From: Citrobacter freundii
GTDB lineage: Bacteria > Pseudomonadota > Gammaproteobacteria > Enterobacterales > Enterobacteriaceae
DNA length: 64,000 nucleotides
Direction: 5' to 3'
NCBI RefSeq assembly: GCF_029717145.1
Contig: NZ_CP099222.1
Location: 1,674,001 to 1,738,000 of the forward strand
Shown: positions 1 through 64,000 of the stretch, piece after piece
Numbering within the stretch: position 1 is the stretch's first letter
Layout: every line of letters begins with the position of its first letter
Made by a program: the position numbers and the translations under genes
The notes under the pieces: model-generated
The model's database searches: none
Told to the model about the DNA's origin: nothing
What the model saw: only the letters and a program-made list of their open reading frames with translations

Positions 1-986
1 GCTTTTTTATCCACGTAGATATAGGCCGTAACATAGTAGAAATCGTAACTGACGCCGTGCAGCAGAATGCCGAGAAACAGCAGTGCGTAGGTGAAATATT
101 CTTCCGCGCCGCCGTAGACGAAAAAGCCATAGCGGATCGCTGCAGTAATAAGACCAAGCAATAATACCTTTTTAATGCCAAAGCGCTTAGTAAAGAACGG
201 CAGCGCCAGCATAAAGAAGATTTCTGAGAACTGACCCAGCGTCATCCAGCCGGTGGCATTTTTCATTCCGACTTCGGTTAGGTAACCATTGGCGAAGATG
301 TAGTAAAACGCCAGCGGCATCGCAAACAGGAACGAACAGAAGAAAAAGACAAGGAAGTTCTTATCACGCAGCAGGATCAGTGCATCCAGCCCCAGCATGA
401 CTTTGATATCCATCTTGCCGGTACTTTTTGGCGGCGTATCCGGCAAGAAGAAGGCGAAGACACCCAGCAGCGCGGAGCTCCCGGCGGTGACCAGCAACGG
501 GATATTGGTGGGGGAGATATCGCCGTAGCCCAGCATTTGCGGTAAGAACCCGCAGGCTAAACCGGAGGCAATCCAGCCAATGGTGCCCATCACGCGGATG
601 CGTGGGAAGTCACGCTCGACGTCCGGGACGTTGGCAAAGGCAATACTGTTGGTCAGCGCAATGGTGGGCATATAGGTCAGTGAATACGCCAACAATAGCG
701 GGAAGAAGCCGCCGAAGGTGGTCTGCTGCGCGGCGAAGTACATCAGAATGGCGCCGACGAACATTAACACCGCCAGGACTTTTTGCGCGGAGAAAAAGCG
801 GTCAGTGAGCGAACCGACAAAAATCGGTGACAGGATTGCGGCAATGGCGGTACAGGCGTAGGACCAGCCAATTTCTCCGGCGCTGAATCCGCTTTTACTC
901 AGCCACAGCCAAAGCGGTACAAACCAGGCGCCCCAGATAAACCACTCCACGAACATCATGAACGACAGCTTTGCTGTAGTTTTCAT
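1..986 (-). CDS. yegT: YegT, MFS nucleoside-type transporter (partial, C-terminus off window)
   Basis: Inner-membrane major facilitator of the nucleoside:H+ symporter family; the physiological substrate is not firmly known. The window holds the N-terminal ~328 residues of a protein that is about 425 residues in E. coli. The translation starts MKTTAKLSFMMFVEW and alternates long hydrophobic helices with short charged loops. The start at 986 has an AAGGA ribosome site about 8 nt upstream. It is divergent from fbaB, as in E. coli, where yegT-yegU-yegV are transcribed away from fbaB; yegU and yegV would lie beyond position 1. Identity rests on recalled similarity to E. coli YegT plus this neighbourhood. 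Confidence 0.9.
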   Translation of the reverse strand, partial: MKTTAKLSFMMFVEWFIWGAWFVPLWLWLSKSGFSAGEIGWSYACTAIAAILSPIFVGSLTDRFFSAQKVLAVLMFVGAILMYFAAQQTTFGGFFPLLLAYSLTYMPTIALTNSIAFANVPDVERDFPRIRVMGTIGWIASGLACGFLPQMLGYGDISPTNIPLLVTAGSSALLGVFAFFLPDTPPKSTGKMDIKVMLGLDALILLRDKNFLVFFFCSFLFAMPLAFYYIFANGYLTEVGMKNATGWMTLGQFSEIFFMLALPFFTKRFGIKKVLLLGLITAAIRYGFFVYGGAEEYFTYALLFLGILLHGVSYDFYYVTAYIYVDKK

Positions 987-1092
987 CTTTACATCCTTCA
1001 TGACAGGTAAGGTACGTTTTCATAGTACCAGTAGATAATACCTTTAAAATACCTTTGTGTTTTAATTTTGACCGCCTTAACGTTTTTTAATG

Positions 1093-1106
1093 CCTGAATC
1101 GAGCCA
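1093..1106 (+). promoter_or_regulatory. Possible Cra (FruR) site in the yegT-fbaB divergent region
   Basis: The 14 bases centred on CTGAATCGAGCC match about 12 of 14 positions of the Cra consensus RSTGAAWCSNTHHW. A Cra site would fit a gluconeogenic aldolase such as FbaB. The match is by eye and asymmetric, so it is only suggestive. The rest of the 253-nt intergenic region (987-1239) shows no other recognisable element. Confidence 0.35.
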
Positions 1107-1239
1107 GCGGAAATGACTGAAAAGTGCGCTAAAGATGGAAAAAAAGCGCAGTCGGTACCAGGCTTATGGCTGCCCGCAACAAGGCGGGTCAGGACAATTC
1201 ACATTCCGGTATCCAACCGGAACTTACGGGAGCATAGCT

Positions 1240-2292
1240 ATGACTGATATTGCGCAGTTGCTTGGCAAAGATGCCGACAACCTTTTACAGCATCGTTGTA
1301 TGACCATTCCTTCTGACCAACTTTACCTGCCAGGGCATGATTACGTCGACCGCGTGATGGTAGACAATAATCGTCCGCCTGCCGTGCTGCGTAATATGCA
1401 GACGCTGTACAACACGGGCCGACTCGCTGGCACGGGATACCTGTCGATTCTGCCGGTCGACCAGGGCGTGGAGCATTCCGCCGGAGCCTCGTTTGCCGCC
1501 AACCCGTTGTACTTTGATCCGAAGAATATTGTGGAGCTAGCTATCGAAGCGGGCTGTAACTGCGTGGCGTCGACCTACGGCGTGCTGGCTTCCGTATCTC
1601 GTCGCTATGCACACCGTATTCCGTTCCTCGTAAAAATTAACCACAACGAAACGCTCAGCTACCCGAATACCTTTGACCAGACGCTGTATGCCAGTGTGGA
1701 GCAGGCATTCAATATGGGCGTGGTGGCGGTCGGGGCTACGATCTATTTTGGCTCAGAGGAATCGCGTCGTCAGATTGAAGAGATTTCTGCAGCGTTTGAA
1801 CGTGCGCATGAACTGGGGATGGTGACGGTGCTGTGGGCCTATCTGCGCAACTCCGCATTTAAGAAAGACGGGGTGGATTATCACGTTTCCGCCGACCTGA
1901 CCGGGCAGGCAAACCACCTGGCGGCCACCATCGGGGCGGATATTGTTAAGCAGAAAATGGCGGAAAATAACGGCGGGTATAAGGCCGTTAACTTTGGCTA
2001 TACCGACGATCGCGTCTACAGCAAGCTGACCAGCGACAACCCGATTGACCTGGTGCGTTATCAACTGGCGAACTGCTATATGGGCCGCGCCGGGCTGATT
2101 AACTCCGGCGGTGCGGCAGGGGGCGAAACCGATCTCAGCGATGCGGTGCGCACGGCGGTAATTAACAAGCGTGCCGGTGGTATGGGTCTGATCCTCGGAC
2201 GTAAAGCGTTCAAGAAAACCATGGCAGATGGCGTTAAGTTGATTAACGCCGTGCAGGACGTTTATCTGGATAACAAAGTAACCATTGCGTAA
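1240..2292 (+). CDS. fbaB: Fructose-bisphosphate aldolase class I (FbaB)
   Basis: Cytoplasmic DhnA-type class I aldolase interconverting fructose 1,6-bisphosphate with dihydroxyacetone phosphate and glyceraldehyde 3-phosphate; in E. coli it is associated with gluconeogenic growth. It is 350 residues, the E. coli length, if translation starts at [10 protein letters not shown]; the frame stays open 35 codons further upstream, but the GGGAG ribosome site at about 1228-1232 selects 1240. The Schiff-base lysine is K237 in DIVKQK, and the glycine-rich phosphate-binding stretch is the SGGAAGGE segment near residue 290. Divergent from yegT, followed by a hairpin terminator. Confidence 0.97.
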
Positions 2293-2297
2293 ATTAT

Positions 2298-2336
2298 CGC
2301 GGGTTGTGGTCATGTCACGGCAACCCGCGTTTCTTG
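2298..2336 (+). terminator. Rho-independent-like terminator after fbaB
   Basis: A perfect 9-bp inverted repeat, CGCGGGTTG at 2298-2306 and CAACCCGCG at 2321-2329, is followed by a short T-rich run (TTTCTT) six bases after the fbaB stop codon. Confidence 0.7.
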
Positions 2337-2408
2337 AAAAATTAAATTCAAAATATCATTTCAGTATAATCGCAATATTAGTCCGATCTACCTCACGTTT
2401 CTCCTGCC

Positions 2409-2430
2409 TTTTGTGAAAAGCATCACCTCT
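2409..2430 (+). promoter_or_regulatory. Probable CRP-cAMP site upstream of the enolase/ABC operon
   Basis: TGTGA at 2412-2416 and TCACC at 2423-2427 are separated by 6 bases, matching 9 of the 10 core bases of the CRP consensus. If it acts as a class II site centred at -41.5, the transcription start would fall at about 2461, exactly where an inverted repeat begins. Catabolite control would suit a catabolic uptake operon. Match made by eye. Confidence 0.55.
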
Positions 2431-2432
2431 CC

Positions 2433-2448
2433 CTGTGCACTTGCACAG
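2433..2448 (+). promoter_or_regulatory. Perfect 16-bp palindrome, candidate operator
   Basis: CTGTGCA (2433-2439) and TGCACAG (2442-2448) form a perfect palindrome with a 2-bp centre. It lies directly after the CRP-like site, where the -35/-10 spacer of the predicted promoter would be, as expected for a repressor operator. No regulator gene is adjacent in the window, so the cognate protein is unknown. Confidence 0.45.
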
Positions 2449-2460
2449 AAAATAGTCATG

Positions 2461-2543
2461 CCTTAGCGCGGAATGTCCGAGGCAAAGTTGCTTTTTTGCA
2501 CATACATTTAGATGTGAAACAGCATTTCAAAGTTGCGCTAAGG
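2461..2543 (+). promoter_or_regulatory. Leader inverted repeat that can mask the ribosome site of the enolase-superfamily gene
   Basis: CCTTAGCGC (2461-2469) is perfectly complementary to GCGCTAAGG (2535-2543). The right arm contains the AAGGA ribosome site (2540-2544) of the gene starting at 2552, so an RNA fold pairing the arms would hide it. Inside the 65-nt loop are a direct repeat AAAGTTGC (2484-2491; 2529-2536) and a TGAAA-N5-TTTCA dyad (2515-2529). Function is inferred from base pairing only. Confidence 0.4.
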
Positions 2544-2551
2544 ACCCAATA

Positions 2552-3706
2552 ATGAAAATTGAAGCTATCAATGTCTCCGTCTTCCAGTATCCCACCCGCC
2601 GGGTTTCTGATACCGCCGGACATTCCCATCCGGGGCCGGAAAGCCTCGCCAAAATGGCCATGCTGACCATTACCGCCGATGACGGAACCCAGGGGTATTC
2701 GTTTGCACCGCCGGAAGTGGTGCGCCCGTTTGTGGTGAATACCTTTTTTCGCAAAGTGATGGTCGGTCAGGATCCGTTTAATCGGGAGCGCATCTGGCAG
2801 GATCTGGTGCACTGGCAGCGGGGAAGCGCGCATCAACTGACCGAACGCGCGCTGTCTTTTGTTGAGCAGGCGCTGTGGGATTTGATAGGCCGCAAGCTCA
2901 ACATGCCGGTCTACAAGCTGCTGGGTGGTTTTCGCGATAAGGTCCCGGCCTACGGCAGCACCATGTGTGGTGACGATCTGCCCGGCGGACTGTCGACGCC
3001 GGAAGAATATGCCTGTTTTGCCGAAAAACTGGTCGCTCGTGGATATAAGGCGGTCAAACTGCATACCTGGATGCCGCCGGTCTCCTTCGCGCCAAATCCG
3101 AAGATGGATGTGAAAGCCTGCGCCGCCGTGCGCGAGGCGGTCGGACCGGATATTGATCTGATGATCGACGGCTATCACTGGTACAGCCGTACAGAAGCGC
3201 TGTACATCGGCAAGGAACTGGAAAAACTCAACTTTGCCTGGTTTGAAGAGCCGATGGAAGAAGAGAGCATGGCGTCTTACGCCTGGCTTGCCGAAAATCT
3301 CTCCATTCCGATCATTGGTCCGGAAAGCCTCGGTGGAAAACACCACAGCCGCGCGGACTGGGTGAAGGCGGGCGCATGCGACATTTTACGTGCTGGTGCC
3401 AACGGTGTGGGGGGGATCTCGCCCACCCTGAAAGTGGCCAACCTGGCCGAGTCGTTTGGCATGGACTGCGAAGTACACGGCAACGGTGCGGCGAGCCTCG
3501 CGGTGATTGGCGCGATTCGAAACTGTCGCTGGTACGAGCGCGGCCTGCTGCATCCGTTCCTCGACTACGACGAACCGGCCGCCTACCTGAACAGCATTGT
3601 TGACCCGATGGACGCCGACGGTTTTGTGCATCTGCCACAGCGCCCCGGTCTGGGGGAAGACATCAATTTTGCCTATATCGAAGCCAACACCGTCAGCCAC
3701 GACTGA
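2552..3706 (+). CDS. Enolase-superfamily protein (mandelate racemase / sugar-acid dehydratase type)
   Basis: A 384-residue cytoplasmic enzyme of the mandelate racemase/muconate lactonising family. The N-terminal capping domain spans about residues 1-130, followed by a TIM-barrel domain. Likely Mg2+ ligands are D206 (LMIDGYHW), E232 (FEEP) and E258 (GPES). Acid-base candidates are K169 in a K-x-H motif (KLH) and H309 (CEVHGN). The second lysine of the usual K-x-K is histidine here, and the Asp partner expected about 27 residues before H309 appears to be glycine (G282 in RAGANGVGG), so the active site is atypical. Most relatives dehydrate sugar acids or racemise/epimerise acids; I cannot name the substrate. 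It is transcribed toward an ABC importer, suggesting it acts on an imported compound. Confidence 0.75.
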   Translation: MKIEAINVSVFQYPTRRVSDTAGHSHPGPESLAKMAMLTITADDGTQGYSFAPPEVVRPFVVNTFFRKVMVGQDPFNRERIWQDLVHWQRGSAHQLTERALSFVEQALWDLIGRKLNMPVYKLLGGFRDKVPAYGSTMCGDDLPGGLSTPEEYACFAEKLVARGYKAVKLHTWMPPVSFAPNPKMDVKACAAVREAVGPDIDLMIDGYHWYSRTEALYIGKELEKLNFAWFEEPMEEESMASYAWLAENLSIPIIGPESLGGKHHSRADWVKAGACDILRAGANGVGGISPTLKVANLAESFGMDCEVHGNGAASLAVIGAIRNCRWYERGLLHPFLDYDEPAAYLNSIVDPMDADGFVHLPQRPGLGEDINFAYIEANTVSHD

Positions 3707-3720
3707 CTGAAAACAATAAA

Positions 3721-3748
3721 TGCCGGATAAGCCAAGCGTCATCCGGCA
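3721..3748 (+). repeat. REP-like palindrome between the enolase gene and the binding-protein gene
   Basis: TGCCGGAT (3721-3728) and ATCCGGCA (3741-3748) form a perfect 8-bp dyad with a 12-nt loop, typical of enterobacterial REP units that lie in operon intergenic gaps and stabilise or attenuate transcripts. It sits in the only sizeable gap (73 nt) of this gene cluster. Confidence 0.65.
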
Positions 3749-3779
3749 ACATGTACCCTACAGTACAGGCAAACAATAG

Positions 3780-5396
3780 ATGAAAAAAACTTCCTTACTG
3801 GGCGCGTGTTTACTCGCACTCGCCGTGTCGATGGGGAGCAGTGCGGCGTACGCTAAAACGCCGCCCGATCAGCTCATCATTGGTATGAACATGAATAACC
3901 TGCTGACCCTCGATCCGGCCGCCATGACCGGCAACGAAGTGGTGGGTATTGTGGTGAATTTATATGACTCGCTGGTGGAATTGGATCCTGCCCAGTTGAC
4001 CCATGTGAAACCCGCGCTGGCGACATCCTGGGATGTCAGCCCGGATGGCACCACCCTGACTTTTCATCTGCGCGATGACGTGACCTTTCACTCCGGTAAT
4101 CCGTTGACTGCTGACGATGTGGTGTGGTCGATGCGTCGGATCCTGCACCTGAATCTGGCGCAGTCGTCGGTGTGGAAATCCTACGGCTTTAGCAAAAAAA
4201 ATATCGACCAACAGGTCAGCGCCCCGGACAGGTTTACAGTGAAAATCACGCTGCCCAAATCCAACGATCCGCAGTTGATTATCTATTCACTGGGGGCGCT
4301 GGGGAATCTCGGCGTGCTGGACAGCAAAACCGTGCAGCAACATGTGCTGAATAACGACTGGGGCAACCACTGGCTGACCACCAATGAAGCCGGGTCTGGC
4401 CCGTTTACCCTCGATACCTGGCAGGCGAAAGATGTCCTGCGCATGACGCGTAACCCGAACTACTGGCGCGGCGAGGCGAAAATGAGCCGCGTGGTGTTGC
4501 GCCATTTTCAGGAATCCCAGACCCTGCGTCTGATGATTGCCAAGGGCGATCTGGATATTGCCAGTAATATGGCGGTTTCAGACATCAATGCCCTGCGTAG
4601 CGATCCTGACCTGAGCGTGGATGCCGTCCAGCGAGGCACGATGTATTACGTGGCAATGAGCATGAAGGAGGCACACTTCGCCAATCCGAAAGTCCGTGAA
4701 GCCGTGCGTTACCTGATTGATTATCAGGGGATCAATAAAGCGCTGATGCCGGGATACGGCGTATTGCATCAGCGTCCTATCAAGGCAGGAATGCCCTCCA
4801 CGCTGCCTGACCCCGGCTATCGCCTCGACATTCCGCGCGCTAAAAAGCTGCTGGCGGAGGCGGGATACCCGGACGGTTTCGACACCACGCTGCGGGTGCT
4901 GGCTGACCAGCCTTTCCAGAATATCGCGATTGCCGTGCAGTCCACGCTGATGCAGGCGGGTATTAACGCCAAAATCATCACCGGAACCGGTAATCAGATC
5001 TACGGCGCAATGCGCGAGCGTAAATTTGACATGCTGGTCGGGCGCGGCGGCAGCGGCATGGAACCGCATCCGCACTCCAGCCTGCGGGCGCTGGTCTATA
5101 ACCCGGATAACAGCGATGCAGCCCGGCTTACCAACTTTCAGGGCTGGCGCACAGGTTTCTACGATAAACCGCTTAATGACATGATCGACAGCGCCCTGCT
5201 GGAACGTGACCCGCAAACGCAGACTCGCGCGTATCAGGCGATCCAGACCCGCTACGACCAGCTCGTTCCTGCGCTAATTCCGCTGTCGCAAATGGTGGAT
5301 TCGGTCGTTGTGCGCCGTGAGGTGCAGAATTATCAGCCGCATCCGTCGGCCACCACGTTTTTGCGTGATGTGTATAAAACCGGAGGTGAACAATGA
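3780..5396 (+). CDS. Periplasmic solute-binding protein of a peptide/nickel-type ABC importer
   Basis: 538 residues, the size of DppA or NikA. The signal peptide is cleaved around residue 25 (SAAYA-KT). The mature part has the SBP family 5 layout: an early LDPAAMTGNEV segment, a repeated LRDDVTFHSG-type motif near residue 100, and a C-terminal lobe ending FLRDVYKTGG. It should capture the ligand in the periplasm and deliver it to the permeases encoded next; the stop overlaps the next start by 4 nt. The ligand could be a peptide, a metal chelate or a sugar-acid conjugate; the upstream enolase-superfamily gene favours an organic acid derivative, but that is inference. The ribosome site is weak. 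Confidence 0.85.
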   Translation: MKKTSLLGACLLALAVSMGSSAAYAKTPPDQLIIGMNMNNLLTLDPAAMTGNEVVGIVVNLYDSLVELDPAQLTHVKPALATSWDVSPDGTTLTFHLRDDVTFHSGNPLTADDVVWSMRRILHLNLAQSSVWKSYGFSKKNIDQQVSAPDRFTVKITLPKSNDPQLIIYSLGALGNLGVLDSKTVQQHVLNNDWGNHWLTTNEAGSGPFTLDTWQAKDVLRMTRNPNYWRGEAKMSRVVLRHFQESQTLRLMIAKGDLDIASNMAVSDINALRSDPDLSVDAVQRGTMYYVAMSMKEAHFANPKVREAVRYLIDYQGINKALMPGYGVLHQRPIKAGMPSTLPDPGYRLDIPRAKKLLAEAGYPDGFDTTLRVLADQPFQNIAIAVQSTLMQAGINAKIITGTGNQIYGAMRERKFDMLVGRGGSGMEPHPHSSLRALVYNPDNSDAARLTNFQGWRTGFYDKPLNDMIDSALLERDPQTQTRAYQAIQTRYDQLVPALIPLSQMVDSVVVRREVQNYQPHPSATTFLRDVYKTGGEQ

Positions 5397-6430
5397 GCAT
5401 TGCCATACTTGCACCTGGCTCACGCGCCCGGCGTGTCTCGACCCGTCTGATACAGGTGGCAATGACGTTGTTTGGATTGCTGCTGCTGACCTTTTTTATC
5501 GGTCGCGTCATGCCGATCGACCCGGTACTGGCGATCGTGGGACCTGATGCGGATCAGAGCACCTATCAGCAAGTGTATCACCAGTTAGGCTTTGATAAAT
5601 CGCTGGCGGCGCAGTTTGGTATTTACTTCACCAATCTTCTGCACGGCGATCTGGGTAATGCGCTGCTGACCGGTAAGCCGGTGATGGATGACATTGTACG
5701 CGTTTTCCCGGCCACCATTGAGCTGGCGACGATGGCCATTGTGGTAGGGGCGGGTCTGGGGATCCCGCTGGGGGTGTTGGCGGCGGCACGACGCAATAGC
5801 CTGTCGGATTACGTGGTGCGCATCATTAGCCTGGCAGGTTATTCCACACCGATTTTCTGGGTGGGGATGATGGGGCTGCTGGTGTTCTACGCCTGGCTAA
5901 GCTGGGTGGGCGGCGCGGGGCGTCTGGATCTCGGACTGGACGGGCTGGTGCCACGCCAGACCGGATTAATGACCGTCGACGCGCTGTTGGCCGGTAATGC
6001 CACCGTGTTCTGGAATGCCATTAATCATCTGGTTTTGCCTGCTGCGCTATTGGGTTTTCACTCGCTGGCTTACATCAGCCGTATGACCCGTAGCTTTATG
6101 CTGGCGCAGCTTTCACAGGAGTTCATTATCACCGCGCGCGTCAAAGGGCTGACCGAGCGTCAGGTCATCTGGAACCATGCGTTTCGCAATATTCTGGTGC
6201 AACTGCTCACGGTTGTCGCGCTGGCCTACGGTTCGCTATTGGAAGGCGCGGTGCTGATTGAAACCGTCTTTTCCTGGCCCGGTTTTGGCTCCTATTTAAC
6301 CGGCAGCCTGCTGCTGGGTGACATGAATGCGGTGATGGGCTGCGTGCTGCTGGTTGGGGTGATTTTCGTCATGCTCAATCTGCTCTCCGACATGCTGTAT
6401 CAATTCTTTGATCCGAGGACAAAATCATGA
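5393..6430 (+). CDS. ABC importer permease, DppB/NikB type
   Basis: Inner-membrane subunit of the same importer, 345 residues. One hydrophobic segment near residues 22-40 (LFGLLLLTFFIG) is followed by the family's conserved first loop (MPIDPVLAIVG) and about five more membrane helices. The cytoplasmic EAA loop is around residues 230-250 (ARVKGLTERQVIWNHAF), which docks on the ATPases. It overlaps the binding-protein stop by 4 nt (ATGA) and the next permease likewise, indicating translational coupling. Confidence 0.88.
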   Translation: MSIAILAPGSRARRVSTRLIQVAMTLFGLLLLTFFIGRVMPIDPVLAIVGPDADQSTYQQVYHQLGFDKSLAAQFGIYFTNLLHGDLGNALLTGKPVMDDIVRVFPATIELATMAIVVGAGLGIPLGVLAAARRNSLSDYVVRIISLAGYSTPIFWVGMMGLLVFYAWLSWVGGAGRLDLGLDGLVPRQTGLMTVDALLAGNATVFWNAINHLVLPAALLGFHSLAYISRMTRSFMLAQLSQEFIITARVKGLTERQVIWNHAFRNILVQLLTVVALAYGSLLEGAVLIETVFSWPGFGSYLTGSLLLGDMNAVMGCVLLVGVIFVMLNLLSDMLYQFFDPRTKS

Positions 6431-7332
6431 CGGTTTCTCTGGATACGCCGCGGGATAGCGGCAATAGCGAACAACGTCTGCGGGCGAAGCAGGCGCTGCT
6501 GCGAGCGCGTGGGTTCATGGGCAAGATGGCGCGTAACCCGCTGACCGCCATTGGCGGCGGAATTATTGCGTTGTTATTGCTGGTGGCCATTTTTGCCCCG
6601 CTTATCGCACCGTACAACCCGCTGGTGCAGGATTTAAACAGTGCGCTGGTGGCGCCGAACGCGCAGCACTGGTTCGGGACCGATGAGTTTGGCCGCGATA
6701 TCTTTAGCCGCCTGGTGTATGGCTCGCGCATCACGCTGTATATCGTGCTGCTGGTGTCGGTCACCGTAGGGCCGCTCGGTCTGCTGCTTGGCGTCACGGC
6801 GGGTTACTTCGGTGGCAAGGTCGACATGGTACTGATGCGCGTCACCGACATTTTCATTTCTTTTCCAAGCCTGGTACTGGCACTGGCCTTTGTCGCGGCA
6901 CTCGGTCCGGGGCTGGAGCACGTAGTAATTGCCATTACGCTGACCGCCTGGCCGCCGATTGCGCGTCTGGCTCGTGCGGAAACGCTCTCGTTGCGTCAGG
7001 CCGATTTTATCTCTGCCGTTCGCCTGCAGGGGGCATCGGCAGGACGTGTGCTGTGGCGTCACATCGTACCGCTGTGCCTGCCGTCGGTGATTATTCGTAT
7101 CACCATGAATATGGCGGGGATCATTCTGACCGCTGCGGGCCTTGGGTTTCTGGGGTTAGGGGCTCAGCCACCGGATCCGGAATGGGGGGCGATGATCTCC
7201 AGCGGGCGCACCTACATGATGGAATGCTGGTGGGTAGTGACTATTCCGGGGCTGGCGATTTTGATCAACAGCCTGGCGTTCAACTTCTTAGGAGATGGCT
7301 TACGTGACATCCTCGATCCTCGCAGCGAATGA
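6427..7332 (+). CDS. ABC importer permease, DppC/NikC type
   Basis: Second inner-membrane subunit, 301 residues. A cytoplasmic N-terminus precedes the first helix (LTAIGGGIIALLLLVAIFAP), then comes the family motif HWFGTDEFGRDIFSRLVYGSR, and the EAA loop (SAVRLQGASAGRVLWRHIVP) near residue 210. The C-terminus FLGDGLRDILDPR is the usual ending of DppC-type permeases. Its last 29 nt overlap the first ATPase gene, using the chosen start of that gene. Confidence 0.88.
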   Translation: MTVSLDTPRDSGNSEQRLRAKQALLRARGFMGKMARNPLTAIGGGIIALLLLVAIFAPLIAPYNPLVQDLNSALVAPNAQHWFGTDEFGRDIFSRLVYGSRITLYIVLLVSVTVGPLGLLLGVTAGYFGGKVDMVLMRVTDIFISFPSLVLALAFVAALGPGLEHVVIAITLTAWPPIARLARAETLSLRQADFISAVRLQGASAGRVLWRHIVPLCLPSVIIRITMNMAGIILTAAGLGFLGLGAQPPDPEWGAMISSGRTYMMECWWVVTIPGLAILINSLAFNFLGDGLRDILDPRSE

Positions 7333-8176
7333 TTCGCCTCTGCTTGATGTGCGTAACCTGCACGTCGATTTTATCAACGGCGGCGCGGTCACCCAGGCGG
7401 TGCGCGGCGTCTCCTTTCAACTCGGCCGTGAAAAACTGGCGATTGTGGGTGAGTCAGGCTCCGGTAAATCCACCGTCGGGCGAGCGCTGCTGCACCTGCA
7501 TCCGAAAAAAGCACGGGTTACGGCAGACAAAATGCAGTTTAGCGATGTGGATTTAGCCCATGCCAGCGAGGCGCAGATGCGGCAAATTCGCGGCAAGCGT
7601 ATCTCGATGATTATGCAGGACCCGAAATACTCCCTTAATCCGGTGGTGAGCGTTGGCGATCAGATTGCCGAAGCCTGGCTTACCCATCATCCGGGGCGCA
7701 AGGCTGAGGCCAAAGCCAGGGCGCTGGAAATGCTGGAGGTGGTGCGTATTCGTCAGCCGCAGCGAGTGTATCAGCTCTATCCGCACGAGATTTCTGGTGG
7801 CCAGGGGCAACGTGTCATGATCGCGATGATGTTAATCACCGATCCTGAACTGGTGATTGCCGACGAACCCACCTCGGCGCTGGACGTGTCGGTGCGTCTG
7901 CAGGTGTTGGGGCTGCTTGACTCGCTGGTGGAGTCGCGCGGGTTGGGGCTTATTTTTATCAGCCATGACATCAACCTGGTGCGCAGCTTCTGCGATCGCG
8001 TCCTGGTGATGTATGCCGGGCGGGTGGTGGAATCCATCGCCGCAGGCGATCTCCATCATGCGCAGCATCCCTATACTCAGGGGCTGATTAGCGCATTGCC
8101 AGAAATCCACAACCGCCGGGCGGTGCTGCCGGTGCTGCAACGTCAGCCCAGTTGGCTGAGTGAGGAGGGGATATGA
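7304..8176 (+). CDS. ABC importer ATPase, DppD/NikD type
   Basis: Nucleotide-binding subunit, 290 residues from the chosen GTG start. Walker A is GESGSGKST, the signature is SGGQGQR, and Walker B is [12 protein letters not shown] followed by the H-loop in FISHDINLV. The C-terminal HPYTQGLISALP segment is the oligopeptide/nickel-type tail. An ATG at 7295 directly abuts the TTAGGAG ribosome site, leaving no spacing; GTG at 7304 is in frame with 9-nt spacing and is preferred. It is shorter than typical DppD (~327) and nearer NikD-sized proteins. Overlaps the next gene by 4 nt. Confidence 0.85.
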   Translation: MTSSILAANDSPLLDVRNLHVDFINGGAVTQAVRGVSFQLGREKLAIVGESGSGKSTVGRALLHLHPKKARVTADKMQFSDVDLAHASEAQMRQIRGKRISMIMQDPKYSLNPVVSVGDQIAEAWLTHHPGRKAEAKARALEMLEVVRIRQPQRVYQLYPHEISGGQGQRVMIAMMLITDPELVIADEPTSALDVSVRLQVLGLLDSLVESRGLGLIFISHDINLVRSFCDRVLVMYAGRVVESIAAGDLHHAQHPYTQGLISALPEIHNRRAVLPVLQRQPSWLSEEGI

Positions 8177-8946
8177 TCGACGTTAAAAATCTGAACCTGG
8201 CATTTGGTGAGGGAGAAAAACGCAATCAGGTGCTGTATGACGTGACGTTTGGGGTTCAGCCCGGAGAGGTCTACGGTCTGGTTGGAGAGTCTGGTTCGGG
8301 AAAGACAACCGTACTGAAGTGTCTGGCTGGACTGTTTACCCATTGGCAGGGTGAACTGGCGATCGACGGACAAGCCCTGGGTCACCGTATTCGCCGCGAA
8401 CGCTGCCGCCTGGTACAGATGGTATTCCAGGACCCATATGGTTCACTGCATCCCCGGCATACCATCAGCGATATCCTCGAAGAGCCGCTGTTGATCCACG
8501 GCATTGCTGACCGGGATCGGCGGGTTAACGGGCTGCTGGATAAGGTCGGTCTGAACCGGGCATTTCGCGACCGGTATCCGCATCAGCTTTCTGGCGGGCA
8601 GCGTCAGCGTGTGGCGATTGCGCGGGCGCTAATCCTCGAACCGCAGGTGCTGTTGCTGGACGAGCCGACCTCTGCGTTGGACGTATCGGTACAGGCCGAA
8701 ATTCTTAACCTGCTGGCTGAATTGCAAAAGGAGTCCAGCCTGACCTATCTGCTGGTCACCCACGATCTGGGGGTTATTGCGCATTTGTGTCAGAAAGTGG
8801 CGGTGATGCAATACGGAAAAATTCTTGAAACGCTCACCGTGGATGCGCTGGTCAACGGTGAGGCGCAAACCGAGTATACCCGGATGTTAATAAGCGGCAG
8901 CCAGCGCTATTCCCGCGATCTGGCGCGGGAAGTGGCGGCGTACTAG
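8173..8946 (+). CDS. ABC importer ATPase, DppF/NikE type
   Basis: Second ATPase subunit, 257 residues, closer in size to NikE (~268) than to DppF (~334). Walker A is GESGSGKTT, the Q-loop lies in [16 protein letters not shown], the signature is LSGGQRQR, and Walker B is [12 protein letters not shown], with the switch histidine in LVTHDLGV. It ends the importer operon. Its TAG stop lies in a CTAG tetranucleotide that also supplies the TAG stop of the convergent yegS, so there is no room for a terminator between the two genes. Confidence 0.87.
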
Positions 8947-9842
8947 CGTAACAAGGGACAACCAGGCGGTAACCGGCAGCGCAGCGCGGCGGGGAGGATT
9001 TCGATGTGAAATTCCTGCCCGCTTAGCGGTTCGCCATCGAGATTAAACGTGATTTCATGCGGGGCACGGATATCAAACCAAGATGACGCGCCATCAATAA
9101 TATTGGGGTTGTCGTCGGATTGGGTAAGTGCCGAAAGTAGCGCCGGAAGAAGCTCATCGCCGGTAAAAATGCGCAGTTGCAGCAGACCGTCGTTGATCAG
9201 TGCCGTGGGGCAAAGTTGCTGCCCGCCGCCAGCCTGACGACCATTGCCGATGCCGATCACCAGCGCGTCTCCCTGCCAGTGAAAGTTTTCCCCGCGAATT
9301 TCGCAGCTGTCGGGCTTCAGCGTGTCCATGCGCATGAGCCCATGAATAAAGTACGACACGCCGCCCAGCGCGGCTTTGAGTTTTTCTGGTGTTTCTGTCG
9401 TGACCCGCGTGCCGAATCCGCCCGTCGCCATATTGATAAAACAGGTTTTATCATTGACCTGCACCATATCTATTTCAACCGCATTGCCGGCGATGGCCAG
9501 CTTCAAGGCTTTATCCAGAACATCAGGAATACCCACGCTGGTGGCGAAGTCATTTGCGGTTCCCAGCGGCAAAATCCCCAGTGCGGGTATATCCTCCCCC
9601 TGGCAATGGATGAGCGCGGTGGAGACTTCGTTGATGGTGCCATCACCGCCGCCCGCAATGACGGTGGCAACGCCCAACTGGCGGGCCTCATCAACGTAAC
9701 GCCGGGCGTCGCCTTTTTCCCAGGTGACGCGCACATGGATCTCAACGCCCTCATCGCGTAGCAGGGCAATCGCCTCGCGCAGCGGGGGATTATCAGCACT
9801 TTTTCCATTCAGGATCAGTAAGCTGGCTGGGAATGCTATCAT
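8943..9842 (-). CDS. yegS: Lipid kinase YegS
   Basis: 299 residues, the E. coli length; a DAGK-catalytic-domain protein related to diacylglycerol and sphingosine kinases. E. coli YegS phosphorylates phosphatidylglycerol in vitro. The ATP-binding motif GGGDGT is at residues 64-69, followed by the conserved nucleotide-contact region [13 protein letters not shown]. It converges on the importer operon, sharing a 4-bp CTAG. In E. coli yegS lies on the cyaR side of the gat genes; here its upstream side faces artJ instead. Confidence 0.95.
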
Positions 9843-9932
9843 CCTGTTGCCTCACTTTTATCGTTTTAACAAGTGTATGCCAGGAATGGGTTTATGGCGT
9901 AAGAACTGACCGAAAGCGCGGACGTTAAACGT

Positions 9933-9957
9933 AAAAAGCCGCGATTTGCGGCTTTTT
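9933..9957. terminator. Terminator downstream of artJ, likely bidirectional
   Basis: AAAAAGCCGC, a 5-nt loop, then GCGGCTTTTT gives a GC stem flanked by A5 on one side and T5 on the other, so it can stop transcription in either direction. It lies 16 nt past the artJ stop. The 90 nt between it and the yegS start contain the left junction of the relocated block. Confidence 0.85.
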
Positions 9958-9972
9958 CAGGTAAGGCAGGGA

Positions 9973-10704
9973 TTACTGCGGGAACCACTGATCGCTGATT
10001 TTTTGATAGGTACCGTCAGCTTTAATGGCGGCCAGCGCGGTGTTCAGTTTTTCCAGCAGCGCGGTGTTATCCGGGCGAACGGCAATGCCAAGGCCGGTGC
10101 CGAAGTATTGCGGGTCAGTTACTTTGTCCGTTGCTACGCCTAACTGCGGATTGGTTTTCAGCCACTCGTTAACTACGGCAGTGTCGCCAAATACGCCATC
10201 AATACGCCCGTTTTTCAGGTCAATGATCGCATTCTGGTAGCTGTCGTACGCCACGGTTTTCACTTCAGGATGTTTATCCTGCAGGTATTTCTGGTGCGTG
10301 GTGCCGTTTTCCATGCCGATACGTTTGCCTTTCAAATCAGCAAAGGTTTTATAGGTGTCTTTTTTCGCAATGACCAGCGCTGAGTTGGCATAGTAGGGCT
10401 GAGTAAAGGAGACCTGCTTACTACGTTCTGGCGTGATGTCCATACCGGAAATCACCGCATCGTATTTTTTGAATTTCAGCGCGGGGATCAGGCTGTCGAA
10501 CGCATGATTAGTAAAAGTACAGTCAGCCTGCATTTGTTTGCACAATGCTGAAGCCAGGTCGATGTCAAAACCAACAATTTTATTGCTGGCATCCAACGAT
10601 TCGAATGGCGGGTAGGTTGCTGAGACACCGAAATTGATTTTATCAGCAGCAGAGGCGCCGGTGGCGAAGGTAGCAAGTAATGCGGCCAGGACTAACTTTT
10701 TCAT
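9973..10704 (-). CDS. artJ: Arginine-binding periplasmic protein ArtJ
   Basis: 243 residues, the E. coli length, starting at MKKLVLAALL; seven in-frame upstream codons lack support. A signal peptide of about 19 residues (GASA-ADK) leads into an SBP family 3 fold with the conserved start FGVSATYPPFES and the GMDITPERSKQV segment. ArtJ binds L-arginine with high affinity and feeds the ArtQMP importer. It is transcribed separately from artPIQM, as in E. coli, and has two ARG boxes upstream. Confidence 0.96.
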   Translation of the reverse strand: MKKLVLAALLATFATGASAADKINFGVSATYPPFESLDASNKIVGFDIDLASALCKQMQADCTFTNHAFDSLIPALKFKKYDAVISGMDITPERSKQVSFTQPYYANSALVIAKKDTYKTFADLKGKRIGMENGTTHQKYLQDKHPEVKTVAYDSYQNAIIDLKNGRIDGVFGDTAVVNEWLKTNPQLGVATDKVTDPQYFGTGLGIAVRPDNTALLEKLNTALAAIKADGTYQKISDQWFPQ

Positions 10705-10773
10705 GGTGGAACTCCCGTCTGTCAATCTTATGATGATTCACCGTGTCTGCGGCGTTGATTTACAATGCCATTT

Positions 10774-10812
10774 AATGAATTTGTATGCAATAAAAATGAT
10801 TAAATATTTTAT
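10774..10812 (-). promoter_or_regulatory. Tandem ARG boxes (ArgR) upstream of artJ
   Basis: Two 18-bp boxes separated by 3 bp, the canonical ArgR spacing. The first, 10774-10791, reads AATGAATTTGTATGCAAT and matches the TGAAT-N4-ATTCA core at nearly all positions; the second, 10795-10812, is weaker. ArgR repression of artJ is known in E. coli, which supports the call. Confidence 0.7.
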
Positions 10813-10883
10813 GTGGAATAAAAAAAAGCGGACAGTCCAGAGACATGTCCGCCTTTACTATTCAGCTTTATGCAGTTATTGAC

Positions 10884-11552
10884 TTAATTGCGGTGTTCAA
10901 ACGCCAGTGCTTTACGCTCGATTAAGCGCATCATCAACGTCAGCAGGCCGTTAACAATCAGATAAATCACGCCCGCCGCGCCGAAGACCATGACGTCATA
11001 GGTACGACCATACAACAGCTGGCTGTAACCCATGACTTCCATCAGCGTGATGGTGTAGGCCAGGGAGGTACTTTTGAACACCAGCACCACTTCGTTGGAG
11101 TACGAGGAGAGGGCGCGTTTAAAGGCGTACGGCAGCAAGATGGCCAGCGTATCTTTCTTGCTCATCCCCAATGCACCACAGGATTGCCACTGACCTTCCG
11201 GGATTGCGCGAATAGCGCCGTAGAACAGCTGCGTGGTATACGCGGCACTGTTTAACGACAGCGCAATCAAGGCGCACAGCCAGGGTTCTGACAGCAGATG
11301 CCAGAGGACCGGATACTCCTGCAGCGCGGGAAACTGCCCCGGACCGTAGTAGATCAGGAAGATTTGCACCAACAGCGGCGTACCGGTAAACAGCGTAATG
11401 TAGGCGCGTACCAGCCACACCAGCACCGGAGTTTTCAGCGTCAGGATGACGGTGAAAATCAGCGCCATGACCAGCGCAACCACGATGGAGGCAACCGTCA
11501 ACGTCAGGCTGGTATGCAGCCCTTTCATCAGTTCTGGTAAATACTCAAGCAT
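10884..11552 (-). CDS. artM: Arginine ABC transporter permease ArtM
   Basis: 222 residues, the E. coli length; inner-membrane subunit of the polar amino acid ABC family. Membrane helices begin at about residue 15, and the cytoplasmic coupling loop near residue 135 reads PEGQWQSCGALGMSKKD. With ArtQ it forms the heterodimeric channel. Its start overlaps the artQ stop by 1 nt (both at 11552), and it is the last gene of artPIQM. Confidence 0.96.
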   Translation of the reverse strand: MLEYLPELMKGLHTSLTLTVASIVVALVMALIFTVILTLKTPVLVWLVRAYITLFTGTPLLVQIFLIYYGPGQFPALQEYPVLWHLLSEPWLCALIALSLNSAAYTTQLFYGAIRAIPEGQWQSCGALGMSKKDTLAILLPYAFKRALSSYSNEVVLVFKSTSLAYTITLMEVMGYSQLLYGRTYDVMVFGAAGVIYLIVNGLLTLMMRLIERKALAFEHRN

Positions 11553-12268
11553 CAGCCCGGTCTCCGCTCAAAACGTGTCGCGCGCAGGTCAATGCGTTTG
11601 AGAATGTACTGACTCAACAGCGTTATCACCAGATAAATGGCCGCCGCCACGATGTACCAGGTAAACGGCTCCTGAGTACGCGTGGCAATGCTTTTGGTTT
11701 GCAGCATCAGATCGTTGACGCTGATCAGGCTTACCAGCGCGGTATCTTTCAGCAAAACCAGCCACTGGTTACCCAGTCCCGGCAGGGCATGACGCCACAT
11801 TTGCGGCATCACCAGACGAAAGAAGATCGCGGTTTTGGACAGCCCTAGCGCCTGACCAGACTCCCATTGCCCGAGCGGGACGGCTTTCAGTGCGCCACGC
11901 AGCGTTTGCGACGCATAGGCCGCATACAGCAATGACAGCGCAATGACGCCGCACAGGAACGGACTGACGTCGAAGTTTTCGATCTCCATCTGCACCGGGA
12001 TCTGCACGATGCCAAGATTTATCGTAAACCCATCGGCCAGCGTCAGCAGCAACTGGGAGGAACCGAAATAGATAAACAGAACCACCAGAATTTCCGGCAG
12101 TCCGCGCAGGAGCGTCACCAGGGCTGAACCCGTCCATGCCACTGGACGCCATTTAGCAGACTCCCAGACGGCAAACAACATTGCGAGAGCCAGGCCAATG
12201 ATCAGCGCACAAACGGCAAGGCCGACGGTCATCCCGGCGGCGCTTGCTAAAGGAAAAAATTCATTCAT
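11552..12268 (-). CDS. artQ: Arginine ABC transporter permease ArtQ
   Basis: 238 residues, the E. coli length. Inner-membrane HisM-type permease with five or so hydrophobic helices and the coupling loop [18 protein letters not shown] at about residue 135. It pairs with ArtM. It follows artI by 6 nt and overlaps artM by 1 nt, indicating coupled translation in the artPIQM operon. Confidence 0.96.
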
Positions 12269-12274
12269 CTAATA

Positions 12275-13006
12275 TTACTTCTGGAACCATTTGTTATAGA
12301 TGGTTTCGTACGTCCCATCTTTCTTCACTTTTTCCAGCGCAGCATTGAATTTCTGCTGCAGCTCGGTATTGCCCTGGCGCATGGCGATGCCCAGACCGGT
12401 ACCGAAGTAATCTTTATCGGTGACTTTATCGCCAACGGCGGCCAGTTTCGGATTGTCCTTCAGCCATTCGGTCACGACAGCGGTATCACCAAAGACGCCA
12501 TCAATACGCCCGTTCTGCAGGTCGAGTTTGGCATTCTGGTAGCTGTCATACGGGACGGTGGTGACTTCCGGATGTTTATCCATGATGAATTTCTGGTGCG
12601 TGGTGCCGTTTTGTACGCCCACTTTCTTGCCTTTCAGCTGGTCAATGCTGGTGTATTTACCCTGTTGACCAACAAACAACGCGGAGTTGTCATAGTAAGG
12701 CGTAGTGAACAACACCTGTTTTTCACGCTCCGGCGTGATGTCCATACCGGCCATTACCGCGTCAAAACGGCGGAATTTCAGGCTTGGGATCAGGCTGTCG
12801 AAAGCCTGGTTAGTGAACGTACAGGTGGCGTCGATCTCTTTACACAGCGCATTTGCCAGGTCAACGTCAAAACCCACGATGTTGTTATTAGCATCAATGG
12901 ATTCAAACGGAGGATAAGACGCTTCGGTAGCGAAGCGAATGGTTTGGGCTGCGGTAGCGGAAAGGCTAAAACCTGCGATTAGCGCGGCAATCAGAACTTT
13001 TTTCAT
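12275..13006 (-). CDS. artI: Arginine transporter periplasmic binding protein ArtI
   Basis: 243 residues from MKKVLIAALI, the E. coli length; the frame extends 39 codons upstream into the artP region, but those codons lack a ribosome site. The signal peptide ends near residue 19 (ATAA-QT). The SBP family 3 features are the same as in ArtJ (ATEASYPPFES, AGMDITPERE). In E. coli its ligand is less certain than that of ArtJ. Lies 16 nt after artP. Confidence 0.95.
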   Translation of the reverse strand: MKKVLIAALIAGFSLSATAAQTIRFATEASYPPFESIDANNNIVGFDVDLANALCKEIDATCTFTNQAFDSLIPSLKFRRFDAVMAGMDITPEREKQVLFTTPYYDNSALFVGQQGKYTSIDQLKGKKVGVQNGTTHQKFIMDKHPEVTTVPYDSYQNAKLDLQNGRIDGVFGDTAVVTEWLKDNPKLAAVGDKVTDKDYFGTGLGIAMRQGNTELQQKFNAALEKVKKDGTYETIYNKWFQK

Positions 13007-13022
13007 TGTATTGTCCCGAATC

Positions 13023-13751
13023 TTAGTGAGAGAGATAGTTTTTAAACGCTTCGGTTTGCGGGTTGGCAAAGCAGCTCGCATTCCCAAACTCGACGATATG
13101 ACCGTTTTCCATATACACCACACGACTGGCCGTTTTACGGGCGACTTCCACTTCGTGGGTGACGATCACCTGAGTAATATTGGTTTCTGCCAGCTCACGA
13201 ATGATGCTGACGATTTGTGCGGTAATTTCCGGGTCAAGCGCTGCGGTCGGTTCATCAAACAGCAGCACCTGTGGCTCCATCATTAACGCGCGGGCAATGG
13301 CCACACGCTGTTGCTGGCCGCCGGAAAGATGCAGTGGGTAACGATCGCTATAGGGCTTCAGTCGCAGACGTTCCAGCAGCTTCTCGGCACGCGCCAGCGC
13401 CTGGTCCTTGCTCAGACCCAGCACGCGGCAGGGCGCTTCGATCAGGTTCTGCTGCACAGTAAGATGCGGCCAAAGATTGTATTGCTGAAAGACCATGCCC
13501 ACGTTCTGACGCAGTTCGCGAATGGCTTTGTCAGAAGGTGTTTTCGTGAAGTCGAAACGGTTACCGGCAATAGAGAGCGTGCCCGAACGCGGCATCTCAA
13601 GCAGGTTGAGTACGCGCAGTAGCGAGCTTTTCCCGGCTCCACTTGGGCCAAGTAACACCAGTGTTTCGCCCTGAGGGCAATCCAGCGTGATATCGAACAG
13701 CGCCTGATGTGCGCCGTAGAAGCAGTTAATGCCGTTTAATTGAATACTCAT
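13023..13751 (-). CDS. artP: Arginine transporter ATP-binding protein ArtP
   Basis: 242 residues from [13 protein letters not shown], the E. coli length. Walker A is GPSGAGKSS near residue 36, the Q-loop is in [10 protein letters not shown], the signature is LSGGQQQR, and Walker B is [12 protein letters not shown] with a following VTHEVEVA switch histidine. It powers the ArtQM permease and is the first gene of artPIQM. Confidence 0.96.
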
Positions 13752-13812
13752 TGACACTCGTATACTGGCAGTCTGATAGCTATTGAAGCCGCAGATACTA
13801 CCTTTGACAGAA

Positions 13813-13851
13813 TAGTTATGCAATATTTATGCGTTAAAAGTTAAATGCAAA
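13813..13851 (-). promoter_or_regulatory. Possible ARG boxes upstream of artP
   Basis: Two AT-rich 18-bp stretches (13813-13830 and 13834-13851) with 3-bp spacing occupy the expected position about 60-100 nt upstream of artP. The match to the ArgR core is only partial (about 9 of 14 for the better box). The call leans on known ArgR control of artP in E. coli. Confidence 0.35.
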
Positions 13852-13907
13852 CCGCATTCTTCTCTAAACATAGCACAAAATAGCGGGGTCACCAGTGGGC
13901 AAGAATA

Positions 13908-13940
13908 ATTGTCGGCATTCTATGCAGAATGCCAGACAAT
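13908..13940 (-). terminator. Strong hairpin downstream of ybjP
   Basis: ATTGTC-GGCATTCT, loop ATGC, then AGAATGCC-A-GACAAT pairs over 14 bp with a single bulge. On the minus strand it lies about 38 nt past the ybjP stop and is followed by TATTCTT, a weak U tract, so it is a plausible terminator insulating ybjP from the artP promoter. Confidence 0.6.
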
Positions 13941-13977
13941 TTATGGGGTTTATGATTTGAACGAATGAATGGCGGGA

Positions 13978-14493
13978 TTAACGGTTTTCGACAGACTGGC
14001 GCAGCGTCCCGGCTGGCGCATGTACACTGCCACCCAGATAGCGAACATCATCCACGACCCAGCACTGGCCTTCACGGATCATCAGTACTTCATCACGCCA
14101 GGTTTGATTACCCTGCTTAAGCTCTACGCGCAGCGGAATGTTACGTGCATCACTATTCGGAATGGTCGAGGCGCTGGCGACACTGGCGCTGTCCGGTAAG
14201 GTGGTGCGGCTGGAGAAGGGATCGCTGGTCAGCAGCTCGCGGTGCGAGTTATCGCGGCTGGCATCGGTCAGCAATTTCGCCAGGTTGTCACTTAAGTACG
14301 GACGCAGGGCGGTGATGTCGTTGCTACGATGCTGAATGCGGTAATCATAGAACTGTTGTGCCACGCTGTCTGGCCCACCTTCCACGCAAGCGCCGCTACG
14401 CGGGCCGTTGTCTTTATAAGCCGGAGTAACGGTGGTACAGGCGCTGAGAAGAAGTGCACAGGGGACCAACAGAGAGAGTTTCGAGTAGCGCAT
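13978..14493 (-). CDS. ybjP: Lipoprotein YbjP
   Basis: 171 residues, the E. coli length. The lipobox LLSAC puts the acylated cysteine at residue 19, followed by TT rather than Asp, predicting sorting to the outer membrane. The remainder is a DUF3828-type soluble domain ending with the GQCWVVDDVRYLGG segment. Function is unknown; E. coli ybjP mutants have been linked to envelope phenotypes only loosely. It follows the art operon as in E. coli, but ybjQ, normally next, is displaced by the csp-phytase insertion. Confidence 0.93.
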   Translation of the reverse strand: MRYSKLSLLVPCALLLSACTTVTPAYKDNGPRSGACVEGGPDSVAQQFYDYRIQHRSNDITALRPYLSDNLAKLLTDASRDNSHRELLTSDPFSSRTTLPDSASVASASTIPNSDARNIPLRVELKQGNQTWRDEVLMIREGQCWVVDDVRYLGGSVHAPAGTLRQSVENR

Positions 14494-15035
14494 AATGATT
14501 TCCTTATTAGCTTTCTACTAATAGTATTCTACGATGAAAAATTCTATCCTTTCAATGACTGTGTAATCGATTAAAACTTTGTTTTTACTTGCATAAATTC
14601 GCAAATTTCACCGACTGGTACATCTGTGGCTATTGACTGCTTACCTCGGTTCAGTATATCAAACTGCGGCATGATGTTGTCGCCAAGGATGCTCCCTATA
14701 GTGTATAGACCATCCACGTATCTGCATGCTTATTTACGAGGCAACAAAATGTGGAAGCCGGACTGCGACGGTATGTATAAGTGCACAATGGCGGAGCAGT
14801 CCTTAGGCTATCAGGGTATCCGGATGGCTAAAATAAGGGTTGATTAATTCCTGGGCTCATGCGTTAATAGTTGAGTCGGTTTGAATAATAGACGATTTAC
14901 AAAGTAGTTTACTTCCGCAGTTCTCATTTTCAGGTTTATCCATTTATCCCTTCTTTGAGTCACTCCGCTAAGCACTAAGTCGATTCTGTAATAAAACCAA
15001 ATATGCCGAAGGGCTCAAATTAAGGAATAAAATAT
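14494..15035 (+). other. Gene-poor stretch containing the leader of the cold-shock gene
   Basis: 542 nt without a convincing gene. The last ~150 nt resemble a CspA-family 5' leader: it is long and untranslated, and just before the start carries GCCGAAGGGCTC (15003-15014) and an AAGGA ribosome site, like the GCCGAAAGGCAC element of cspA-type leaders. A 32-codon reading frame (14749-14847) with an ACGAGG upstream is possible but unsupported. I could not place the promoter. Confidence 0.4.
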
Positions 15036-15248
15036 ATGTCTAATAAAATGACGGGTTTAGTTAAGTGGTTTAATCCTGAGAAAGGTTTTGGATTCATCAC
15101 GCCCAAAGATGGTAGCAAAGATGTGTTTGTGCATTTTTCTGCTATCCAAAGTAACGACTTTAAAACGCTGAATGAAAATCAGGAAGTCGAGTTTAGCGTG
15201 GAGCAGGGACCTAAAGGCCCATCCGCTGTTAATGTTGTGGCGCTCTAA
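15036..15248 (+). CDS. CspA-family cold-shock protein (CspI/CspG-like)
   Basis: 70 residues, one OB-fold cold-shock domain with both RNA-binding motifs: KGFGFI (RNP1) at about 20-25 and VFVHFSAI (RNP2) at about 33-40. By recalled sequence it is closest to E. coli CspI and CspG (the [14 protein letters not shown] and SNDFKTL segments), which are cold-inducible RNA chaperones. It has a long CspA-type leader and is followed after 10 nt by ymcF, then gnsA. This is the arrangement around E. coli cspG and, in Qin prophage, cspI. In E. coli none of these lies between ybjP and ybjQ, so the cassette is an insertion here. Confidence 0.92.
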
Positions 15249-15258
15249 GGTAACTATT

Positions 15259-15447
15259 ATTACTAATCATATTCACTTTCGCTGCCCATGTTGCCATGGT
15301 TCGCAGTACAGAACATCGAGCTTCGATGTGACTGAGGGAAATCCGTTTGGCGCGAAATGTATTTTTTGCAAATCTAAAATGATTACATTTGATAATGTTG
15401 CAATGTACATTCAGTCCGGCCAGACTCCGCTGGATTTCAGAAAATAA
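15259..15447 (+). CDS. ymcF: YmcF/YnfQ-family cold-shock small protein with AUU start
   Basis: 62 residues, beginning ITNHIHFRCPCCHGS. No ATG, GTG or TTG opens this frame after the csp stop. AAGG at 15247-15250 is followed by ATT at 15256 and 15259; starting at 15259 gives exactly 62 residues, the length of E. coli YmcF, which proteomics showed to be made on cold shock from a non-AUG start downstream of cspG. Two CxxC knuckles (CPCC near residue 9, CIFC near 34) suggest a small zinc ribbon. Likely co-transcribed with the csp gene; a strong terminator follows. Function unknown. Confidence 0.72.
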   Translation: MTNHIHFRCPCCHGSQYRTSSFDVTEGNPFGAKCIFCKSKMITFDNVAMYIQSGQTPLDFRK

Positions 15448-15453
15448 TTTTTT

Positions 15454-15477
15454 AGGCCCCTTCAAGGGGCCTTTTTT
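15454..15477 (+). terminator. Rho-independent terminator after ymcF
   Basis: AGGCCCC, loop TTCAA, GGGGCCT, then T6. It is a textbook intrinsic terminator 6 nt past the ymcF stop, closing a csp-ymcF transcription unit. Confidence 0.92.
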
Positions 15478-15741
15478 AATGACTTAACAGATGACCCTAC
15501 CTGTTTATCGTGAGATCGTCATCTTGACGTTTTTGTCGTGATGCCAGAACATCGTTTACTGCGAACCTGCCTTCAGTCCCTCTCTTATCGTTTAATATGC
15601 AAACAATTTCTGGGTGTGTAATGACCAGTTGCGCCTGGGTTATTGAATCTTTTTATCGTATAGTTTATAGATATCCATGGTTATACAGATAATACTATCT
15701 ACTGGCGCGTTGATGCCGTTACAGACCAGAAGAGGTGCATA

Positions 15742-15915
15742 ATGGACGTCGAGAAATTAAAAAATAAAACTGAAGCGGATATATCTGAGTTCATCACAAA
15801 GAAAATTGTTGAGCTGAAGAAAAAGACCGGGAAAGAAGTTTCCGATATTCAGTTTATCGCTCGTGAGAAAATGACCGGGCTTGAAAGTTATGACATTAAA
15901 ATTAAGTTGATCTAA
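15742..15915 (+). CDS. gnsA: GnsA/GnsB-family small protein
   Basis: 57 residues, the length of E. coli GnsA and GnsB. The translation MDVEKLKNKTEADISEF continues with the family's KKTGKEVSDI and AREKMTGLESYDIKIKL segments. GnsA and GnsB were found as multicopy suppressors of secG and fabA defects that raise unsaturated fatty acid content; the molecular role is not known. An AGAGG ribosome site precedes the ATG at 15742. The linkage csp-ymcF-gns is the same as at E. coli cspG-gnsA. Confidence 0.88.
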   Translation: MDVEKLKNKTEADISEFITKKIVELKKKTGKEVSDIQFIAREKMTGLESYDIKIKLI

Positions 15916-15941
15916 TTTTCAAATACCATCCAGTATGCGTT

Positions 15942-15978
15942 AAAGCATCGCCGTCCAGCTGAGGCGGTGCTTTTTATT
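15942..15978 (+). terminator. Rho-independent terminator after gnsA
   Basis: AAAGCATCGCC (15942-15952) pairs with GGCGGTGCTTT (15963-15973) with one G-T wobble, followed by a T-rich run. It lies 26 nt past the gnsA stop. Confidence 0.88.
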
Positions 15979-15980
15979 TT

Positions 15981-16003
15981 TATAATTTCAAAATGAAATT
16001 ATA
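15981..16003. repeat. Perfect 10-bp inverted repeat upstream of the phytase gene
   Basis: TATAATTTCA, spacer AAA, TGAAATTATA. The AT-rich dyad overlaps nothing coding and sits about 200 nt upstream of the phytase start, right after the gnsA terminator. It could be a regulator binding site; no regulator can be assigned. The rest of the 16004-16200 leader shows no clear promoter to me. Confidence 0.6.
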
Positions 16004-16200
16004 AGTGTGATCTCTTCCGTGTGTGAACGAGGCGGTGGCAAAAGTGTGTGAATTTCAGCCGTACGCGATAACCCAGTATTTCATCCTGGTGGATATTTAT
16101 TATCACAGGCGTAGGATGATTTTGCTGTCGACAAGATAAGACGTTCGTCCTGTCGTGTGCGGGCTTCTGATTATTCATTAACGACGAGGTGGTGCTGGTA

Positions 16201-17499
16201 ATGAGTACACTGATCATTCGTTTATTGTTCTTAACGATTATATTGGCCCCTGTTTCATTACGCGCCGATGAACAGAGCGGAATGCAGCTTGAGCGTGTTG
16301 TCATCGTCAGTCGTCATGGCGTCAGGGCACCGACAAAGTTCACGCCGCTTATGCAGCAAGTCACTCCCGACCGCTGGCCGCAATGGGACGTTCCTCTGGG
16401 GTGGTTGACTCCTCGCGGCGGGGCACTCATTATTGAATTAGGACGGTATCAACGTTTACGCCTGGCGGACAAAGGTCTGCTGGATAATAAAACGTGTCCA
16501 ACGGCAGGGCAGGTCGCGGTCATTGCCGATAGCGATCAACGTACCCGTAAAACGGGTGAAGCATTCCTGGCAGGACTGGCCCCGGAATGTAAAGTACAGG
16601 TTCATTATCAACAAGATAAGTCAAAATCTGATCCCCTTTTTAATCCCATCAAGGCGGGGCAGTGTTCGCTGAACACATCGCAGGTGAAAGAGGCTATCCT
16701 GACCCGGGCTGGCGGAAGTCTTGATGAGTACACGCGCCACTACCAACCCGCATTTCAAGCCCTGGAACGGGTGTTAAATTTCTCCCAGTCAGAAAAGTGT
16801 CAAGCAGCTGGGCAGTCTGCACAGTGTACGCTAACCGACGTCTTACCTGCTGAACTCAAGGTCTCTCCTGAAAATGTATCGTTGTCAGGCTCATGGGGAC
16901 TGGCTTCAACCCTGACGGAAATCTTCCTGCTGCAACAAGCACAAGGGATGTCGCAGGTGGCCTGGGGGCGTATTCATGGCGATAAAGAATGGCGTACATT
17001 ATTAAGTCTGCACAATGCGCAGTTTGACCTTCTGCAGAAAACCCCGGAGGTTGCCCGTAGCAGGGCCACACCGTTACTTGATTTGATACGTACAGCACTC
17101 GTAACACAGGGGCCAACAGAAAATAAATACGCAATTCAGTTGCCCGTCTCTTTGTTGTTTATTGCGGGGCATGACACCAATCTTGCCAATATCAGCGGGG
17201 CATTAGGCCTTAACGTGTCTCTGCCCGGTCAGCCAGATAATACGCCGCCGGGTGGAGAGTTTGTTTTCGAAAGGTGGAAACGGGTCAGCGATCATTCTGA
17301 TTGGGTGCAGGTTTCTTTTATGTATCAGACATTGCAGGAAATGCGTGATATGCAACCTTTGTCGTTGCAATCGCCTCCCGGAAAAATTGTGCTGCCCTTA
17401 GCGGCCTGCGATGAGAAAAATACGCAGGGAATGTGCTCATTAAAAAATTTTTCTGCACTGATTGATTCCGTTCGCGTGTCCGAATGTGCTGAGAAATAA
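16201..17499 (+). CDS. appA: AppA-type periplasmic 6-phytase / acid phosphatase
   Basis: 432-residue histidine acid phosphatase. The signal peptide covers about residues 1-22 (SLRA-DEQ). The catalytic RHGVRAP motif is at 38-44, with H39 the phospho-accepting histidine, and the proton donor pair H324-D325 lies in IAGHDTNLAN. Eight or so cysteines in the mature protein fit periplasmic disulfides. It releases phosphate from phytate or other phosphomonoesters. From memory it is very like Citrobacter braakii phytase along its length, the main pointer to genus. An in-frame GTG at 16189 is possible, but MSTLIIRLL matches the family start and has AGGTGG upstream. E. coli appA sits elsewhere, in the appCB operon region. 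Confidence 0.93.
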   Translation: MSTLIIRLLFLTIILAPVSLRADEQSGMQLERVVIVSRHGVRAPTKFTPLMQQVTPDRWPQWDVPLGWLTPRGGALIIELGRYQRLRLADKGLLDNKTCPTAGQVAVIADSDQRTRKTGEAFLAGLAPECKVQVHYQQDKSKSDPLFNPIKAGQCSLNTSQVKEAILTRAGGSLDEYTRHYQPAFQALERVLNFSQSEKCQAAGQSAQCTLTDVLPAELKVSPENVSLSGSWGLASTLTEIFLLQQAQGMSQVAWGRIHGDKEWRTLLSLHNAQFDLLQKTPEVARSRATPLLDLIRTALVTQGPTENKYAIQLPVSLLFIAGHDTNLANISGALGLNVSLPGQPDNTPPGGEFVFERWKRVSDHSDWVQVSFMYQTLQEMRDMQPLSLQSPPGKIVLPLAACDEKNTQGMCSLKNFSALIDSVRVSECAEK

Positions 17500-17618
17500 T
17501 ATTTTTACTGCATCATTTCGGTCATGTTGAAAATTAAACAATCGGAACCTTTCAATGATAGGGTATCGGTTCGATAATGCTTTAAGGCAGCGTTGTTAGC
17601 GTAATAAGGAGATATACC

Positions 17619-17942
17619 ATGCAGTTTTCGACCACCCCTACTCTGGAAGGGCAAAGCATCGTGGAATACTGCGGTGTGGTAACCGGTGAAGCGATTTTAG
17701 GCGCGAATATCTTCCGCGATTTTTTTGCCGGGATCCGGGACATTGTCGGCGGTCGCTCTGGCTCATACGAAAAAGAGCTGCGCAAAGCGCGTGAAATTGC
17801 CTTTCAGGAACTCGGCGAACAGGCGAAAGCGTTGGGAGCAGATGCGGTCGTTGGTATTGATATTGATTACGAAACTGTGGGTAAAGATGGCAGCATGCTG
17901 ATGGTGAGCGTCAGCGGTACTGCGGTGAAAACTCGCCGATGA
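17619..17942 (+). CDS. ybjQ: YbjQ, UPF0145 (DUF74) family protein
   Basis: 107 residues, the E. coli length. Small soluble YbjQ-family protein with the conserved [19 protein letters not shown] start and a [16 protein letters not shown] segment near residue 75; members form pentamers and some relatives are called putative heavy-metal-binding proteins, without firm biochemistry. An AAGGAG ribosome site precedes the ATG. Its stop overlaps the amiD start by 4 nt (ATGA), so the pair is translationally coupled as in E. coli. Confidence 0.94.
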
Positions 17943-18769
17943 AGCGTCTGTTATGGCTGCTGGCATTTGCCGTGTTACTGACGGGCTGTGCGCGCGAGTC
18001 AGGTATTGTTGACAAAGACGGGTATCAACTGGATACCCGACGCCAGGCGCAGGCGGCATATCCACGCATTAAAGTGCTGGTAATTCACTACACGGCTGAT
18101 GATTTTGACTCATCGCTGGCCACGCTGACGGATAAAAACGTCAGCTCGCACTATCTGATCCCGGCAGTACCACCGCTGCACGGCGGCAAGCCGCGGATCT
18201 GGCAGCTGGTCCCGGAAAAGGATCTGGCCTGGCATGCAGGGATCAGCTTCTGGCGAGGCGCTACGCGGATTAACGACACGTCGATTGGAATTGAACTGGA
18301 AAACCGTGGTTGGCAAAAATCAGCGGGCGTGAAATATTTTTCGCCATTTGAAGCGACGCAGATCCAGGCGTTGATCCCGCTGGCAAAGGACATTATTGCC
18401 CGCTACGACATCAAGGCGCAGAACGTGGTAGCGCATGCGGATATTGCTCCGCAGCGTAAAGACGATCCCGGCCCGCTGTTTCCGTGGCGTGAACTGGCGG
18501 CGCAGGGTATTGGCGCCTGGCCGGATGCTCAGCGCGTCGCGTTTTATCTTGGCGGACGCGCACCCCATACGCCGGTGGACACCGCATCGTTACTTGATTT
18601 GCTGTCGCGCTACGGCTACGAGGTGAAACCGGACTTGACGCCGCGTGAACAGCAGCGGGTGATTATGGCGTTCCAGATGCACTTCCGCCCGGCGTTGTGG
18701 AACGGCGTGGCGGATGCCGAAACGCAGGCCATTGCCGAAGCGCTACTGGAGAAATACGGGCAAGGTTAA
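17939..18769 (+). CDS. amiD: N-acetylmuramoyl-L-alanine amidase AmiD
   Basis: 276 residues, the E. coli length. An outer-membrane lipoprotein: the lipobox LTGC puts the acylated cysteine at residue 17. An Amidase_2 zinc domain runs from about residue 45 ([12 protein letters not shown]), with further ligand histidines in WHAGIS and VVAHADIAP, and a C-terminal peptidoglycan-binding helical domain follows after about 195. It cleaves the amide bond between MurNAc or anhydro-MurNAc and the stem peptide in cell-wall turnover. Convergent with ybjS: both stops lie in one TTAA. Confidence 0.96.
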
Positions 18770-19779
18770 CGCGGCAGCTTACCGTGGTCGCGCAGCCAGG
18801 CCGCGGTACGCTCAATCCCTTCATCCAGCGTCACGACAGGCTGATAACCCAGCTCTTCCTGGGCGCGGGTGGTGTCCAGCGTAAAGTCAAAATTGAGCTT
18901 TGAGACACCGTAGTGTGTGAGCTTGGGTTCTTTTGCCGATTTATTCCCCAGACGCTCCATGCTGCGGGCAATCATGTCCAGCATTGGATAAGGCACGGAG
19001 CGGATGCGGCAATCAATATTCAGTTCGTCAATCAGCTTCTGCACGATGCTGCGCAGCGTGCGATGCTCACCGTTGGTAATGTTATACACGCGACCTGATG
19101 GCAGATTGTCACAGGCTTCCTGACTTGCCAGCCACATCGCGTGAATCGCATTTTCATAGTAGGTCATATCCACCAGTGCGCTGCCGCCGTGTGGGAGCAG
19201 GACGCTGCCATAGTGATGCATCATGTGCGCCAGGCGGGGGATAAAAACTTTATCATGCGGGCCAAACAGGCTCTGCGGACGTAGTACCGTAAAGCGAGTT
19301 TGCGGATTGGCCTGGGCTAACAGCGCAATCACGTCTTCGCCGGCTGCTTTACTGCGGGCGAATTCGTTGGCGAAGCGGTGTGGGCGAAAGTCCTCTTTGA
19401 TATCGCGATGGTGGTGATAATCAAAATAGAGCGACGGAGAGGAGATATGAATAAAGTTACGCACGCCCCAGGCAACCGACCACTCGCCCAGACGGCGGGT
19501 GGCGCGGACGTTAGCCAGGTCAAAGGCTTCCTGTGTTCCCCACGGCGAGGTAAAACTGGAACAGTGCCACAGCGTGTCGATGCCTGCGAGCATCACTTTT
19601 GCTTGCGAAGAGACCAGCTCGGTCAAATCCGCATGCACAAATTCTGCGCCCATTTTCTCCAGCAACTTACCCATCGCTTCGTTGCGACCGGTAGCTCTGA
19701 CGCTGATGCCTTTCTTGCGTAAAAACTCAACCGCGTTTCGGCCTAAGCCGCTGGTGGCTCCGGTAACCAGTACCTTCAT
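18766..19779 (-). CDS. ybjS: YbjS, NAD(P)-dependent epimerase/dehydratase family
   Basis: 337 residues, the E. coli length. Extended short-chain dehydrogenase: the Rossmann motif [10 protein letters not shown] begins at residue 7 and a catalytic Y-x3-K-like motif is replaced by [10 protein letters not shown] near residue 140, so the active site needs care. Function is unproven; the closest well-known relatives act on nucleotide sugars or sterols. Follows ybjT with a 98-nt gap and shares the strand of the poxB-ltaE-ybjT genes. Confidence 0.93.
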
Positions 19780-19877
19780 ATCAATCCGCTGTGTTTAATA
19801 GAACTTCGTGCGCATTCTTCCGTGAATTACGCCTGTATGCAATGGGAAACATGAAAGAATACAGCCTCTTTTTGTCT

Positions 19878-21308
19878 TTAGTCTGTGATTTGTTCTGCAA
19901 GTTTGGCGATACGCTTTGCCATCCCCCTGAAAATAAACAGGTGAGCCGGGATCATCAGCAGCCAGTAGAACAGACCGGGCATACCGTGCGGGTGCCACCA
20001 GGCGCGGACGTCAATGCGACGGCGATCGCCTTTATCTTCCAGGGTAAAACTCAGACGACCGAGTCCTGGCGCCTTCATACCAAATAACAGTGTTAGCTGC
20101 TTTTCCGGTTCGACGATAATGACCTTCCAGCTATCCACGGTATCGCCGACCTGTAAAAGCGGACGCTCCGGCCGACCTTTTGCCAGTTTATGCCCCACCA
20201 GCAGATCCATGGCTGCGCGCGTTTTCCACAGAATATTGCCAAAGAAATAGCCCTCTTTGCCGCCGAGGCGATTCACCACTTGCCACAGCGCCTTCAGGCT
20301 GGCGGATGTCTCGACGCTAAACCCGGCCTGTTTGGCGAAATAGCCGTATTCCGGTCGCCAGCGGGCAAAGGCCTGCGCGTCGTATCCCCACTCGCTGGAG
20401 TCGACCAGTTTCTCTTCTTCCTTCAGCGTGCTGCGTACCGCATCGTCAAAGGCGATGAGCTTTTGGGGGATCAATGCCCTCAGTTCGGTGTCATCGGCCA
20501 GCAGATCGTGTTTCAGGCCCTGTATCAGCGCCTGGGCGGTCGTCGGTGGAACCGAGGTGATCACATTTAAAAACCACACTGAAATCCAGCGGGTCGGGAA
20601 AGGGATAGGGATAAGCAGGCGATGCTTGCCGCTGACCGCCATAAAATGTTCGAACTGCTCTTGATAGCTTAATACCTGCGGCCCCGCCGCTTCGAGTACG
20701 CGGTGGCCGTTTGCCGGGTGCGCCAGCAGCGCAACTAAATAGTACAGCAAGTTCTCCAGCGCAATCGGTGTGGTACGCGATCGTACCCAGCGCGGTGGGG
20801 TGAGTACCGGCAGGTTGTAGACCATATCACGCATCACCTCAAAGGCCGCAGAGCCCGCGCCGACGATAATACCCGCCCGTAACTCCGTAACCGGGATGCC
20901 AGATTCGCGCAACGTGTCAGCCGTTATCTGCCGTGCGCGCAGGTGATCGGACTGTTCATGCTTGGGGGCCTGTAAGGAACTCAGGAAAATCAGCTGGTTG
21001 ACGGGCGTATGGCGCAGGGCGTCGCGGACATTCTGCGCCACCTGACGCTCGTGGGCGATAAAATCACCGCCTTCACCCATCCCGTGCACCAGGTAATAGA
21101 CCGTATCAACGTCGGCCAGCAGCGGCGTCAGGGTATCTGGTTCGTTTAAATCAACCTTATGACAACTGACGCCGGGCAGTTGCTGTTTGTCCAGTCGCTC
21201 GATGCGACGTGCCGCCGCCAGTACCTGATGCCCTTGCTGGCTGAGCGCTTTTACCAGATGTTGACCAATGTAACCACTGGCGCCAAGTACCAAAATCCGT
21301 TGCGGCAC
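19878..21308 (-). CDS. ybjT: YbjT, NAD(P)-binding protein with DUF2867 domain
   Basis: 476 residues, the E. coli length. The N-terminal atypical SDR domain has [11 protein letters not shown] at residues 9-19; a C-terminal DUF2867 (START-like) domain follows from about 330 ([18 protein letters not shown]) and there is a hydrophobic segment near the end ([16 protein letters not shown]). Function unknown. It lies 10 nt after ltaE, in the conserved poxB-ltaE-ybjT operon. Confidence 0.94.
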
Positions 21309-21318
21309 GCCGGTCTCC

Positions 21319-22326
21319 TTAGCGGTTTAAAAAAGCACGCCAGTGAGCGGCGACTTCAGCAAGTTGTTCACGTGAAACGTCCAGATGCATCACCAGACGC
21401 ACAATCGGCGAGGCGTTAATCAGCACGTCTTTAGATTTCATGTACTCGCCCAGCGCAGCAGCGTGTTCTTCACCCACGCGGACAAACAGCATATTGGTGT
21501 CGTGACGCATAACGTCGGCACCCGCTTCACGCAATTGTTCTGCCATCCAGGCGGCGTTGTCGTGATCACTTTGCAAACGCGCCACGTTATTTTTGAGCGC
21601 ATACAGCCCGGCAGCCGCCAGAATACCGGCCTGGCGCATACCGCCGCCGGTCATCTTGCGCCAGCGAATCGCACGTTTGATGTAATCATGGCTGCCGACC
21701 AGCAGTGACCCGACCGGCGTCCCCAGCCCTTTGGAGAGGCAAATGGTGAACGAGTCACAATATTGGGTGACGTCCTTAAGCTCACAACCGTAGGCGACGA
21801 TGGCGTTAAAAATACGCGCGCCGTCAACGTGCAGCGCCAGATTTCGTTCGCGGGTGAATTCCCAGGCCTCCTTCAAATACTCACGCGGCAGCACTTTGCC
21901 GTTATGGGTGTTTTCCAGACTGAGCAGGCGGGTACGGGCAAAATGAATATCGTCGGCTTTGATTTTAGCGGCGACTTTGTCCAGCGGCAGCGTGCCATCC
22001 GGCGCGGCGTCGATAGGCTGTGGCTGAATGCTGCCGAGCACCGCGGCACCACCGGCTTCGTATAAATAGTTATGCGCGCCCTGGCCTGCGATGTACTCCT
22101 CGCCGCGCTGACAGTGGCTGAGCAGCGCCACCAGATTTGCCTGGGTGCCGGTCGGTAAGAAAATAGCCGCTTCTTTACCAGAAAGTTCAGCGGCATACTG
22201 CTGAAGGGCATTGACGGTAGGGTCGTCGCCGTAGACGTCGTCCCCGACCGGGGCCGCCATCATCTCTTCCAGCATGGCGCGACTCGGGCGGGTGACAGTA
22301 TCACTACGTAGGTCGATCACGGGCAT
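21319..22326 (-). CDS. ltaE: Low-specificity L-threonine aldolase LtaE
   Basis: 335 residues as drawn; E. coli LtaE is 333, and a GTG two codons in (22320) would give the same length, so the start is ambiguous by two codons. PLP-dependent fold-type I enzyme splitting L-threonine and allo-threonine to glycine and acetaldehyde. The PLP lysine is K199 in CLSKGLG, and the cofactor-contact aspartate lies in LHVDGARI. It sits between poxB (30 nt upstream) and ybjT (10 nt downstream) in a likely operon. Confidence 0.96.
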
Positions 22327-22356
22327 TCCTTTTTAAGTGAGGTAATGCCCACTGTT

Positions 22357-24075
22357 TTACCTTAGCCAGTTGGTTTTCGCCAGTTCGATCACTTCATCAC
22401 CGCGTCCGCTGATGATAGCGCGCAGCATATACAGGCTGAAACCCTTCGCTTGTTCGAGTTTGATTTGCGGCGGTATGGCGAGCTCTTCTTTCGCGACCAC
22501 CACGTCGACCAGCACCGGGCCATCAATCGACAGCGCTCTTTGCAGCGCCTCATCGACGTCCGACGATTTTTCCACTCGGATACCGGTGATCCCGCAGGCT
22601 TCGGCAATGCGGGCAAAGTTGGTGTCGTGCAGTTCCGTTCCGTCGGTCAGATACCCACCGGCCTTCATCTCCATTGCGACAAAGCCCAGCACGCTGTTAT
22701 TGAACACGATGATTTTCACCGGCAGCTTCATCTGCACCACCGAAAGAAAATCGCCCATCAGCATGCTGAAGCCGCCGTCGCCGCACATGGCGACCACCTG
22801 GCGTCCGGGTTCCGTTGCCTGTGCACCCAGCGCCTGCGGCATGGCGTTCGCCATCGACCCGTGATTAAACGACCCGAGCAGGCGGCGCTTGCCGTTCATT
22901 TTCAGATAGCGCGCGGCCCACACCGTGGGGGTGCCGACATCGCAGGTAAAGATGGCGTCATCAGCGGCGAAGTGGCTGATTTGCCGCGCCAGATACTGCG
23001 GGTGAATGGCTTTTTCGCTGGGTTTGGCTAAATCATCCAGTCCTTTGCGCGCATCGCGATAATCACTCAGGGCTTTATCGAGGAATTTGCGGTCGGTTTT
23101 TTCTTCTACGAGCGGCAGCAGGGCACGCAGCGTGGCTTTGATATCTCCAACGAGCGCCATATCCACCTTGCTGTGCGCACCAATGCTTGCCGGATTGATA
23201 TCAATCTGAATAATTTTGGCGTCGGTGGGGTAGAAGGGGCGGTAGGGGAACTGGGTGCCCAGTAAAAGCAGCGTGTCGGCATTCATCATGGTATGAAAAC
23301 CGGATGAAAAACCGATCAGTCCGGTCATACCCACATCGTAGGGGTTGTCATATTCGACGTGCTCTTTGCCGCGCAGGGCGTGGACAATCGGCGCTTTGAT
23401 TTTTGCGGCAAACTCCACCAGCTCTTTGTGCGCACCCGCGCAACCACTGCCGCACATCAGCGCAATGTTGCTGGAATAGCGCAGCAGCTGCGCCAGTTTT
23501 CTCATCTCTTCTTCCGCCGGGGTAACCACCGGTAACGGCGCATGATACCAGTGCGTGTTGGCACTTTCCGGCGCGGCTTTCAGCGCAACATCGCCCGGGA
23601 GCACGACGACTGACACACCGCGGTTTAACACCGCTTTGCGCATGGCAATCGCCAGCACCTGTGGGATCTGTTCAGGGCTGGAAACCAGCTCGCAATAGTG
23701 GCTACATTCGCGGAACAACTCTTGCGGGTGGGTCTCCTGAAAATAGCCGCTGCCAATTTCACTGGAGGGGATATGTGCGGCAATCGCCAGCACTGGGACA
23801 TGGTTGCGGTGGCAATCAAACAGGCCGTTAATCAGGTGCAAGTTTCCCGGTCCACATGAACCGGCACACACCGCCAGTTCACCGGTCAGTTGCGCTTCCG
23901 CGCCTGCGGCGAAGGCGGCAACTTCTTCATGCCGGGTTGGCATCCAGTCGATCGTTCCCATGCGATTGAGACTGTCACTAAGACCATTCAGTGAATCACC
24001 CGTTACGCCCCAAATACGTTTCACACCAGCCTGTTCAAGCGTTTTAGCAATAAAAGCGGCAACCGTTTGTTTCAT
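22357..24075 (-). CDS. poxB: Pyruvate dehydrogenase (quinone) PoxB
   Basis: 572 residues, the E. coli length. Peripheral membrane flavoenzyme oxidising pyruvate to acetate and CO2 and passing electrons to ubiquinone. The N-terminal ThDP Pyr domain has the catalytic glutamate in TRHEEVAAF, the central part is the FAD domain, and the C-terminal PP domain has the thiamine motif [12 protein letters not shown] ending in FNN. The last ~20 residues form the membrane-binding amphipathic helix. In E. coli it is RpoS-dependent. The ATG has an AAGGAGA ribosome site. Downstream of it in E. coli comes hcr; here four accessory genes intervene upstream. Confidence 0.97.
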
Positions 24076-24226
24076 GGTTTTCCATCTCCTTTAATGTGAT
24101 ACCGGTTACAAGTTTAGATGAAGATAATAGTTATGCTTCTCATTACCCCTTATTTTCGGCAGCTTACATTTGACGAAGATAACGCGTAGCTTGACTGTGG
24201 ACATGGCAAACAAGGAACGAATTCAA

Positions 24227-24661
24227 ATGGTTAGGAACTTATTAAATGCAGTAAATCGCATGCTGACGCATGAGGACTTTGGCAAGTTTTTGTTACGCCT
24301 GGCGGTGGGGGGACTGATGCTGTTTCACGGTCTGCATAAACTGTTTGCCGGAATTGATGGCATTAGCGGCATGCTAATAGCGAAAGGTTTTCCGGGTTTC
24401 ATTGCCTATGGCGTTTTGCTTGGCGAGGTGCTGGCACCGTGCCTGATTATTCTCGGCATTCTGACGCGTCCGGCTGCATTAGGGTTGGCATTCACTATGG
24501 TTGTCGCGTGGCTGATGGTTGGAATGGGTGAAACCTGGTCGCTGGATAAAACCGGCGCATGGGCTATTGAAAGTCTGGTGTATTTCTTTATTGGCGCACT
24601 GGCGGTGGCATTTTTGGGTGCCGGAAAATACGCATTGGGCGGTCAGTCGGCCTGGCGCTAG
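24227..24661 (+). CDS. DoxX-family inner-membrane protein
   Basis: 144 residues from MVRNLLNAVN with AAGGA 10 nt upstream; two earlier in-frame ATGs have no ribosome site. Four hydrophobic helices (roughly 20-35, 50-70, 78-95, 110-128) and the GGLMLFHGLHKLFAGIDGI start are typical of the DoxX family, including E. coli YphA and YqjF. Members are proposed redox or quinone-linked membrane proteins; the role here is unknown. Divergent from poxB, with no counterpart at this place in E. coli. Confidence 0.85.
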   Translation: MVRNLLNAVNRMLTHEDFGKFLLRLAVGGLMLFHGLHKLFAGIDGISGMLIAKGFPGFIAYGVLLGEVLAPCLIILGILTRPAALGLAFTMVVAWLMVGMGETWSLDKTGAWAIESLVYFFIGALAVAFLGAGKYALGGQSAWR

Positions 24662-24683
24662 TTTGCCATCGGACGACAAATGC

Positions 24684-24719
24684 GGAGGCGACAACGTAGT
24701 TACATTGCTGCTCGCCTCC
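24684..24719. terminator. Hairpin between the convergent DoxX and YdhS-like genes
   Basis: GGAGGCGA (24684-24691) and TCGCCTCC (24712-24719) form a perfect 8-bp stem with a 20-nt loop in the 74-nt gap between two convergent genes. There is no strong T tract, so it may be a weak bidirectional terminator. Confidence 0.5.
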
Positions 24720-24735
24720 TGATTCTATCAGGTCG

Positions 24736-26352
24736 TTAGTCTTCCTCGTTACGGTCCCAGCGTTTTCGCCGACGTCCCACCGTGCCTTGTGTCAGGGCGT
24801 TTGCCATCGCTGCGCCGATTTCAGCGCTGACGACCAGACCCTGAATAAAAGGGCGGTCGTGCATTAGCCATGGCAGCCCGCCAAAGGCGATGCGACCACA
24901 GGCATCCTTTGGCGCACGTAGCGTATAATTTTCGCTGATATCCGGGATCTCGTCACCACAGGCGAGGAGTTGATGGCGCAACGTGGGGAACGGGATATCT
25001 TTGCTCTTCAGCGCTTTTTGCCCTCGGGCATCAATAAACACATCAAATTCGCTACGCTGATTGTTGTGGTAGATAACCGTCATACCTTGCTCATTTTGGC
25101 GTTGATAATCTGAGCCCAGCGCGAGGATTTCAATTAACCCGGCCTCATGCAGCGCCAGCAGGCGGCGAATGGATTCCGAAGGGATCGCCGCATAGTTATC
25201 GATAAACACGCGTGCCAGACCGTGCTTGAAGCGTTCTCTGTCGCCATCGTCAAGATGAGGCACGACCTGTTCGATGACCTCATGCAGCCGCAGCAGGGTA
25301 TAGCGCCACGTGACGGTGCGTTGCTCCCGCTTGTTGCGTTCGACTTCCTGCAGGTTGCGTTTCGCCCAATCAAAAGCATTGTGCTGAATTCGGTCAGCAA
25401 AATAGATGTCAGAAAACGTATCTGCCGTCGGCGTCTCAAGCGCTATCTGCTGGCTCCACTGCGGTGCCGCGTCTTGCAGTTGTTTGACGATAAGCGAGAA
25501 GAGGCGATCCAGTAATCCGCGTTGACCCTGTTCAATGACGTGTTCAATCGCCTGACCGGTGGCGATGTTCAGCGGTTCATAAGGGAGAGGGCAGTAAAAA
25601 TTGGCCTCCGGCAGCACACCGCTGCGTGACATCAGAGTCAACTTCAGGCTTTGACTACCGGGTTTGCGCGTAAAATGGAGGGTGTTATCAGCATCGGTGG
25701 TGAAGGCGCCATGTTGACTGACCACGGCTACTGCCGCATCGATAGCGCTTAACGACGTACCCAGAATGCCCACTCTGCAGGCGTTAATTTGTGCGTCCAT
25801 CAGGCCGGTCCACGGGCTGGGGAAAAACTCACGTGGTGTGTCGTCTCCCTCAGGCCACAGATGGCCGGTGGCGATAACTGCAAAATCCACCTCGACAGGT
25901 TGTGGTGCGTGGTTTACCCACAACGTAACACCCTGCGGGTTTGCGCGCAGATCGGTGACTTCGCTGGACTCATGAACACAAACCTCAAAACCGGACTCAC
26001 GGGCTTTATCGACAATGGCTAAAAAGCGATCGCGAAAATAGTCGCCAAGGATCACGCGGGGTAAAAATTGCCGTTCATGCAATGACGTGCGTTCTATACC
26101 AAATTGTGTCAGGTAGTCATCGCTTTGGTTTTGTAGCCACGTCAGATAGGTGATGTAAATCGGCGGGATTTCAATACTGGCAATATTCGCCAACATATGG
26201 TCCGCGTTATTGTCGTTGTTGTAAGGCATGCCCACACCCGCTTCTTCCGCTTGCTCGTAGAGCTGCACGGTCATCGGTTCACCGCGTTCAATCAGGGCAT
26301 GGAAGGTATAGATTCCAGTGGGGCCGACGCCGACGATGGCCACTTTTTTCAT
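24736..26352 (-). CDS. FAD/NAD(P)-binding protein, YdhS-like
   Basis: 538 residues. Begins with the dinucleotide-binding motif VGVGPTGIYTF (GxGxxG, residues 8-13), and has a second nucleotide-binding segment near residue 195 (VGILGTSLSAIDAAVA) and an ATGHLWP motif. This matches the FAD-NAD(P)-binding family (PF13454) and, from memory, E. coli YdhS along its length (VERNKREQRTVTWRY, FIDNYAAIPSESIRRLLAL). YdhS is normally at another locus, so this is either a paralogue or a moved copy. Substrate unknown; soluble flavoprotein oxidoreductase is the best guess. AAGGAT precedes the start. Confidence 0.85.
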   Translation of the reverse strand: MKKVAIVGVGPTGIYTFHALIERGEPMTVQLYEQAEEAGVGMPYNNDNNADHMLANIASIEIPPIYITYLTWLQNQSDDYLTQFGIERTSLHERQFLPRVILGDYFRDRFLAIVDKARESGFEVCVHESSEVTDLRANPQGVTLWVNHAPQPVEVDFAVIATGHLWPEGDDTPREFFPSPWTGLMDAQINACRVGILGTSLSAIDAAVAVVSQHGAFTTDADNTLHFTRKPGSQSLKLTLMSRSGVLPEANFYCPLPYEPLNIATGQAIEHVIEQGQRGLLDRLFSLIVKQLQDAAPQWSQQIALETPTADTFSDIYFADRIQHNAFDWAKRNLQEVERNKREQRTVTWRYTLLRLHEVIEQVVPHLDDGDRERFKHGLARVFIDNYAAIPSESIRRLLALHEAGLIEILALGSDYQRQNEQGMTVIYHNNQRSEFDVFIDARGQKALKSKDIPFPTLRHQLLACGDEIPDISENYTLRAPKDACGRIAFGGLPWLMHDRPFIQGLVVSAEIGAAMANALTQGTVGRRRKRWDRNEED

Positions 26353-26652
26353 GGGGATCCTTTTTTGAAAAGCTCGACGATGGTCGGGGATATTGATTAG
26401 TTTGTGAATGTTAATTGTGGTTGAAAAATTGAGGGGGAAATGTTTATGCTCGCCTTTTTGAGACTACGATCCCCACACAGATTCACCAATTTCTCAGTAA
26501 CCTGTTAAAAATAAAAGTCTTTACGCCATAGGTTATGTACCTAACCGCGTACCAGCACGCCTGCGCTGAATTTGAGCGACAAGGGGTGGCCGGTGCCCGG
26601 GTTTGATACCGAAGTTGGCGGTGAAAGCGGCGGTATCAGGGCTCATCCCCGA

Positions 26653-26723
26653 GTAGCCCGGACGAGGTGCATCAGTACCGACTCCGGGGACGTTCCCGGC
26701 GTCACTTCGTTCGGCCGGGCTAC
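26653..26723. repeat. Nested palindromic element (BIME/REP-like)
   Basis: GTAGCCCGG at 26653-26661 and CCGGGCTAC at 26715-26723 are perfect inverted ends of a 71-bp unit. Inside it a second dyad, CCGGG (26684-26688) with CCCGG (26695-26699), lies at the centre. The organisation resembles enterobacterial intergenic palindromic elements, but the exact class is not one I can name. Confidence 0.6.
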
Positions 26724-27442
26724 CCGAAGATACTTTTGTCAGCAATCTGAACCCAGCGATAGGCTGGATTTTTTAGGGGGTGGTGTTGATGTTGGAAAAT
26801 GTCGAACTCAAGAAGACCTTTACGAAGAGTACCAATTTTTTCAAAAAATTGAGTTATTGGTGGCAGTCTACTTTGAGCGAGGAACGGAAGTTCACCCGTA
26901 GTCGTAATGCTGACATTCCCACATGCGGAACAATGGGAAGCAGGTCAATCTGATGAAGGTATTACTTAAATCGCGGAGTGTTAGCCAACTGGCCTAGGTC
27001 ACATGAAAAAGCCATCTCAACCTACGCTTGCATCCAGAAATCAACACAATATCGTGGTATATGGGATTTTTCTTAAAAACATTTAATTAATACGCATAGA
27101 TAACTTCTATGACATATATCAAAACCTAATTTACACTATGTAATAACCTGCAACTTGTTAACCAACGGACAATAGTTTAATTAATATTTTGACCACGCCA
27201 AGATTTTTAGCAAAATATAACATTAATTGTAACATTCGCTTGTATTGCAATAGGGCGCTTGCTGCAGTTGATTTATTTTACAATTAAACAAAATTGTTTT
27301 GAATGAAAGCGGAACTGCTTGCTCCCGCTTCTTGCTCCATTAGATTCAATGATTAATACAGGTTAAGTACAGAATTAATACTCACAGTTTCTCGAGTTCT
27401 TGTAGAAAAAGTAAAGTATCTGTTCTTTAGTTGTTCTCCCTT

Positions 27443-27482
27443 CCGTTAATAAATTATCCCTAGGTAATTTATTAACGGGTTT
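27443..27482 (+). promoter_or_regulatory. 14-bp perfect inverted repeat followed by T-rich sequence, upstream of the Ail-like gene
   Basis: CCGTTAATAAATTA, an 8-nt loop TCCCTAGG, TAATTTATTAACGG, then GTTTT. The stem ends 52 nt before the ATG. It could terminate an upstream transcript, act as an attenuator in the leader, or be an operator. The TATATA-rich DNA after it (27483-27510) might hold the real promoter. Confidence 0.55.
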
Positions 27483-27530
27483 TATATATATTAGGTTATA
27501 TATTGTAAATTTTAATAAGGTGGTTTTGTA

Positions 27531-28067
27531 ATGAAAAAGGTAGCCCTCGCATCAATGCTGGCTGTGTGTGCTTCATCTGCTTTCGCTGGTGATCACACCG
27601 TTTCCATAGGCTACGCTAACGATAGCATTGGTGACGGTGAACATCTCCAGGGCGTTATGGTGTCGTATGATTACAACAATGATACTTCACCTATCGGTTT
27701 CACCTCTTCCCTGTCACTAGCTGGAAAGGATTACAACCAATCTCACACCTATAGCGACGGGTGGAATGAGAAAGCAGAAGTAACGGCGGCTAAAGGTTCT
27801 CTCCTTGTCGGTGCTAACTACCGCGTTAACGACTTCATAGCACCGTATGTGTTAGTAGGTGTCGCGCGTGGTGGCTTAGAAACTAAGTATTCAAACGATG
27901 ATGGAGATAAATTTGATGAAACAGATCACGACACTGGATTTGCGTATGGCGCTGGCGTAAAAATCACTCCAATTGAGAATTTCTCTATTCGTGCTGGTTA
28001 TGAAGGTACGAAACTATTTGATACTCAGATCAACGGCTTTAACGTTGGTGTAGGTTATACATTCTAA
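27531..28067 (+). CDS. Ail/OmpX/PagC-family outer-membrane protein
   Basis: 178 residues. The signal peptide is about 19 residues (SSAFA-GD). The mature part reads as an eight-stranded beta-barrel with alternating aromatic strands, the family segment GANYRVNDFIAPYVLVGVARG, the FAYGAGVKITPIENFSIRAGYEGTK-type segment, and a C-terminal phenylalanine (GVGYTF), the BamA recognition signal. The family includes OmpX and the serum-resistance/adhesion proteins Ail, Lom and PagC; the acidic loop near residue 120 (NDDGDKFDETDHD) is distinctive. The leader is AT-rich, codon use is less GC-rich than the neighbours, and the gene is absent from this locus in E. coli, consistent with acquisition. Confidence 0.85.
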   Translation: MKKVALASMLAVCASSAFAGDHTVSIGYANDSIGDGEHLQGVMVSYDYNNDTSPIGFTSSLSLAGKDYNQSHTYSDGWNEKAEVTAAKGSLLVGANYRVNDFIAPYVLVGVARGGLETKYSNDDGDKFDETDHDTGFAYGAGVKITPIENFSIRAGYEGTKLFDTQINGFNVGVGYTF

Positions 28068-28139
28068 GCTGATAATTCATGGAAGTGCCGGGAATCTGCC
28101 CCGTTTATTAATTTAGCCTTAAACTAACAATCTCCGGTT

Positions 28140-28170
28140 ATGGCACGCAGCGGACAAGCTGCGTGACCAT
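28140..28170 (+). terminator. Hairpin between the Ail-like gene and the beta-flower gene
   Basis: ATGG-CACGCAGC, loop GGACAA, GCTGCGTG-A-CCAT pairs 12 bp with one bulge. It is 73 nt past the Ail-like stop and followed by AGTGTTTGTTG, a poor U tract, so termination is plausible but not certain. Confidence 0.45.
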
Positions 28171-28261
28171 AGTGTTTGTTGTGAGCGGAATTTGGAAGTT
28201 AGTGTCCTCATACTTTTGGTAGAAAGTACGAATTTTCCCTTTTTAAGAAACTTGAGAAGTT

Positions 28262-28693
28262 ATGAAAAAATCACTCCTGCTAGTTATGTTTCTTTTCTCA
28301 GCTTGTGCTACTGCGAGTAATGACCTGGATCTTTATGATAATCAAGGCAACGCCGTCGTTTATATTTCACTTGATGACGAGTTGACTTTATATAGTTGGG
28401 AGGGCGAACCAAGCGCCTACCTTAAACGTAGCCAGAACAATGATTTTGATGTTTATGGCTTCAATGGTAATCATTTAGGTTGGTTTACTAAAGGTATGTT
28501 GGTTGATCACGATGGCTATGTGGCCTGTGCAGTAAAAGACATGGTTACCACTCCTAATTTGCCATCACTTAAATCACTTAAGAGCCTCAAGCCTCTAAAA
28601 TCGCTAACGGAACTTCCCCCTCTTTTCCCGTTGCTAAAAAATGCCTTTGGTCAGACAAATTGTTCTTTGTTAGTAGCTTCAGGCGTTGCATAA
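28262..28693 (+). CDS. Exported four-fold beta flower domain protein, possible lipoprotein
   Basis: 143 residues. The N-terminal signal MKKSLLLVMFLFSAC could be a lipoprotein signal (cysteine at 15) or end at ATASN. Residues ~23-85 carry repeats of the kind LYDNQGNAV, LYSWEGEPSAYL, VYGFNGNHLGWF and LVDHDGYVAC, i.e. four D/N-x-x-G-turn hairpins with aromatic residues, matching the four-fold beta flower family. The tail is a low-complexity LKSLKSLKPLKSL stretch. No function is known to me. GAGAAG precedes the ATG. It follows the Ail-like gene on the same strand with a 194-nt gap and shares its AT-rich character. Confidence 0.65.
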   Translation: MKKSLLLVMFLFSACATASNDLDLYDNQGNAVVYISLDDELTLYSWEGEPSAYLKRSQNNDFDVYGFNGNHLGWFTKGMLVDHDGYVACAVKDMVTTPNLPSLKSLKSLKPLKSLTELPPLFPLLKNAFGQTNCSLLVASGVA

Positions 28694-28827
28694 ATCCACA
28701 ACGGATGCTTCCCTTGAAAGGGATGCTCCTCCTGAGGATAAAATGCTTACAGTATCCGCTCCTGGCGCATAGCAGACAATCATCTCAACATACACAATCC
28801 GCAAATCACCATACGTGCCTCACAAGC

Positions 28828-28862
28828 AAAAAAAAGGCCGCCCAGCATAACCAGGCAGCCTT
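28828..28862 (-). terminator. Rho-independent terminator of hcp-hcr
   Basis: On the minus strand, AAAGGCTGCCTGG, a short loop, CTGGGCGGCC and T7 form a stem with a U tract, 22 nt past the hcr stop. Confidence 0.88.
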
Positions 28863-28883
28863 TTAATCTCAGATGCTCAGCAA

Positions 28884-29852
28884 CTACGCCAGCACTAAAT
28901 CACCCTGCGGGTGGCAGGAACAGGCCAGTACGTAGCCTTCGGCGATTTCCGCATCGGTTAGCGTCATGGTGCTGGAAACCGTGTAGTTACCATCAACCAC
29001 TTTGGTTTTGCAGCAGCCGCACACGCCTGCACGGCATGCGGCGACAACCGGCACTTTATTGCTTTCCAGTGCTTCCAGTAGCGTGCTGCCTACCGGCGCA
29101 TAAAATTCTTTTGCCGGTTGTAGCTTGGTGAACTTCAGACCACTGGTGGCGGCTTCCGCTACCGGCGTGAAGAACTGTTCTTTAAAGAAACGCGTTACGC
29201 CGAGCGCTTTCACTTCTTTTTCGACCAGATCCATGTACGGAGCAGGGCCGCAAGTCATCACGGTACGTGAAGTTAAGTCCGGTACGCTTTTCAGCAGGTC
29301 GGTGGTCAGTCGGCCAGAAACAAAGCCATGGGTGGCATTGTTTTCAGCGACCAGCGTCACCGGGTACTCGCGCCATTCGTCGGCAAAAATGACATCTTCC
29401 GGCGAACGAACGTTAAAGATCACCTGCACATCGGCCTGCGGACGGTACTTCGCCAACCAGCGACGCATCGACATGATAGGCGTCACGCCACAGCCGGCCG
29501 CCAGCATCAGGAACTTGTCTTCTGCTTTATCTTCACAGGTAAACTCACCCATGGCATCAGACAGCCAGATATAGTCGCCGCGCTTCACGTCACGGGTTAG
29601 CCACTGTGAACCCGCACCGTCGTCAATGCGGCGGACGGTCAGCGTGATGTACTCGCTAACGCCTGGCGTTGAAGAGATGGTGTAGGCACGCAGCGTCTCC
29701 GCTGAGTTACGTACGCTGACCAGTGCATACTGCCCGGCACGATACGGATAATAATCGTGGCACAGCAACGAAATCGTCCATACATCCGGCGTTTCCTGAT
29801 GGATGTGATGAACCTGCATCCGCCACGGGCACTGATGGGTTGGCATTGTCAT
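28884..29852 (-). CDS. hcr: NADH oxidoreductase Hcr
   Basis: 322 residues, the E. coli length. An FAD-binding ferredoxin-reductase module (RAYTISSTPGVSEYITLTVRR near residue 55; AAGCGVTPIMSMRRW in the NAD domain) is followed by a C-terminal plant-type [2Fe-2S] ferredoxin domain with CRAGVCGCC and a last cysteine in VLACSCHP. It transfers electrons from NADH to Hcp. It follows hcp by 11 nt in one operon. Confidence 0.97.
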   Translation of the reverse strand: MTMPTHQCPWRMQVHHIHQETPDVWTISLLCHDYYPYRAGQYALVSVRNSAETLRAYTISSTPGVSEYITLTVRRIDDGAGSQWLTRDVKRGDYIWLSDAMGEFTCEDKAEDKFLMLAAGCGVTPIMSMRRWLAKYRPQADVQVIFNVRSPEDVIFADEWREYPVTLVAENNATHGFVSGRLTTDLLKSVPDLTSRTVMTCGPAPYMDLVEKEVKALGVTRFFKEQFFTPVAEAATSGLKFTKLQPAKEFYAPVGSTLLEALESNKVPVVAACRAGVCGCCKTKVVDGNYTVSSTMTLTDAEIAEGYVLACSCHPQGDLVLA

Positions 29853-29863
29853 GACTTAACTCC

Positions 29864-31516
29864 TTACGCGCTCAGCAGCTGCTTCATGTCTTCTTCAACG
29901 GTGGTCACGGAACGCAGACCGAATTTCTCGTTGAGCACAGCCAGCAGGTCCGGCGTGAAGAAGCCCGGTGCAGTCGGGCCAGTGACGATATTTTTCACGC
30001 CCAGAGACAGCAGGGTCAGCAGAATAACAATCGCTTTCTGTTCGAACCAGGAGAGCACCAGAGACAGCGGCAGGTCGTTCACGCCACAGCCCAGTTTCTC
30101 AGCCAGGGTCACCGCCAGGATGATGGCAGAGTATGCATCGTTACACTGACCGGCATCAACCAGACGCGGCAGACCTTCGATATCACCGAAATCCAGTTTG
30201 TTGAAACGGTATTTACCACAGGCCAGGGTCAGGATCAGGCAGTCGTCCGGTACGCTGGTGGCGAAATCGGTGAAGTAGTTACGTTCGCCGCGTGCGCCAT
30301 CGCAACCGCCGACCAGGAAGATGTGACGCAGTTTTTCGCGGCTCACCAGGTCGATCAGCGTATCAGCAGCACCCAGCAGCGTCTGACGACCGAAACCTAC
30401 GGTGATCAGGTGTGGGATTTCGCTGTACGGGAAGCCTGCCATTTGTTGTGCCTGCGCGATAACCGGACCAAAGTTGTCGCCTTCGAGGTGGCTCACACCC
30501 GGCCAACCGACGATGCTACGGGTCCAGATGCGGTCGTCGTATGCACCAACGGTTGGATCGATGATGCAGTTAGAGGTCATCACGATTGGGCCAGGGAAGC
30601 GTGCGAACTCAACCTGCTGATTCTGCCAGCCGCTGCCGTAGTTACCGATCAGGTGTTTGAATTTACGCAGTTCCGGATAGCCGTGTGCTGGCAGCATTTC
30701 ACCGTGGGTGTAGACGTTAACGCCGGTGCCTTCGGTCTGCTCCAGCAGATTGTATAAATCTTTCAGGTCGTGACCTGAAATCAGGATGCATTTACCTTCG
30801 GTCGCTTTAACGTTGACCTGAGTTGGGGTTGGGTGACCGTATTTGGTGGTTTCACCAGCATCCAGAATGCTCATCACTTTGAAGTTCATCTGGCCGATTT
30901 CCATAGAGCACTCCAGCAGAGCGTTCATATCGGAAGGCCAGGTACCCAGCCACGCCATGATTTTGTGGTACTGCGCGTAGATATCGTTGTCGTACTGACC
31001 CAGAACGTGCGCGTGCTCCATGTAAGCTGCCGCACCTTTCAGGCCGTACAGGCACAGCAGACGCAGGCCGAGAATGTTCTCGCCGATAGTCGCTTTGTCT
31101 TTGTTCGGGGTAAATTCAGCCGCCTGGCGCTGAAGGTCGCCCAAATCGTCGCTCACCAGCTGCAGGTCAGCCATTGGGTTTTCAACCGTTGCGTTGGCAT
31201 CAATGTTCAGACACTGCGCTTTCAGGGCGTCACGCATGGCGATGGCTTCACGGGCATAGCCGACGATACGTGGGGAGTCGAAGTTAACGTTGGTCAGGGT
31301 AGAGAAGAATGCGCGCGGGGCAAAGTTATCCACTTCATGATCGATGATACCGTATTCACGCGCTTTAACAGCCCATGCAGACAGACCTTGTAGGGAAGCA
31401 ATCAGCAGATCCTGCAGATCGGAGGTTTCTGCTGTTTTACCGCACATACCTTGCGCGTAAGAGCAGCCGTTCCCTGCCGGAGTACGGATGGTTTGTTCAC
31501 ATTGCACACAAAACAT
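29864..31516 (-). CDS. hcp: Hybrid-cluster protein Hcp (NO reductase)
   Basis: 550 residues from MFCVQCEQT, the E. coli length; a GTG two codons upstream is less likely. The N-terminal cluster ligands C3, C6, C18 and C25 show the class I spacing. The hybrid cluster ligands lie further on ([44 protein letters not shown]). Hcp reduces nitric oxide at low concentration and acts as an S-nitrosylase in anaerobic nitrosative stress. An NsrR-like site precedes it. Confidence 0.97.
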
Positions 31517-31530
31517 GGTCACACCTTTTA

Positions 31531-31553
31531 AAGTTATATTTAATATACATGTT
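31531..31553 (-). promoter_or_regulatory. Probable NsrR site upstream of hcp
   Basis: The 23-bp dyad reads AAGTTATATTT-A-ATATACATGTT, matching about 18 of the 22 half-site positions of the NsrR 11-1-11 consensus. It starts 15 nt upstream of the hcp start, suiting repression relieved by nitric oxide, as known for hcp in E. coli and Salmonella. Confidence 0.7.
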
Positions 31554-31670
31554 TAAGATTATGCCTGCGCGCGAAGGGATTAAAGGGATTTCTGCTACTA
31601 CTTGCAGGGAGATTGATTTAGCGCAATTTTGGCGGTAGGTGACTACCGCCAGAGGGGTATTTGTGCTGTA

Positions 31671-32570
31671 TCAGGCGGAGAAAAGGGCCATCAACAAAGG
31701 CACTAGCAGACTAAGAATAAAGCCGTGAACGATGGCCGCAGGTACCATTTCCAGCCCGCCGCTGCGTTGTAAAACGGGTAGGGTGAAATCCATTGAGGTG
31801 GCGCCACACAGTCCTAATGCGGTGGAACGACTGCGGCCGACTAAGCCCGGAATCAGCATAATGGCGATCAGCTCACGAGCCAGATCGTTGAAGAAGGCGG
31901 CGCTGCCAATGACGGGACCGAATGACTCGGTCAACAGAATGCCGGACAGGGAATACCAGCCAAAACCCGAGGCCATCGCCAGCGCGGTTTTCAGCGGCAG
32001 TCCGAGGATCAGCGCATTAATCACGCCAGCCAGCATTGAACTTGCCACCACGACGACGGCCACAATCATCCCCCTACGATTCAGCACAATCTGTTTTAAG
32101 GTCATGCCGCTGTTACGCAGTTGGATACCGACCAGGAACAATAAAAAGATCAGCGTATATTCGCTGGCTTCGGTGGCGTGCTGTAAGAATGAGAACCCGG
32201 TGAGTCCCAGCAAAAACCCCAGCACAACAACGCCACAAAGTTGTAGCGACTCCAGCGCCATGGCAATGCGTGATGGCAGCTTTTCCTGCCGATGGTTGTG
32301 CCGCCAGGGAAGTGAACGCTCGAGCCACAACAGCGCGGCGATATTACATAGCAGAATGACCGTCACGCTGACCGCAGAATAATGCAATATCGATAACAGA
32401 TTGCTGGCGAGATTATCCAGAAACGCCAGACTGATACCCATAAAGAAGAGAATAAGGTAAACGATCCAACTCAACAGGCGATTGATGAGTTTTAATGCCG
32501 CTCTGTGCCTAAGCGGAATAAGATAGCCCACAATAAGTGGAATCAGAATGATTAACAGCCCTGAAAACAT
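31671..32570 (-). CDS. lysO: Lysine exporter LysO (YbjE)
   Basis: 299 residues from MFSGLLIILIPL, the E. coli length, with AAGGA about 10 nt upstream; an in-frame extension to 32612 lacks support. Inner-membrane protein with about eight hydrophobic helices and conserved charged positions in LWLERSLPW and SFGPVIGSAAFFNDLARE, regions needed for export in E. coli LysO. It exports L-lysine and gives resistance to the analogue thialysine. E. coli control is by ArgR; I see no clear ARG box here, and an ERIC unit lies directly upstream. Confidence 0.95.
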   Translation of the reverse strand: MFSGLLIILIPLIVGYLIPLRHRAALKLINRLLSWIVYLILFFMGISLAFLDNLASNLLSILHYSAVSVTVILLCNIAALLWLERSLPWRHNHRQEKLPSRIAMALESLQLCGVVVLGFLLGLTGFSFLQHATEASEYTLIFLLFLVGIQLRNSGMTLKQIVLNRRGMIVAVVVVASSMLAGVINALILGLPLKTALAMASGFGWYSLSGILLTESFGPVIGSAAFFNDLARELIAIMLIPGLVGRSRSTALGLCGATSMDFTLPVLQRSGGLEMVPAAIVHGFILSLLVPLLMALFSA

Positions 32571-32612
32571 GAAAACCCGGTCCTTGCTGAGAAGTAAGAC
32601 GAAATGCGCCAC

Positions 32613-32739
32613 TATAACCTAAATAATTCAAGTTGCAGGAAGGCGGCAAGGGAGTGAATCCCCGGGAGCGTACATAAGTACGTGACTGGGGGGAAAGAGC
32701 GCAGCCAACACATCTGCAACTTGAAGTATGACGGGTATA
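32613..32739. repeat. ERIC (IRU) element
   Basis: A ~127-bp imperfect palindrome with TATA-bearing ends (TATAACCTAAATAATTCAAG and its partner ending GACGGGTATA). It holds the diagnostic cores GTGAATCCCCGGGAGC and AAGTACGTGACTGGGG, close to the two classical ERIC primer sequences. It lies between lysO and aqpZ, in an intergenic gap as usual for ERIC units. Confidence 0.93.
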
Positions 32740-32800
32740 CACACTACTGAAAGCAAAGAGGGGAGTAAAGTTGCAAATAAAAGGAAATAAAGCGGGGAGG

Positions 32801-32829
32801 AAAAGACCTGACGTAATGCCAGGTCTTTT
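32801..32829 (-). terminator. Rho-independent terminator after aqpZ
   Basis: AAAAGACCTG (32801-32810) and CAGGTCTTTT (32820-32829) make a perfect 10-bp stem with A and T tracts on the two sides, 11 nt past the aqpZ stop. Confidence 0.88.
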
Positions 32830-32839
32830 TCGTTATCGA

Positions 32840-33535
32840 TTAATCACGTTTTTCCAGCAGCGTGCGATAAATAAGGCCACCGAGGATCCCGCCGATAATC
32901 GGCATAACCCAGAACAGCCACAGCTGTTGTAACGCCCAACCGCCCTGGAAGAGGGCTACCGCGGTGCTACGCGCCGGGTTTACAGAGGTGTTAGTTACCG
33001 GAATACTGATCAGGTGAATCAGGGTCAGTGCCAGACCAATAGCAATCGGTGCAAAACCTGCCGGAGCATGTTTATCCGTGGCGCCATGGATCACTAACAA
33101 GAAACCTGCGGTCAGCACAATTTCAATAACAATGGCAGAAAGCATGGAATAACCGCCTGGCGAATGTTCGCCATAGCCGTTTGATGCAAAACCGCTGGCC
33201 GTGGCGTCAAAGCCTGCTTTACCGCTGGCGATCAGATACAGCACCGCTGCCGCAACAATCCCGCCGATAACCTGCGCAACAACATAACCAATCACGTCTT
33301 TTGCCGGAAAGCGACCGCCCGCCCATAGGCCTAATGTCACGGCCGGGTTAAAATGGCCGCCTGAAATATGTCCCACGGCGTATGCCATGGTTAATACTGT
33401 CAGACCGAATGCCAGTGCGACACCGGCAAAACCAATTCCTAACTCCGGGAATGCTGCGGCCAGCACGGCACTTCCGCACCCACCAAACACAAGCCAAAAC
33501 GTACCGAAGAATTCAGCTGCTAATTTCCTGAACAT
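32840..33535 (-). CDS. aqpZ: Aquaporin Z
   Basis: 231 residues from [11 protein letters not shown], the E. coli length; 17 extra in-frame upstream codons are not used. Inner-membrane water channel of the MIP family with two NPA boxes, HFNPAV in the first half-helix and SVNPARS in the second, and the narrow aromatic/arginine filter residues expected for a water-specific channel. Divergent from ybjD. Confidence 0.97.
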
Positions 33536-33904
33536 AACCACCTCAATTAAAAGTTCCGGGTTCGTTTTCCTGGCCCGGTATTTCATCGCTAAAAGGGACG
33601 ATGATTAAAGAGCGTGTATTCTAGAAAAAAATATCATCCCTTTGCCACTTAAATTAATGAAAAAATTTGATTTAAGGCAATATGATGTGAATCCTTTTTG
33701 GTGTTGAGGTGAATACAGCATAGTTCAATTAGCGAAAAGCAAATGGTTGTCCCCTGTAATAATATCTGGCGTGAATTTAAAGAAGAATATTCTTATTTTT
33801 TATTGTTCTGATTTCTGTCTGTGAGATCTCAGGTGTTCTGCACGCCAGCTTGACGCTATACTCCTGATAACTTGAAGGAAAAAGTTAGCATTTCCGGAGG
33901 CTAT
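33536..33904. other. Intergenic region between aqpZ and ybjD
   Basis: 369 nt, AT-rich, between two divergent genes, so it must hold both promoters. I see no recognisable operator, RNA gene or repeat in it. The only clear signal is the CCGGAGG ribosome site just before ybjD. Confidence 0.6.
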
Positions 33905-35563
33905 ATGATTCTCGAACGCGTTGAGATTGTTGGGTTTCGTGGTATTAATCGGCTGTCGTTGATGCTGGAGCAGAACAACGTGCTGATTGGGGAGAACGCG
34001 TGGGGTAAGTCCAGCCTGCTGGATGCACTGACCTTGCTGCTGTCACCGGAATCGGACTTGTATCATTTTGACCGTGAAGACTTCTGGTTTCCGCCGGGCG
34101 ATATCCAGGGCCGGGAACATCATCTACATATTATTCTTACTTTTCGTGAATCGCAGCCGGGGCGTCATCGGGTGCGCCGCTATCGTCCGCTGGAAGCCTG
34201 CTGGTCTCCCTGTCACGATGACTATCACCGTATTTTCTATCGTCTGGAGGGCGAGTGTGCGGATGACGGTAGCGTCCTGACGCTGCGCAGTTTCCTTGAT
34301 GGCGAAGGGCGTCCGCTCGCGCTCGACAATATTAACGACCTGGCTTGCCACCTCGTGCGTCTGATGCCGGTGTTGCGACTGCGCGATGCGCGCTTTATGC
34401 GGCGTATCCGCAACGGCACGGTGCCGAATATTGCGGAAGTCGAAGTGACCGCCCGCCAGCTGGATTTCCTGGCGCGTGAACTGGCAACCCGGCCACAAAA
34501 TCTGACGGACGGCCAGATCCGCCAGGGGCTATCGGCGATGGTACAACTGCTGGAACACTACTTTTCTGAGCAAGGAGCGGGCCAGTCTCGCTATCGTCTG
34601 ATGCGTCGGCGTTCCAATAATGAGCAGCGTAGCTGGCGTTATCTGGATATTATCAACCGGATGATTGACAAGCCTGGCGGACGTACGCATCGCGTGATCC
34701 TGCTGGGGCTGTTTTCAACGTTGCTCCAGGCCAAAGGTACGCTCAGGCTGGACAAAGACGCCCGTCCTTTGCTGTTGGTCGAAGATCCGGAAACGCGTTT
34801 GCACCCCATCATGTTGTCAGTGGCCTGGCAGTTGCTGAATCTGTTACCTCTGCAGCGTGTGGCGACTACCAACTCCGGTGAATTGCTGTCGCTTACCCCC
34901 GTTGAACATGTGGTGCGCCTGGTGCGTGAATCTTCCCGTGTCGCCGCCTGGCGTTTGGGACCAGGCGGTCTGAGCGCGGAAGACGGGCGGCGGATTGCCT
35001 TTCATATTCGCTTTAATCGCGCATCGTCATTATTTGCCCGCTGCTGGCTGCTGGTGGAAGGCGAAACGGAAACCTGGGTGATCAACGAACTGGCTCGTCA
35101 GTGCGGTCATCACTTTGATGCCGAAGGGATTAAAGTGATTGAATTTGCCCAGTCCGGGCTTAAGCCGCTGGTGAAATTTGCCCGGCGGATGGGAATAGAG
35201 TGGCACGTGTTGGTTGATGGCGATGAAGCCGGGAAAAAATATGCTGCCACCGTACGCAGTCTGTTGAGTAACGACCGTGAAGAAGAACGCGATCACCTGA
35301 CAATGCTGCCCGCGCTGGATATGGAGCACTTTATGTATCGCCAGGGTTTCTCAGACGTCTTTCACCGGGTGGCACAAATTCCGGAAAACGTGCCGATGAA
35401 TATGCGTAAAATTATCTCCAAGGCGATTCATCGTTCGTCAAAACCGGATCTGGCGATTGAAGTGGCGATGGAAGCAGGGCGGCGCGGTGTTGATGCCGTT
35501 CCCACCCTGCTGCGAAAAATGTTTTCGCGCGTGCTGTGGCTGGCACGCGGACGTGCTGATTAG
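33905..35563 (+). CDS. ybjD: YbjD, OLD-family nuclease-like ATPase
   Basis: 552 residues from MILERVEIVGFRG, the E. coli length; a CCGGAGG ribosome site selects this start over one 11 codons earlier. The N-terminal ABC/SMC-type ATPase domain has Walker A GENAWGKSS at residues 30-38 and Walker B in LLLVEDPETRLHP. The C-terminal Toprim domain has VEGETETWVI and a DGDEAGKKYA metal motif, the two-part layout of OLD nucleases. Function in enterobacteria is not established; relatives are anti-phage or DNA-processing enzymes. It ends 4 nt into the convergent ybjX. Confidence 0.94.
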   Translation: MILERVEIVGFRGINRLSLMLEQNNVLIGENAWGKSSLLDALTLLLSPESDLYHFDREDFWFPPGDIQGREHHLHIILTFRESQPGRHRVRRYRPLEACWSPCHDDYHRIFYRLEGECADDGSVLTLRSFLDGEGRPLALDNINDLACHLVRLMPVLRLRDARFMRRIRNGTVPNIAEVEVTARQLDFLARELATRPQNLTDGQIRQGLSAMVQLLEHYFSEQGAGQSRYRLMRRRSNNEQRSWRYLDIINRMIDKPGGRTHRVILLGLFSTLLQAKGTLRLDKDARPLLLVEDPETRLHPIMLSVAWQLLNLLPLQRVATTNSGELLSLTPVEHVVRLVRESSRVAAWRLGPGGLSAEDGRRIAFHIRFNRASSLFARCWLLVEGETETWVINELARQCGHHFDAEGIKVIEFAQSGLKPLVKFARRMGIEWHVLVDGDEAGKKYAATVRSLLSNDREEERDHLTMLPALDMEHFMYRQGFSDVFHRVAQIPENVPMNMRKIISKAIHRSSKPDLAIEVAMEAGRRGVDAVPTLLRKMFSRVLWLARGRAD

Positions 35564-36510
35564 TGGCGGAACATCAGCGACAGCTGTTCGTGGATAGTGT
35601 CCAGTAATTGATAGCGGCGGCGATATTCCGCCCGCTTCTTACTGGCAATCTCCGACTCGCTTTTTCGTGCCAGCGTGCGTGGAATATGGTAATACCCGCG
35701 GCTGTCGCATTCACCGCCAACCGACGCCCAAAACGCATTATAGTCGGAGAGAATAACCTTATTTTTATCATGGTAACGTGGGCTGCGAAAGATATGCTGT
35801 TCATTGCTGACAGCCATCACGTTTTCTATATTCAACCGTTCGGCTAAACGACAAATCGCTTCCATTACAATCCGTTTTGGGAAAATTCCGTGACAGGACT
35901 TCGTTGCTTTTTGTATTGCTTCGTGAGGCAACAGGCGGCTTCCTCCTTGCAATCCACCAATAAAAACAGTGGCTTTCTCTTCATACTCACAAATGGTAAA
36001 GGTTATTTCCGCCAACGTCTCACCGACACTGTTACGCAAAAGTAGTGTGCTTTCACCTTCTTTATCCAGGGTAATTAATGCCGTTAAAACTAGGGTGAAT
36101 AATTCGCCCTCTTTGCCCTCAATTTGTGCAAGTTGTAACCCTTCAGGGCTTAAATACCCGTTTAATTCTGCAGATGAAAATGAATGGCGGATAAAGTTGT
36201 AGTGAAACCGCACAGCATCCAGCTTCATTTTTCGATCGAGGTTTAATGCAAGATACGGTCGATGAAGACGGACCGGTAGCCGGGGCTGGAGGGTGAGCAG
36301 GCTATCTAATTCCGGCCACTGTGCCAGTTCAGTCATCCATTCACGGGTGAGGTGGGGTATTAGTAAAGAACGCCAGATAAACTTACGGCGAAAACTCCGT
36401 TGATCCCAGCATTGTCCGGGACGTAATTGGCCACGACTTAGGTTGTAAAAAAGGTTAAAGCTGGAGACCGGTTTGCTGGAAAGAAAAGTACTTTTAGTTA
36501 GTTGACTCAT
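35560..36510 (-). CDS. ybjX: YbjX, VirK/DUF535 family protein
   Basis: 316 residues; E. coli YbjX is about 330. The DUF535 domain runs through most of the protein with conserved segments GGLQGG, ATKSCHGIFPKRIVMEAIC and DYNAFWASVGG. Family members (Salmonella VirK and YbjX, Shigella VirK) are PhoPQ-linked and tied to antimicrobial peptide resistance or virulence-factor surface display; the mechanism is unknown. I did not find a convincing PhoP box. Convergent with ybjD. Confidence 0.93.
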   Translation of the reverse strand: MSQLTKSTFLSSKPVSSFNLFYNLSRGQLRPGQCWDQRSFRRKFIWRSLLIPHLTREWMTELAQWPELDSLLTLQPRLPVRLHRPYLALNLDRKMKLDAVRFHYNFIRHSFSSAELNGYLSPEGLQLAQIEGKEGELFTLVLTALITLDKEGESTLLLRNSVGETLAEITFTICEYEEKATVFIGGLQGGSRLLPHEAIQKATKSCHGIFPKRIVMEAICRLAERLNIENVMAVSNEQHIFRSPRYHDKNKVILSDYNAFWASVGGECDSRGYYHIPRTLARKSESEIASKKRAEYRRRYQLLDTIHEQLSLMFRH

Positions 36511-36679
36511 AATATAAATCCGATGGAAGTCTGAGACGTATTTGTAGTAATTTCAGCACAGCGGATCTTAACCATTCATCAATAACTCTGTTATTCTTGG
36601 CGCTTTTCAACGGCTATTTATTTATCGTTGACGTTTAACACTCCACTCTGGTGGACGTTTTGGGGGAATTGGGACATTT

Positions 36680-37795
36680 ATGAAGCTCAAGGGAAAAATC
36701 AAAAAACGCTATTTTATCTTCGCCGTCATCATTATTGTGGCGGTAATTGCACTTTGGCGAATGCTTAATGCGCCATTGCCGCAATATCAAACATTAATTG
36801 TGCGACCCGGCGATCTTCAGCAAAGTGTATTGGCAACCGGGAAGCTGGATGCGCTGCGCAAAGTTGACGTCGGGGCGCAGGTGAGCGGGCAGTTAAAAAC
36901 GCTGTCCGTAGCGATTGGCGATAAAGTTAAAAAAGATCAGCTGCTTGGCGTCATTGATCCTGAGCAGGCGCAAAACCAGATCAAAGAAGTCGAAGCCACG
37001 CTGATGGAATTACGAGCCCAACGTATGCAGGCCGAGGCCGAGTGGAAACTGGCGCGGGTGACGCTTTCTCGCCAGCAACAGCTTGCGAAAACGCAGGCGG
37101 TTTCGCAGCAGGATCTCGATACAGCAGCCACGCAGATGGCGGTCAAACAGGCGCAAATTGGCACCATTGATGCACAAATTAAGCGTAATCAGGCTTCTCT
37201 TGATACGGCAAAAACGAACCTCGACTACACCCGTATTGTGGCGCCAATGGCTGGCGAAGTGACGCAAATTACCACCCTGCAGGGGCAAACCGTGATCGCC
37301 GCCCAGCAGGCACCTAACATTCTTACGCTGGCTGACATGAGCACCATGCTGGTTAAAGCCCAGGTTTCCGAGGCAGATGTCATTCACCTGCATCCGGGGC
37401 AAAAAGCCTGGTTTACCGTGCTGGGCGATCCGCAGACGCGCTACGAAGGTACGCTCAAAGATGTGCTGCCGACGCCTGAGAAAGTGAACGATGCGATTTT
37501 CTACTATGCCCGCTTCGAAGTACCCAACCCGAAAGGGATCCTGCGCCTGGATATGACCGCGCAGGTACATATCCAACTGACGGACGTCAAAAACGTCCTG
37601 ACCATCCCGCTGGCGGCGCTGGGCGAGCCTGTTGGCGACAACCGCTATAACGTCAGGCTGCTGCGCAACGGCGAAACCCGCGAGCGCGAAGTTTCTATCG
37701 GCGCCCGTAACGATACCGATGTGGAAATCGTCAAAGGGCTGGAAGAGGGTGATGAAGTCATCATCAGCGAGGCGAAACCCGGAGCGGCACAATGA
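36680..37795 (+). CDS. macA: Macrolide exporter periplasmic adaptor MacA
   Basis: 371 residues, the E. coli length. An N-terminal membrane anchor ([18 protein letters not shown], ~residues 12-29) is followed by barrel-sandwich halves, a long alpha hairpin (about 95-175) and the beta-barrel and membrane-proximal domains. It links MacB to TolC and stimulates MacB ATPase. The GGGGGAATT ribosome site precedes it. It overlaps macB by 4 nt (ATGA). Confidence 0.96.
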
Positions 37796-39738
37796 CGGCG
37801 TTGCTTGAGCTGAGCCATATCCGCCGCAGCTACCCGTCAGGCGAAGGGCAGGTAGAGGTGCTAAAGGACGTCTCTTTGAGCATCCAGGCGGGTGAAATGG
37901 TGGCGATTGTCGGGGCGTCTGGTTCGGGGAAATCGACGCTGATGAATATCCTCGGCTGTCTGGATAAGCCTTCCAGCGGCACGTATCGGGTTGCGGGGCG
38001 TGACGTCTCCACGCTCGATAGTGATGCGTTAGCGCAACTGCGGCGCGAGCATTTCGGTTTTATTTTTCAGCGCTATCATTTGCTCTCGCATTTAACGGCG
38101 GCGCAAAACGTGGAGGTGCCAGCGGTCTACGCCGGAACCGAACGCAAGCAGCGTCTGGCGCGGGCACACGCGTTACTGCAGCGCCTGGGGTTGGGCGATC
38201 GTGTGGATTATCAACCTTCCCAGCTTTCCGGTGGCCAGCAGCAGCGCGTCAGTATTGCGCGTGCGTTGATGAACGGCGGACAGGTCATTCTCGCAGACGA
38301 ACCTACCGGTGCGCTGGACAGTCATTCCGGCGAAGAGGTGATGGCCATTCTGCATCAGCTGCGCGATCGCGGGCATACGGTGATTATTGTCACCCACGAC
38401 CCGCAGGTTGCGGCGCAGGCTGAACGGGTGATTGAAATTCGTGACGGTGAAATTGTGCGCAATCCACCGTCGCACAAAACAGCCAGCGGACACGGCATAA
38501 CCGAACCTACGGTAACGACGGCATCCGGCTGGAGTCAGTTTGTCAGTGGTTTTCGCGAGGCGCTGACCATGGCCTGGCTGGCCATGGCTGCCAACAAGAT
38601 GCGTACGTTGCTCACTATGCTGGGCATCATTATTGGTATCGCGTCGGTGGTATCGATTGTGGTGGTCGGCGATGCAGCAAAACAGCTGGTACTGGCCGAT
38701 ATTCGCGCTATCGGCACCAACACAATTGATATCTATCCCGGCAAAGATTTTGGTGACGATGACCCGCAATATCAGCAAGCGCTGAAGTATGACGATCTGA
38801 CGGCAATTCAGAAGCAACCGTGGGTCAGCTCCGTGACGCCTGCCGTGTCGAAGAACCTACGGCTGCGTTATGGCAACATCGACGTGGCAGCCAGCGCTAA
38901 TGGTGTGAGCGGCGATTACTTCAATGTCTATGGTATGACGTTCAGTGAGGGAAACACCTTTAACACCGAGCAGTTAAATGGTCGGGCGCAGGTGGTGGTG
39001 CTGGACAGTAACACCCGACGCCAGTTGTTCCCGAATAAAGCGAAGGTGGTGGGTGAGGTCGTGCTGGTCGGCAATATGCCGGCCACCGTGATTGGTGTGG
39101 CGGAAGAGAAGCAGTCGATGTTTGGCAGCAGCAAAATTCTGCGGGTCTGGCTGCCTTACAGCACCATGTCCGGGCGCATTATGGGGCAATCGTGGCTGAA
39201 CTCTATTACCGTTCGCGTGAAGGAAGGTTTTGACAGCACTCAGGCGGAGCAACAGCTTACCCGACTGCTGTCGTTGCGGCATGGTAAAAAAGATTTCTTC
39301 ACCTGGAATATGGATGGCGTTCTGAAAACCGCTGAAAAAACCACGCGCACCTTACAGTTGTTCCTGACGTTGGTGGCGGTCATTTCGCTGGTGGTGGGCG
39401 GGATCGGTGTGATGAATATTATGCTGGTTTCCGTCACCGAACGAACGCGCGAGATTGGCATTCGTATGGCGGTTGGCGCGCGCGCCAGTGATGTACTGCA
39501 GCAGTTTTTGATTGAAGCGGTGCTGGTGTGTCTCGTTGGTGGGGCGCTCGGTATCAGTTTATCGATGCTGATTGCTTTCACGCTACAGCTTTTCCTGCCC
39601 GGTTGGGAAATCGGATTCTCACCTTTCGCCCTGTTGACGGCTTTCTTGTGTTCAACGGCGACCGGGATTTTGTTCGGCTGGCTCCCGGCGCGCAACGCGG
39701 CAAGGCTGGACCCGGTGGATGCCCTGGCGCGGGAATAA
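37792..39738 (+). CDS. macB: Macrolide ABC exporter MacB
   Basis: 648 residues, the E. coli length. The N-terminal ATPase has Walker [10 protein letters not shown] near 42, signature LSGGQQQR and Walker [13 protein letters not shown]. Four membrane helices follow: one at about 275-295, a large periplasmic domain (~300-520), then three near the C-terminus (from [17 protein letters not shown]). With MacA and TolC it forms a tripartite mechanotransmission pump exporting macrolides, enterotoxin STII and other substrates. Confidence 0.97.
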
Positions 39739-39761
39739 CGTGTTGTATTGAAAAAGAAATA

Positions 39762-39790
39762 AAAATGCCAGCTCTGGGGGCTGGCATTTT
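39762..39790. terminator. Bidirectional terminator between macB and cspD
   Basis: AAAATGCCAGC (39762-39772) and GCTGGCATTTT (39780-39790) form an 11-bp perfect stem with A and T tracts, serving the convergent macAB and cspD. Confidence 0.92.
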
Positions 39791-39822
39791 GTCTGCAGGA
39801 TGTACACAATGAGACAGAAGAG

Positions 39823-40047
39823 CTATGCGACAGCTTCTGCTTCAAGTACGGGCACAATAAGACTGGCGTGATTGCCTTTTGGACCCTGGTGGACATCAAA
39901 CTGGACAGATTGTCCGGCTTTTAGCGTTCTGTAACCATCCATCTGAATGGTGGAGTAATGAGCGAAGATATCTTCGCCGCCGCCTTCAGGGCAGATGAAA
40001 CCGAACCCTTTGGCATTGTTGAACCACTTAACAGTACCCGTTTCCAT
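39823..40047 (-). CDS. cspD: Cold-shock-like protein CspD
   Basis: 74 residues starting METGTVKWFNN, the E. coli length; the open frame extends far upstream without support. It has a single cold-shock domain with KGFGFI and IFAHYSTI RNA/DNA-binding motifs and a CspD-type acidic tail. CspD is made in stationary phase rather than on cold shock and inhibits replication as a dimer. Divergent from clpSA. Confidence 0.96.
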   Translation of the reverse strand: METGTVKWFNNAKGFGFICPEGGGEDIFAHYSTIQMDGYRTLKAGQSVQFDVHQGPKGNHASLIVPVLEAEAVA

Positions 40048-40369
40048 ACTTCGACATCCTTCGTAAATCTTATATAAGTAAGATGGAATGAACCGGTGGC
40101 GGAGTGGGGGCTGTTCAAAACCTCGCCAACTCTCGAGACTACAATTTAGAGAAATCAGGCGGGGCGTCAAGCGCCAGACGGGCGGAATCGGGTAAAAATG
40201 CATCAAAATTTGAAGCAGTTAACGCTATTGTCGGATATGTGACAGATGTCGCGGATGACACTGATAGATGATAGTTATCTAATAATTGAGGTAGATTGAT
40301 TGTGCGCATAGGCTCTTGTCAGCGGCAAGTTATTCTGCCGGTAACCGTAACTGAAGATGACGACTGACA
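40048..40369. other. Divergent promoter region of cspD and clpS
   Basis: 322 nt between divergent cspD and clpS. It must contain both promoters; I see no clear operator, RNA gene or repeat beyond short dyads of doubtful value near 40268-40280. Confidence 0.55.
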
Positions 40370-40690
40370 ATGGGTAAGACGAACGACTGGCTGGATTTCG
40401 ATCTGCTGGCGGAAGATAAATTGCGCGACGCGCTAAAACCGCCATCTATGTATAAAGTGATATTAGTCAATGATGATTACACTCCGATGGAGTTTGTTAT
40501 TGACGTGTTACAAAAATTCTTTTCTTATGATGTAGAACGTGCAACGCAACTGATGCTTGCTGTTCACTATCAAGGTAAGGCTATTTGCGGCGTATTTACC
40601 GCCGAAGTGGCTGAGACCAAAGTGGCGATGGTGAACAAATATGCGAGGGAGAACGAGCATCCGTTGCTATGTACGCTGGAAAAAGCCTGA
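40370..40690 (+). CDS. clpS: ClpA adaptor ClpS
   Basis: 106 residues, the E. coli length. Recognises N-degrons and delivers them to ClpAP. The flexible N-terminus (~1-25) is followed by the alpha/beta core, with the substrate-pocket residues in [19 protein letters not shown] (N34, D35, M40) and a conserved histidine in [11 protein letters not shown]. Lies 29 nt before clpA. Confidence 0.98.
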
Positions 40691-40719
40691 ATCAGGCATA
40701 AACATTGGGGGAGGTGCCT

Positions 40720-42996
40720 ATGCTCAATCAAGAACTGGAACTCAGTTTAAACATGGCTTTCGCCAGAGCGCGCGAGCACCGACATGAGTTTATGACCGTC
40801 GAGCACTTGTTACTGGCGTTGCTCAGTAACCCATCGGCCCGCGAAGCGCTGGAAGCGTGTTCTGTGGACCTGGTGGCGCTCCGTCAGGAACTCGAAGCCT
40901 TCATTGAACAAACCACTCCCGTATTGCCTGAGAGCGAAGAAGAGCGCGACACGCAGCCGACGTTGAGTTTTCAGCGTGTGCTGCAACGCGCGGTCTTCCA
41001 TGTTCAGTCCTCGGGGCGTAATGAAGTGACGGGCGCCAATGTACTGGTTGCCATCTTCAGCGAGCAGGAATCCCAGGCGGCCTATCTGCTGCGCAAGCAT
41101 GAAGTTAGCCGACTGGACGTGGTGAATTTTATTTCTCATGGCACGCGCAAAGACGAACCGAGTCAGTCTGCTGACTCCGGTAATCAGCCAAATAACGAAG
41201 AGCAAGCTGGCGGGGAGGATCGTATGGAGAACTTCACCACTAACCTTAACCAGCTCGCTCGCGTGGGTGGGATTGACCCGCTCATTGGCCGCGAAAAAGA
41301 GCTGGAGCGGGCTATTCAGGTACTGTGCCGTCGTCGTAAAAACAACCCGCTGCTGGTCGGTGAGTCTGGCGTCGGTAAAACCGCGATTGCCGAAGGTCTG
41401 GCCTGGCGTATTGTCCAGGGCGATGTGCCGGAAGTGATGGCCGACTGCACGCTTTACTCCTTGGATATCGGTTCGCTGCTGGCGGGCACCAAATACCGCG
41501 GGGATTTCGAAAAACGCTTTAAAGCGCTGCTGAAACAGCTGGAACAGGATACCAACAGCATTCTGTTTATCGATGAGATCCACACCATTATCGGTGCGGG
41601 TGCGGCATCGGGCGGCCAGGTGGATGCTGCAAACCTGATCAAACCGCTGCTCTCAAGCGGTAAGATCCGCGTGATTGGCTCAACCACTTACCAGGAGTTC
41701 AGTAACATTTTCGAGAAAGACCGTGCGTTAGCGCGTCGCTTCCAGAAAATTGATATTACGGAACCGTCGGTGGAAGAGACCGTGCAGATCATCAACGGGC
41801 TGAAACCGAAATACGAAGCGCACCATGACGTTCGCTACACCGCCAAAGCGGTACGTGCGGCGGTGGAACTGGCGGTGAAATACATCAACGATCGTCACCT
41901 GCCGGATAAAGCGATTGACGTGATCGATGAAGCGGGCGCGCGTGCGCGTCTGATGCCGATCAGTAAGCGTAAGAAAACCGTCAACGTGGCGGATATCGAG
42001 TCCGTGGTAGCCCGCATAGCGCGGATCCCGGAGAAGAGCGTGTCGCAAAGCGATCGCGATACGCTGAAGAATCTGGGTAACCGTCTGAAGATGCTGGTAT
42101 TCGGACAGGATAAAGCCATTGAGGCGCTGACCGAAGCCATCAAGATGAGCCGTGCTGGTCTGGGCCACGAGCACAAACCTGTGGGCTCGTTCCTGTTTGC
42201 CGGTCCGACCGGTGTCGGGAAAACCGAAGTGACGGTGCAGTTGTCTAAAGCGCTGGGCATTGAACTGCTGCGTTTTGATATGTCTGAGTATATGGAACGC
42301 CACACCGTCAGCCGTCTGATTGGTGCGCCTCCGGGATATGTCGGCTATGACCAGGGTGGTTTGCTGACCGATGCGGTCATTAAGCATCCGCACGCGGTGC
42401 TGCTGCTGGATGAAATTGAGAAAGCGCACCCGGATGTCTTCAACCTGCTGCTGCAGGTGATGGACAACGGTACGCTGACCGACAATAACGGGCGCAAAGC
42501 GGATTTCCGCAACGTGGTGCTGGTGATGACCACCAACGCCGGGGTGCGTGAAACCGAACGTAAATCGATTGGCCTTATTCATCAGGACAACAGTACTGAT
42601 GCGATGGGGGAAATCAAAAAAGTATTTACGCCGGAATTCCGTAACCGTCTCGACAACATTATCTGGTTCGATCACCTCTCTACCGAGGTAATCCATCAGG
42701 TGGTCGATAAATTTATTGTTGAGCTTCAGGTGCAGTTGGATCAGAAAGGCGTCTCTCTGGAAGTGAGTCAGGAAGCGCGTGACTGGCTGGCAGAGAAAGG
42801 CTATGACCGTGCAATGGGCGCACGTCCGATGACGCGTGTAGTCCAGGATAACCTGAAGAAACCACTGGCCAACGAACTGTTGTTCGGTTCGCTGGTTGAC
42901 GGCGGACAGGTGACCGTAGCGCTGGATAAAGAGAAAAATGAGCTGACCTATGGCTTCCAGAGTGCACAAAAGCACAAGCCAGAAGCCGCACATTAA
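40720..42996 (+). CDS. clpA: ATP-dependent Clp protease ATPase subunit ClpA
   Basis: 758 residues from [11 protein letters not shown], the E. coli length; a TTG five codons earlier is open but the GGGGGAGG ribosome site fits 40720. The N-domain (~1-140) binds ClpS. D1 has Walker A GESGVGKT and D2 has GPTGVGKTE. The IGL loop (KSIGLIHQ) docks on ClpP, which is encoded elsewhere. ClpA unfolds substrates for ClpP. In E. coli serW and infA follow; here CyaR follows instead, after a terminator. Confidence 0.98.
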
Positions 42997-43014
42997 TCTT
43001 CTATCGCTTCACAG

Positions 43015-43040
43015 ACCGGGCGTAATGCCCGGTTTTTTTT
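43015..43040 (+). terminator. Rho-independent terminator after clpA
   Basis: ACCGGGC, loop GTAAT, GCCCGGT and T8. It lies 18 nt past the clpA stop and marks the last base of clpA-linked sequence before the CyaR locus. Confidence 0.93.
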
Positions 43041-43071
43041 CGCCTGGTTTTCGGAAAGGTAGATTACACGC

Positions 43072-43157
43072 AAAAAATAAGCCTGCGTAAGGGAGATTAC
43101 GCAGGCTAAGGAGGTGGTTCCTGGTACAGCTAGCATTTATGGGTTATGTTTTTCAGC
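43072..43157 (-). ncRNA. cyaR: CyaR sRNA (RyeE)
   Basis: Read on the minus strand the RNA begins GCTGAAAAACATAACCCATA and ends with the stem GCCTGCGTAA/TTACGCAGGC and T6, giving 86 nt. It matches the E. coli CyaR sequence I recall almost throughout. The loop region AACCACCTCCTTAG is the conserved target-pairing site. CyaR is an Hfq-dependent repressor of ompX, nadE, luxS and others and is activated by CRP. It sits downstream of yegQ on the same strand, as in E. coli. Confidence 0.96.
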
Positions 43158-43164
43158 GAAACGG

Positions 43165-43211
43165 ATAATACCCTTATTGAACGAAGCGGTATGTGATCGA
43201 TTTCTAAGAAT
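43165..43211 (-). promoter_or_regulatory. cyaR promoter with CRP site
   Basis: On the minus strand a -10 hexamer TATTAT lies 7 nt before the first CyaR base (43165-43170), and a CRP half-site TGTGA (43192-43196, plus strand) sits in a 22-bp window centred near -43, the class II position. CRP activation of cyaR is known in E. coli and Salmonella. Only one CRP half-site is well conserved. Confidence 0.7.
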
Positions 43212-43242
43212 CTTCCGAACGCTGAAAAATAACCGTAACTAA

Positions 43243-44604
43243 CTACTTTTCATGCGGGTTGCGCGTGGACTCACCGGCAAAATTACGCATTAACAATGCA
43301 TAATTCAGATCGATATCTTCCGGGACCGGCATCCAGACGGTGTAACCGTCGCCCGGCGCCACAGGCATCGCTTCGCCTTTGGCATTTTCCATCTGCTCGA
43401 GCGTGAAATTGACGTTGCCCTGCGGGGTCATCAGCTCCAGGCTATCGCCGACGGTGAATTTATTTTTCACGATAACCGCAGCCAGTTCACCTTTACGCTC
43501 ACCGGTGAATTCACCGACAAACTGCTGGCGTTCGGAAACGGAGAAACCATATTCGTAGTTCTGATAGTCGTCATGCGTATGGCGACGCAGGAAACCTTCG
43601 GTATAACCGCGATGCGCCAGGCCTTCCAGCGTTTCCAGCAGCTGCGGGTCGAACGGTTTACCGGCTGCGGCATCGTCAATTGCTTTACGATACACCTGCG
43701 CGGTACGTGCGCAGTAGTAATAAGACTTGGTGCGACCTTCGATTTTCAGAGAGTGCACACCCATTTGGGTCAGGCGCTCAACGTGGGCAATGGCGCGTAA
43801 ATCTTTGGAGTTCATGATGTAGGTGCCGTGTTCGTCTTCGAACGCGGTCATGTACTCGCCCGGACGCTGGGCTTCTTCGAGCATAAACACTTTGTCCGTT
43901 GGCGCGCCAATACCCAGCGTCGGCTCAACGTTTTGTACCGGGATAGGCTCGTACTTGTGCACGATGTTACCCACCACATCTTCTTTGCCTTCCTGCACGT
44001 TGTATTCCCAGCGGCAGGCATTGGTGCAGGTTCCCTGGTTCGGGTCACGCTTGTTGATGTAACCGGAGAGCAGGCAGCGGCCGGAGTAGGCCATGCACAG
44101 TGCGCCGTGAACGAAGATTTCAAGCTCCATATCCGGCACCTGGGTGCGGATCTCTTCGATTTCTTCCAGTGACAGTTCACGGGACAGGATCACGCGGGTC
44201 AGCCCCATCTGTTTCCAGAATTTTACCGTCGCCCAGTTTACGGCGTTCGCTTGTACTGACAGGTGAATATCCATGTCCGGGAAGTTTTCGCGCACCAACA
44301 TAATCAGACCTGGATCGGACATGATTAATGCATCCGGCCCCATTTCCACCACCGGCTTCAGGTCACGAATGAAGGTTTTCAACTTGGCGTTGTGTGGCGC
44401 AATATTGACCACTACATAGAATTTTTTACCCAGTTCATGGGCTTCATTGATGCCGAGCTGTAAGTTTTCGTGGTTGAATTCGTTGTTGCGTACGCGCAGG
44501 GAGTAACGTGGTTGGCCCGCGTAGACGGCATCTGCGCCATAGGCAAAAGCGTAACGCATGTTCTTCAGCGTTCCCGCCGGGGAAAGGAGTTCCGGTTTAA
44601 ACAT
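43243..44604 (-). CDS. trhP: tRNA 5-hydroxyuridine modification protein TrhP (YegQ)
   Basis: 453 residues, the E. coli YegQ length. U32-family protein: an N-terminal TIM-barrel-like domain (ELLSPAGTLKNMRYAFAYGADAVYAG) carrying the family signature with EIFVHGALCMAYSGRC near residue 165 and further cysteines in CTNACRWEY, likely Fe-S ligands. TrhP acts with prephenate in anaerobic-type hydroxylation of U34 in several tRNAs. Immediately upstream of cyaR, as in E. coli. Confidence 0.96.
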   Translation of the reverse strand: MFKPELLSPAGTLKNMRYAFAYGADAVYAGQPRYSLRVRNNEFNHENLQLGINEAHELGKKFYVVVNIAPHNAKLKTFIRDLKPVVEMGPDALIMSDPGLIMLVRENFPDMDIHLSVQANAVNWATVKFWKQMGLTRVILSRELSLEEIEEIRTQVPDMELEIFVHGALCMAYSGRCLLSGYINKRDPNQGTCTNACRWEYNVQEGKEDVVGNIVHKYEPIPVQNVEPTLGIGAPTDKVFMLEEAQRPGEYMTAFEDEHGTYIMNSKDLRAIAHVERLTQMGVHSLKIEGRTKSYYYCARTAQVYRKAIDDAAAGKPFDPQLLETLEGLAHRGYTEGFLRRHTHDDYQNYEYGFSVSERQQFVGEFTGERKGELAAVIVKNKFTVGDSLELMTPQGNVNFTLEQMENAKGEAMPVAPGDGYTVWMPVPEDIDLNYALLMRNFAGESTRNPHEK

Positions 44605-44635
44605 AATTTTCTCGTTCTGATGACAGGTCAGACTC

Positions 44636-44652
44636 GCCTCACTCGGTGAGGC
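44636..44652 (-). other. Small hairpin in the yegQ leader
   Basis: GCCTCAC, TCG, GTGAGGC forms a perfect 7-bp stem with a triloop, 32 nt upstream of the trhP start codon. It is likely part of the 5' leader; no function is known to me. Confidence 0.4.
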
Positions 44653-44724
44653 GGCTAGGGGAGTGCCCCCATATTAAGGGCGGGCATTGTAGCGCTGCGC
44701 AAGGAGACAGTAAACCTTGCGGGT

Positions 44725-45438
44725 TCAATCAACCCGCAGATAGTGCCCGTCGGCGCGCACGTACATACCGAAGCCGCAGTTTTGCGGATCGTCGGTACTG
44801 GCGTCGATGCCTTCAGGTGTGACCGTCAGCGAGATATCGCAGTGGATGTAGTCACTCTCTCTGAGTGCAATCACGCCTTTATTGTTTTTCAGCGTGACCA
44901 GTTCTGAGAATTCACCGATGTTTGGTCCGTAATAGAGGGCCATCATGCCGAAATAATACCCTTGGAAATCAACCTGAAAGTCTGATTTTTTCTCTGTAGG
45001 TTTAACAATCAGCGTTTCCCAGGTTGCCAGACCGGCGTAGTTCCAGTACTCCCCAGCAGGGGAGTCGCTTTTAGGCAATGCGGCTAACTTCTCTTTGATA
45101 AGCCCCAGGTTGTAGATTGATTTGGCATCGTTGGGATTAATGGTCAGCCAGGCTTGCGCTTTGCGCCATTCACCCTGACGCATCCAGGTTAGCGCCACGT
45201 TGTTATAGGCCGTCGCCACGGTTTTATCATCAAGCCGACAACCTTCGCTCCAGGTCACCTGTTTTTCAAAGGCTTCACGCGCTTTGGCATAGTTCCTGGC
45301 TTTATAGAACTGCTCACCCTGGCTGGCGTAGGTAGGGACTTTCGCGCAGTCGGCTTGCAACTGCTGCTCGGTGATTTCTGCTCTGGCAGGCGTGTAAAGC
45401 AGCAACAGAGGGAAGAAGGTGAGTAATATTAAGCGCAT
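44725..45438 (-). CDS. Exported tetratricopeptide-type protein, unknown function
   Basis: 237 residues from MRLILLTFFP. The stop TAA and start ATG of the two genes overlap as TAATG, favouring this start over one 4 codons earlier. The signal peptide is about 20 residues (TPARA-EI). Residues ~25-110 look like TPR helices: GEQFYKARNYAKAREAFEKQ, then NNVALTWMRQGEWRKAQAWL and KSIYNLGLIKEKLA. The C-terminal ~110 residues hold beta-type sequence with a late cysteine pair (IHCDIS, NCGFGMYV). Probably periplasmic. Cotranscribed after the DUF4034 gene. I do not recognise an E. coli orthologue; yegP occupies this place there. Confidence 0.7.
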   Translation of the reverse strand: MRLILLTFFPLLLLYTPARAEITEQQLQADCAKVPTYASQGEQFYKARNYAKAREAFEKQVTWSEGCRLDDKTVATAYNNVALTWMRQGEWRKAQAWLTINPNDAKSIYNLGLIKEKLAALPKSDSPAGEYWNYAGLATWETLIVKPTEKKSDFQVDFQGYYFGMMALYYGPNIGEFSELVTLKNNKGVIALRESDYIHCDISLTVTPEGIDASTDDPQNCGFGMYVRADGHYLRVD

Positions 45439-47546
45439 TATCTGTTCCATATATCTTTATTCGGCAGTTCTGAATCAGCAATTTTCGAGGTATGCCAGGC
45501 AAAGCGACAGCGTTTCGCGAGGGTATCGAAATGTAGTGGAGATAATTCAGTAAATAACGCGTGATCCGGGAAAAGTGTAATAAAGAAATAGGCCCAGCGC
45601 GCACTGGCTTTCATGTTGAACAGTTTCTTGTCGTGTTTATTACCATACAGCCACGACAGCGTCACCATGGCTTCCGCCGTACCGTTGTAGCCTTCTTCCT
45701 CCAGGATGTTCAGATAGGAATGCGCCAGGGTAAAATCATTTAACTCGCGAAGTTTCAGCAGGAAGACGCTCCAGGCTTGTTTCGAACCGAACCGATCGGC
45801 CTGATGTAAATTATCAAGCAGGTTTTTTTCGTAAACGGAACGCATGCCGGCATGGGTTTCTTGCTGGGCTAAACGTTCGTAGCAATCGGCGATTTTGCTG
45901 TGAATATCCTGCAGGTCATGTTGATACGCGTGGTATCCGGCGTTAACGACCAGTCGATAGGGGGTCTTCTCTTGCAGCGCGACCTGTTGGTGCAAAATCT
46001 CCGCTGCACGCTGAAAATAATTTAGCGCAGTAACGGGATCATAAGGAAGCAGGCTATTGTTGTCTGGGTTATTGTATTCGAGGGCCTGCAAGTAGTAGGC
46101 GCAGGGCAGGTTTCTCTGAGCACCCAGCTCTGCCAGTAAGGCAAAATGCTGCGGGAGATCGAGCCAGTCAATATCTTTGATGGCTGACTGCCAGTTATTG
46201 TTATATTCCAGTGCAGCTACGCTATCGAGTACGGCAATGCCCTGTGCTTCATCTTTTTCAAACCCGAATAATCCCGCGTACTGGAAATAACCGCTGTAGA
46301 TTCTGGCGGCGTAAAATTCGGTTTGCCTGGCGTTCTGGTGCAAGAAATTATAAATCCACCAGGTGTCCGGGAAGTCCCGTAGCGCAAATTTTAGCGCGTA
46401 CACGGTGTAGTAATGACTCAGCTTGAGGTTTTCCGCGACCGCACGTTGAATGGTATACCACAGGGCGTCGAGATCGCTCAGATCGTTATAGCAGGTTAAC
46501 AGCCACTCCAGCGCATGATGACGAGAACTTTGGCTATGCGCCCGCTGGGCAATATCTTCGGCTTTGGCGATAAACGCTTCCCGTTCCGGTGGGTACTCGA
46601 GTTCCTTAATACGCAGATCGCGACAGGTGTCCCACCAGATTAATAATTCCAGGTGTTCACGCTCGGCGGCATAAAGATGGCCGCAGGTTGGTGAGGCCAG
46701 AAATTCACGAATGCCCTCGTGTGAACCACCCCAGCGTGGCATCTGAAATGGAATGTATTCATCCAGCGCGTAAAATGCGCGCGGAAAAATAGCCAGACAC
46801 ACAGAGAGCCAGTATTCAGCCTCGGCATCGCCCTTGCAATCCGGTAGTACCGCTGGACGCGGTAGATTTGGGCATGCTGCATCTTCCAGAGAAAGCCCGG
46901 AAAAGGCCATCAGCGTTTCCATTTCCTGCGGCGAATCCTGATGATATTTGGCTAACACCTGCATCAGCGGTTGCCCGGTGAAATCGGTACCCTCAAGAAA
47001 TTCAATTAACCAGTCGGGTTGACCGAAGACTTTTGTGTTGGTGCTGGTTAATAAGGCAACCATCCACTGGCGTGGCTCGCAATCGATAGCATTCAATGCG
47101 GCAATGACCATTCGCTCGTTGCAGGCCCCGGCGCAAACCCACATTGCGGCAGACGTCTCCTCTGCCCAACCATAGCTACGGTAAAGCCACGCGCGGTGGT
47201 TCCAGTACTGGGCTTCGGCAAGCCAGGCGTGAGTCGAGCGCGGGCGGGCGTGCTGCCAGGCTTTGATGAGAGCTAATCCTTGCGGACCTGCATCGACGAG
47301 AGCATCCATATCATAAAAACGGTTGCACATTTGGGTCCAGGCGAGGAAGTAACGCTTTTCAGCTTCACGGCTGGTGAAGCTGTCCGTCAGCGCCTGGTTG
47401 AAGCGGGCGTCTAGCTCATCGTAGCGCGCTTCGCGCAGCAGTACGGGAATATTGGCGATATGCCAGACGCGTTGCTCGTCAGTATGCGGCAGTTTGCTAT
47501 TGCACATCTCACGCATTGCGTTGAGTATGCGTTCATCCTGAACCAT
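45438..47546 (-). CDS. DUF4034-domain protein, unknown function
   Basis: 702 residues without signal peptide or membrane segments. The N-terminal ~280 residues (VWHIANIPVLLREARYDELDARFNQ; EAQYWNHRAWLYRSYGWA) match what I know of DUF4034. The rest consists of helical repeats resembling TPR or Sel1-type units (EKDEAQGIAVLDSVA; YDPVTALNYFQRAAEI; TAEAMVTLSWLYGN). A cytosolic scaffold is a reasonable inference, not shown. It is coupled to the exported TPR gene through TAATG. A palindrome and an AAAGGAC ribosome site precede its ATG. Confidence 0.7.
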   Translation of the reverse strand: MVQDERILNAMREMCNSKLPHTDEQRVWHIANIPVLLREARYDELDARFNQALTDSFTSREAEKRYFLAWTQMCNRFYDMDALVDAGPQGLALIKAWQHARPRSTHAWLAEAQYWNHRAWLYRSYGWAEETSAAMWVCAGACNERMVIAALNAIDCEPRQWMVALLTSTNTKVFGQPDWLIEFLEGTDFTGQPLMQVLAKYHQDSPQEMETLMAFSGLSLEDAACPNLPRPAVLPDCKGDAEAEYWLSVCLAIFPRAFYALDEYIPFQMPRWGGSHEGIREFLASPTCGHLYAAEREHLELLIWWDTCRDLRIKELEYPPEREAFIAKAEDIAQRAHSQSSRHHALEWLLTCYNDLSDLDALWYTIQRAVAENLKLSHYYTVYALKFALRDFPDTWWIYNFLHQNARQTEFYAARIYSGYFQYAGLFGFEKDEAQGIAVLDSVAALEYNNNWQSAIKDIDWLDLPQHFALLAELGAQRNLPCAYYLQALEYNNPDNNSLLPYDPVTALNYFQRAAEILHQQVALQEKTPYRLVVNAGYHAYQHDLQDIHSKIADCYERLAQQETHAGMRSVYEKNLLDNLHQADRFGSKQAWSVFLLKLRELNDFTLAHSYLNILEEEGYNGTAEAMVTLSWLYGNKHDKKLFNMKASARWAYFFITLFPDHALFTELSPLHFDTLAKRCRFAWHTSKIADSELPNKDIWNR

Positions 47547-47559
47547 GGACAGTCCTTTT

Positions 47560-47596
47560 GGCTACGATGTAGGTGTAAATTCCCTACACTGTAGCC
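47560..47596. promoter_or_regulatory. Two-step inverted repeat upstream of the DUF4034 gene
   Basis: GGCTAC-GA-TGTAGG, 9-nt centre, CCTACA-CT-GTAGCC. Both six-base arms are perfect complements across a 37-bp dyad. It lies between the baeR stop and the DUF4034 ribosome site, so it is either an operator for a separate promoter or an RNA hairpin that tapers baeR read-through. Confidence 0.5.
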
Positions 47597-47625
47597 TATA
47601 ACTGCGAAGCGTGAGATTTTTTTAA

Positions 47626-48348
47626 TTACGCTATCCGACAGGCATCCGCTTCCCAACGATACCCGACGCCGTACACTGCGCGGATAAACGACTGTTCGGC
47701 GTCCAGCGACTCCAGCTTGCGCCGCAGGTTCTTGATATGGCTGTCGATGGTGCGATCGGTCACGACCCGGTAGTCATCATAGAGATGGTTAAGCAACTGC
47801 TCGCGGGAGAAGACTTTTCCCGGCTCATGCGACAACGTTTTCAGTAGGCGGAACTCCGCCGGGGTTAAGTCGAGCATCTTCCCGCGCCATGACGCCTGAA
47901 AACGGCCTTCATCAACGATCAGCGGGCTGGCAGCATCCAGTTGCTGAAGTTCGCGCTGGGGTTTACAGCGGCGCAGTATTGTCTTCACGCGGGCGACAAC
48001 TTCACGCGGGCTGTAGGGTTTACAGATGTAGTCATCGGCACCGATCTCCAGTCCCAACAGACGGTCAATTTCTTCGATTTTGGCGGTGACCATCATGATC
48101 GGCACTTCAGAGAAACGTCGAATTTCCCGGCATAGGGTCAAGCCGTCAGTGCCTGGCAGCATCAGATCCAGCAAAATCAGATCGGGTGGCGTCTGGCGCA
48201 CGTACGGTAAAACCTGGTCACCGTGGTTGATGAGCGTCGGGGCATAGCTCGCGGCACGCAGGTAGTCGATAAGCAATTGTCCCAGCTTGGGTTCATCTTC
48301 CACGATCAGAATACGCGGCGTGTTTTCATCAATGGGTAACTCTGTCAT
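47626..48348 (-). CDS. baeR: Response regulator BaeR
   Basis: 240 residues, the E. coli length. The OmpR-type receiver domain has the phospho-acceptor D61 in [13 protein letters not shown] and acidic residues E18/D19 (VEDEP); K109-type lysine in CKPYSPRE. The C-terminal winged helix carries [18 protein letters not shown] and [18 protein letters not shown]. Phosphorylated by BaeS, it activates mdtABCD-baeSR, acrD and spy under envelope stress. Its start overlaps the baeS stop by 4 nt. Confidence 0.97.
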
Positions 48349-49748
48349 ACATCTCTCTGTAAATCGCGTTCCAGCGGTAACTCTACTGTAATGCTTACCC
48401 CGCCAAAAGGCGAATGGGCGGCGCGGATATGCCCATTGTGCGCCTCAACAATATTGACGCAAATCGCCAGACCCAGACCGGAGCCTCCGCTGGCGCGGTT
48501 ACGCGAACCTTCGGTGCGATAAAATCGCTCAAACAGTTTTTGCAGCTGTGCATCGTTTACGCCCGGGGCTGAATCGGCGAAGGTCAGTAAGACCTGGCGC
48601 TCGCGCTGTTCGGCGGAAATACGCAGCCCGCCGCCGCTGTCGGTATAACGTAGGCTGTTTTCCAGCAGGTTATTGAACAGTTGCATCAGACGATCCCGGT
48701 CGCCAAACACCGTCATGCTGTCCGGCAGCGAGAGTTGTATTGTCAGTCCGCGGCTGGCAAAACGCTCGCGAAACGCGCCGCTTGCGACTTCCAGTAACGG
48801 GATCAGATCCAGGGAGGTTTTTTGGTAGGCCAGGGCGCCTTCATCTGACATTGAGAGCTGATGGAGATCGTCCACCAGTTTGGTCAGCGTGCCCACTTCG
48901 GCCTGTAAAGAGGCCACCGAATCTGGAGTGAACTGGCGAACGCCATCCTGAATCGCTTCCAGCTCGCCGCGCAACACCGCCAGCGGCGTGCGCAGTTCGT
49001 GAGAAATATCGGCCATAAAATCACGGCGCATCTGCTGGTTCTTTTCCAGCGTACTGGCCAACTGGTTGAAATCCTGCGCCAGTTTGCCCAGTTCATCGGT
49101 GCTGGTGGGGGCAACGCGGGTGGTGAAATCCCCCGCGGCCAGCCTGTGCGTGCCGTCCACCAGACGCTTGACGGGAGCCAGCAGACTACGCGCCAGTGTA
49201 AACGTAGCCAGCGCTGCCAGGATAGTGGAGAGCGCGACGATCAGCCAACTGGTACGGCGCTGCTGTTTATCGAAATTAATATCTGTATTACGCGTTAAGC
49301 GTTCTACGGGCGACGCGATGACGGCACCCACTTCGATCCCGTTAACCGTGATTGGGCGGCGCGTGCCGTCGCCGGGAACCGGACCACGTGGGCCGACCAG
49401 CACGCGGGCGTTTTGGTCGATGACCCAAAACTGGGTACGCCAGCCGTGCGGCGGCATACCGGGGCCTGGCTTGTCATCGTTGTTGTCGTGTTCAAAAGAA
49501 CGCAGGATCTGAAAAACAAAACGATCGTTATTGCGCAGAAACCGCCAGTTGCCATGTTGCTGATATTGTTCGCCCAGCGCGTCGCTCAGCATTTGTAGCC
49601 GCTGTTCATTGCCGTGTTTGATGTAGTCAATAAATCCGCGTTCGAAGCTTACACGTACGGCCCAGTGCATGCTAATGAGTAGCACAATGCAGGTGGCAAA
49701 AATCGCCAGAAACAGTTTGCCGGTTATTCCGGGTCGCCATAACTTCAT
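48345..49748 (-). CDS. baeS: Sensor histidine kinase BaeS
   Basis: 467 residues, the E. coli length. Two membrane helices (about 12-32 and 168-188) enclose a periplasmic sensor domain, then a HAMP segment ([21 protein letters not shown]). The H-box is [16 protein letters not shown], the N-box [15 protein letters not shown] and the G2 box [11 protein letters not shown]. It senses indole, tannins, metals and misfolded envelope proteins and phosphorylates BaeR. Its start abuts the mdtD stop at 49748. Confidence 0.97.
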
Positions 49749-51160
49749 CAGTTGCTCCTTTTACGCCGTGAAATCACCGCGTTGGTTTGCGTATCGTTTG
49801 GCACGCGGGCAAAAATCATCGCTGGCAGCGCGATAATCAGGGCAATGCACAGCCAGGTATACATAAAGACGGTATGGGTGCTGCCGCTGTCGAGAGCGAT
49901 ATGCTGTTGACCAAACATGCCCAACAGCAGGCCAGCGATGGTTACCCCGATACTCATCGACAGCTGCATGATCATCGACAGCAGGCTGTTGCCGCTGCTG
50001 GCGAGATCGTCAGGTAAGTCTTTTAAGGTCAGGGTGTTCATCGATGAAAAACGGGTGGAGTTGACCATGCCTTGTAAAAACAGCACGAAGGGCAGCACGT
50101 AATACCAGCCGAGCAGGGCGGTGGTCATCAGCAACAGGCAGACCAGCGACAGGCCCAGCGTGGTGGCAACCAGCACCCGACGATAACCAAACCGGTTGAC
50201 GACCTGAACCACAATACGCTTCATGCCCATGCTGCCCAGTACCATCGGGATCATCATCAGCCCGGCATGAAACGGCGAAAAGCCCAGCCCAATCTGCAAA
50301 AACACCGGCGTCATAAACGGTAACATTCCGCTACCAATGCGCCCGACAAAACTGCCAAGCAGGCCTAATGAGAAAGTGGGGGTGCGAAACAGATGCAGAC
50401 TGAACAATGCGCGCGAGTTGTTGCTGGCGTGTCTGATATACAGAAGGATTGCCAGCACGCCGCAGATAACCAGCGCCGCCAGCGTAATGTCCGAGATCCC
50501 GCTGCCTTTGCTGCCATCCAGCGCCAGCGTCAGTGCCGCCATACCAACGGCCAGCAGCATAAATCCCGAAAGATCGAAGCGCCGGGTTTGCAACGTGTAG
50601 TTAGGCATCAGCATTAAGGTGGCTATTGCCCCAATAATGCCGACGGGAATGTTAATCAGGAAAATCCAGTGCCAGGACGCATACTCCACCAGAATGCCGC
50701 CTAATGCCGGGCCGAGCAACGGGCCAATTTGCCCCGGTAAGGTGACGAAGGTCATGGCCGCCATATACTGTGTGCGCGGGACAATCTTCATCACCGTCAG
50801 CCTGCCGACCGGCACCATCATCGCACCGCCGACGCCTTGTAACACGCGGGCCATTACCAGCTCATTGAGCGTGCTGGACCCGGCGCAAAACAGCGATCCC
50901 AGCGTGAACAGGATGATGGCGGTGAAGAAAATATTACGTACGCCGATCTTGTCTGCCAGCCAGCCGCTGGCGGGCAGCATCACCGCCACAGTTAAGACAT
51001 ACGACACAATGACCATATGCATATGCAACGGGCTTTCGCCGAGGCTTTTGGCCATTGCAGGCAGCGCGGTATTGACGATGGTGGTATCCAGCGATTGCAT
51101 AAAAAAGCCGAACGCCACAATCCAAAGCTGCCAGCGGGTGCTGTCGGGAAGTTCTGTCAT
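49748..51160 (-). CDS. mdtD: MFS transporter MdtD
   Basis: 470 residues, one less than in E. coli. DHA2-type facilitator with 14 predicted helices and the early motif [18 protein letters not shown] and loop motif [11 protein letters not shown]. Despite its operon it is not needed for MdtABC drug efflux in E. coli; a citrate or iron-citrate export role has been proposed (as IceT in Salmonella). Start overlaps the mdtC stop by 4 nt. Confidence 0.95.
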
Positions 51161-54100
51161 AAGTCTGCTACCGGGTTGCTGTTTTTACGCGAAAAACGCA
51201 TCCGCAGACGGTCGAAAAAGAGATACACCACCGGGGTGGTGTACAGCGTCAGCAGTTGGCTCACTACCAGCCCGCCGACGATAGTTATCCCCAACGGCTG
51301 GCGCAGTTCCGAACCGTCGCCAGCCGATAGCACCAGCGGCAGCGCGCCAAAGAGTGCTGCCAGCGTGGTCATCATGATGGGACGAAAACGCAGCAGGCAG
51401 GCCTGGAAAATGGCTTCTTCCGGCGTCAGCTTGCCGTTTCTCTGCGCCTCAAGCGCAAAGTCGACCATCATGATGGCGTTTTTCTTCACAATGCCAATTA
51501 ATAGCATGATCCCTATCAGGGCGATTAGGCTGAACGGGGCATTGAACAGTTCCAGTGCCAGTAGCGCACCCACCCCGGCAGAAGGCAGCGTTGAGAGGAT
51601 AGTTAGCGGATGAACGTAGCTTTCATACAGCATACCCAGCACGATGTAGACCGTGGCGATGGCGGCGATAATCAGGATCACCTGCGAGTTCATCGTATCC
51701 TGAAAAACCTGCGCCGTACCGGCAAAACTGCCGCGCACCGTTGACGGGACGCCAAGCTGGGTCATGGTCCGGTTAATGGCTTCTGTGGCCTCAGAAAGTG
51801 ATGCGCCGGTCGGCAGGTTAAACGACACGGTTGAGGCGGCAGACAGCCCCTGATGGTTCACCGACAGCGGGGCGTTCGCCGGTTGCCATTTAGCAAAGTA
51901 CGACAACGGGATGGCTTTGCCATCGCTATTAATGACAAACATTTTATCCAGCGCGCTGATGTCCTGGGTGTAGCGCGGGTCGACCTCCATCACCACTTTG
52001 TACTGGTTCATCGGCTGGTAGATGGTCGATATTTGCCGCTGACCAAAGGCGTTATTCAGCAGGCTGTTGGCGGCTTCGACGTCGATCCCCAGACGTGACA
52101 TGGTGTCACGATCGTAGGTCAGACTCATCTCTGCACCGTTGTCCTGCTGATCGGAGTTGACGTCAGCCAGTTGGGGCAGGGTGGCTAACGCTTTACGGAT
52201 TTTCGGTTCCCATTCCCGTAATGCGGCAAGATCGTCCGACAGCAGCGTGTACTGGTAGCTGGCGTTGGCTTGCCGTCCCCCGACGCGAATATCCTGTACC
52301 GCCATCAGAAACAGGTTCGCCCCCGGCTCTTTGGCCAACTTCACGCGCAGCCTGTCGATCACCTGCTGAGCGGTTTGCTGGCGCTCTGCGCGCGGCTTCA
52401 GAGTAATAAACATCATGCCGCTGTTAACACGGGAGCCGCCGGTAAAACCGGTGACGTTGTCTACCGCCGGATCGTCACGGATGATCTTCATAAAATCCTG
52501 CAACTTTCCGCGCATGGCCTGAAAAGAAATGCTTTGGTCGGCCTGGATCCCCCCCATCAGTACGCCGGTGTCCTGCTCCGGGAAAAAGGTTTTGGGGATG
52601 GAAATATACAGCCAGACGTTGAGCGCAATGGTTGCCAGTAATACCACGCCCACCATTCGGGTATGGCGTAACACCCACTGCAGCGAGGTGGCGTAACTTT
52701 GTTGCAAGGCAACCAGCACCCGGCCAAATCCTCGCTTACGAGACTGTTCTCGTGGGGCGCTGGATTTGAGCATCCATCCGCACATCATTGGCGTAAGCGT
52801 CAGCGAGACCAGCAGTGAAATCCCGATGGCAACCGACAGGGTCACGGCAAATTCCCGCAGTAATCGTCCCGGCAGACCGCCCATTAACAGCAGCGGCAGG
52901 AACACCGCCACCAGCGACAGGCTCATGGAAAGTACCGTAAATCCGACTTCGCGCGTGCCTTGTAATGCCGCCTGGAGCGGCTTCATTCCCGCTTCCAGGT
53001 GCCGGGATATATTTTCCAGCACCACGATGGCGTCATCGACCACAAACCCGGTGGCAATGGTCAGCGCCATTAGCGACAGGTTGTTCAGACTGAATCCACA
53101 CAGATGCATGGCGGCAAACGTGCCAATCAGCGAGACGGGCACGGCTACGGCGGGGATCAGCGTCGCGCGCCCGGAGCGCAGGAAAACAAACACCACCAGG
53201 ATAACCAGCGCCACGGAGATAATCAGCGTCTGTTCCACTTCTTCCAGCGACGCACGAATGGTCGGCGAACGATCCTGGGCAATTTGCAAATCAATGGCGG
53301 CCGGGATCAGCGTTTGTAACTCTGGTAATTTGGCCCGGATGCTGTCCACCGTCTGGATGATGTTGGCTTCCGGGAGTTTGCGGATCATCAACAGAATGGC
53401 CGGTTTGGCATTGGTCATCCCGGCGTTACGCACGTCCTGCACCGAGTCAGTGATAGAGGCGACGTCACCCAGACGTACGGCCGCACCGTTGTTATAGTGA
53501 ATAATCAACGGTTGATATTCTGCCGCAGTTTTGAGCTCATCGTTGGTTTGCACCTGCCAGCGGCGGGTTTCATCTTCCAGCGCGCCCTGTGGTTGACGCA
53601 CGTTGGCGCTATTGATCGCGCTACGCACGTCATCCAGTGAGACACCCTGGTTAAACAGCGCCTGTGGGTTCAGGCCAACGCGCACGGCGGGCAGGGAGCT
53701 GCCGCCGACGTCGACGTCGCCAACGCCGTCAATTTGCGCGATGGTTTGCGCCAGCTGTGTCGAGGCGAAATCATACAATTCACCCTGAGAATAAGTATCC
53801 GAGGTTAGCGTCAGGATCATGACAGGCGCATCGGATGGATTGGCCTTTCGGTACGTTGGCCGACTGGGCATTCCGCTGGGCAGCAGGCTTTGGGCGGCGT
53901 TAATGGCCGCCTGAACGTCCCGCGCCGCGCCGTTGATGTCGCGATCAAACGTAAACTCAAGAATAATGCGCGTGCTGCCAAGCGAACTGCTTGACGTCAT
54001 TTCATTCACGCCCGCGATACGCCCAAGCGAGCGTTCCAGCGGCGTTGCGACGGACGACGCCATGGTTTCAGGTGATGCTCCCGGCAGCGAGGCGCTGACC

Positions 54101-54237
54101 ATGATCACCGGGAAATCTACCTGCGGCAGCGGCGCGACCGGTAACAGGCGAAAGCCCAGAATGCCGCACAGGGTAATGGCGACGGAAAGGAGAATGGTCG
54201 CTACCGGACGATGGATGAAGAGAGCAAAAAATTTCAT
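51157..54237 (-). CDS. mdtC: RND multidrug transporter subunit MdtC
   Basis: 1026 residues; E. coli MdtC is 1025. Inner-membrane RND pump subunit with 12 helices, two large periplasmic loops and the conserved proton-relay region in the fourth helix ([21 protein letters not shown]). It forms a B2C heterotrimer with MdtB and works with MdtA and TolC to export bile salts, novobiocin and other compounds. The mdtB stop is directly followed by its start. Confidence 0.97.
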
Positions 54238-57200
54238 TTACGCGTCCTCTTCCTGACGCGGGAAGCGGTTTTTCACGTACAGCGACAGTCGGTCAAACAG
54301 CAGGTAAATCACCGGGGTGGTAAACAGGGTTAATACCTGACTGACCAGCAGTCCACCGACCATACCAATACCTAATGGGCGGCGTAACTCAGCGCCCACG
54401 CCGGTACTTAACATCAGCGGCAATGCTCCCAGCAGAGCCGCCAGCGTGGTCATCAGGATCGGGCGAAAACGCAGCAGGCACGCCTGGAATATGGCGTCGC
54501 GCGGTGCCATCCCCTGTTCGCGTTCAGCGGCAAGGGCAAAGTCAATCATCATGATGGCGTTTTTCTTGACGATACCGATCAGCAAAATAATACCGATGAT
54601 CGCAATAACGTCCAGTTCACTACCGGCAATCATCAATGCCAGCAGTGCCCCGACGCCCGCCGTCGGCAGCGTGGAGAGAATGGTGATTGGGTGAATAAAG
54701 CTCTCATACAGCACGCCGAGCACGATATACATTGCGACGACCGCCGCCACAATCAGCCAGATTGTGTTGCCGAGCGCGGCCTGGAAGGCCAGCGTACTGC
54801 CCTGGAACTGGGTGGTAATACTTGACGGCAGGTCCAGCGTTTTTTCCGCCTGCAGTATTGCCTCTACCGCATCGCCCAGCGAGTGGTCATCTGGCACGTT
54901 GAACGAGATGGTGGTGACCGGGAACTGATCGAGATGGTTTATCGACAGCGGGGCAAAACGCTGCTCAATGCTGGCGATGGTGCTAAGCGGGACGATCCCA
55001 CCGTCGCTGCTGGTCAGGCGAAGGGAGTCCAACGCGGAAAGCCCCGGCGTACTGGCGGTATCATGTTCCAACACCACCCGATATTGGTTTGCCTGGGTGT
55101 AGATGGTTGAAATCAGCCGCTGTCCGAAAGCGTTATACAGCGCGTTATCGACATCTGCCATGCTGATGCCTAAACGGCTGGCGCTGTCGCGATTAACATT
55201 TACATACGCCACCAGTCCCTGGTCCTGCCAGTCACTGCTGACGTCAGACAGTTGTGGCAACTGCTGCAGTTTTTCCAGTAGCTGCGGCACCCAGGTGCTG
55301 AGAGCGTCCAGCGAGGTGGCCTGCAGCGTAAACTGATACTGGGTGCGGCTCACCTGCGTATCAATGGTCAGATCCTGGGTAGGCTGGAGATAGAGGTCGA
55401 CGCCGGGCACGTTATCCACTGCATCCTGCAGGCGAGCGATGACCTTTTGCACGCGGTCATCGCGTTCATTCAGCGGCTTAAGGTTAATTTGCAGGCGCGC
55501 GCTGTTCAGCGCCGGGTTGGTGCCATCAACGCCGACGAACGCGGTCAGGCTTTCTACTGCCGGGTCTTTAAGGATCACATCAGAGACCTGACGCTGGCGT
55601 TGAGCCATGCTGGCAAATGAGCTGGACTGCGGTGCCTGCAATGTGCCCTGAATAATGCCGTTATCCTGGATCGGGAAGAAGCCCTTCGGGATAAAGATCC
55701 ACAGCATCACGCTTAATGCCAGCGTGCCGAGCGCGACGCCAAGCGTCAGCCACGGGTGGTTAAGCACTTTTGCCAGCCAGTGACCGTACCCGGCAATGAC
55801 GCGCTCGAACATTCTTTCCGAGGCACGGGAGAAGCGGTTTTGCTTGCGCAATGACGCCTGGCTGAGCATGCGGGCGCACATCATTGGCGTGAGCGTCAGT
55901 GATACGACGGCGGAAATCAAAATCGCCACCGCCAACGTGACGGCGAACTCGCGGAATAATCGCCCGACGATATCGCCCATAAACAGCAGCGGGATCAGCA
56001 CCGCGATCAGGGAAAACGTCAATGAGATGATAGTAAAACCAATCTCGCCTGCGCCTTTAAGGGCGGCGGTCAGCGGTTTTTCCCCTTTTTCGATATAGCG
56101 CGAAATATTCTCGATAACCACAATCGCGTCATCGACCACAAACCCCGTGGCGATGGTCAGCGCCATCAGCGTCAGGTTATTGATCGAGAAATCGAGGAAT
56201 ACCATTACCGCAAAGGTACCTATCAGCGATAGCGGTACGGCGACCGCGGGAATAATCGTGGCCGGTATATTGCGCAGGAACAGGTAAATGATCATCACCA
56301 CCAGCGCAATCGCCAGCATCAGTTCAAACTGGGTGTCGGAAACGGAAGCGCGAATGTTGGTTGTACGATCCGAAAGTACCGTGACATTGACCGATTTTGG
56401 CAGGCTTTCTGTTAGCGCAGGCAGCATCTGGCGAATGCTGTCCGCGGTGGAGATAATGTTCGCACCAGGCTGGCGCTGAACGTTCATCACGATAGCTTGT
56501 TGCTTATTGGCCCACGCGCCCAGCCAGCTGTTTTCCGCCCCTTGCTCGACGGTTGCGACATCGCCGAGGCGCACTGGCGCACCGTTTTTATAGGCAATGA
56601 TTAACTGACGATATTCATCGGCAGACTGCATCTGGTCGTTGGCGGACAGGGTGACGGCGCGCGTCGGGCCATCCAGGCTACCTTTGGCTGAATTGACGTT
56701 GGCGCCGGTGATGGCGGTGCGGACGGTTTCGCTGGTCAGCCCTAACGCGGCAATGGCCTGTGCGTTAAGTTTTACGCGCACGGCGGGACGTTGTCCGCCA
56801 GACAGTGTAACCAGGCCCACGCCGGAGACTTGAGAGATTTTCTGCGCCACGCGGGTTTCGACCATATCTTCCACCTGCGTCATGGGCATGGCGGTAGAGG
56901 TCACCGCCAGCGTCATGATCGGCGGATCCGCCGGGTTCACTTTGCTGTACACCGGTGGGTTGGGCAGATCGCTTGGTAATAAATTGGTGGCGGCGTTAAT
57001 CGCGGCCTGGACTTCCTGTTCGGCGACGTCCAGCGGTAACGTAAGCTGAAACTGCAATGTCACCACGGATGCACCACCGGAGCTTTGTGAGGACATCTGT
57101 TTTAGACCCGACATCTGCCCAAACTGGCGCTCAAGCGGAGCAGTCACGGCGGAGGTCATCACATCCGGGCTGGCGCCAGGGTAGAGTGTCACCACCTGAA

Positions 57201-57360
57201 TGGTCGGGTAATCCACTTCCGGCAACGCTGCGATGGGCAGGAAGCGATAGCCTATAATCCCGGCGAGTAGAATCGCCACCATCAGCAGCGTGGTGGCAAC
57301 AGGGCGCAGAATAAACAGGCGGGATGGGCCGCCGGTGTTGTCCGGAGGTAACGCCTGCAT
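54238..57360 (-). CDS. mdtB: RND multidrug transporter subunit MdtB
   Basis: 1040 residues, the E. coli length. Same architecture as MdtC: 12 membrane helices, paired periplasmic porter domains and the proton-relay aspartates in [21 protein letters not shown]. In the heterotrimer MdtB is thought to move protons while MdtC binds substrate, by E. coli work. Its first base coincides with the last base of mdtA at 57360. Confidence 0.97.
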
Positions 57361-58607
57361 CAGGAGCGTGCTCCTTTTTTGCCGTACTCGCGTGCGGTGG
57401 GTTTATCGTTTGTGGCCGTGGCGCTATGCGCCTCTACAACGTCAACTTTTGCCCCTTCCGTCAGGCGGTCAATACCGTCGGTGACGACGCGATCGCCCGC
57501 CGACAGCCCGGCGGTAATTACCACTTTTTGACTGTCCTGAATGCCCGGTTTGACCAGATGTTTACTGACTTTATTCTCTGTATTCAGCACCCAGACAAAG
57601 TGACCTTCATTGCCCATTTGTAAGGCGGCAGTGGGGATCACGATGGCGTTTTGCTCGGTGGCGACCAGCATGCGGGCGTTAACGAACTGGTTCGGAAACA
57701 GCGTGTCATCCTGATTGTTGAAGCGAGCCTTCGCTTTGATGGTGCCGGTGGTGGCATCAATCTGGTTGTCGAGGCTCAGCAGTACGCCTTCACTGAGTTT
57801 CTGCGAATTGGTGCGATCCCAGGCTTCGACCTTCAGCGGGTTGCCCGTTTTTTGCGCCCGTAGCACGGTCGCAATATCGTTTTCTGGCAAGGTGAAGATC
57901 AGGTCGATGGGATGGGTTTGCGTAATGACGACAATCCCGGTGGTATCACCGCTGGATATTTGGTTACCCACGTCGACCAGTTTCAGGCCGACACGGCCAT
58001 CGACAGGGGCGGTGATGCGACTCCAGTCGAGCTGCAACTGGGCGCTGGCGACGCTGGCTTCATCGGCTTTGATCGTCCCTTGCGTTTCGTTCACCAATGC
58101 CTGCTGAGCATCCAGTTCCTGACGGGAGACCAGATTGGTTTTCACCAGTTGCTGATAGCGGGCCAGGTCGCGACGGGCATTTGCCAGCGTCGCGGTATCT
58201 TTGGCTAACTGTCCCTGCGCCTGGGCAAGGGCGACTTTGAACTGGCTGGGGTCTATTTCAGCCAGCAGGTCGCCGGCTTTGACCTGCTGTCCTTCCTGAA
58301 AGTGTAACGCGATGAGCTGACCGTCTACCCGACTGCGAACCGTTGCGGTATTCGCGGCCGTCACGGTGCCCAGTCCCGTCAGGTAACGTGGAACGGCTTG
58401 TTCATTGGCGGTGGCAACCTGCACGGGGGCTAGCGGACCAGAACTCATTCCGCGACGCCCTGAGCCTGCGGCGTGCTGTGCTTGCCCGGTTGCACCGGGG
58501 GCGTTCCCCTGAGATTCACTGCGACTGTGCCAGAACCAAAATGCGGCGATGGCCGCCACGACGGTCACGATTGCTATCACCCAGCGGGATTTGTTACTGC
58601 CTTTCAT
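57360..58607 (-). CDS. mdtA: RND periplasmic adaptor MdtA
   Basis: 415 residues, the E. coli length. An N-terminal anchor ([19 protein letters not shown], ~8-26) is followed by a Gly/Ala-rich linker, barrel-sandwich and hairpin domains (about 90-230), and beta-barrel and proximal domains. It joins MdtBC to TolC and is the first gene of mdtABCD-baeSR. Upstream are a BaeR-box candidate and the ibs/sib locus. Confidence 0.97.
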
Positions 58608-58670
58608 TGTTATAAGTTTCTCATCCTGAAACGTTTCGCGTAATGATACTAGTTTAGCCAGCGATCAAGG

Positions 58671-58688
58671 GCGAAAGATGGAGGAATT
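58671..58688 (-). promoter_or_regulatory. Candidate BaeR box upstream of mdtA
   Basis: On the minus strand AATTCCTCCATCTTTCGC matches about 12 of 18 positions of the published BaeR consensus TTTTTCTCCATDATTGGC, including the CTCCAT core, and lies 64 nt upstream of the mdtA start. BaeR autoactivation of this operon is known in E. coli. Confidence 0.5.
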
Positions 58689-58842
58689 ATGAAACACTGT
58701 CGGGATTCGTCTGAATGGCGGTGCGGCTTTGCGAGGCGTTACGCAACAATGGGCGGTGAAAATCGCCAACGCGAAAGAGTGCGCTAGAGTGCGGACAAGG
58801 CAAAAGGAGGTCAGCCAGAGATTTCAGCCGGACGCTGAAACG

Positions 58843-58981
58843 GGAAAGCCCCTCCCGAGGAAGGGGCCAAAATAAGGAAAGGGTTATGATGAAGTACGTC
58901 ATCATACTGGTGATACTCTTAGTGATTAGCTTCGCGGCTTACTAAGACACCAGGGGAGGGGAAACCCTCCCTAACCCTCAC
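58843..58981 (-). ncRNA. sibA: Sib antitoxin RNA
   Basis: On the minus strand the RNA would begin GTGAGGGTTAGGGAGGG, run antisense to the entire ibs frame, and end with GGCCCCTTCCTCGGGAGGGG plus TTT, about 139 nt, the size of E. coli Sib RNAs. The ends are deduced from similarity to SibA-type sequences. It blocks ibs translation by pairing. E. coli has sibA and sibB in tandem near mdtA; only one copy is seen here. Confidence 0.82.
58886..58945 (+). CDS. ibsA: Ibs toxic membrane peptide (type I toxin)
   Basis: 19 residues, MMKYVIILVILLVISFAAY, nearly identical to E. coli IbsA-E. A single hydrophobic helix that depolarises the inner membrane when overproduced. An AAGGAAAGGG ribosome site lies just upstream. 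Entirely overlapped on the opposite strand by the Sib RNA, which represses it. The peptide is below usual gene-calling length. Confidence 0.9.
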   Translation: MMKYVIILVILLVISFAAY

Positions 58982-59043
58982 TCCTGACCATAAGCCACAG
59001 TCACGATGATGTCAATACGCACACTTTTCAGCCTGCGAGCCGC

Positions 59044-60396
59044 TTAGCGGAAAACCACTTCTGCCCAGCGTGCCAGACCGGCAGTCACCGAGCCGAAATC
59101 ATCGCCACCGGCGATAGGGATCCCCGGCAGCTGTTCGGCGAGCGCTTTTTTGATAAGCGGTGAGCGTGCACTGCCACCGGTCAAATAAATAACATCCGGT
59201 TTTTCCTGGGCATTATCCAGCGCCAGCTGCACCTGCTCCAGAATACGAGCCAGTGGCTGATTGAGCGCCGCCTCCAGCCCCTGTTGACTGATTGCAGTCG
59301 CCAGTTCATCACTGATAAACGGCAGAGCCGCGTTGACGTTTGCCTGTGCGGAAAGCGCAATTTTGCTTTCTTCTGCGCTGCGTACCAGCCGGTAGCTCAG
59401 ACGCTCGCGCCAGACTTTGAGCAGCAGAGCGACTTTATCGGCTTCTTTCGCGTCGCGGATCAGATCGTTTAACAAGCGTCCGTTGGCGGTACTGTAAAAA
59501 TCACTTTGGGCAGGAACGTCGTTAATGGCGATGGCGTTCCACCACGGCAGAATAGGTAAGGCGATGCCTTTTTCGGTTTCGCCTCCCATGCCGAGCAATG
59601 GCATCAGGTGTTTAAAGGCCAGCGCGATGTCCAGATCGTTACCGCCTACGCGACAGCCACTGTGGCCTAAGAGGCTGGTTTCGCGATCGGCGCGCTGATG
59701 CCACTGCGGACCCATCAGCAGCAACGAGCAGTCGGTGGTACCACCGCCGATGTCCACCACCAGTACGCGTTTCTCGTCTTGCAGCGTGGCTTCATAATCC
59801 AGTCCCGCCGCGACCGGCTCGTACTGAAACACCACATCCTGGAAACCGGCGCGTTTGGCCGCACGCTCAAGAATACCTTGTGCCTGGGCGTTGGCGTCGT
59901 CGCCGCCTAACCCCTGGAAGTTGATCGGACGACCGATAACGGCCTGGGTGATCGCTTCGGGTAGCTGGTTTTGTGCCTGGTTGCGGATGTGCAGCATCAT
60001 CGCGCAGACTAAGTCTTCAAATAGCGCAACCTGCTGCGGTTTCAGGCCGCTGGCACCTAAAAACGATTTTGGTGATTTAACGAAGTAGACTTCTTCCGGG
60101 TCATCAATATATTGGCCCAGTGATGCCAGACCAAACTGCACGCTATTGGCGTTCACATCGATGTCTTCTTCGCGATTAAAGCGCACCGCACGACGCAGTA
60201 ATGCCTGCGTTTCGTCATCCGTTGCCGGGACATCATGATGGCGATACAGCCACTCGCTGACCGCTTCACGCGTCGGGGCGCACAGCATGGAGGGCAGTAG
60301 CGTGCTGTCATTTTCCATTTTGAGCAATTGCGGCTGCCCGTCACGCATGACGGCCACTGAACAGTTCGCCGTACCATAGTCAAAACCAATAAACAC
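59044..60396 (-). CDS. yegD: HSP70-family protein YegD
   Basis: 450 residues from a GTG at 60396 (VFIGFDYGTANCSVAVM), with GGGGAG upstream; this gives the E. coli length, while the open frame extends 34 codons further. Hsp70-type actin-fold ATPase: phosphate-1 motif GFDYGTANCSVAV at the N-terminus, phosphate-2 VVDIGGGTTDCSLLL near 200, and adenosine motif YLTGGSARSPLIKKAL near 405. There is no DnaK-like substrate-binding domain or EEVD tail. Chaperone role untested to my knowledge. Confidence 0.95.
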   Translation of the reverse strand: MFIGFDYGTANCSVAVMRDGQPQLLKMENDSTLLPSMLCAPTREAVSEWLYRHHDVPATDDETQALLRRAVRFNREEDIDVNANSVQFGLASLGQYIDDPEEVYFVKSPKSFLGASGLKPQQVALFEDLVCAMMLHIRNQAQNQLPEAITQAVIGRPINFQGLGGDDANAQAQGILERAAKRAGFQDVVFQYEPVAAGLDYEATLQDEKRVLVVDIGGGTTDCSLLLMGPQWHQRADRETSLLGHSGCRVGGNDLDIALAFKHLMPLLGMGGETEKGIALPILPWWNAIAINDVPAQSDFYSTANGRLLNDLIRDAKEADKVALLLKVWRERLSYRLVRSAEESKIALSAQANVNAALPFISDELATAISQQGLEAALNQPLARILEQVQLALDNAQEKPDVIYLTGGSARSPLIKKALAEQLPGIPIAGGDDFGSVTAGLARWAEVVFR

Positions 60397-60469
60397 CGTA
60401 AAGCTCCCCAGGGCAGTCAAGAAGGGGCGAGACTTTAGCGAAATGTTGTCGTCCCGACAACTGGAATAT

Positions 60470-60505
60470 GAAAGCAAGGCGCATCGGCGGAATAGCATTT
60501 ATGCT
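60470..60505 (+). promoter_or_regulatory. alkA promoter with Ada-box-like site
   Basis: GAAAGCAAGGCGCA (60470-60483) corresponds to the Ada-binding sequence at E. coli alkA, which reads GAAAGCAAAGCGCA as I recall it, and a -10 TATGCT follows at 60500-60505. The 18-nt space and the downstream ATG at 60534 agree with the E. coli layout. Methylated Ada would activate alkA. Confidence 0.75.
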
Positions 60506-60533
60506 GTAGGCTGGTAAAAAAAAGGACGCGGAC

Positions 60534-61403
60534 ATGTATACACTGAACTGGCAATCGCCCTATGACTGGCCCTGGATGCTGGGGTTTCTCGCTGACCGTG
60601 CCGTGGATGGCGTAGAAACTGTAGGCACATTGACGTATGCAAGAAGCCTGGCGATTGGCCAGCATCGTGGGGTGGTGAGTGTTGTCCCGGATCTGGAGGC
60701 CAACGTGCTGCAGGTAACGTTAAGCCCGGGACTTCAGCCCGTTGCCCGCGAGTGTCTGGCCAAAATGGCGCAGTTGTTCGATCTGAACTGCTGTCCGCAG
60801 CACGTTGTAAGCGCATTGGGGCGTCTGGGGGCCGCACGCCCTGGATTGCGTCTACCGGGATCGGTTGATGCGTTCGAACAGGGCGTTCGCGCGATTTTAG
60901 GTCAGTTGGTCAGCGTGGCGATGGCGGCAAAACTGACGGCGAAGGTGGTGCATCTGTATGGCGATAGGCTTGCCGACGCACCAGAGTACGTGTGCTTTCC
61001 TACCCCTGAGGCGCTGGCCGCCGCACAACCGCTGGAGCTGAAAGCGCTGGGCATGCCACTTAAACGTGCGGAAGCGCTGATTCACCTTGCCCGGGCGGCG
61101 CTGGATGGCACGCTTAAGCCTGTTGCCCCGCCTGATATCGAGCTGGGGGTGAAGCAGTTACAAACGTTTCCAGGCATTGGGCGCTGGACGGCCAATTACT
61201 TCGCGTTGCGCGGGTGGCAGGCGAAGGACATTTTTCTTCCCGATGATTACTTGATTAAACAGCGTTTTCCAGGCATGACGCCGGCGCAAATCCGGCGCTA
61301 CGCAGAGCGCTGGAAGCCCTGGCGTTCCTACGCGCTACTGCATATCTGGTATACGGAAGGCTGGCAACCATCAGTTGATGGCGAAATTGCTGGTGTTGAG
61401 TAG
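60534..61403 (+). CDS. alkA: 3-methyladenine DNA glycosylase II AlkA
   Basis: 289 residues; E. coli AlkA is 282, the extra residues being at the C-terminus (SVDGEIAGVE). Monofunctional glycosylase excising 3-methyladenine, 7-methylguanine and hypoxanthine. The helix-hairpin-helix is at 209-226 (LQTFPGIGRWTANYFALR) and the catalytic aspartate D238 follows in FLPDDYLIK. AAAGGAC precedes the ATG. Its last 33 nt overlap the 3' end of the convergent dgcE. Confidence 0.97.
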   Translation: MYTLNWQSPYDWPWMLGFLADRAVDGVETVGTLTYARSLAIGQHRGVVSVVPDLEANVLQVTLSPGLQPVARECLAKMAQLFDLNCCPQHVVSALGRLGAARPGLRLPGSVDAFEQGVRAILGQLVSVAMAAKLTAKVVHLYGDRLADAPEYVCFPTPEALAAAQPLELKALGMPLKRAEALIHLARAALDGTLKPVAPPDIELGVKQLQTFPGIGRWTANYFALRGWQAKDIFLPDDYLIKQRFPGMTPAQIRRYAERWKPWRSYALLHIWYTEGWQPSVDGEIAGVE

Positions 61404-64000
61404 CAACTCCAGCGGTTGGGCGTCGGCAATAATATCGCCAAAAATCATATCAATACCGATGCCAGACAGGGCATCCATAATCAGCGGCATGTTTACCGGT
61501 CCAGCGATAGTTTTGATATCCAGACGTTGTGCGTGGCTCTGAATAATGGAAACCCACATTTCGTCCGTCAGATTGCCGTGCGCACTGGCGCTCAGTTCGC
61601 TGTCAAGTAACAGGTAATCAGCGACGTGATACTTGAGATTGTCAAAGACCTCTAAATCGCGACCGACCTGGCTTAAAATGATGCGACAACCCACCTGGCG
61701 TAATCGTTGCATGGCGGGCATGGCCTGTGTTGGATGCGTTTTCATCACGTCTACCGGTACGCTCAGATGCAATAAACGAGGCGGAAGCGGACTGTTTTCC
61801 ATCAATGCCAGCAGTTCATCAACCAGCACGGGATTGAGCAACCCGGCGGCGGAAAGGGGCAGGGCAACGCTAAGCCCTTTACCGGCAACAGCGGAGGCAG
61901 AATGCTGGAAAAATTCAGTAAAGACCCGACGGTCGAGGGCATGATTGAGTGCAGGATCGACCAGACCGGCGCGGAAAGCCTGCTCCTCAATGACGTCGCC
62001 TTCGCTGTTCCATAAGCGCAGCGACAACAGCCAGAAGCTAAAGGTCTCAGGAACCCGTGGAGACGCGATGCCGTGGGCGATCATCAATATTGGGTTATGG
62101 GTAATGATGTTGCGTTGTTCATCGGGTGACAGTATCCCTCGCGTCGCAGGCATCTGGCTCTGCTGGGGTTCATAGACGCATACCCGCCCACGTCCGCTAT
62201 TTTTGGCCGCGTAGCAGGCAATATCTGCCTGCGACATCACCTCGGTGGCGATACGATTTTTGTCATCAATTAGCGTGATCCCGGCACTGGCGCCAATACG
62301 GTGTAAGCGGCCTTCCCATGTAAAGTGGTAATCATTGATGGCGCTAATGACGCGACCCGCGATAAACCGGGCACTTTCGATATTACAATCTGGCAGCAGC
62401 AAGCCGAACTCATCGCCGCCAAGACGCGCCAGCACATCGCTGGTGCGCAGCATGCTCAGCATCAGAGAAGACAGCTCGCGCAGCAAGGCATCTCCCGCCG
62501 CATGACCGGCGCTATCGTTGACGGCTTTAAAACGATCCAGATCGATGAAGACCAGCGCGTGACGCTGATGGGAGTTGTGTACCGTATGCAGCAATTGTTT
62601 CAGATGGTTTTCGAAGCTGACCCGGTTGGCCAGATGCGTGAGGTCATCATGCGATGCGCTGTAACTGAGTTGACGCAACATCTTACGTGATTCGGTGACA
62701 TCCTGAATCACCAACACGGAGCCAATGCTACCGCCGTCGAGGGTGCTGAGCGGCGTGATACTGTACTGAATATCGTAGCTGGTGCCGTTACGACAATGCA
62801 GGACCACTTCTTGCTCAATAGCCGTGCGCGACATGTCGGCGCTGTAGATATTTTCCATTAGCGGGCCGTTATCACCGAAAGTAATACGCAGCACCGTGAG
62901 CAACGGGATCCCTAATGCGCTCTCTTGCGACCAGCCGCTCATTTTCTCGGCCACCGGATTCATAAAGGTGATTTTCAGGTCGACGTCGATACAAATCACC
63001 GCTTCACCGATGGAATCCAGCGTAATATGCAAACGCTCTTTTTCCTGATACAGCGCCTCGTGGAGTTGCTTCACTTCGGTCATGTCGAGATTGATACCGA
63101 GCAAACGTTCCACTTCGCCGTCTTTATTCAGCACCCGGTTAGCCAACGAGCGGATATGCCGAATGCCGTCTTTGACCGCAATGCGGAATTCAAGTTTGAA
63201 AGGAACACGTGCCGCCAGCGAATCGCGAATCACGCTTTCGGCATGTTCGCGATCTTCAGGAACCACGCAGTCATACCAGACTTGCCAACTGGGTTTGATG
63301 TGCGCAGGGACCTCATAAAGATCGAACATGCGCTTATCCCAGCTGATTACGTCAGGCTGCAATTCCCATTCCCAGATGCCAATGCCGCCTGCTTCATTCG
63401 CCAGCGTAATACGTTCCATTAACCGCTTATTGATCCACTCCGTGTGTTTCAGGTCGTTAATGTCCTCAACTTGGGCAATAAAGTAGAGCGGGGTGTTATC
63501 GCTATGACGTACCAGTGAAACGGCCAGCAGTGCCCAGACCACCTCGCCTGCACGGGTGTAATAGCGTTTTTCCATTGAATAACTATTGATTTCACCGCGC
63601 GACAGCATTTGCAGCTGCTCAAGGTCGTTATTCAGATCTTCCGGCCAGGTTAACTGCTGGAAGGTCAGCGAGCGCAGCTCTTCCTGGCTGTAACCCAGAA
63701 AATGACACAAGGCTTTATTGGCCTGTAGCCATTGCCCCTCGGTGCCCACCAGCGCCATGCCGATAGCGGAGTATTCCATGGCGTTGCGAAAACGCGTTTC
63801 GCTCTCTGAAATGTGTTTACGTTCGGCACGAAACGCGTACATGACCATGGTCATCATGTTTGCCGGTAACAGAATCATCAAAAACGGCAGCCACGGCATG
63901 CTGGACATGACAAACGTTTTCGAGGTGGAGAGCAGTGAAGGGTCGGCGGCCAGCATTAGCGAGACCATCATTACGGTGCTGAGGAAAATCAGAAACGCTT
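61371..64000 (-). CDS. dgcE: Diguanylate cyclase DgcE (YegE), partial, N-terminus off window
   Basis: The frame is open to the window edge, so about 875 C-terminal residues of a ~1100-residue protein are visible. From the N-terminal side: the end of a MASE1-type membrane region (MLAADPSLL; PWLPFLMILLPANMMTMVMY), three PAS/PAC units (FRNAMEYSAIGMALVG; NEAGGIGIWEWELQ; TLDSIGEAVICIDVD), a GGDEF domain with RLGGDEFGLLL (GGDEF at 62406-62420), and a degenerate EAL-like tail without an EAL motif. It makes cyclic di-GMP; in E. coli it drives csgD and curli expression. Convergent overlap with alkA. Confidence 0.95.
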   Translation of the reverse strand, partial: AFLIFLSTVMMVSLMLAADPSLLSTSKTFVMSSMPWLPFLMILLPANMMTMVMYAFRAERKHISESETRFRNAMEYSAIGMALVGTEGQWLQANKALCHFLGYSQEELRSLTFQQLTWPEDLNNDLEQLQMLSRGEINSYSMEKRYYTRAGEVVWALLAVSLVRHSDNTPLYFIAQVEDINDLKHTEWINKRLMERITLANEAGGIGIWEWELQPDVISWDKRMFDLYEVPAHIKPSWQVWYDCVVPEDREHAESVIRDSLAARVPFKLEFRIAVKDGIRHIRSLANRVLNKDGEVERLLGINLDMTEVKQLHEALYQEKERLHITLDSIGEAVICIDVDLKITFMNPVAEKMSGWSQESALGIPLLTVLRITFGDNGPLMENIYSADMSRTAIEQEVVLHCRNGTSYDIQYSITPLSTLDGGSIGSVLVIQDVTESRKMLRQLSYSASHDDLTHLANRVSFENHLKQLLHTVHNSHQRHALVFIDLDRFKAVNDSAGHAAGDALLRELSSLMLSMLRTSDVLARLGGDEFGLLLPDCNIESARFIAGRVISAINDYHFTWEGRLHRIGASAGITLIDDKNRIATEVMSQADIACYAAKNSGRGRVCVYEPQQSQMPATRGILSPDEQRNIITHNPILMIAHGIASPRVPETFSFWLLSLRLWNSEGDVIEEQAFRAGLVDPALNHALDRRVFTEFFQHSASAVAGKGLSVALPLSAAGLLNPVLVDELLALMENSPLPPRLLHLSVPVDVMKTHPTQAMPAMQRLRQVGCRIILSQVGRDLEVFDNLKYHVADYLLLDSELSASAHGNLTDEMWVSIIQSHAQRLDIKTIAGPVNMPLIMDALSGIGIDMIFGDIIADAQPLELLLNTSNFAIN

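Follow-up and report, generated by a model that had tools for sequence, protein, structure and literature searches.

The window analysed here, i.e. the 64,000-nucleotide stretch formed by bases 1674001-1738000 of a 4,682,437-bp chromosome, carries from left to right yegT, fbaB, other ORFs, yegS, a block running from artJ to clpA, the small RNA gene cyaR, yegQ, two ORFs, baeR, baeS and mdtDCBA, where the genes were named by comparison with the proteins of E. coli K-12. The left flank of the block is yegS (8943-9842, minus strand; 86% identity in a tblastn search with K-12 YegS), in its yeg-region place, and next to it lies artJ (9976-10704, minus strand), the first gene of the block. The last gene, clpA (40720-42993, plus strand), is followed by the right flank, namely cyaR (43075-43159, minus strand; Rfam RF00112, 106 bits) and yegQ (trhP; 43243-44604, minus strand; K-12 gene comparison). 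Delimited by its gene map against that of K-12, the block occupies 9973-42996 and reads artJ-artM-artQ-artI-artP-ybjP-ybjQ-amiD-ybjS-ybjT-ltaE-poxB-hcr-hcp-lysO-aqpZ-ybjD-ybjX-macA-macB-cspD-clpS-clpA. In K-12 the same genes are found as rlmC-artJ...clpA-serW-infA at 0.90-0.93 Mb, and yegQ-cyaR-yegS at 2.17 Mb, so that the initial annotation was right both in its account of the E. coli arrangement and in placing artJ-clpA between yegS and cyaR-yegQ here. Its description of the block as internally unchanged holds for the order and strands, which are kept by all 23 of the 23 named genes, but not for the content: the block measures 33.0 kb in the window versus 25.7 kb in K-12, because it contains extra genes at two places: a cold-shock gene with a cspA-type leader plus one for a histidine phosphatase between ybjP and ybjQ, and genes for a FAD-NAD(P)-binding protein and an Ail/Lom-type protein, among others, between poxB and hcr. 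Similarly, the yeg order that it took to be intact on both flanks calls for a qualification, in that about 6.6 kb with other ORFs separates fbaB from yegS, and two ORFs separate yegQ from baeR.

Both junctions could be narrowed down to a few tens of bases. On the left, the breakpoint falls between the region upstream of yegS and the 3' side of artJ, at ~9919-9932, as judged by eye from the ends of homology: the homology upstream of yegS to three genomes of the genus in which artJ and yegS lie apart (G009, G012 and G016, see below) ends at ~9918-9923, and that on the artJ side begins at ~9931-9933. Family-wide matches give the same picture, with the yegS side extending to 9922 (G287, G096) and the artJ side starting at 9932-9933 (G056, G058, G076). 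A terminator-like hairpin of artJ (9933-9957, minus strand; by eye) moved along with the block and has similar counterparts beside artJ in the aligned sequences of the genus (also by eye), while a consensus terminator scan of 9700-10100 reported none, this hairpin included. On the right, the breakpoint lies at 43046-43070, between the clpA terminator and cyaR, as given by the ends of homology to strain R56; family-wide matches overlap at this cut by a few bases, 43044-43052, the clpA side reaching 43052 (G157) and the cyaR side starting at 43044 (G173, G260). The clpA terminator itself (43013-43040, plus strand; terminator scan, aligned to R56) also moved with the block. Both changes of homology thus fall inside the intervals 9890-9935 and 43035-43075 in which the initial annotation had located the junctions. 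The two gaps (130 bp for yegS-artJ and 78 bp for clpA-cyaR) consist of terminator or upstream sequence, and neither an integrase nor mobile-element ends or a target duplication were seen there beside the block. Since the breakpoints are intergenic and lie beside terminators, no gene was broken.

The block is present once in its genome. Two overlapping queries, together covering 8943-44000, recovered a single full copy, and no second copy or remnant of it was found among the best 40 of 66 and the best 40 of 131 candidates that were scored, where a second block would rank early. The remaining hits were short and corresponded by position to ABC-transporter, cold-shock and Clp genes and to a repeated element of ~125 bp, which accounted for 32 further hits among the best 40 of 131 candidates. 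The old site, located via rlmC, now reads infA - 2.8 kb - serW - 140 bp - rlmC. The joining of rlmC to serW/infA, which had been suggested as a check, is therefore there as a third new junction: rlmC abuts serW, and infA follows 2.8 kb beyond serW. The serW terminator borders this scar on one side, many members of the genus carry a REP-like pair (by eye) between rlmC and serW, and in several genomes serW has partial copies of the tRNA 3' end next to it.

The new order is common to the genus. A query for the left junction matched in all 17 genus genomes and was unbroken in 14 of them, with a yegS-artJ spacing of 130-137 bp (artJ stop codon included), the exceptions being G009, G012 and G016. 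The right junction, clpA-cyaR, was likewise unbroken in 14/17; in the others the two genes lie on the same contig but are separated by 7.5 kb (G008), 1.1 kb (G013) or 34 kb (G016). The rlmC-serW scar query matched once in seven of the 17 and twice in eight, where both matches share a contig at a distance of 0.1-21.6 kb; the other two gave contig ends. One of the genomes, G004, is 99% identical to the window at the junctions, and independent genomes from many species show the junctions as well, in several cases on multi-megabase contigs. Each of the 17 has one artJ at >=85% identity, i.e. at least that value, the other match being the artI paralog (69-72%). Outside the genus, no match spanning either junction occurred among the matches listed for 295 sampled genomes of the family (4 from the genus; 206 and 185 gave any match), in which spanning matches would rank first, and none of 5,426 E. 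coli genomes had one place covering 80% of the left-junction query. In 80 named loci the marker next upstream of yegS was cyaR in 65 (in one case beyond yegR), artJ in eight and tRNA-Ser in two, with none in five. The new order is that of C. gillenii, C. werkmanii, C. braakii and C. youngae ATCC 29220, and the old order that of C. amalonaticus, C. sedlakii, strain R56, Salmonella and such Escherichia loci as include the flank. In the outgroup stretches that were read, rlmC adjoins artJ in all eight, with 0.2-3.7 kb between them, and clpA adjoins serW in six; in G277 clpA adjoins infA with no serW hit, and in G248 no marker was found within 9 kb after clpA. Atlantibacter subterranea (G277) was considered as an independent joining and rejected, its yegS-cyaR and rlmC-artJ neighbours being normal.

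Genes of the block and genes of the flanks yield the same monophyletic genus, each with support 100, which implies that the block was inherited by descent and argues against horizontal transfer. In the six-gene tree (17 genus members and 7 outgroups) G006 and G013, which have the window order, split first with support 89, as they do with support 98 in the flank tree; in the block tree their place is a different one (support 62). The position of the block is therefore a derived trait that has been inherited vertically and marks Citrobacter sensu stricto; it is not an assembly error, and the move is old rather than private to the source genome. Of the possibility raised initially that close relatives share this order as the ancestral state, the sharing within the genus stands and the ancestry does not, the old order being found outside it.

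A further rearrangement has affected three of these genomes. In G009, G012 and G016 artJ adjoins phoH, and in G012 and G016 yegS adjoins a tRNA-Ser gene followed by ghrA (G009 is at a contig end there); by position this tRNA gene is serX. Since the source genome retains phoH-serX-ghrA together, the three genomes carry one more terminus-spanning inversion, with cuts at artJ/yegS and phoH/serX. They form one nested clade with support 100 in the six-gene tree. The reading in which the tRNA gene would be serW, and these genomes the missing intermediate of the block move, was rejected: phoH lies upstream of artJ, and serW lies beside rlmC there (in G009 and G016 as read up to contig ends). Of the three shortest reversal paths to the order of these genomes, one bypasses the window order, so that reversal distances by themselves leave it undecided which of the two orders came first; the precedence of the window order rests on the tree.

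How did a core block come to lie on the other arm of the chromosome? The initial annotation had held that a single inversion cannot produce the arrangement, and the E. coli order is indeed two reversals away from the new one (reversal distance 2). With rlmC and yegS as fixed ends there are two shortest paths, in which every reversal contains the terminus segment. We consider it probable, at roughly three chances in four (0.77), that the block switched replichore by two nested terminus-spanning inversions before the sampled species of Citrobacter sensu stricto diverged. A first inversion would have cut clpA/serW and cyaR/yegS and flipped the terminus, thereby creating clpA/cyaR and serW/yegS; a second would have turned the terminus back, cutting rlmC/artJ some 26 kb further out and creating rlmC/serW and artJ/yegS. 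The net effect would be that the terminus and the genes between are restored, while the block between the two left cuts stays behind on the opposite replichore, still oriented as before relative to the fork. This sequence of events is one of two equally short routes, and the order of the inversions is to be read as a conjecture. Against the proposal counts that no one-inversion intermediate was seen in the 17 genus genomes, the 80 named loci or the matches listed from the 295 family genomes, and that no repeat shared by all three old breakpoints was found, REP-like palindromes lying at two of the three old sites only (by eye).

The orientation of the block relative to replication agrees with this proposal. 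In the source chromosome dnaA lies at 397 and dif at 2306470 of 4682437, and, if oriC is taken to lie near dnaA, the fork encounters artJ first and clpA later, in the window as well as at the old site. Two terminus-spanning inversions require the fork orientation to be kept, while a random reinsertion would give the same result half the time. In old-order genomes the distances of the left cuts versus the right cut from dif are 600/627 versus 623 kb in G193, 605/673 versus 603 kb in G273, 593/619 versus 678-685 kb in R56, 665/691 versus 576-578 kb in K-12, 497/532 versus 618 kb in G241 and 546/592 versus 818 kb in G149. The asymmetry about dif is 59-92 kb in R56, 87-115 kb in K-12, 86-120 kb in G241 and 226-272 kb in G149, and over the six genomes the mismatch ranges from 2 to 272 kb, so that the symmetry is rough only; G193 and G273 retain the ancestral inner order. 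In the source genome, where a further inversion followed, the scar is now at 822 kb from dif and the block at 589-623 kb.

That later inversion emerged from ten markers taken from the terminus region of the source genome and placed in eight genomes, with dif located separately. Only G003 and G241 gave a place for marker M8, M10 was not found in G193 or G273, and M4 had doubtful distant places (G221, G193, G241) or none (G273) in outgroups; these gaps lie outside the seven elements that were compared by reversal distance. One inner order is common to the outgroups G241, G193 and G273 and to the genus members G006 and G001. The source genome and G014 differ from it by one inversion of the whole inner segment, and G003 by a different one. 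As G006 and G001 combine the moved block with the ancestral inner order, the founding inversions would have cancelled each other except for the block. A transposition without inversion fits the ancestral inner order of G006 and G001 equally. The strand of dif was tried as a discriminator between inversions and transposition and rejected, because genus members differ in it: read from rlmC to yegS, G001 and G006 have '+', and the source genome, G003 and G014 have '-' (G013, with dif on another contig, was left out), with '-' in K-12 and '+' in R56, G149, G273, G193, G253, G248 and G241 outside it. Strain R56, which has the old order at the block, shows two nested terminus-spanning inversions by which two segments were swapped across the terminus, and is thereby a direct example of the proposed route.

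Among the routes offered initially (transposition of a segment, two inversions, or a duplication leaving a second copy), two inversions fit best, and a duplication keeping its second copy is excluded. The strongest competitor, which we nevertheless regard as unlikely, is excision of the block as a circle via flanking repeats and reinsertion between cyaR and yegS. Excision from one repeat to the next would leave a REP-like pair such as the one seen by eye in the rlmC-serW scar of many genus members, and the ancestral inner order of G006 and G001 also fits. Palindromes that we take to be REP/BIME-like occur in rlmC-artJ (E. coli, G248) and in clpA-serW (R56, G149). However, reinsertion needs a matching site at cyaR-yegS, and none was seen in the old-order loci inspected. 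In addition, a near-mirror landing with the fork orientation kept would be a coincidence of, by rough estimate, a few per cent, and the segments on the other arm in R56 are explained by inversions according to the marker map. Far less probable is that duplication, or transfer from another species, added a second copy at cyaR-yegS and that the original was then lost. A single copy and a clean scar would be the identical end state, but the copy search described above, the single artJ per genus genome and the common genus clade of block and flank genes all speak against it. A chimeric assembly, for which nothing beyond the unusual gene order could be adduced, is ruled out for practical purposes by the identical junctions in independent genomes of many species.

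As to what recombined in the two inversions that we favour, the sites of the cuts offer some clues. The 34-kb insert between clpA and cyaR in G016 (C. youngae CCUG 30791) encodes six proteins matching PHROGs (an integrase, portal, terminase, tail sheath, another tail protein and a transcriptional regulator), a gene set that is presumably P2-like, and is flanked by a 28-bp direct repeat. Twenty-four bases of that repeat are identical to the 3' end of cyaR in the window (43070-43093, minus strand; sequence match), which marks this end as an attachment site. In E. coli K-12 the annotation of the cryptic prophage PR-X likewise begins inside the 3' end of cyaR, so that this place, which is next to the right breakpoint of the window, is an integration site there too; unlike the present case, the PR-X insertion does not relocate the artJ-clpA block. 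Of the 64 named loci with cyaR next to yegS, 17 have more than 500 bp between the two. Moreover, the two rearrangements that were traced to their junctions, the block move and the inversion of G009, G012 and G016, were both cut at 3' ends of RNA genes (cyaR, serW, serX), ends that are places of element integration or carry its footprints, and the site upstream of yegS was cut in both. At a guess, the sequence that recombined may have come from integrated elements, but none shared by the two cut sites was seen. It is doubtful, though conceivable, that phage attachment places act as hot spots, in which case integrated elements in roughly mirrored positions would drive repeated terminus inversions in Citrobacter.

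The moved block provides a gene-order marker that separates Citrobacter sensu stricto from C. amalonaticus, C. sedlakii and strain R56, and annotation or operon comparisons that rely on adjacency should expect artJ-yegS and clpA-cyaR in this group. At a more general level, an inversion that is imprecisely undone is a simple way for a core block to switch replichore with its relation to the fork kept. A literature search, with most subscription papers outside its reach, found no published description of the artJ-clpA relocation. The move is best explained as a further case of a well-known kind, namely the terminus-spanning inversions, which have been called the commonest large rearrangement in enteric bacteria (PMC3072379). 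These inversions resemble the present case in that the cuts lie in both replichores, the orientation to replication is kept and the events recur, one in rodentium being identical to one in S. Typhimurium LT2; here, in contrast, a single block was relocated, the terminus would have been restored and the result is genus-wide. In Yersinia an excess of symmetric inversions with endpoints equidistant from the origin has been reported (PMC2483231), with one end in each replichore, as proposed here. Compared with the Yersinia inversions, the Citrobacter case is a single old pair of events, read from gene order, and its symmetry is only rough.

Within the artJ-clpA block, which lies between yegS and cyaR-yegQ in this chromosome, two intervals have gained genes. 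Between ybjP and ybjQ (window 14875-17499) lie a gene for a branch-2 histidine phosphatase and a cold-shock gene whose leader is a thermoregulator of the cspA type; E. coli K-12 has neither at that place. The genes added in the poxB-hcr interval (window 24736-28693) encode a 4-fold beta flower protein, an outer membrane protein of the Ail/Lom type and an FAD-NAD(P)-binding protein. The block also carries a dispersed repeat of ~125 bp (at about 32600-32745), which has at least 32 more matches around the same chromosome.

In C. youngae CCUG 30791 (G016; loci L077 and L078), clpA and cyaR are separated by a 34-kb prophage that is bounded by a 28-bp direct repeat containing the cyaR 3' end. The serW 3' end and its terminator are partly repeated next to serW in six loci (L199, L225, L226, L227, L096 and L098), and these partial repeats are perhaps the traces of earlier integrations.

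Other rearrangements occur among the relatives. In the outgroup strain R56 (G221), two segments were exchanged between the replichores via two nested terminus-spanning inversions (1.67-2.97 Mb). In Atlantibacter subterranea (G277; L219-L223), ~60 kb separate the yeg region from the ybj-art region on a single contig; yegS-cyaR and rlmC-artJ are both normal there, and this proximity is a separate rearrangement, different from the move of the artJ-clpA block.

The cyaR-yegS gap of another outgroup genome (G273; L207) contains a 348-residue ORF (7495-8541) that may resemble a secreted glycosyltransferase effector. The rlmC-artJ interval of E. coli NZ_AP045789.1 (L009) holds a PTS-sulfatase insert (16773-19951); this breakpoint site therefore gains genes in E. 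coli too.
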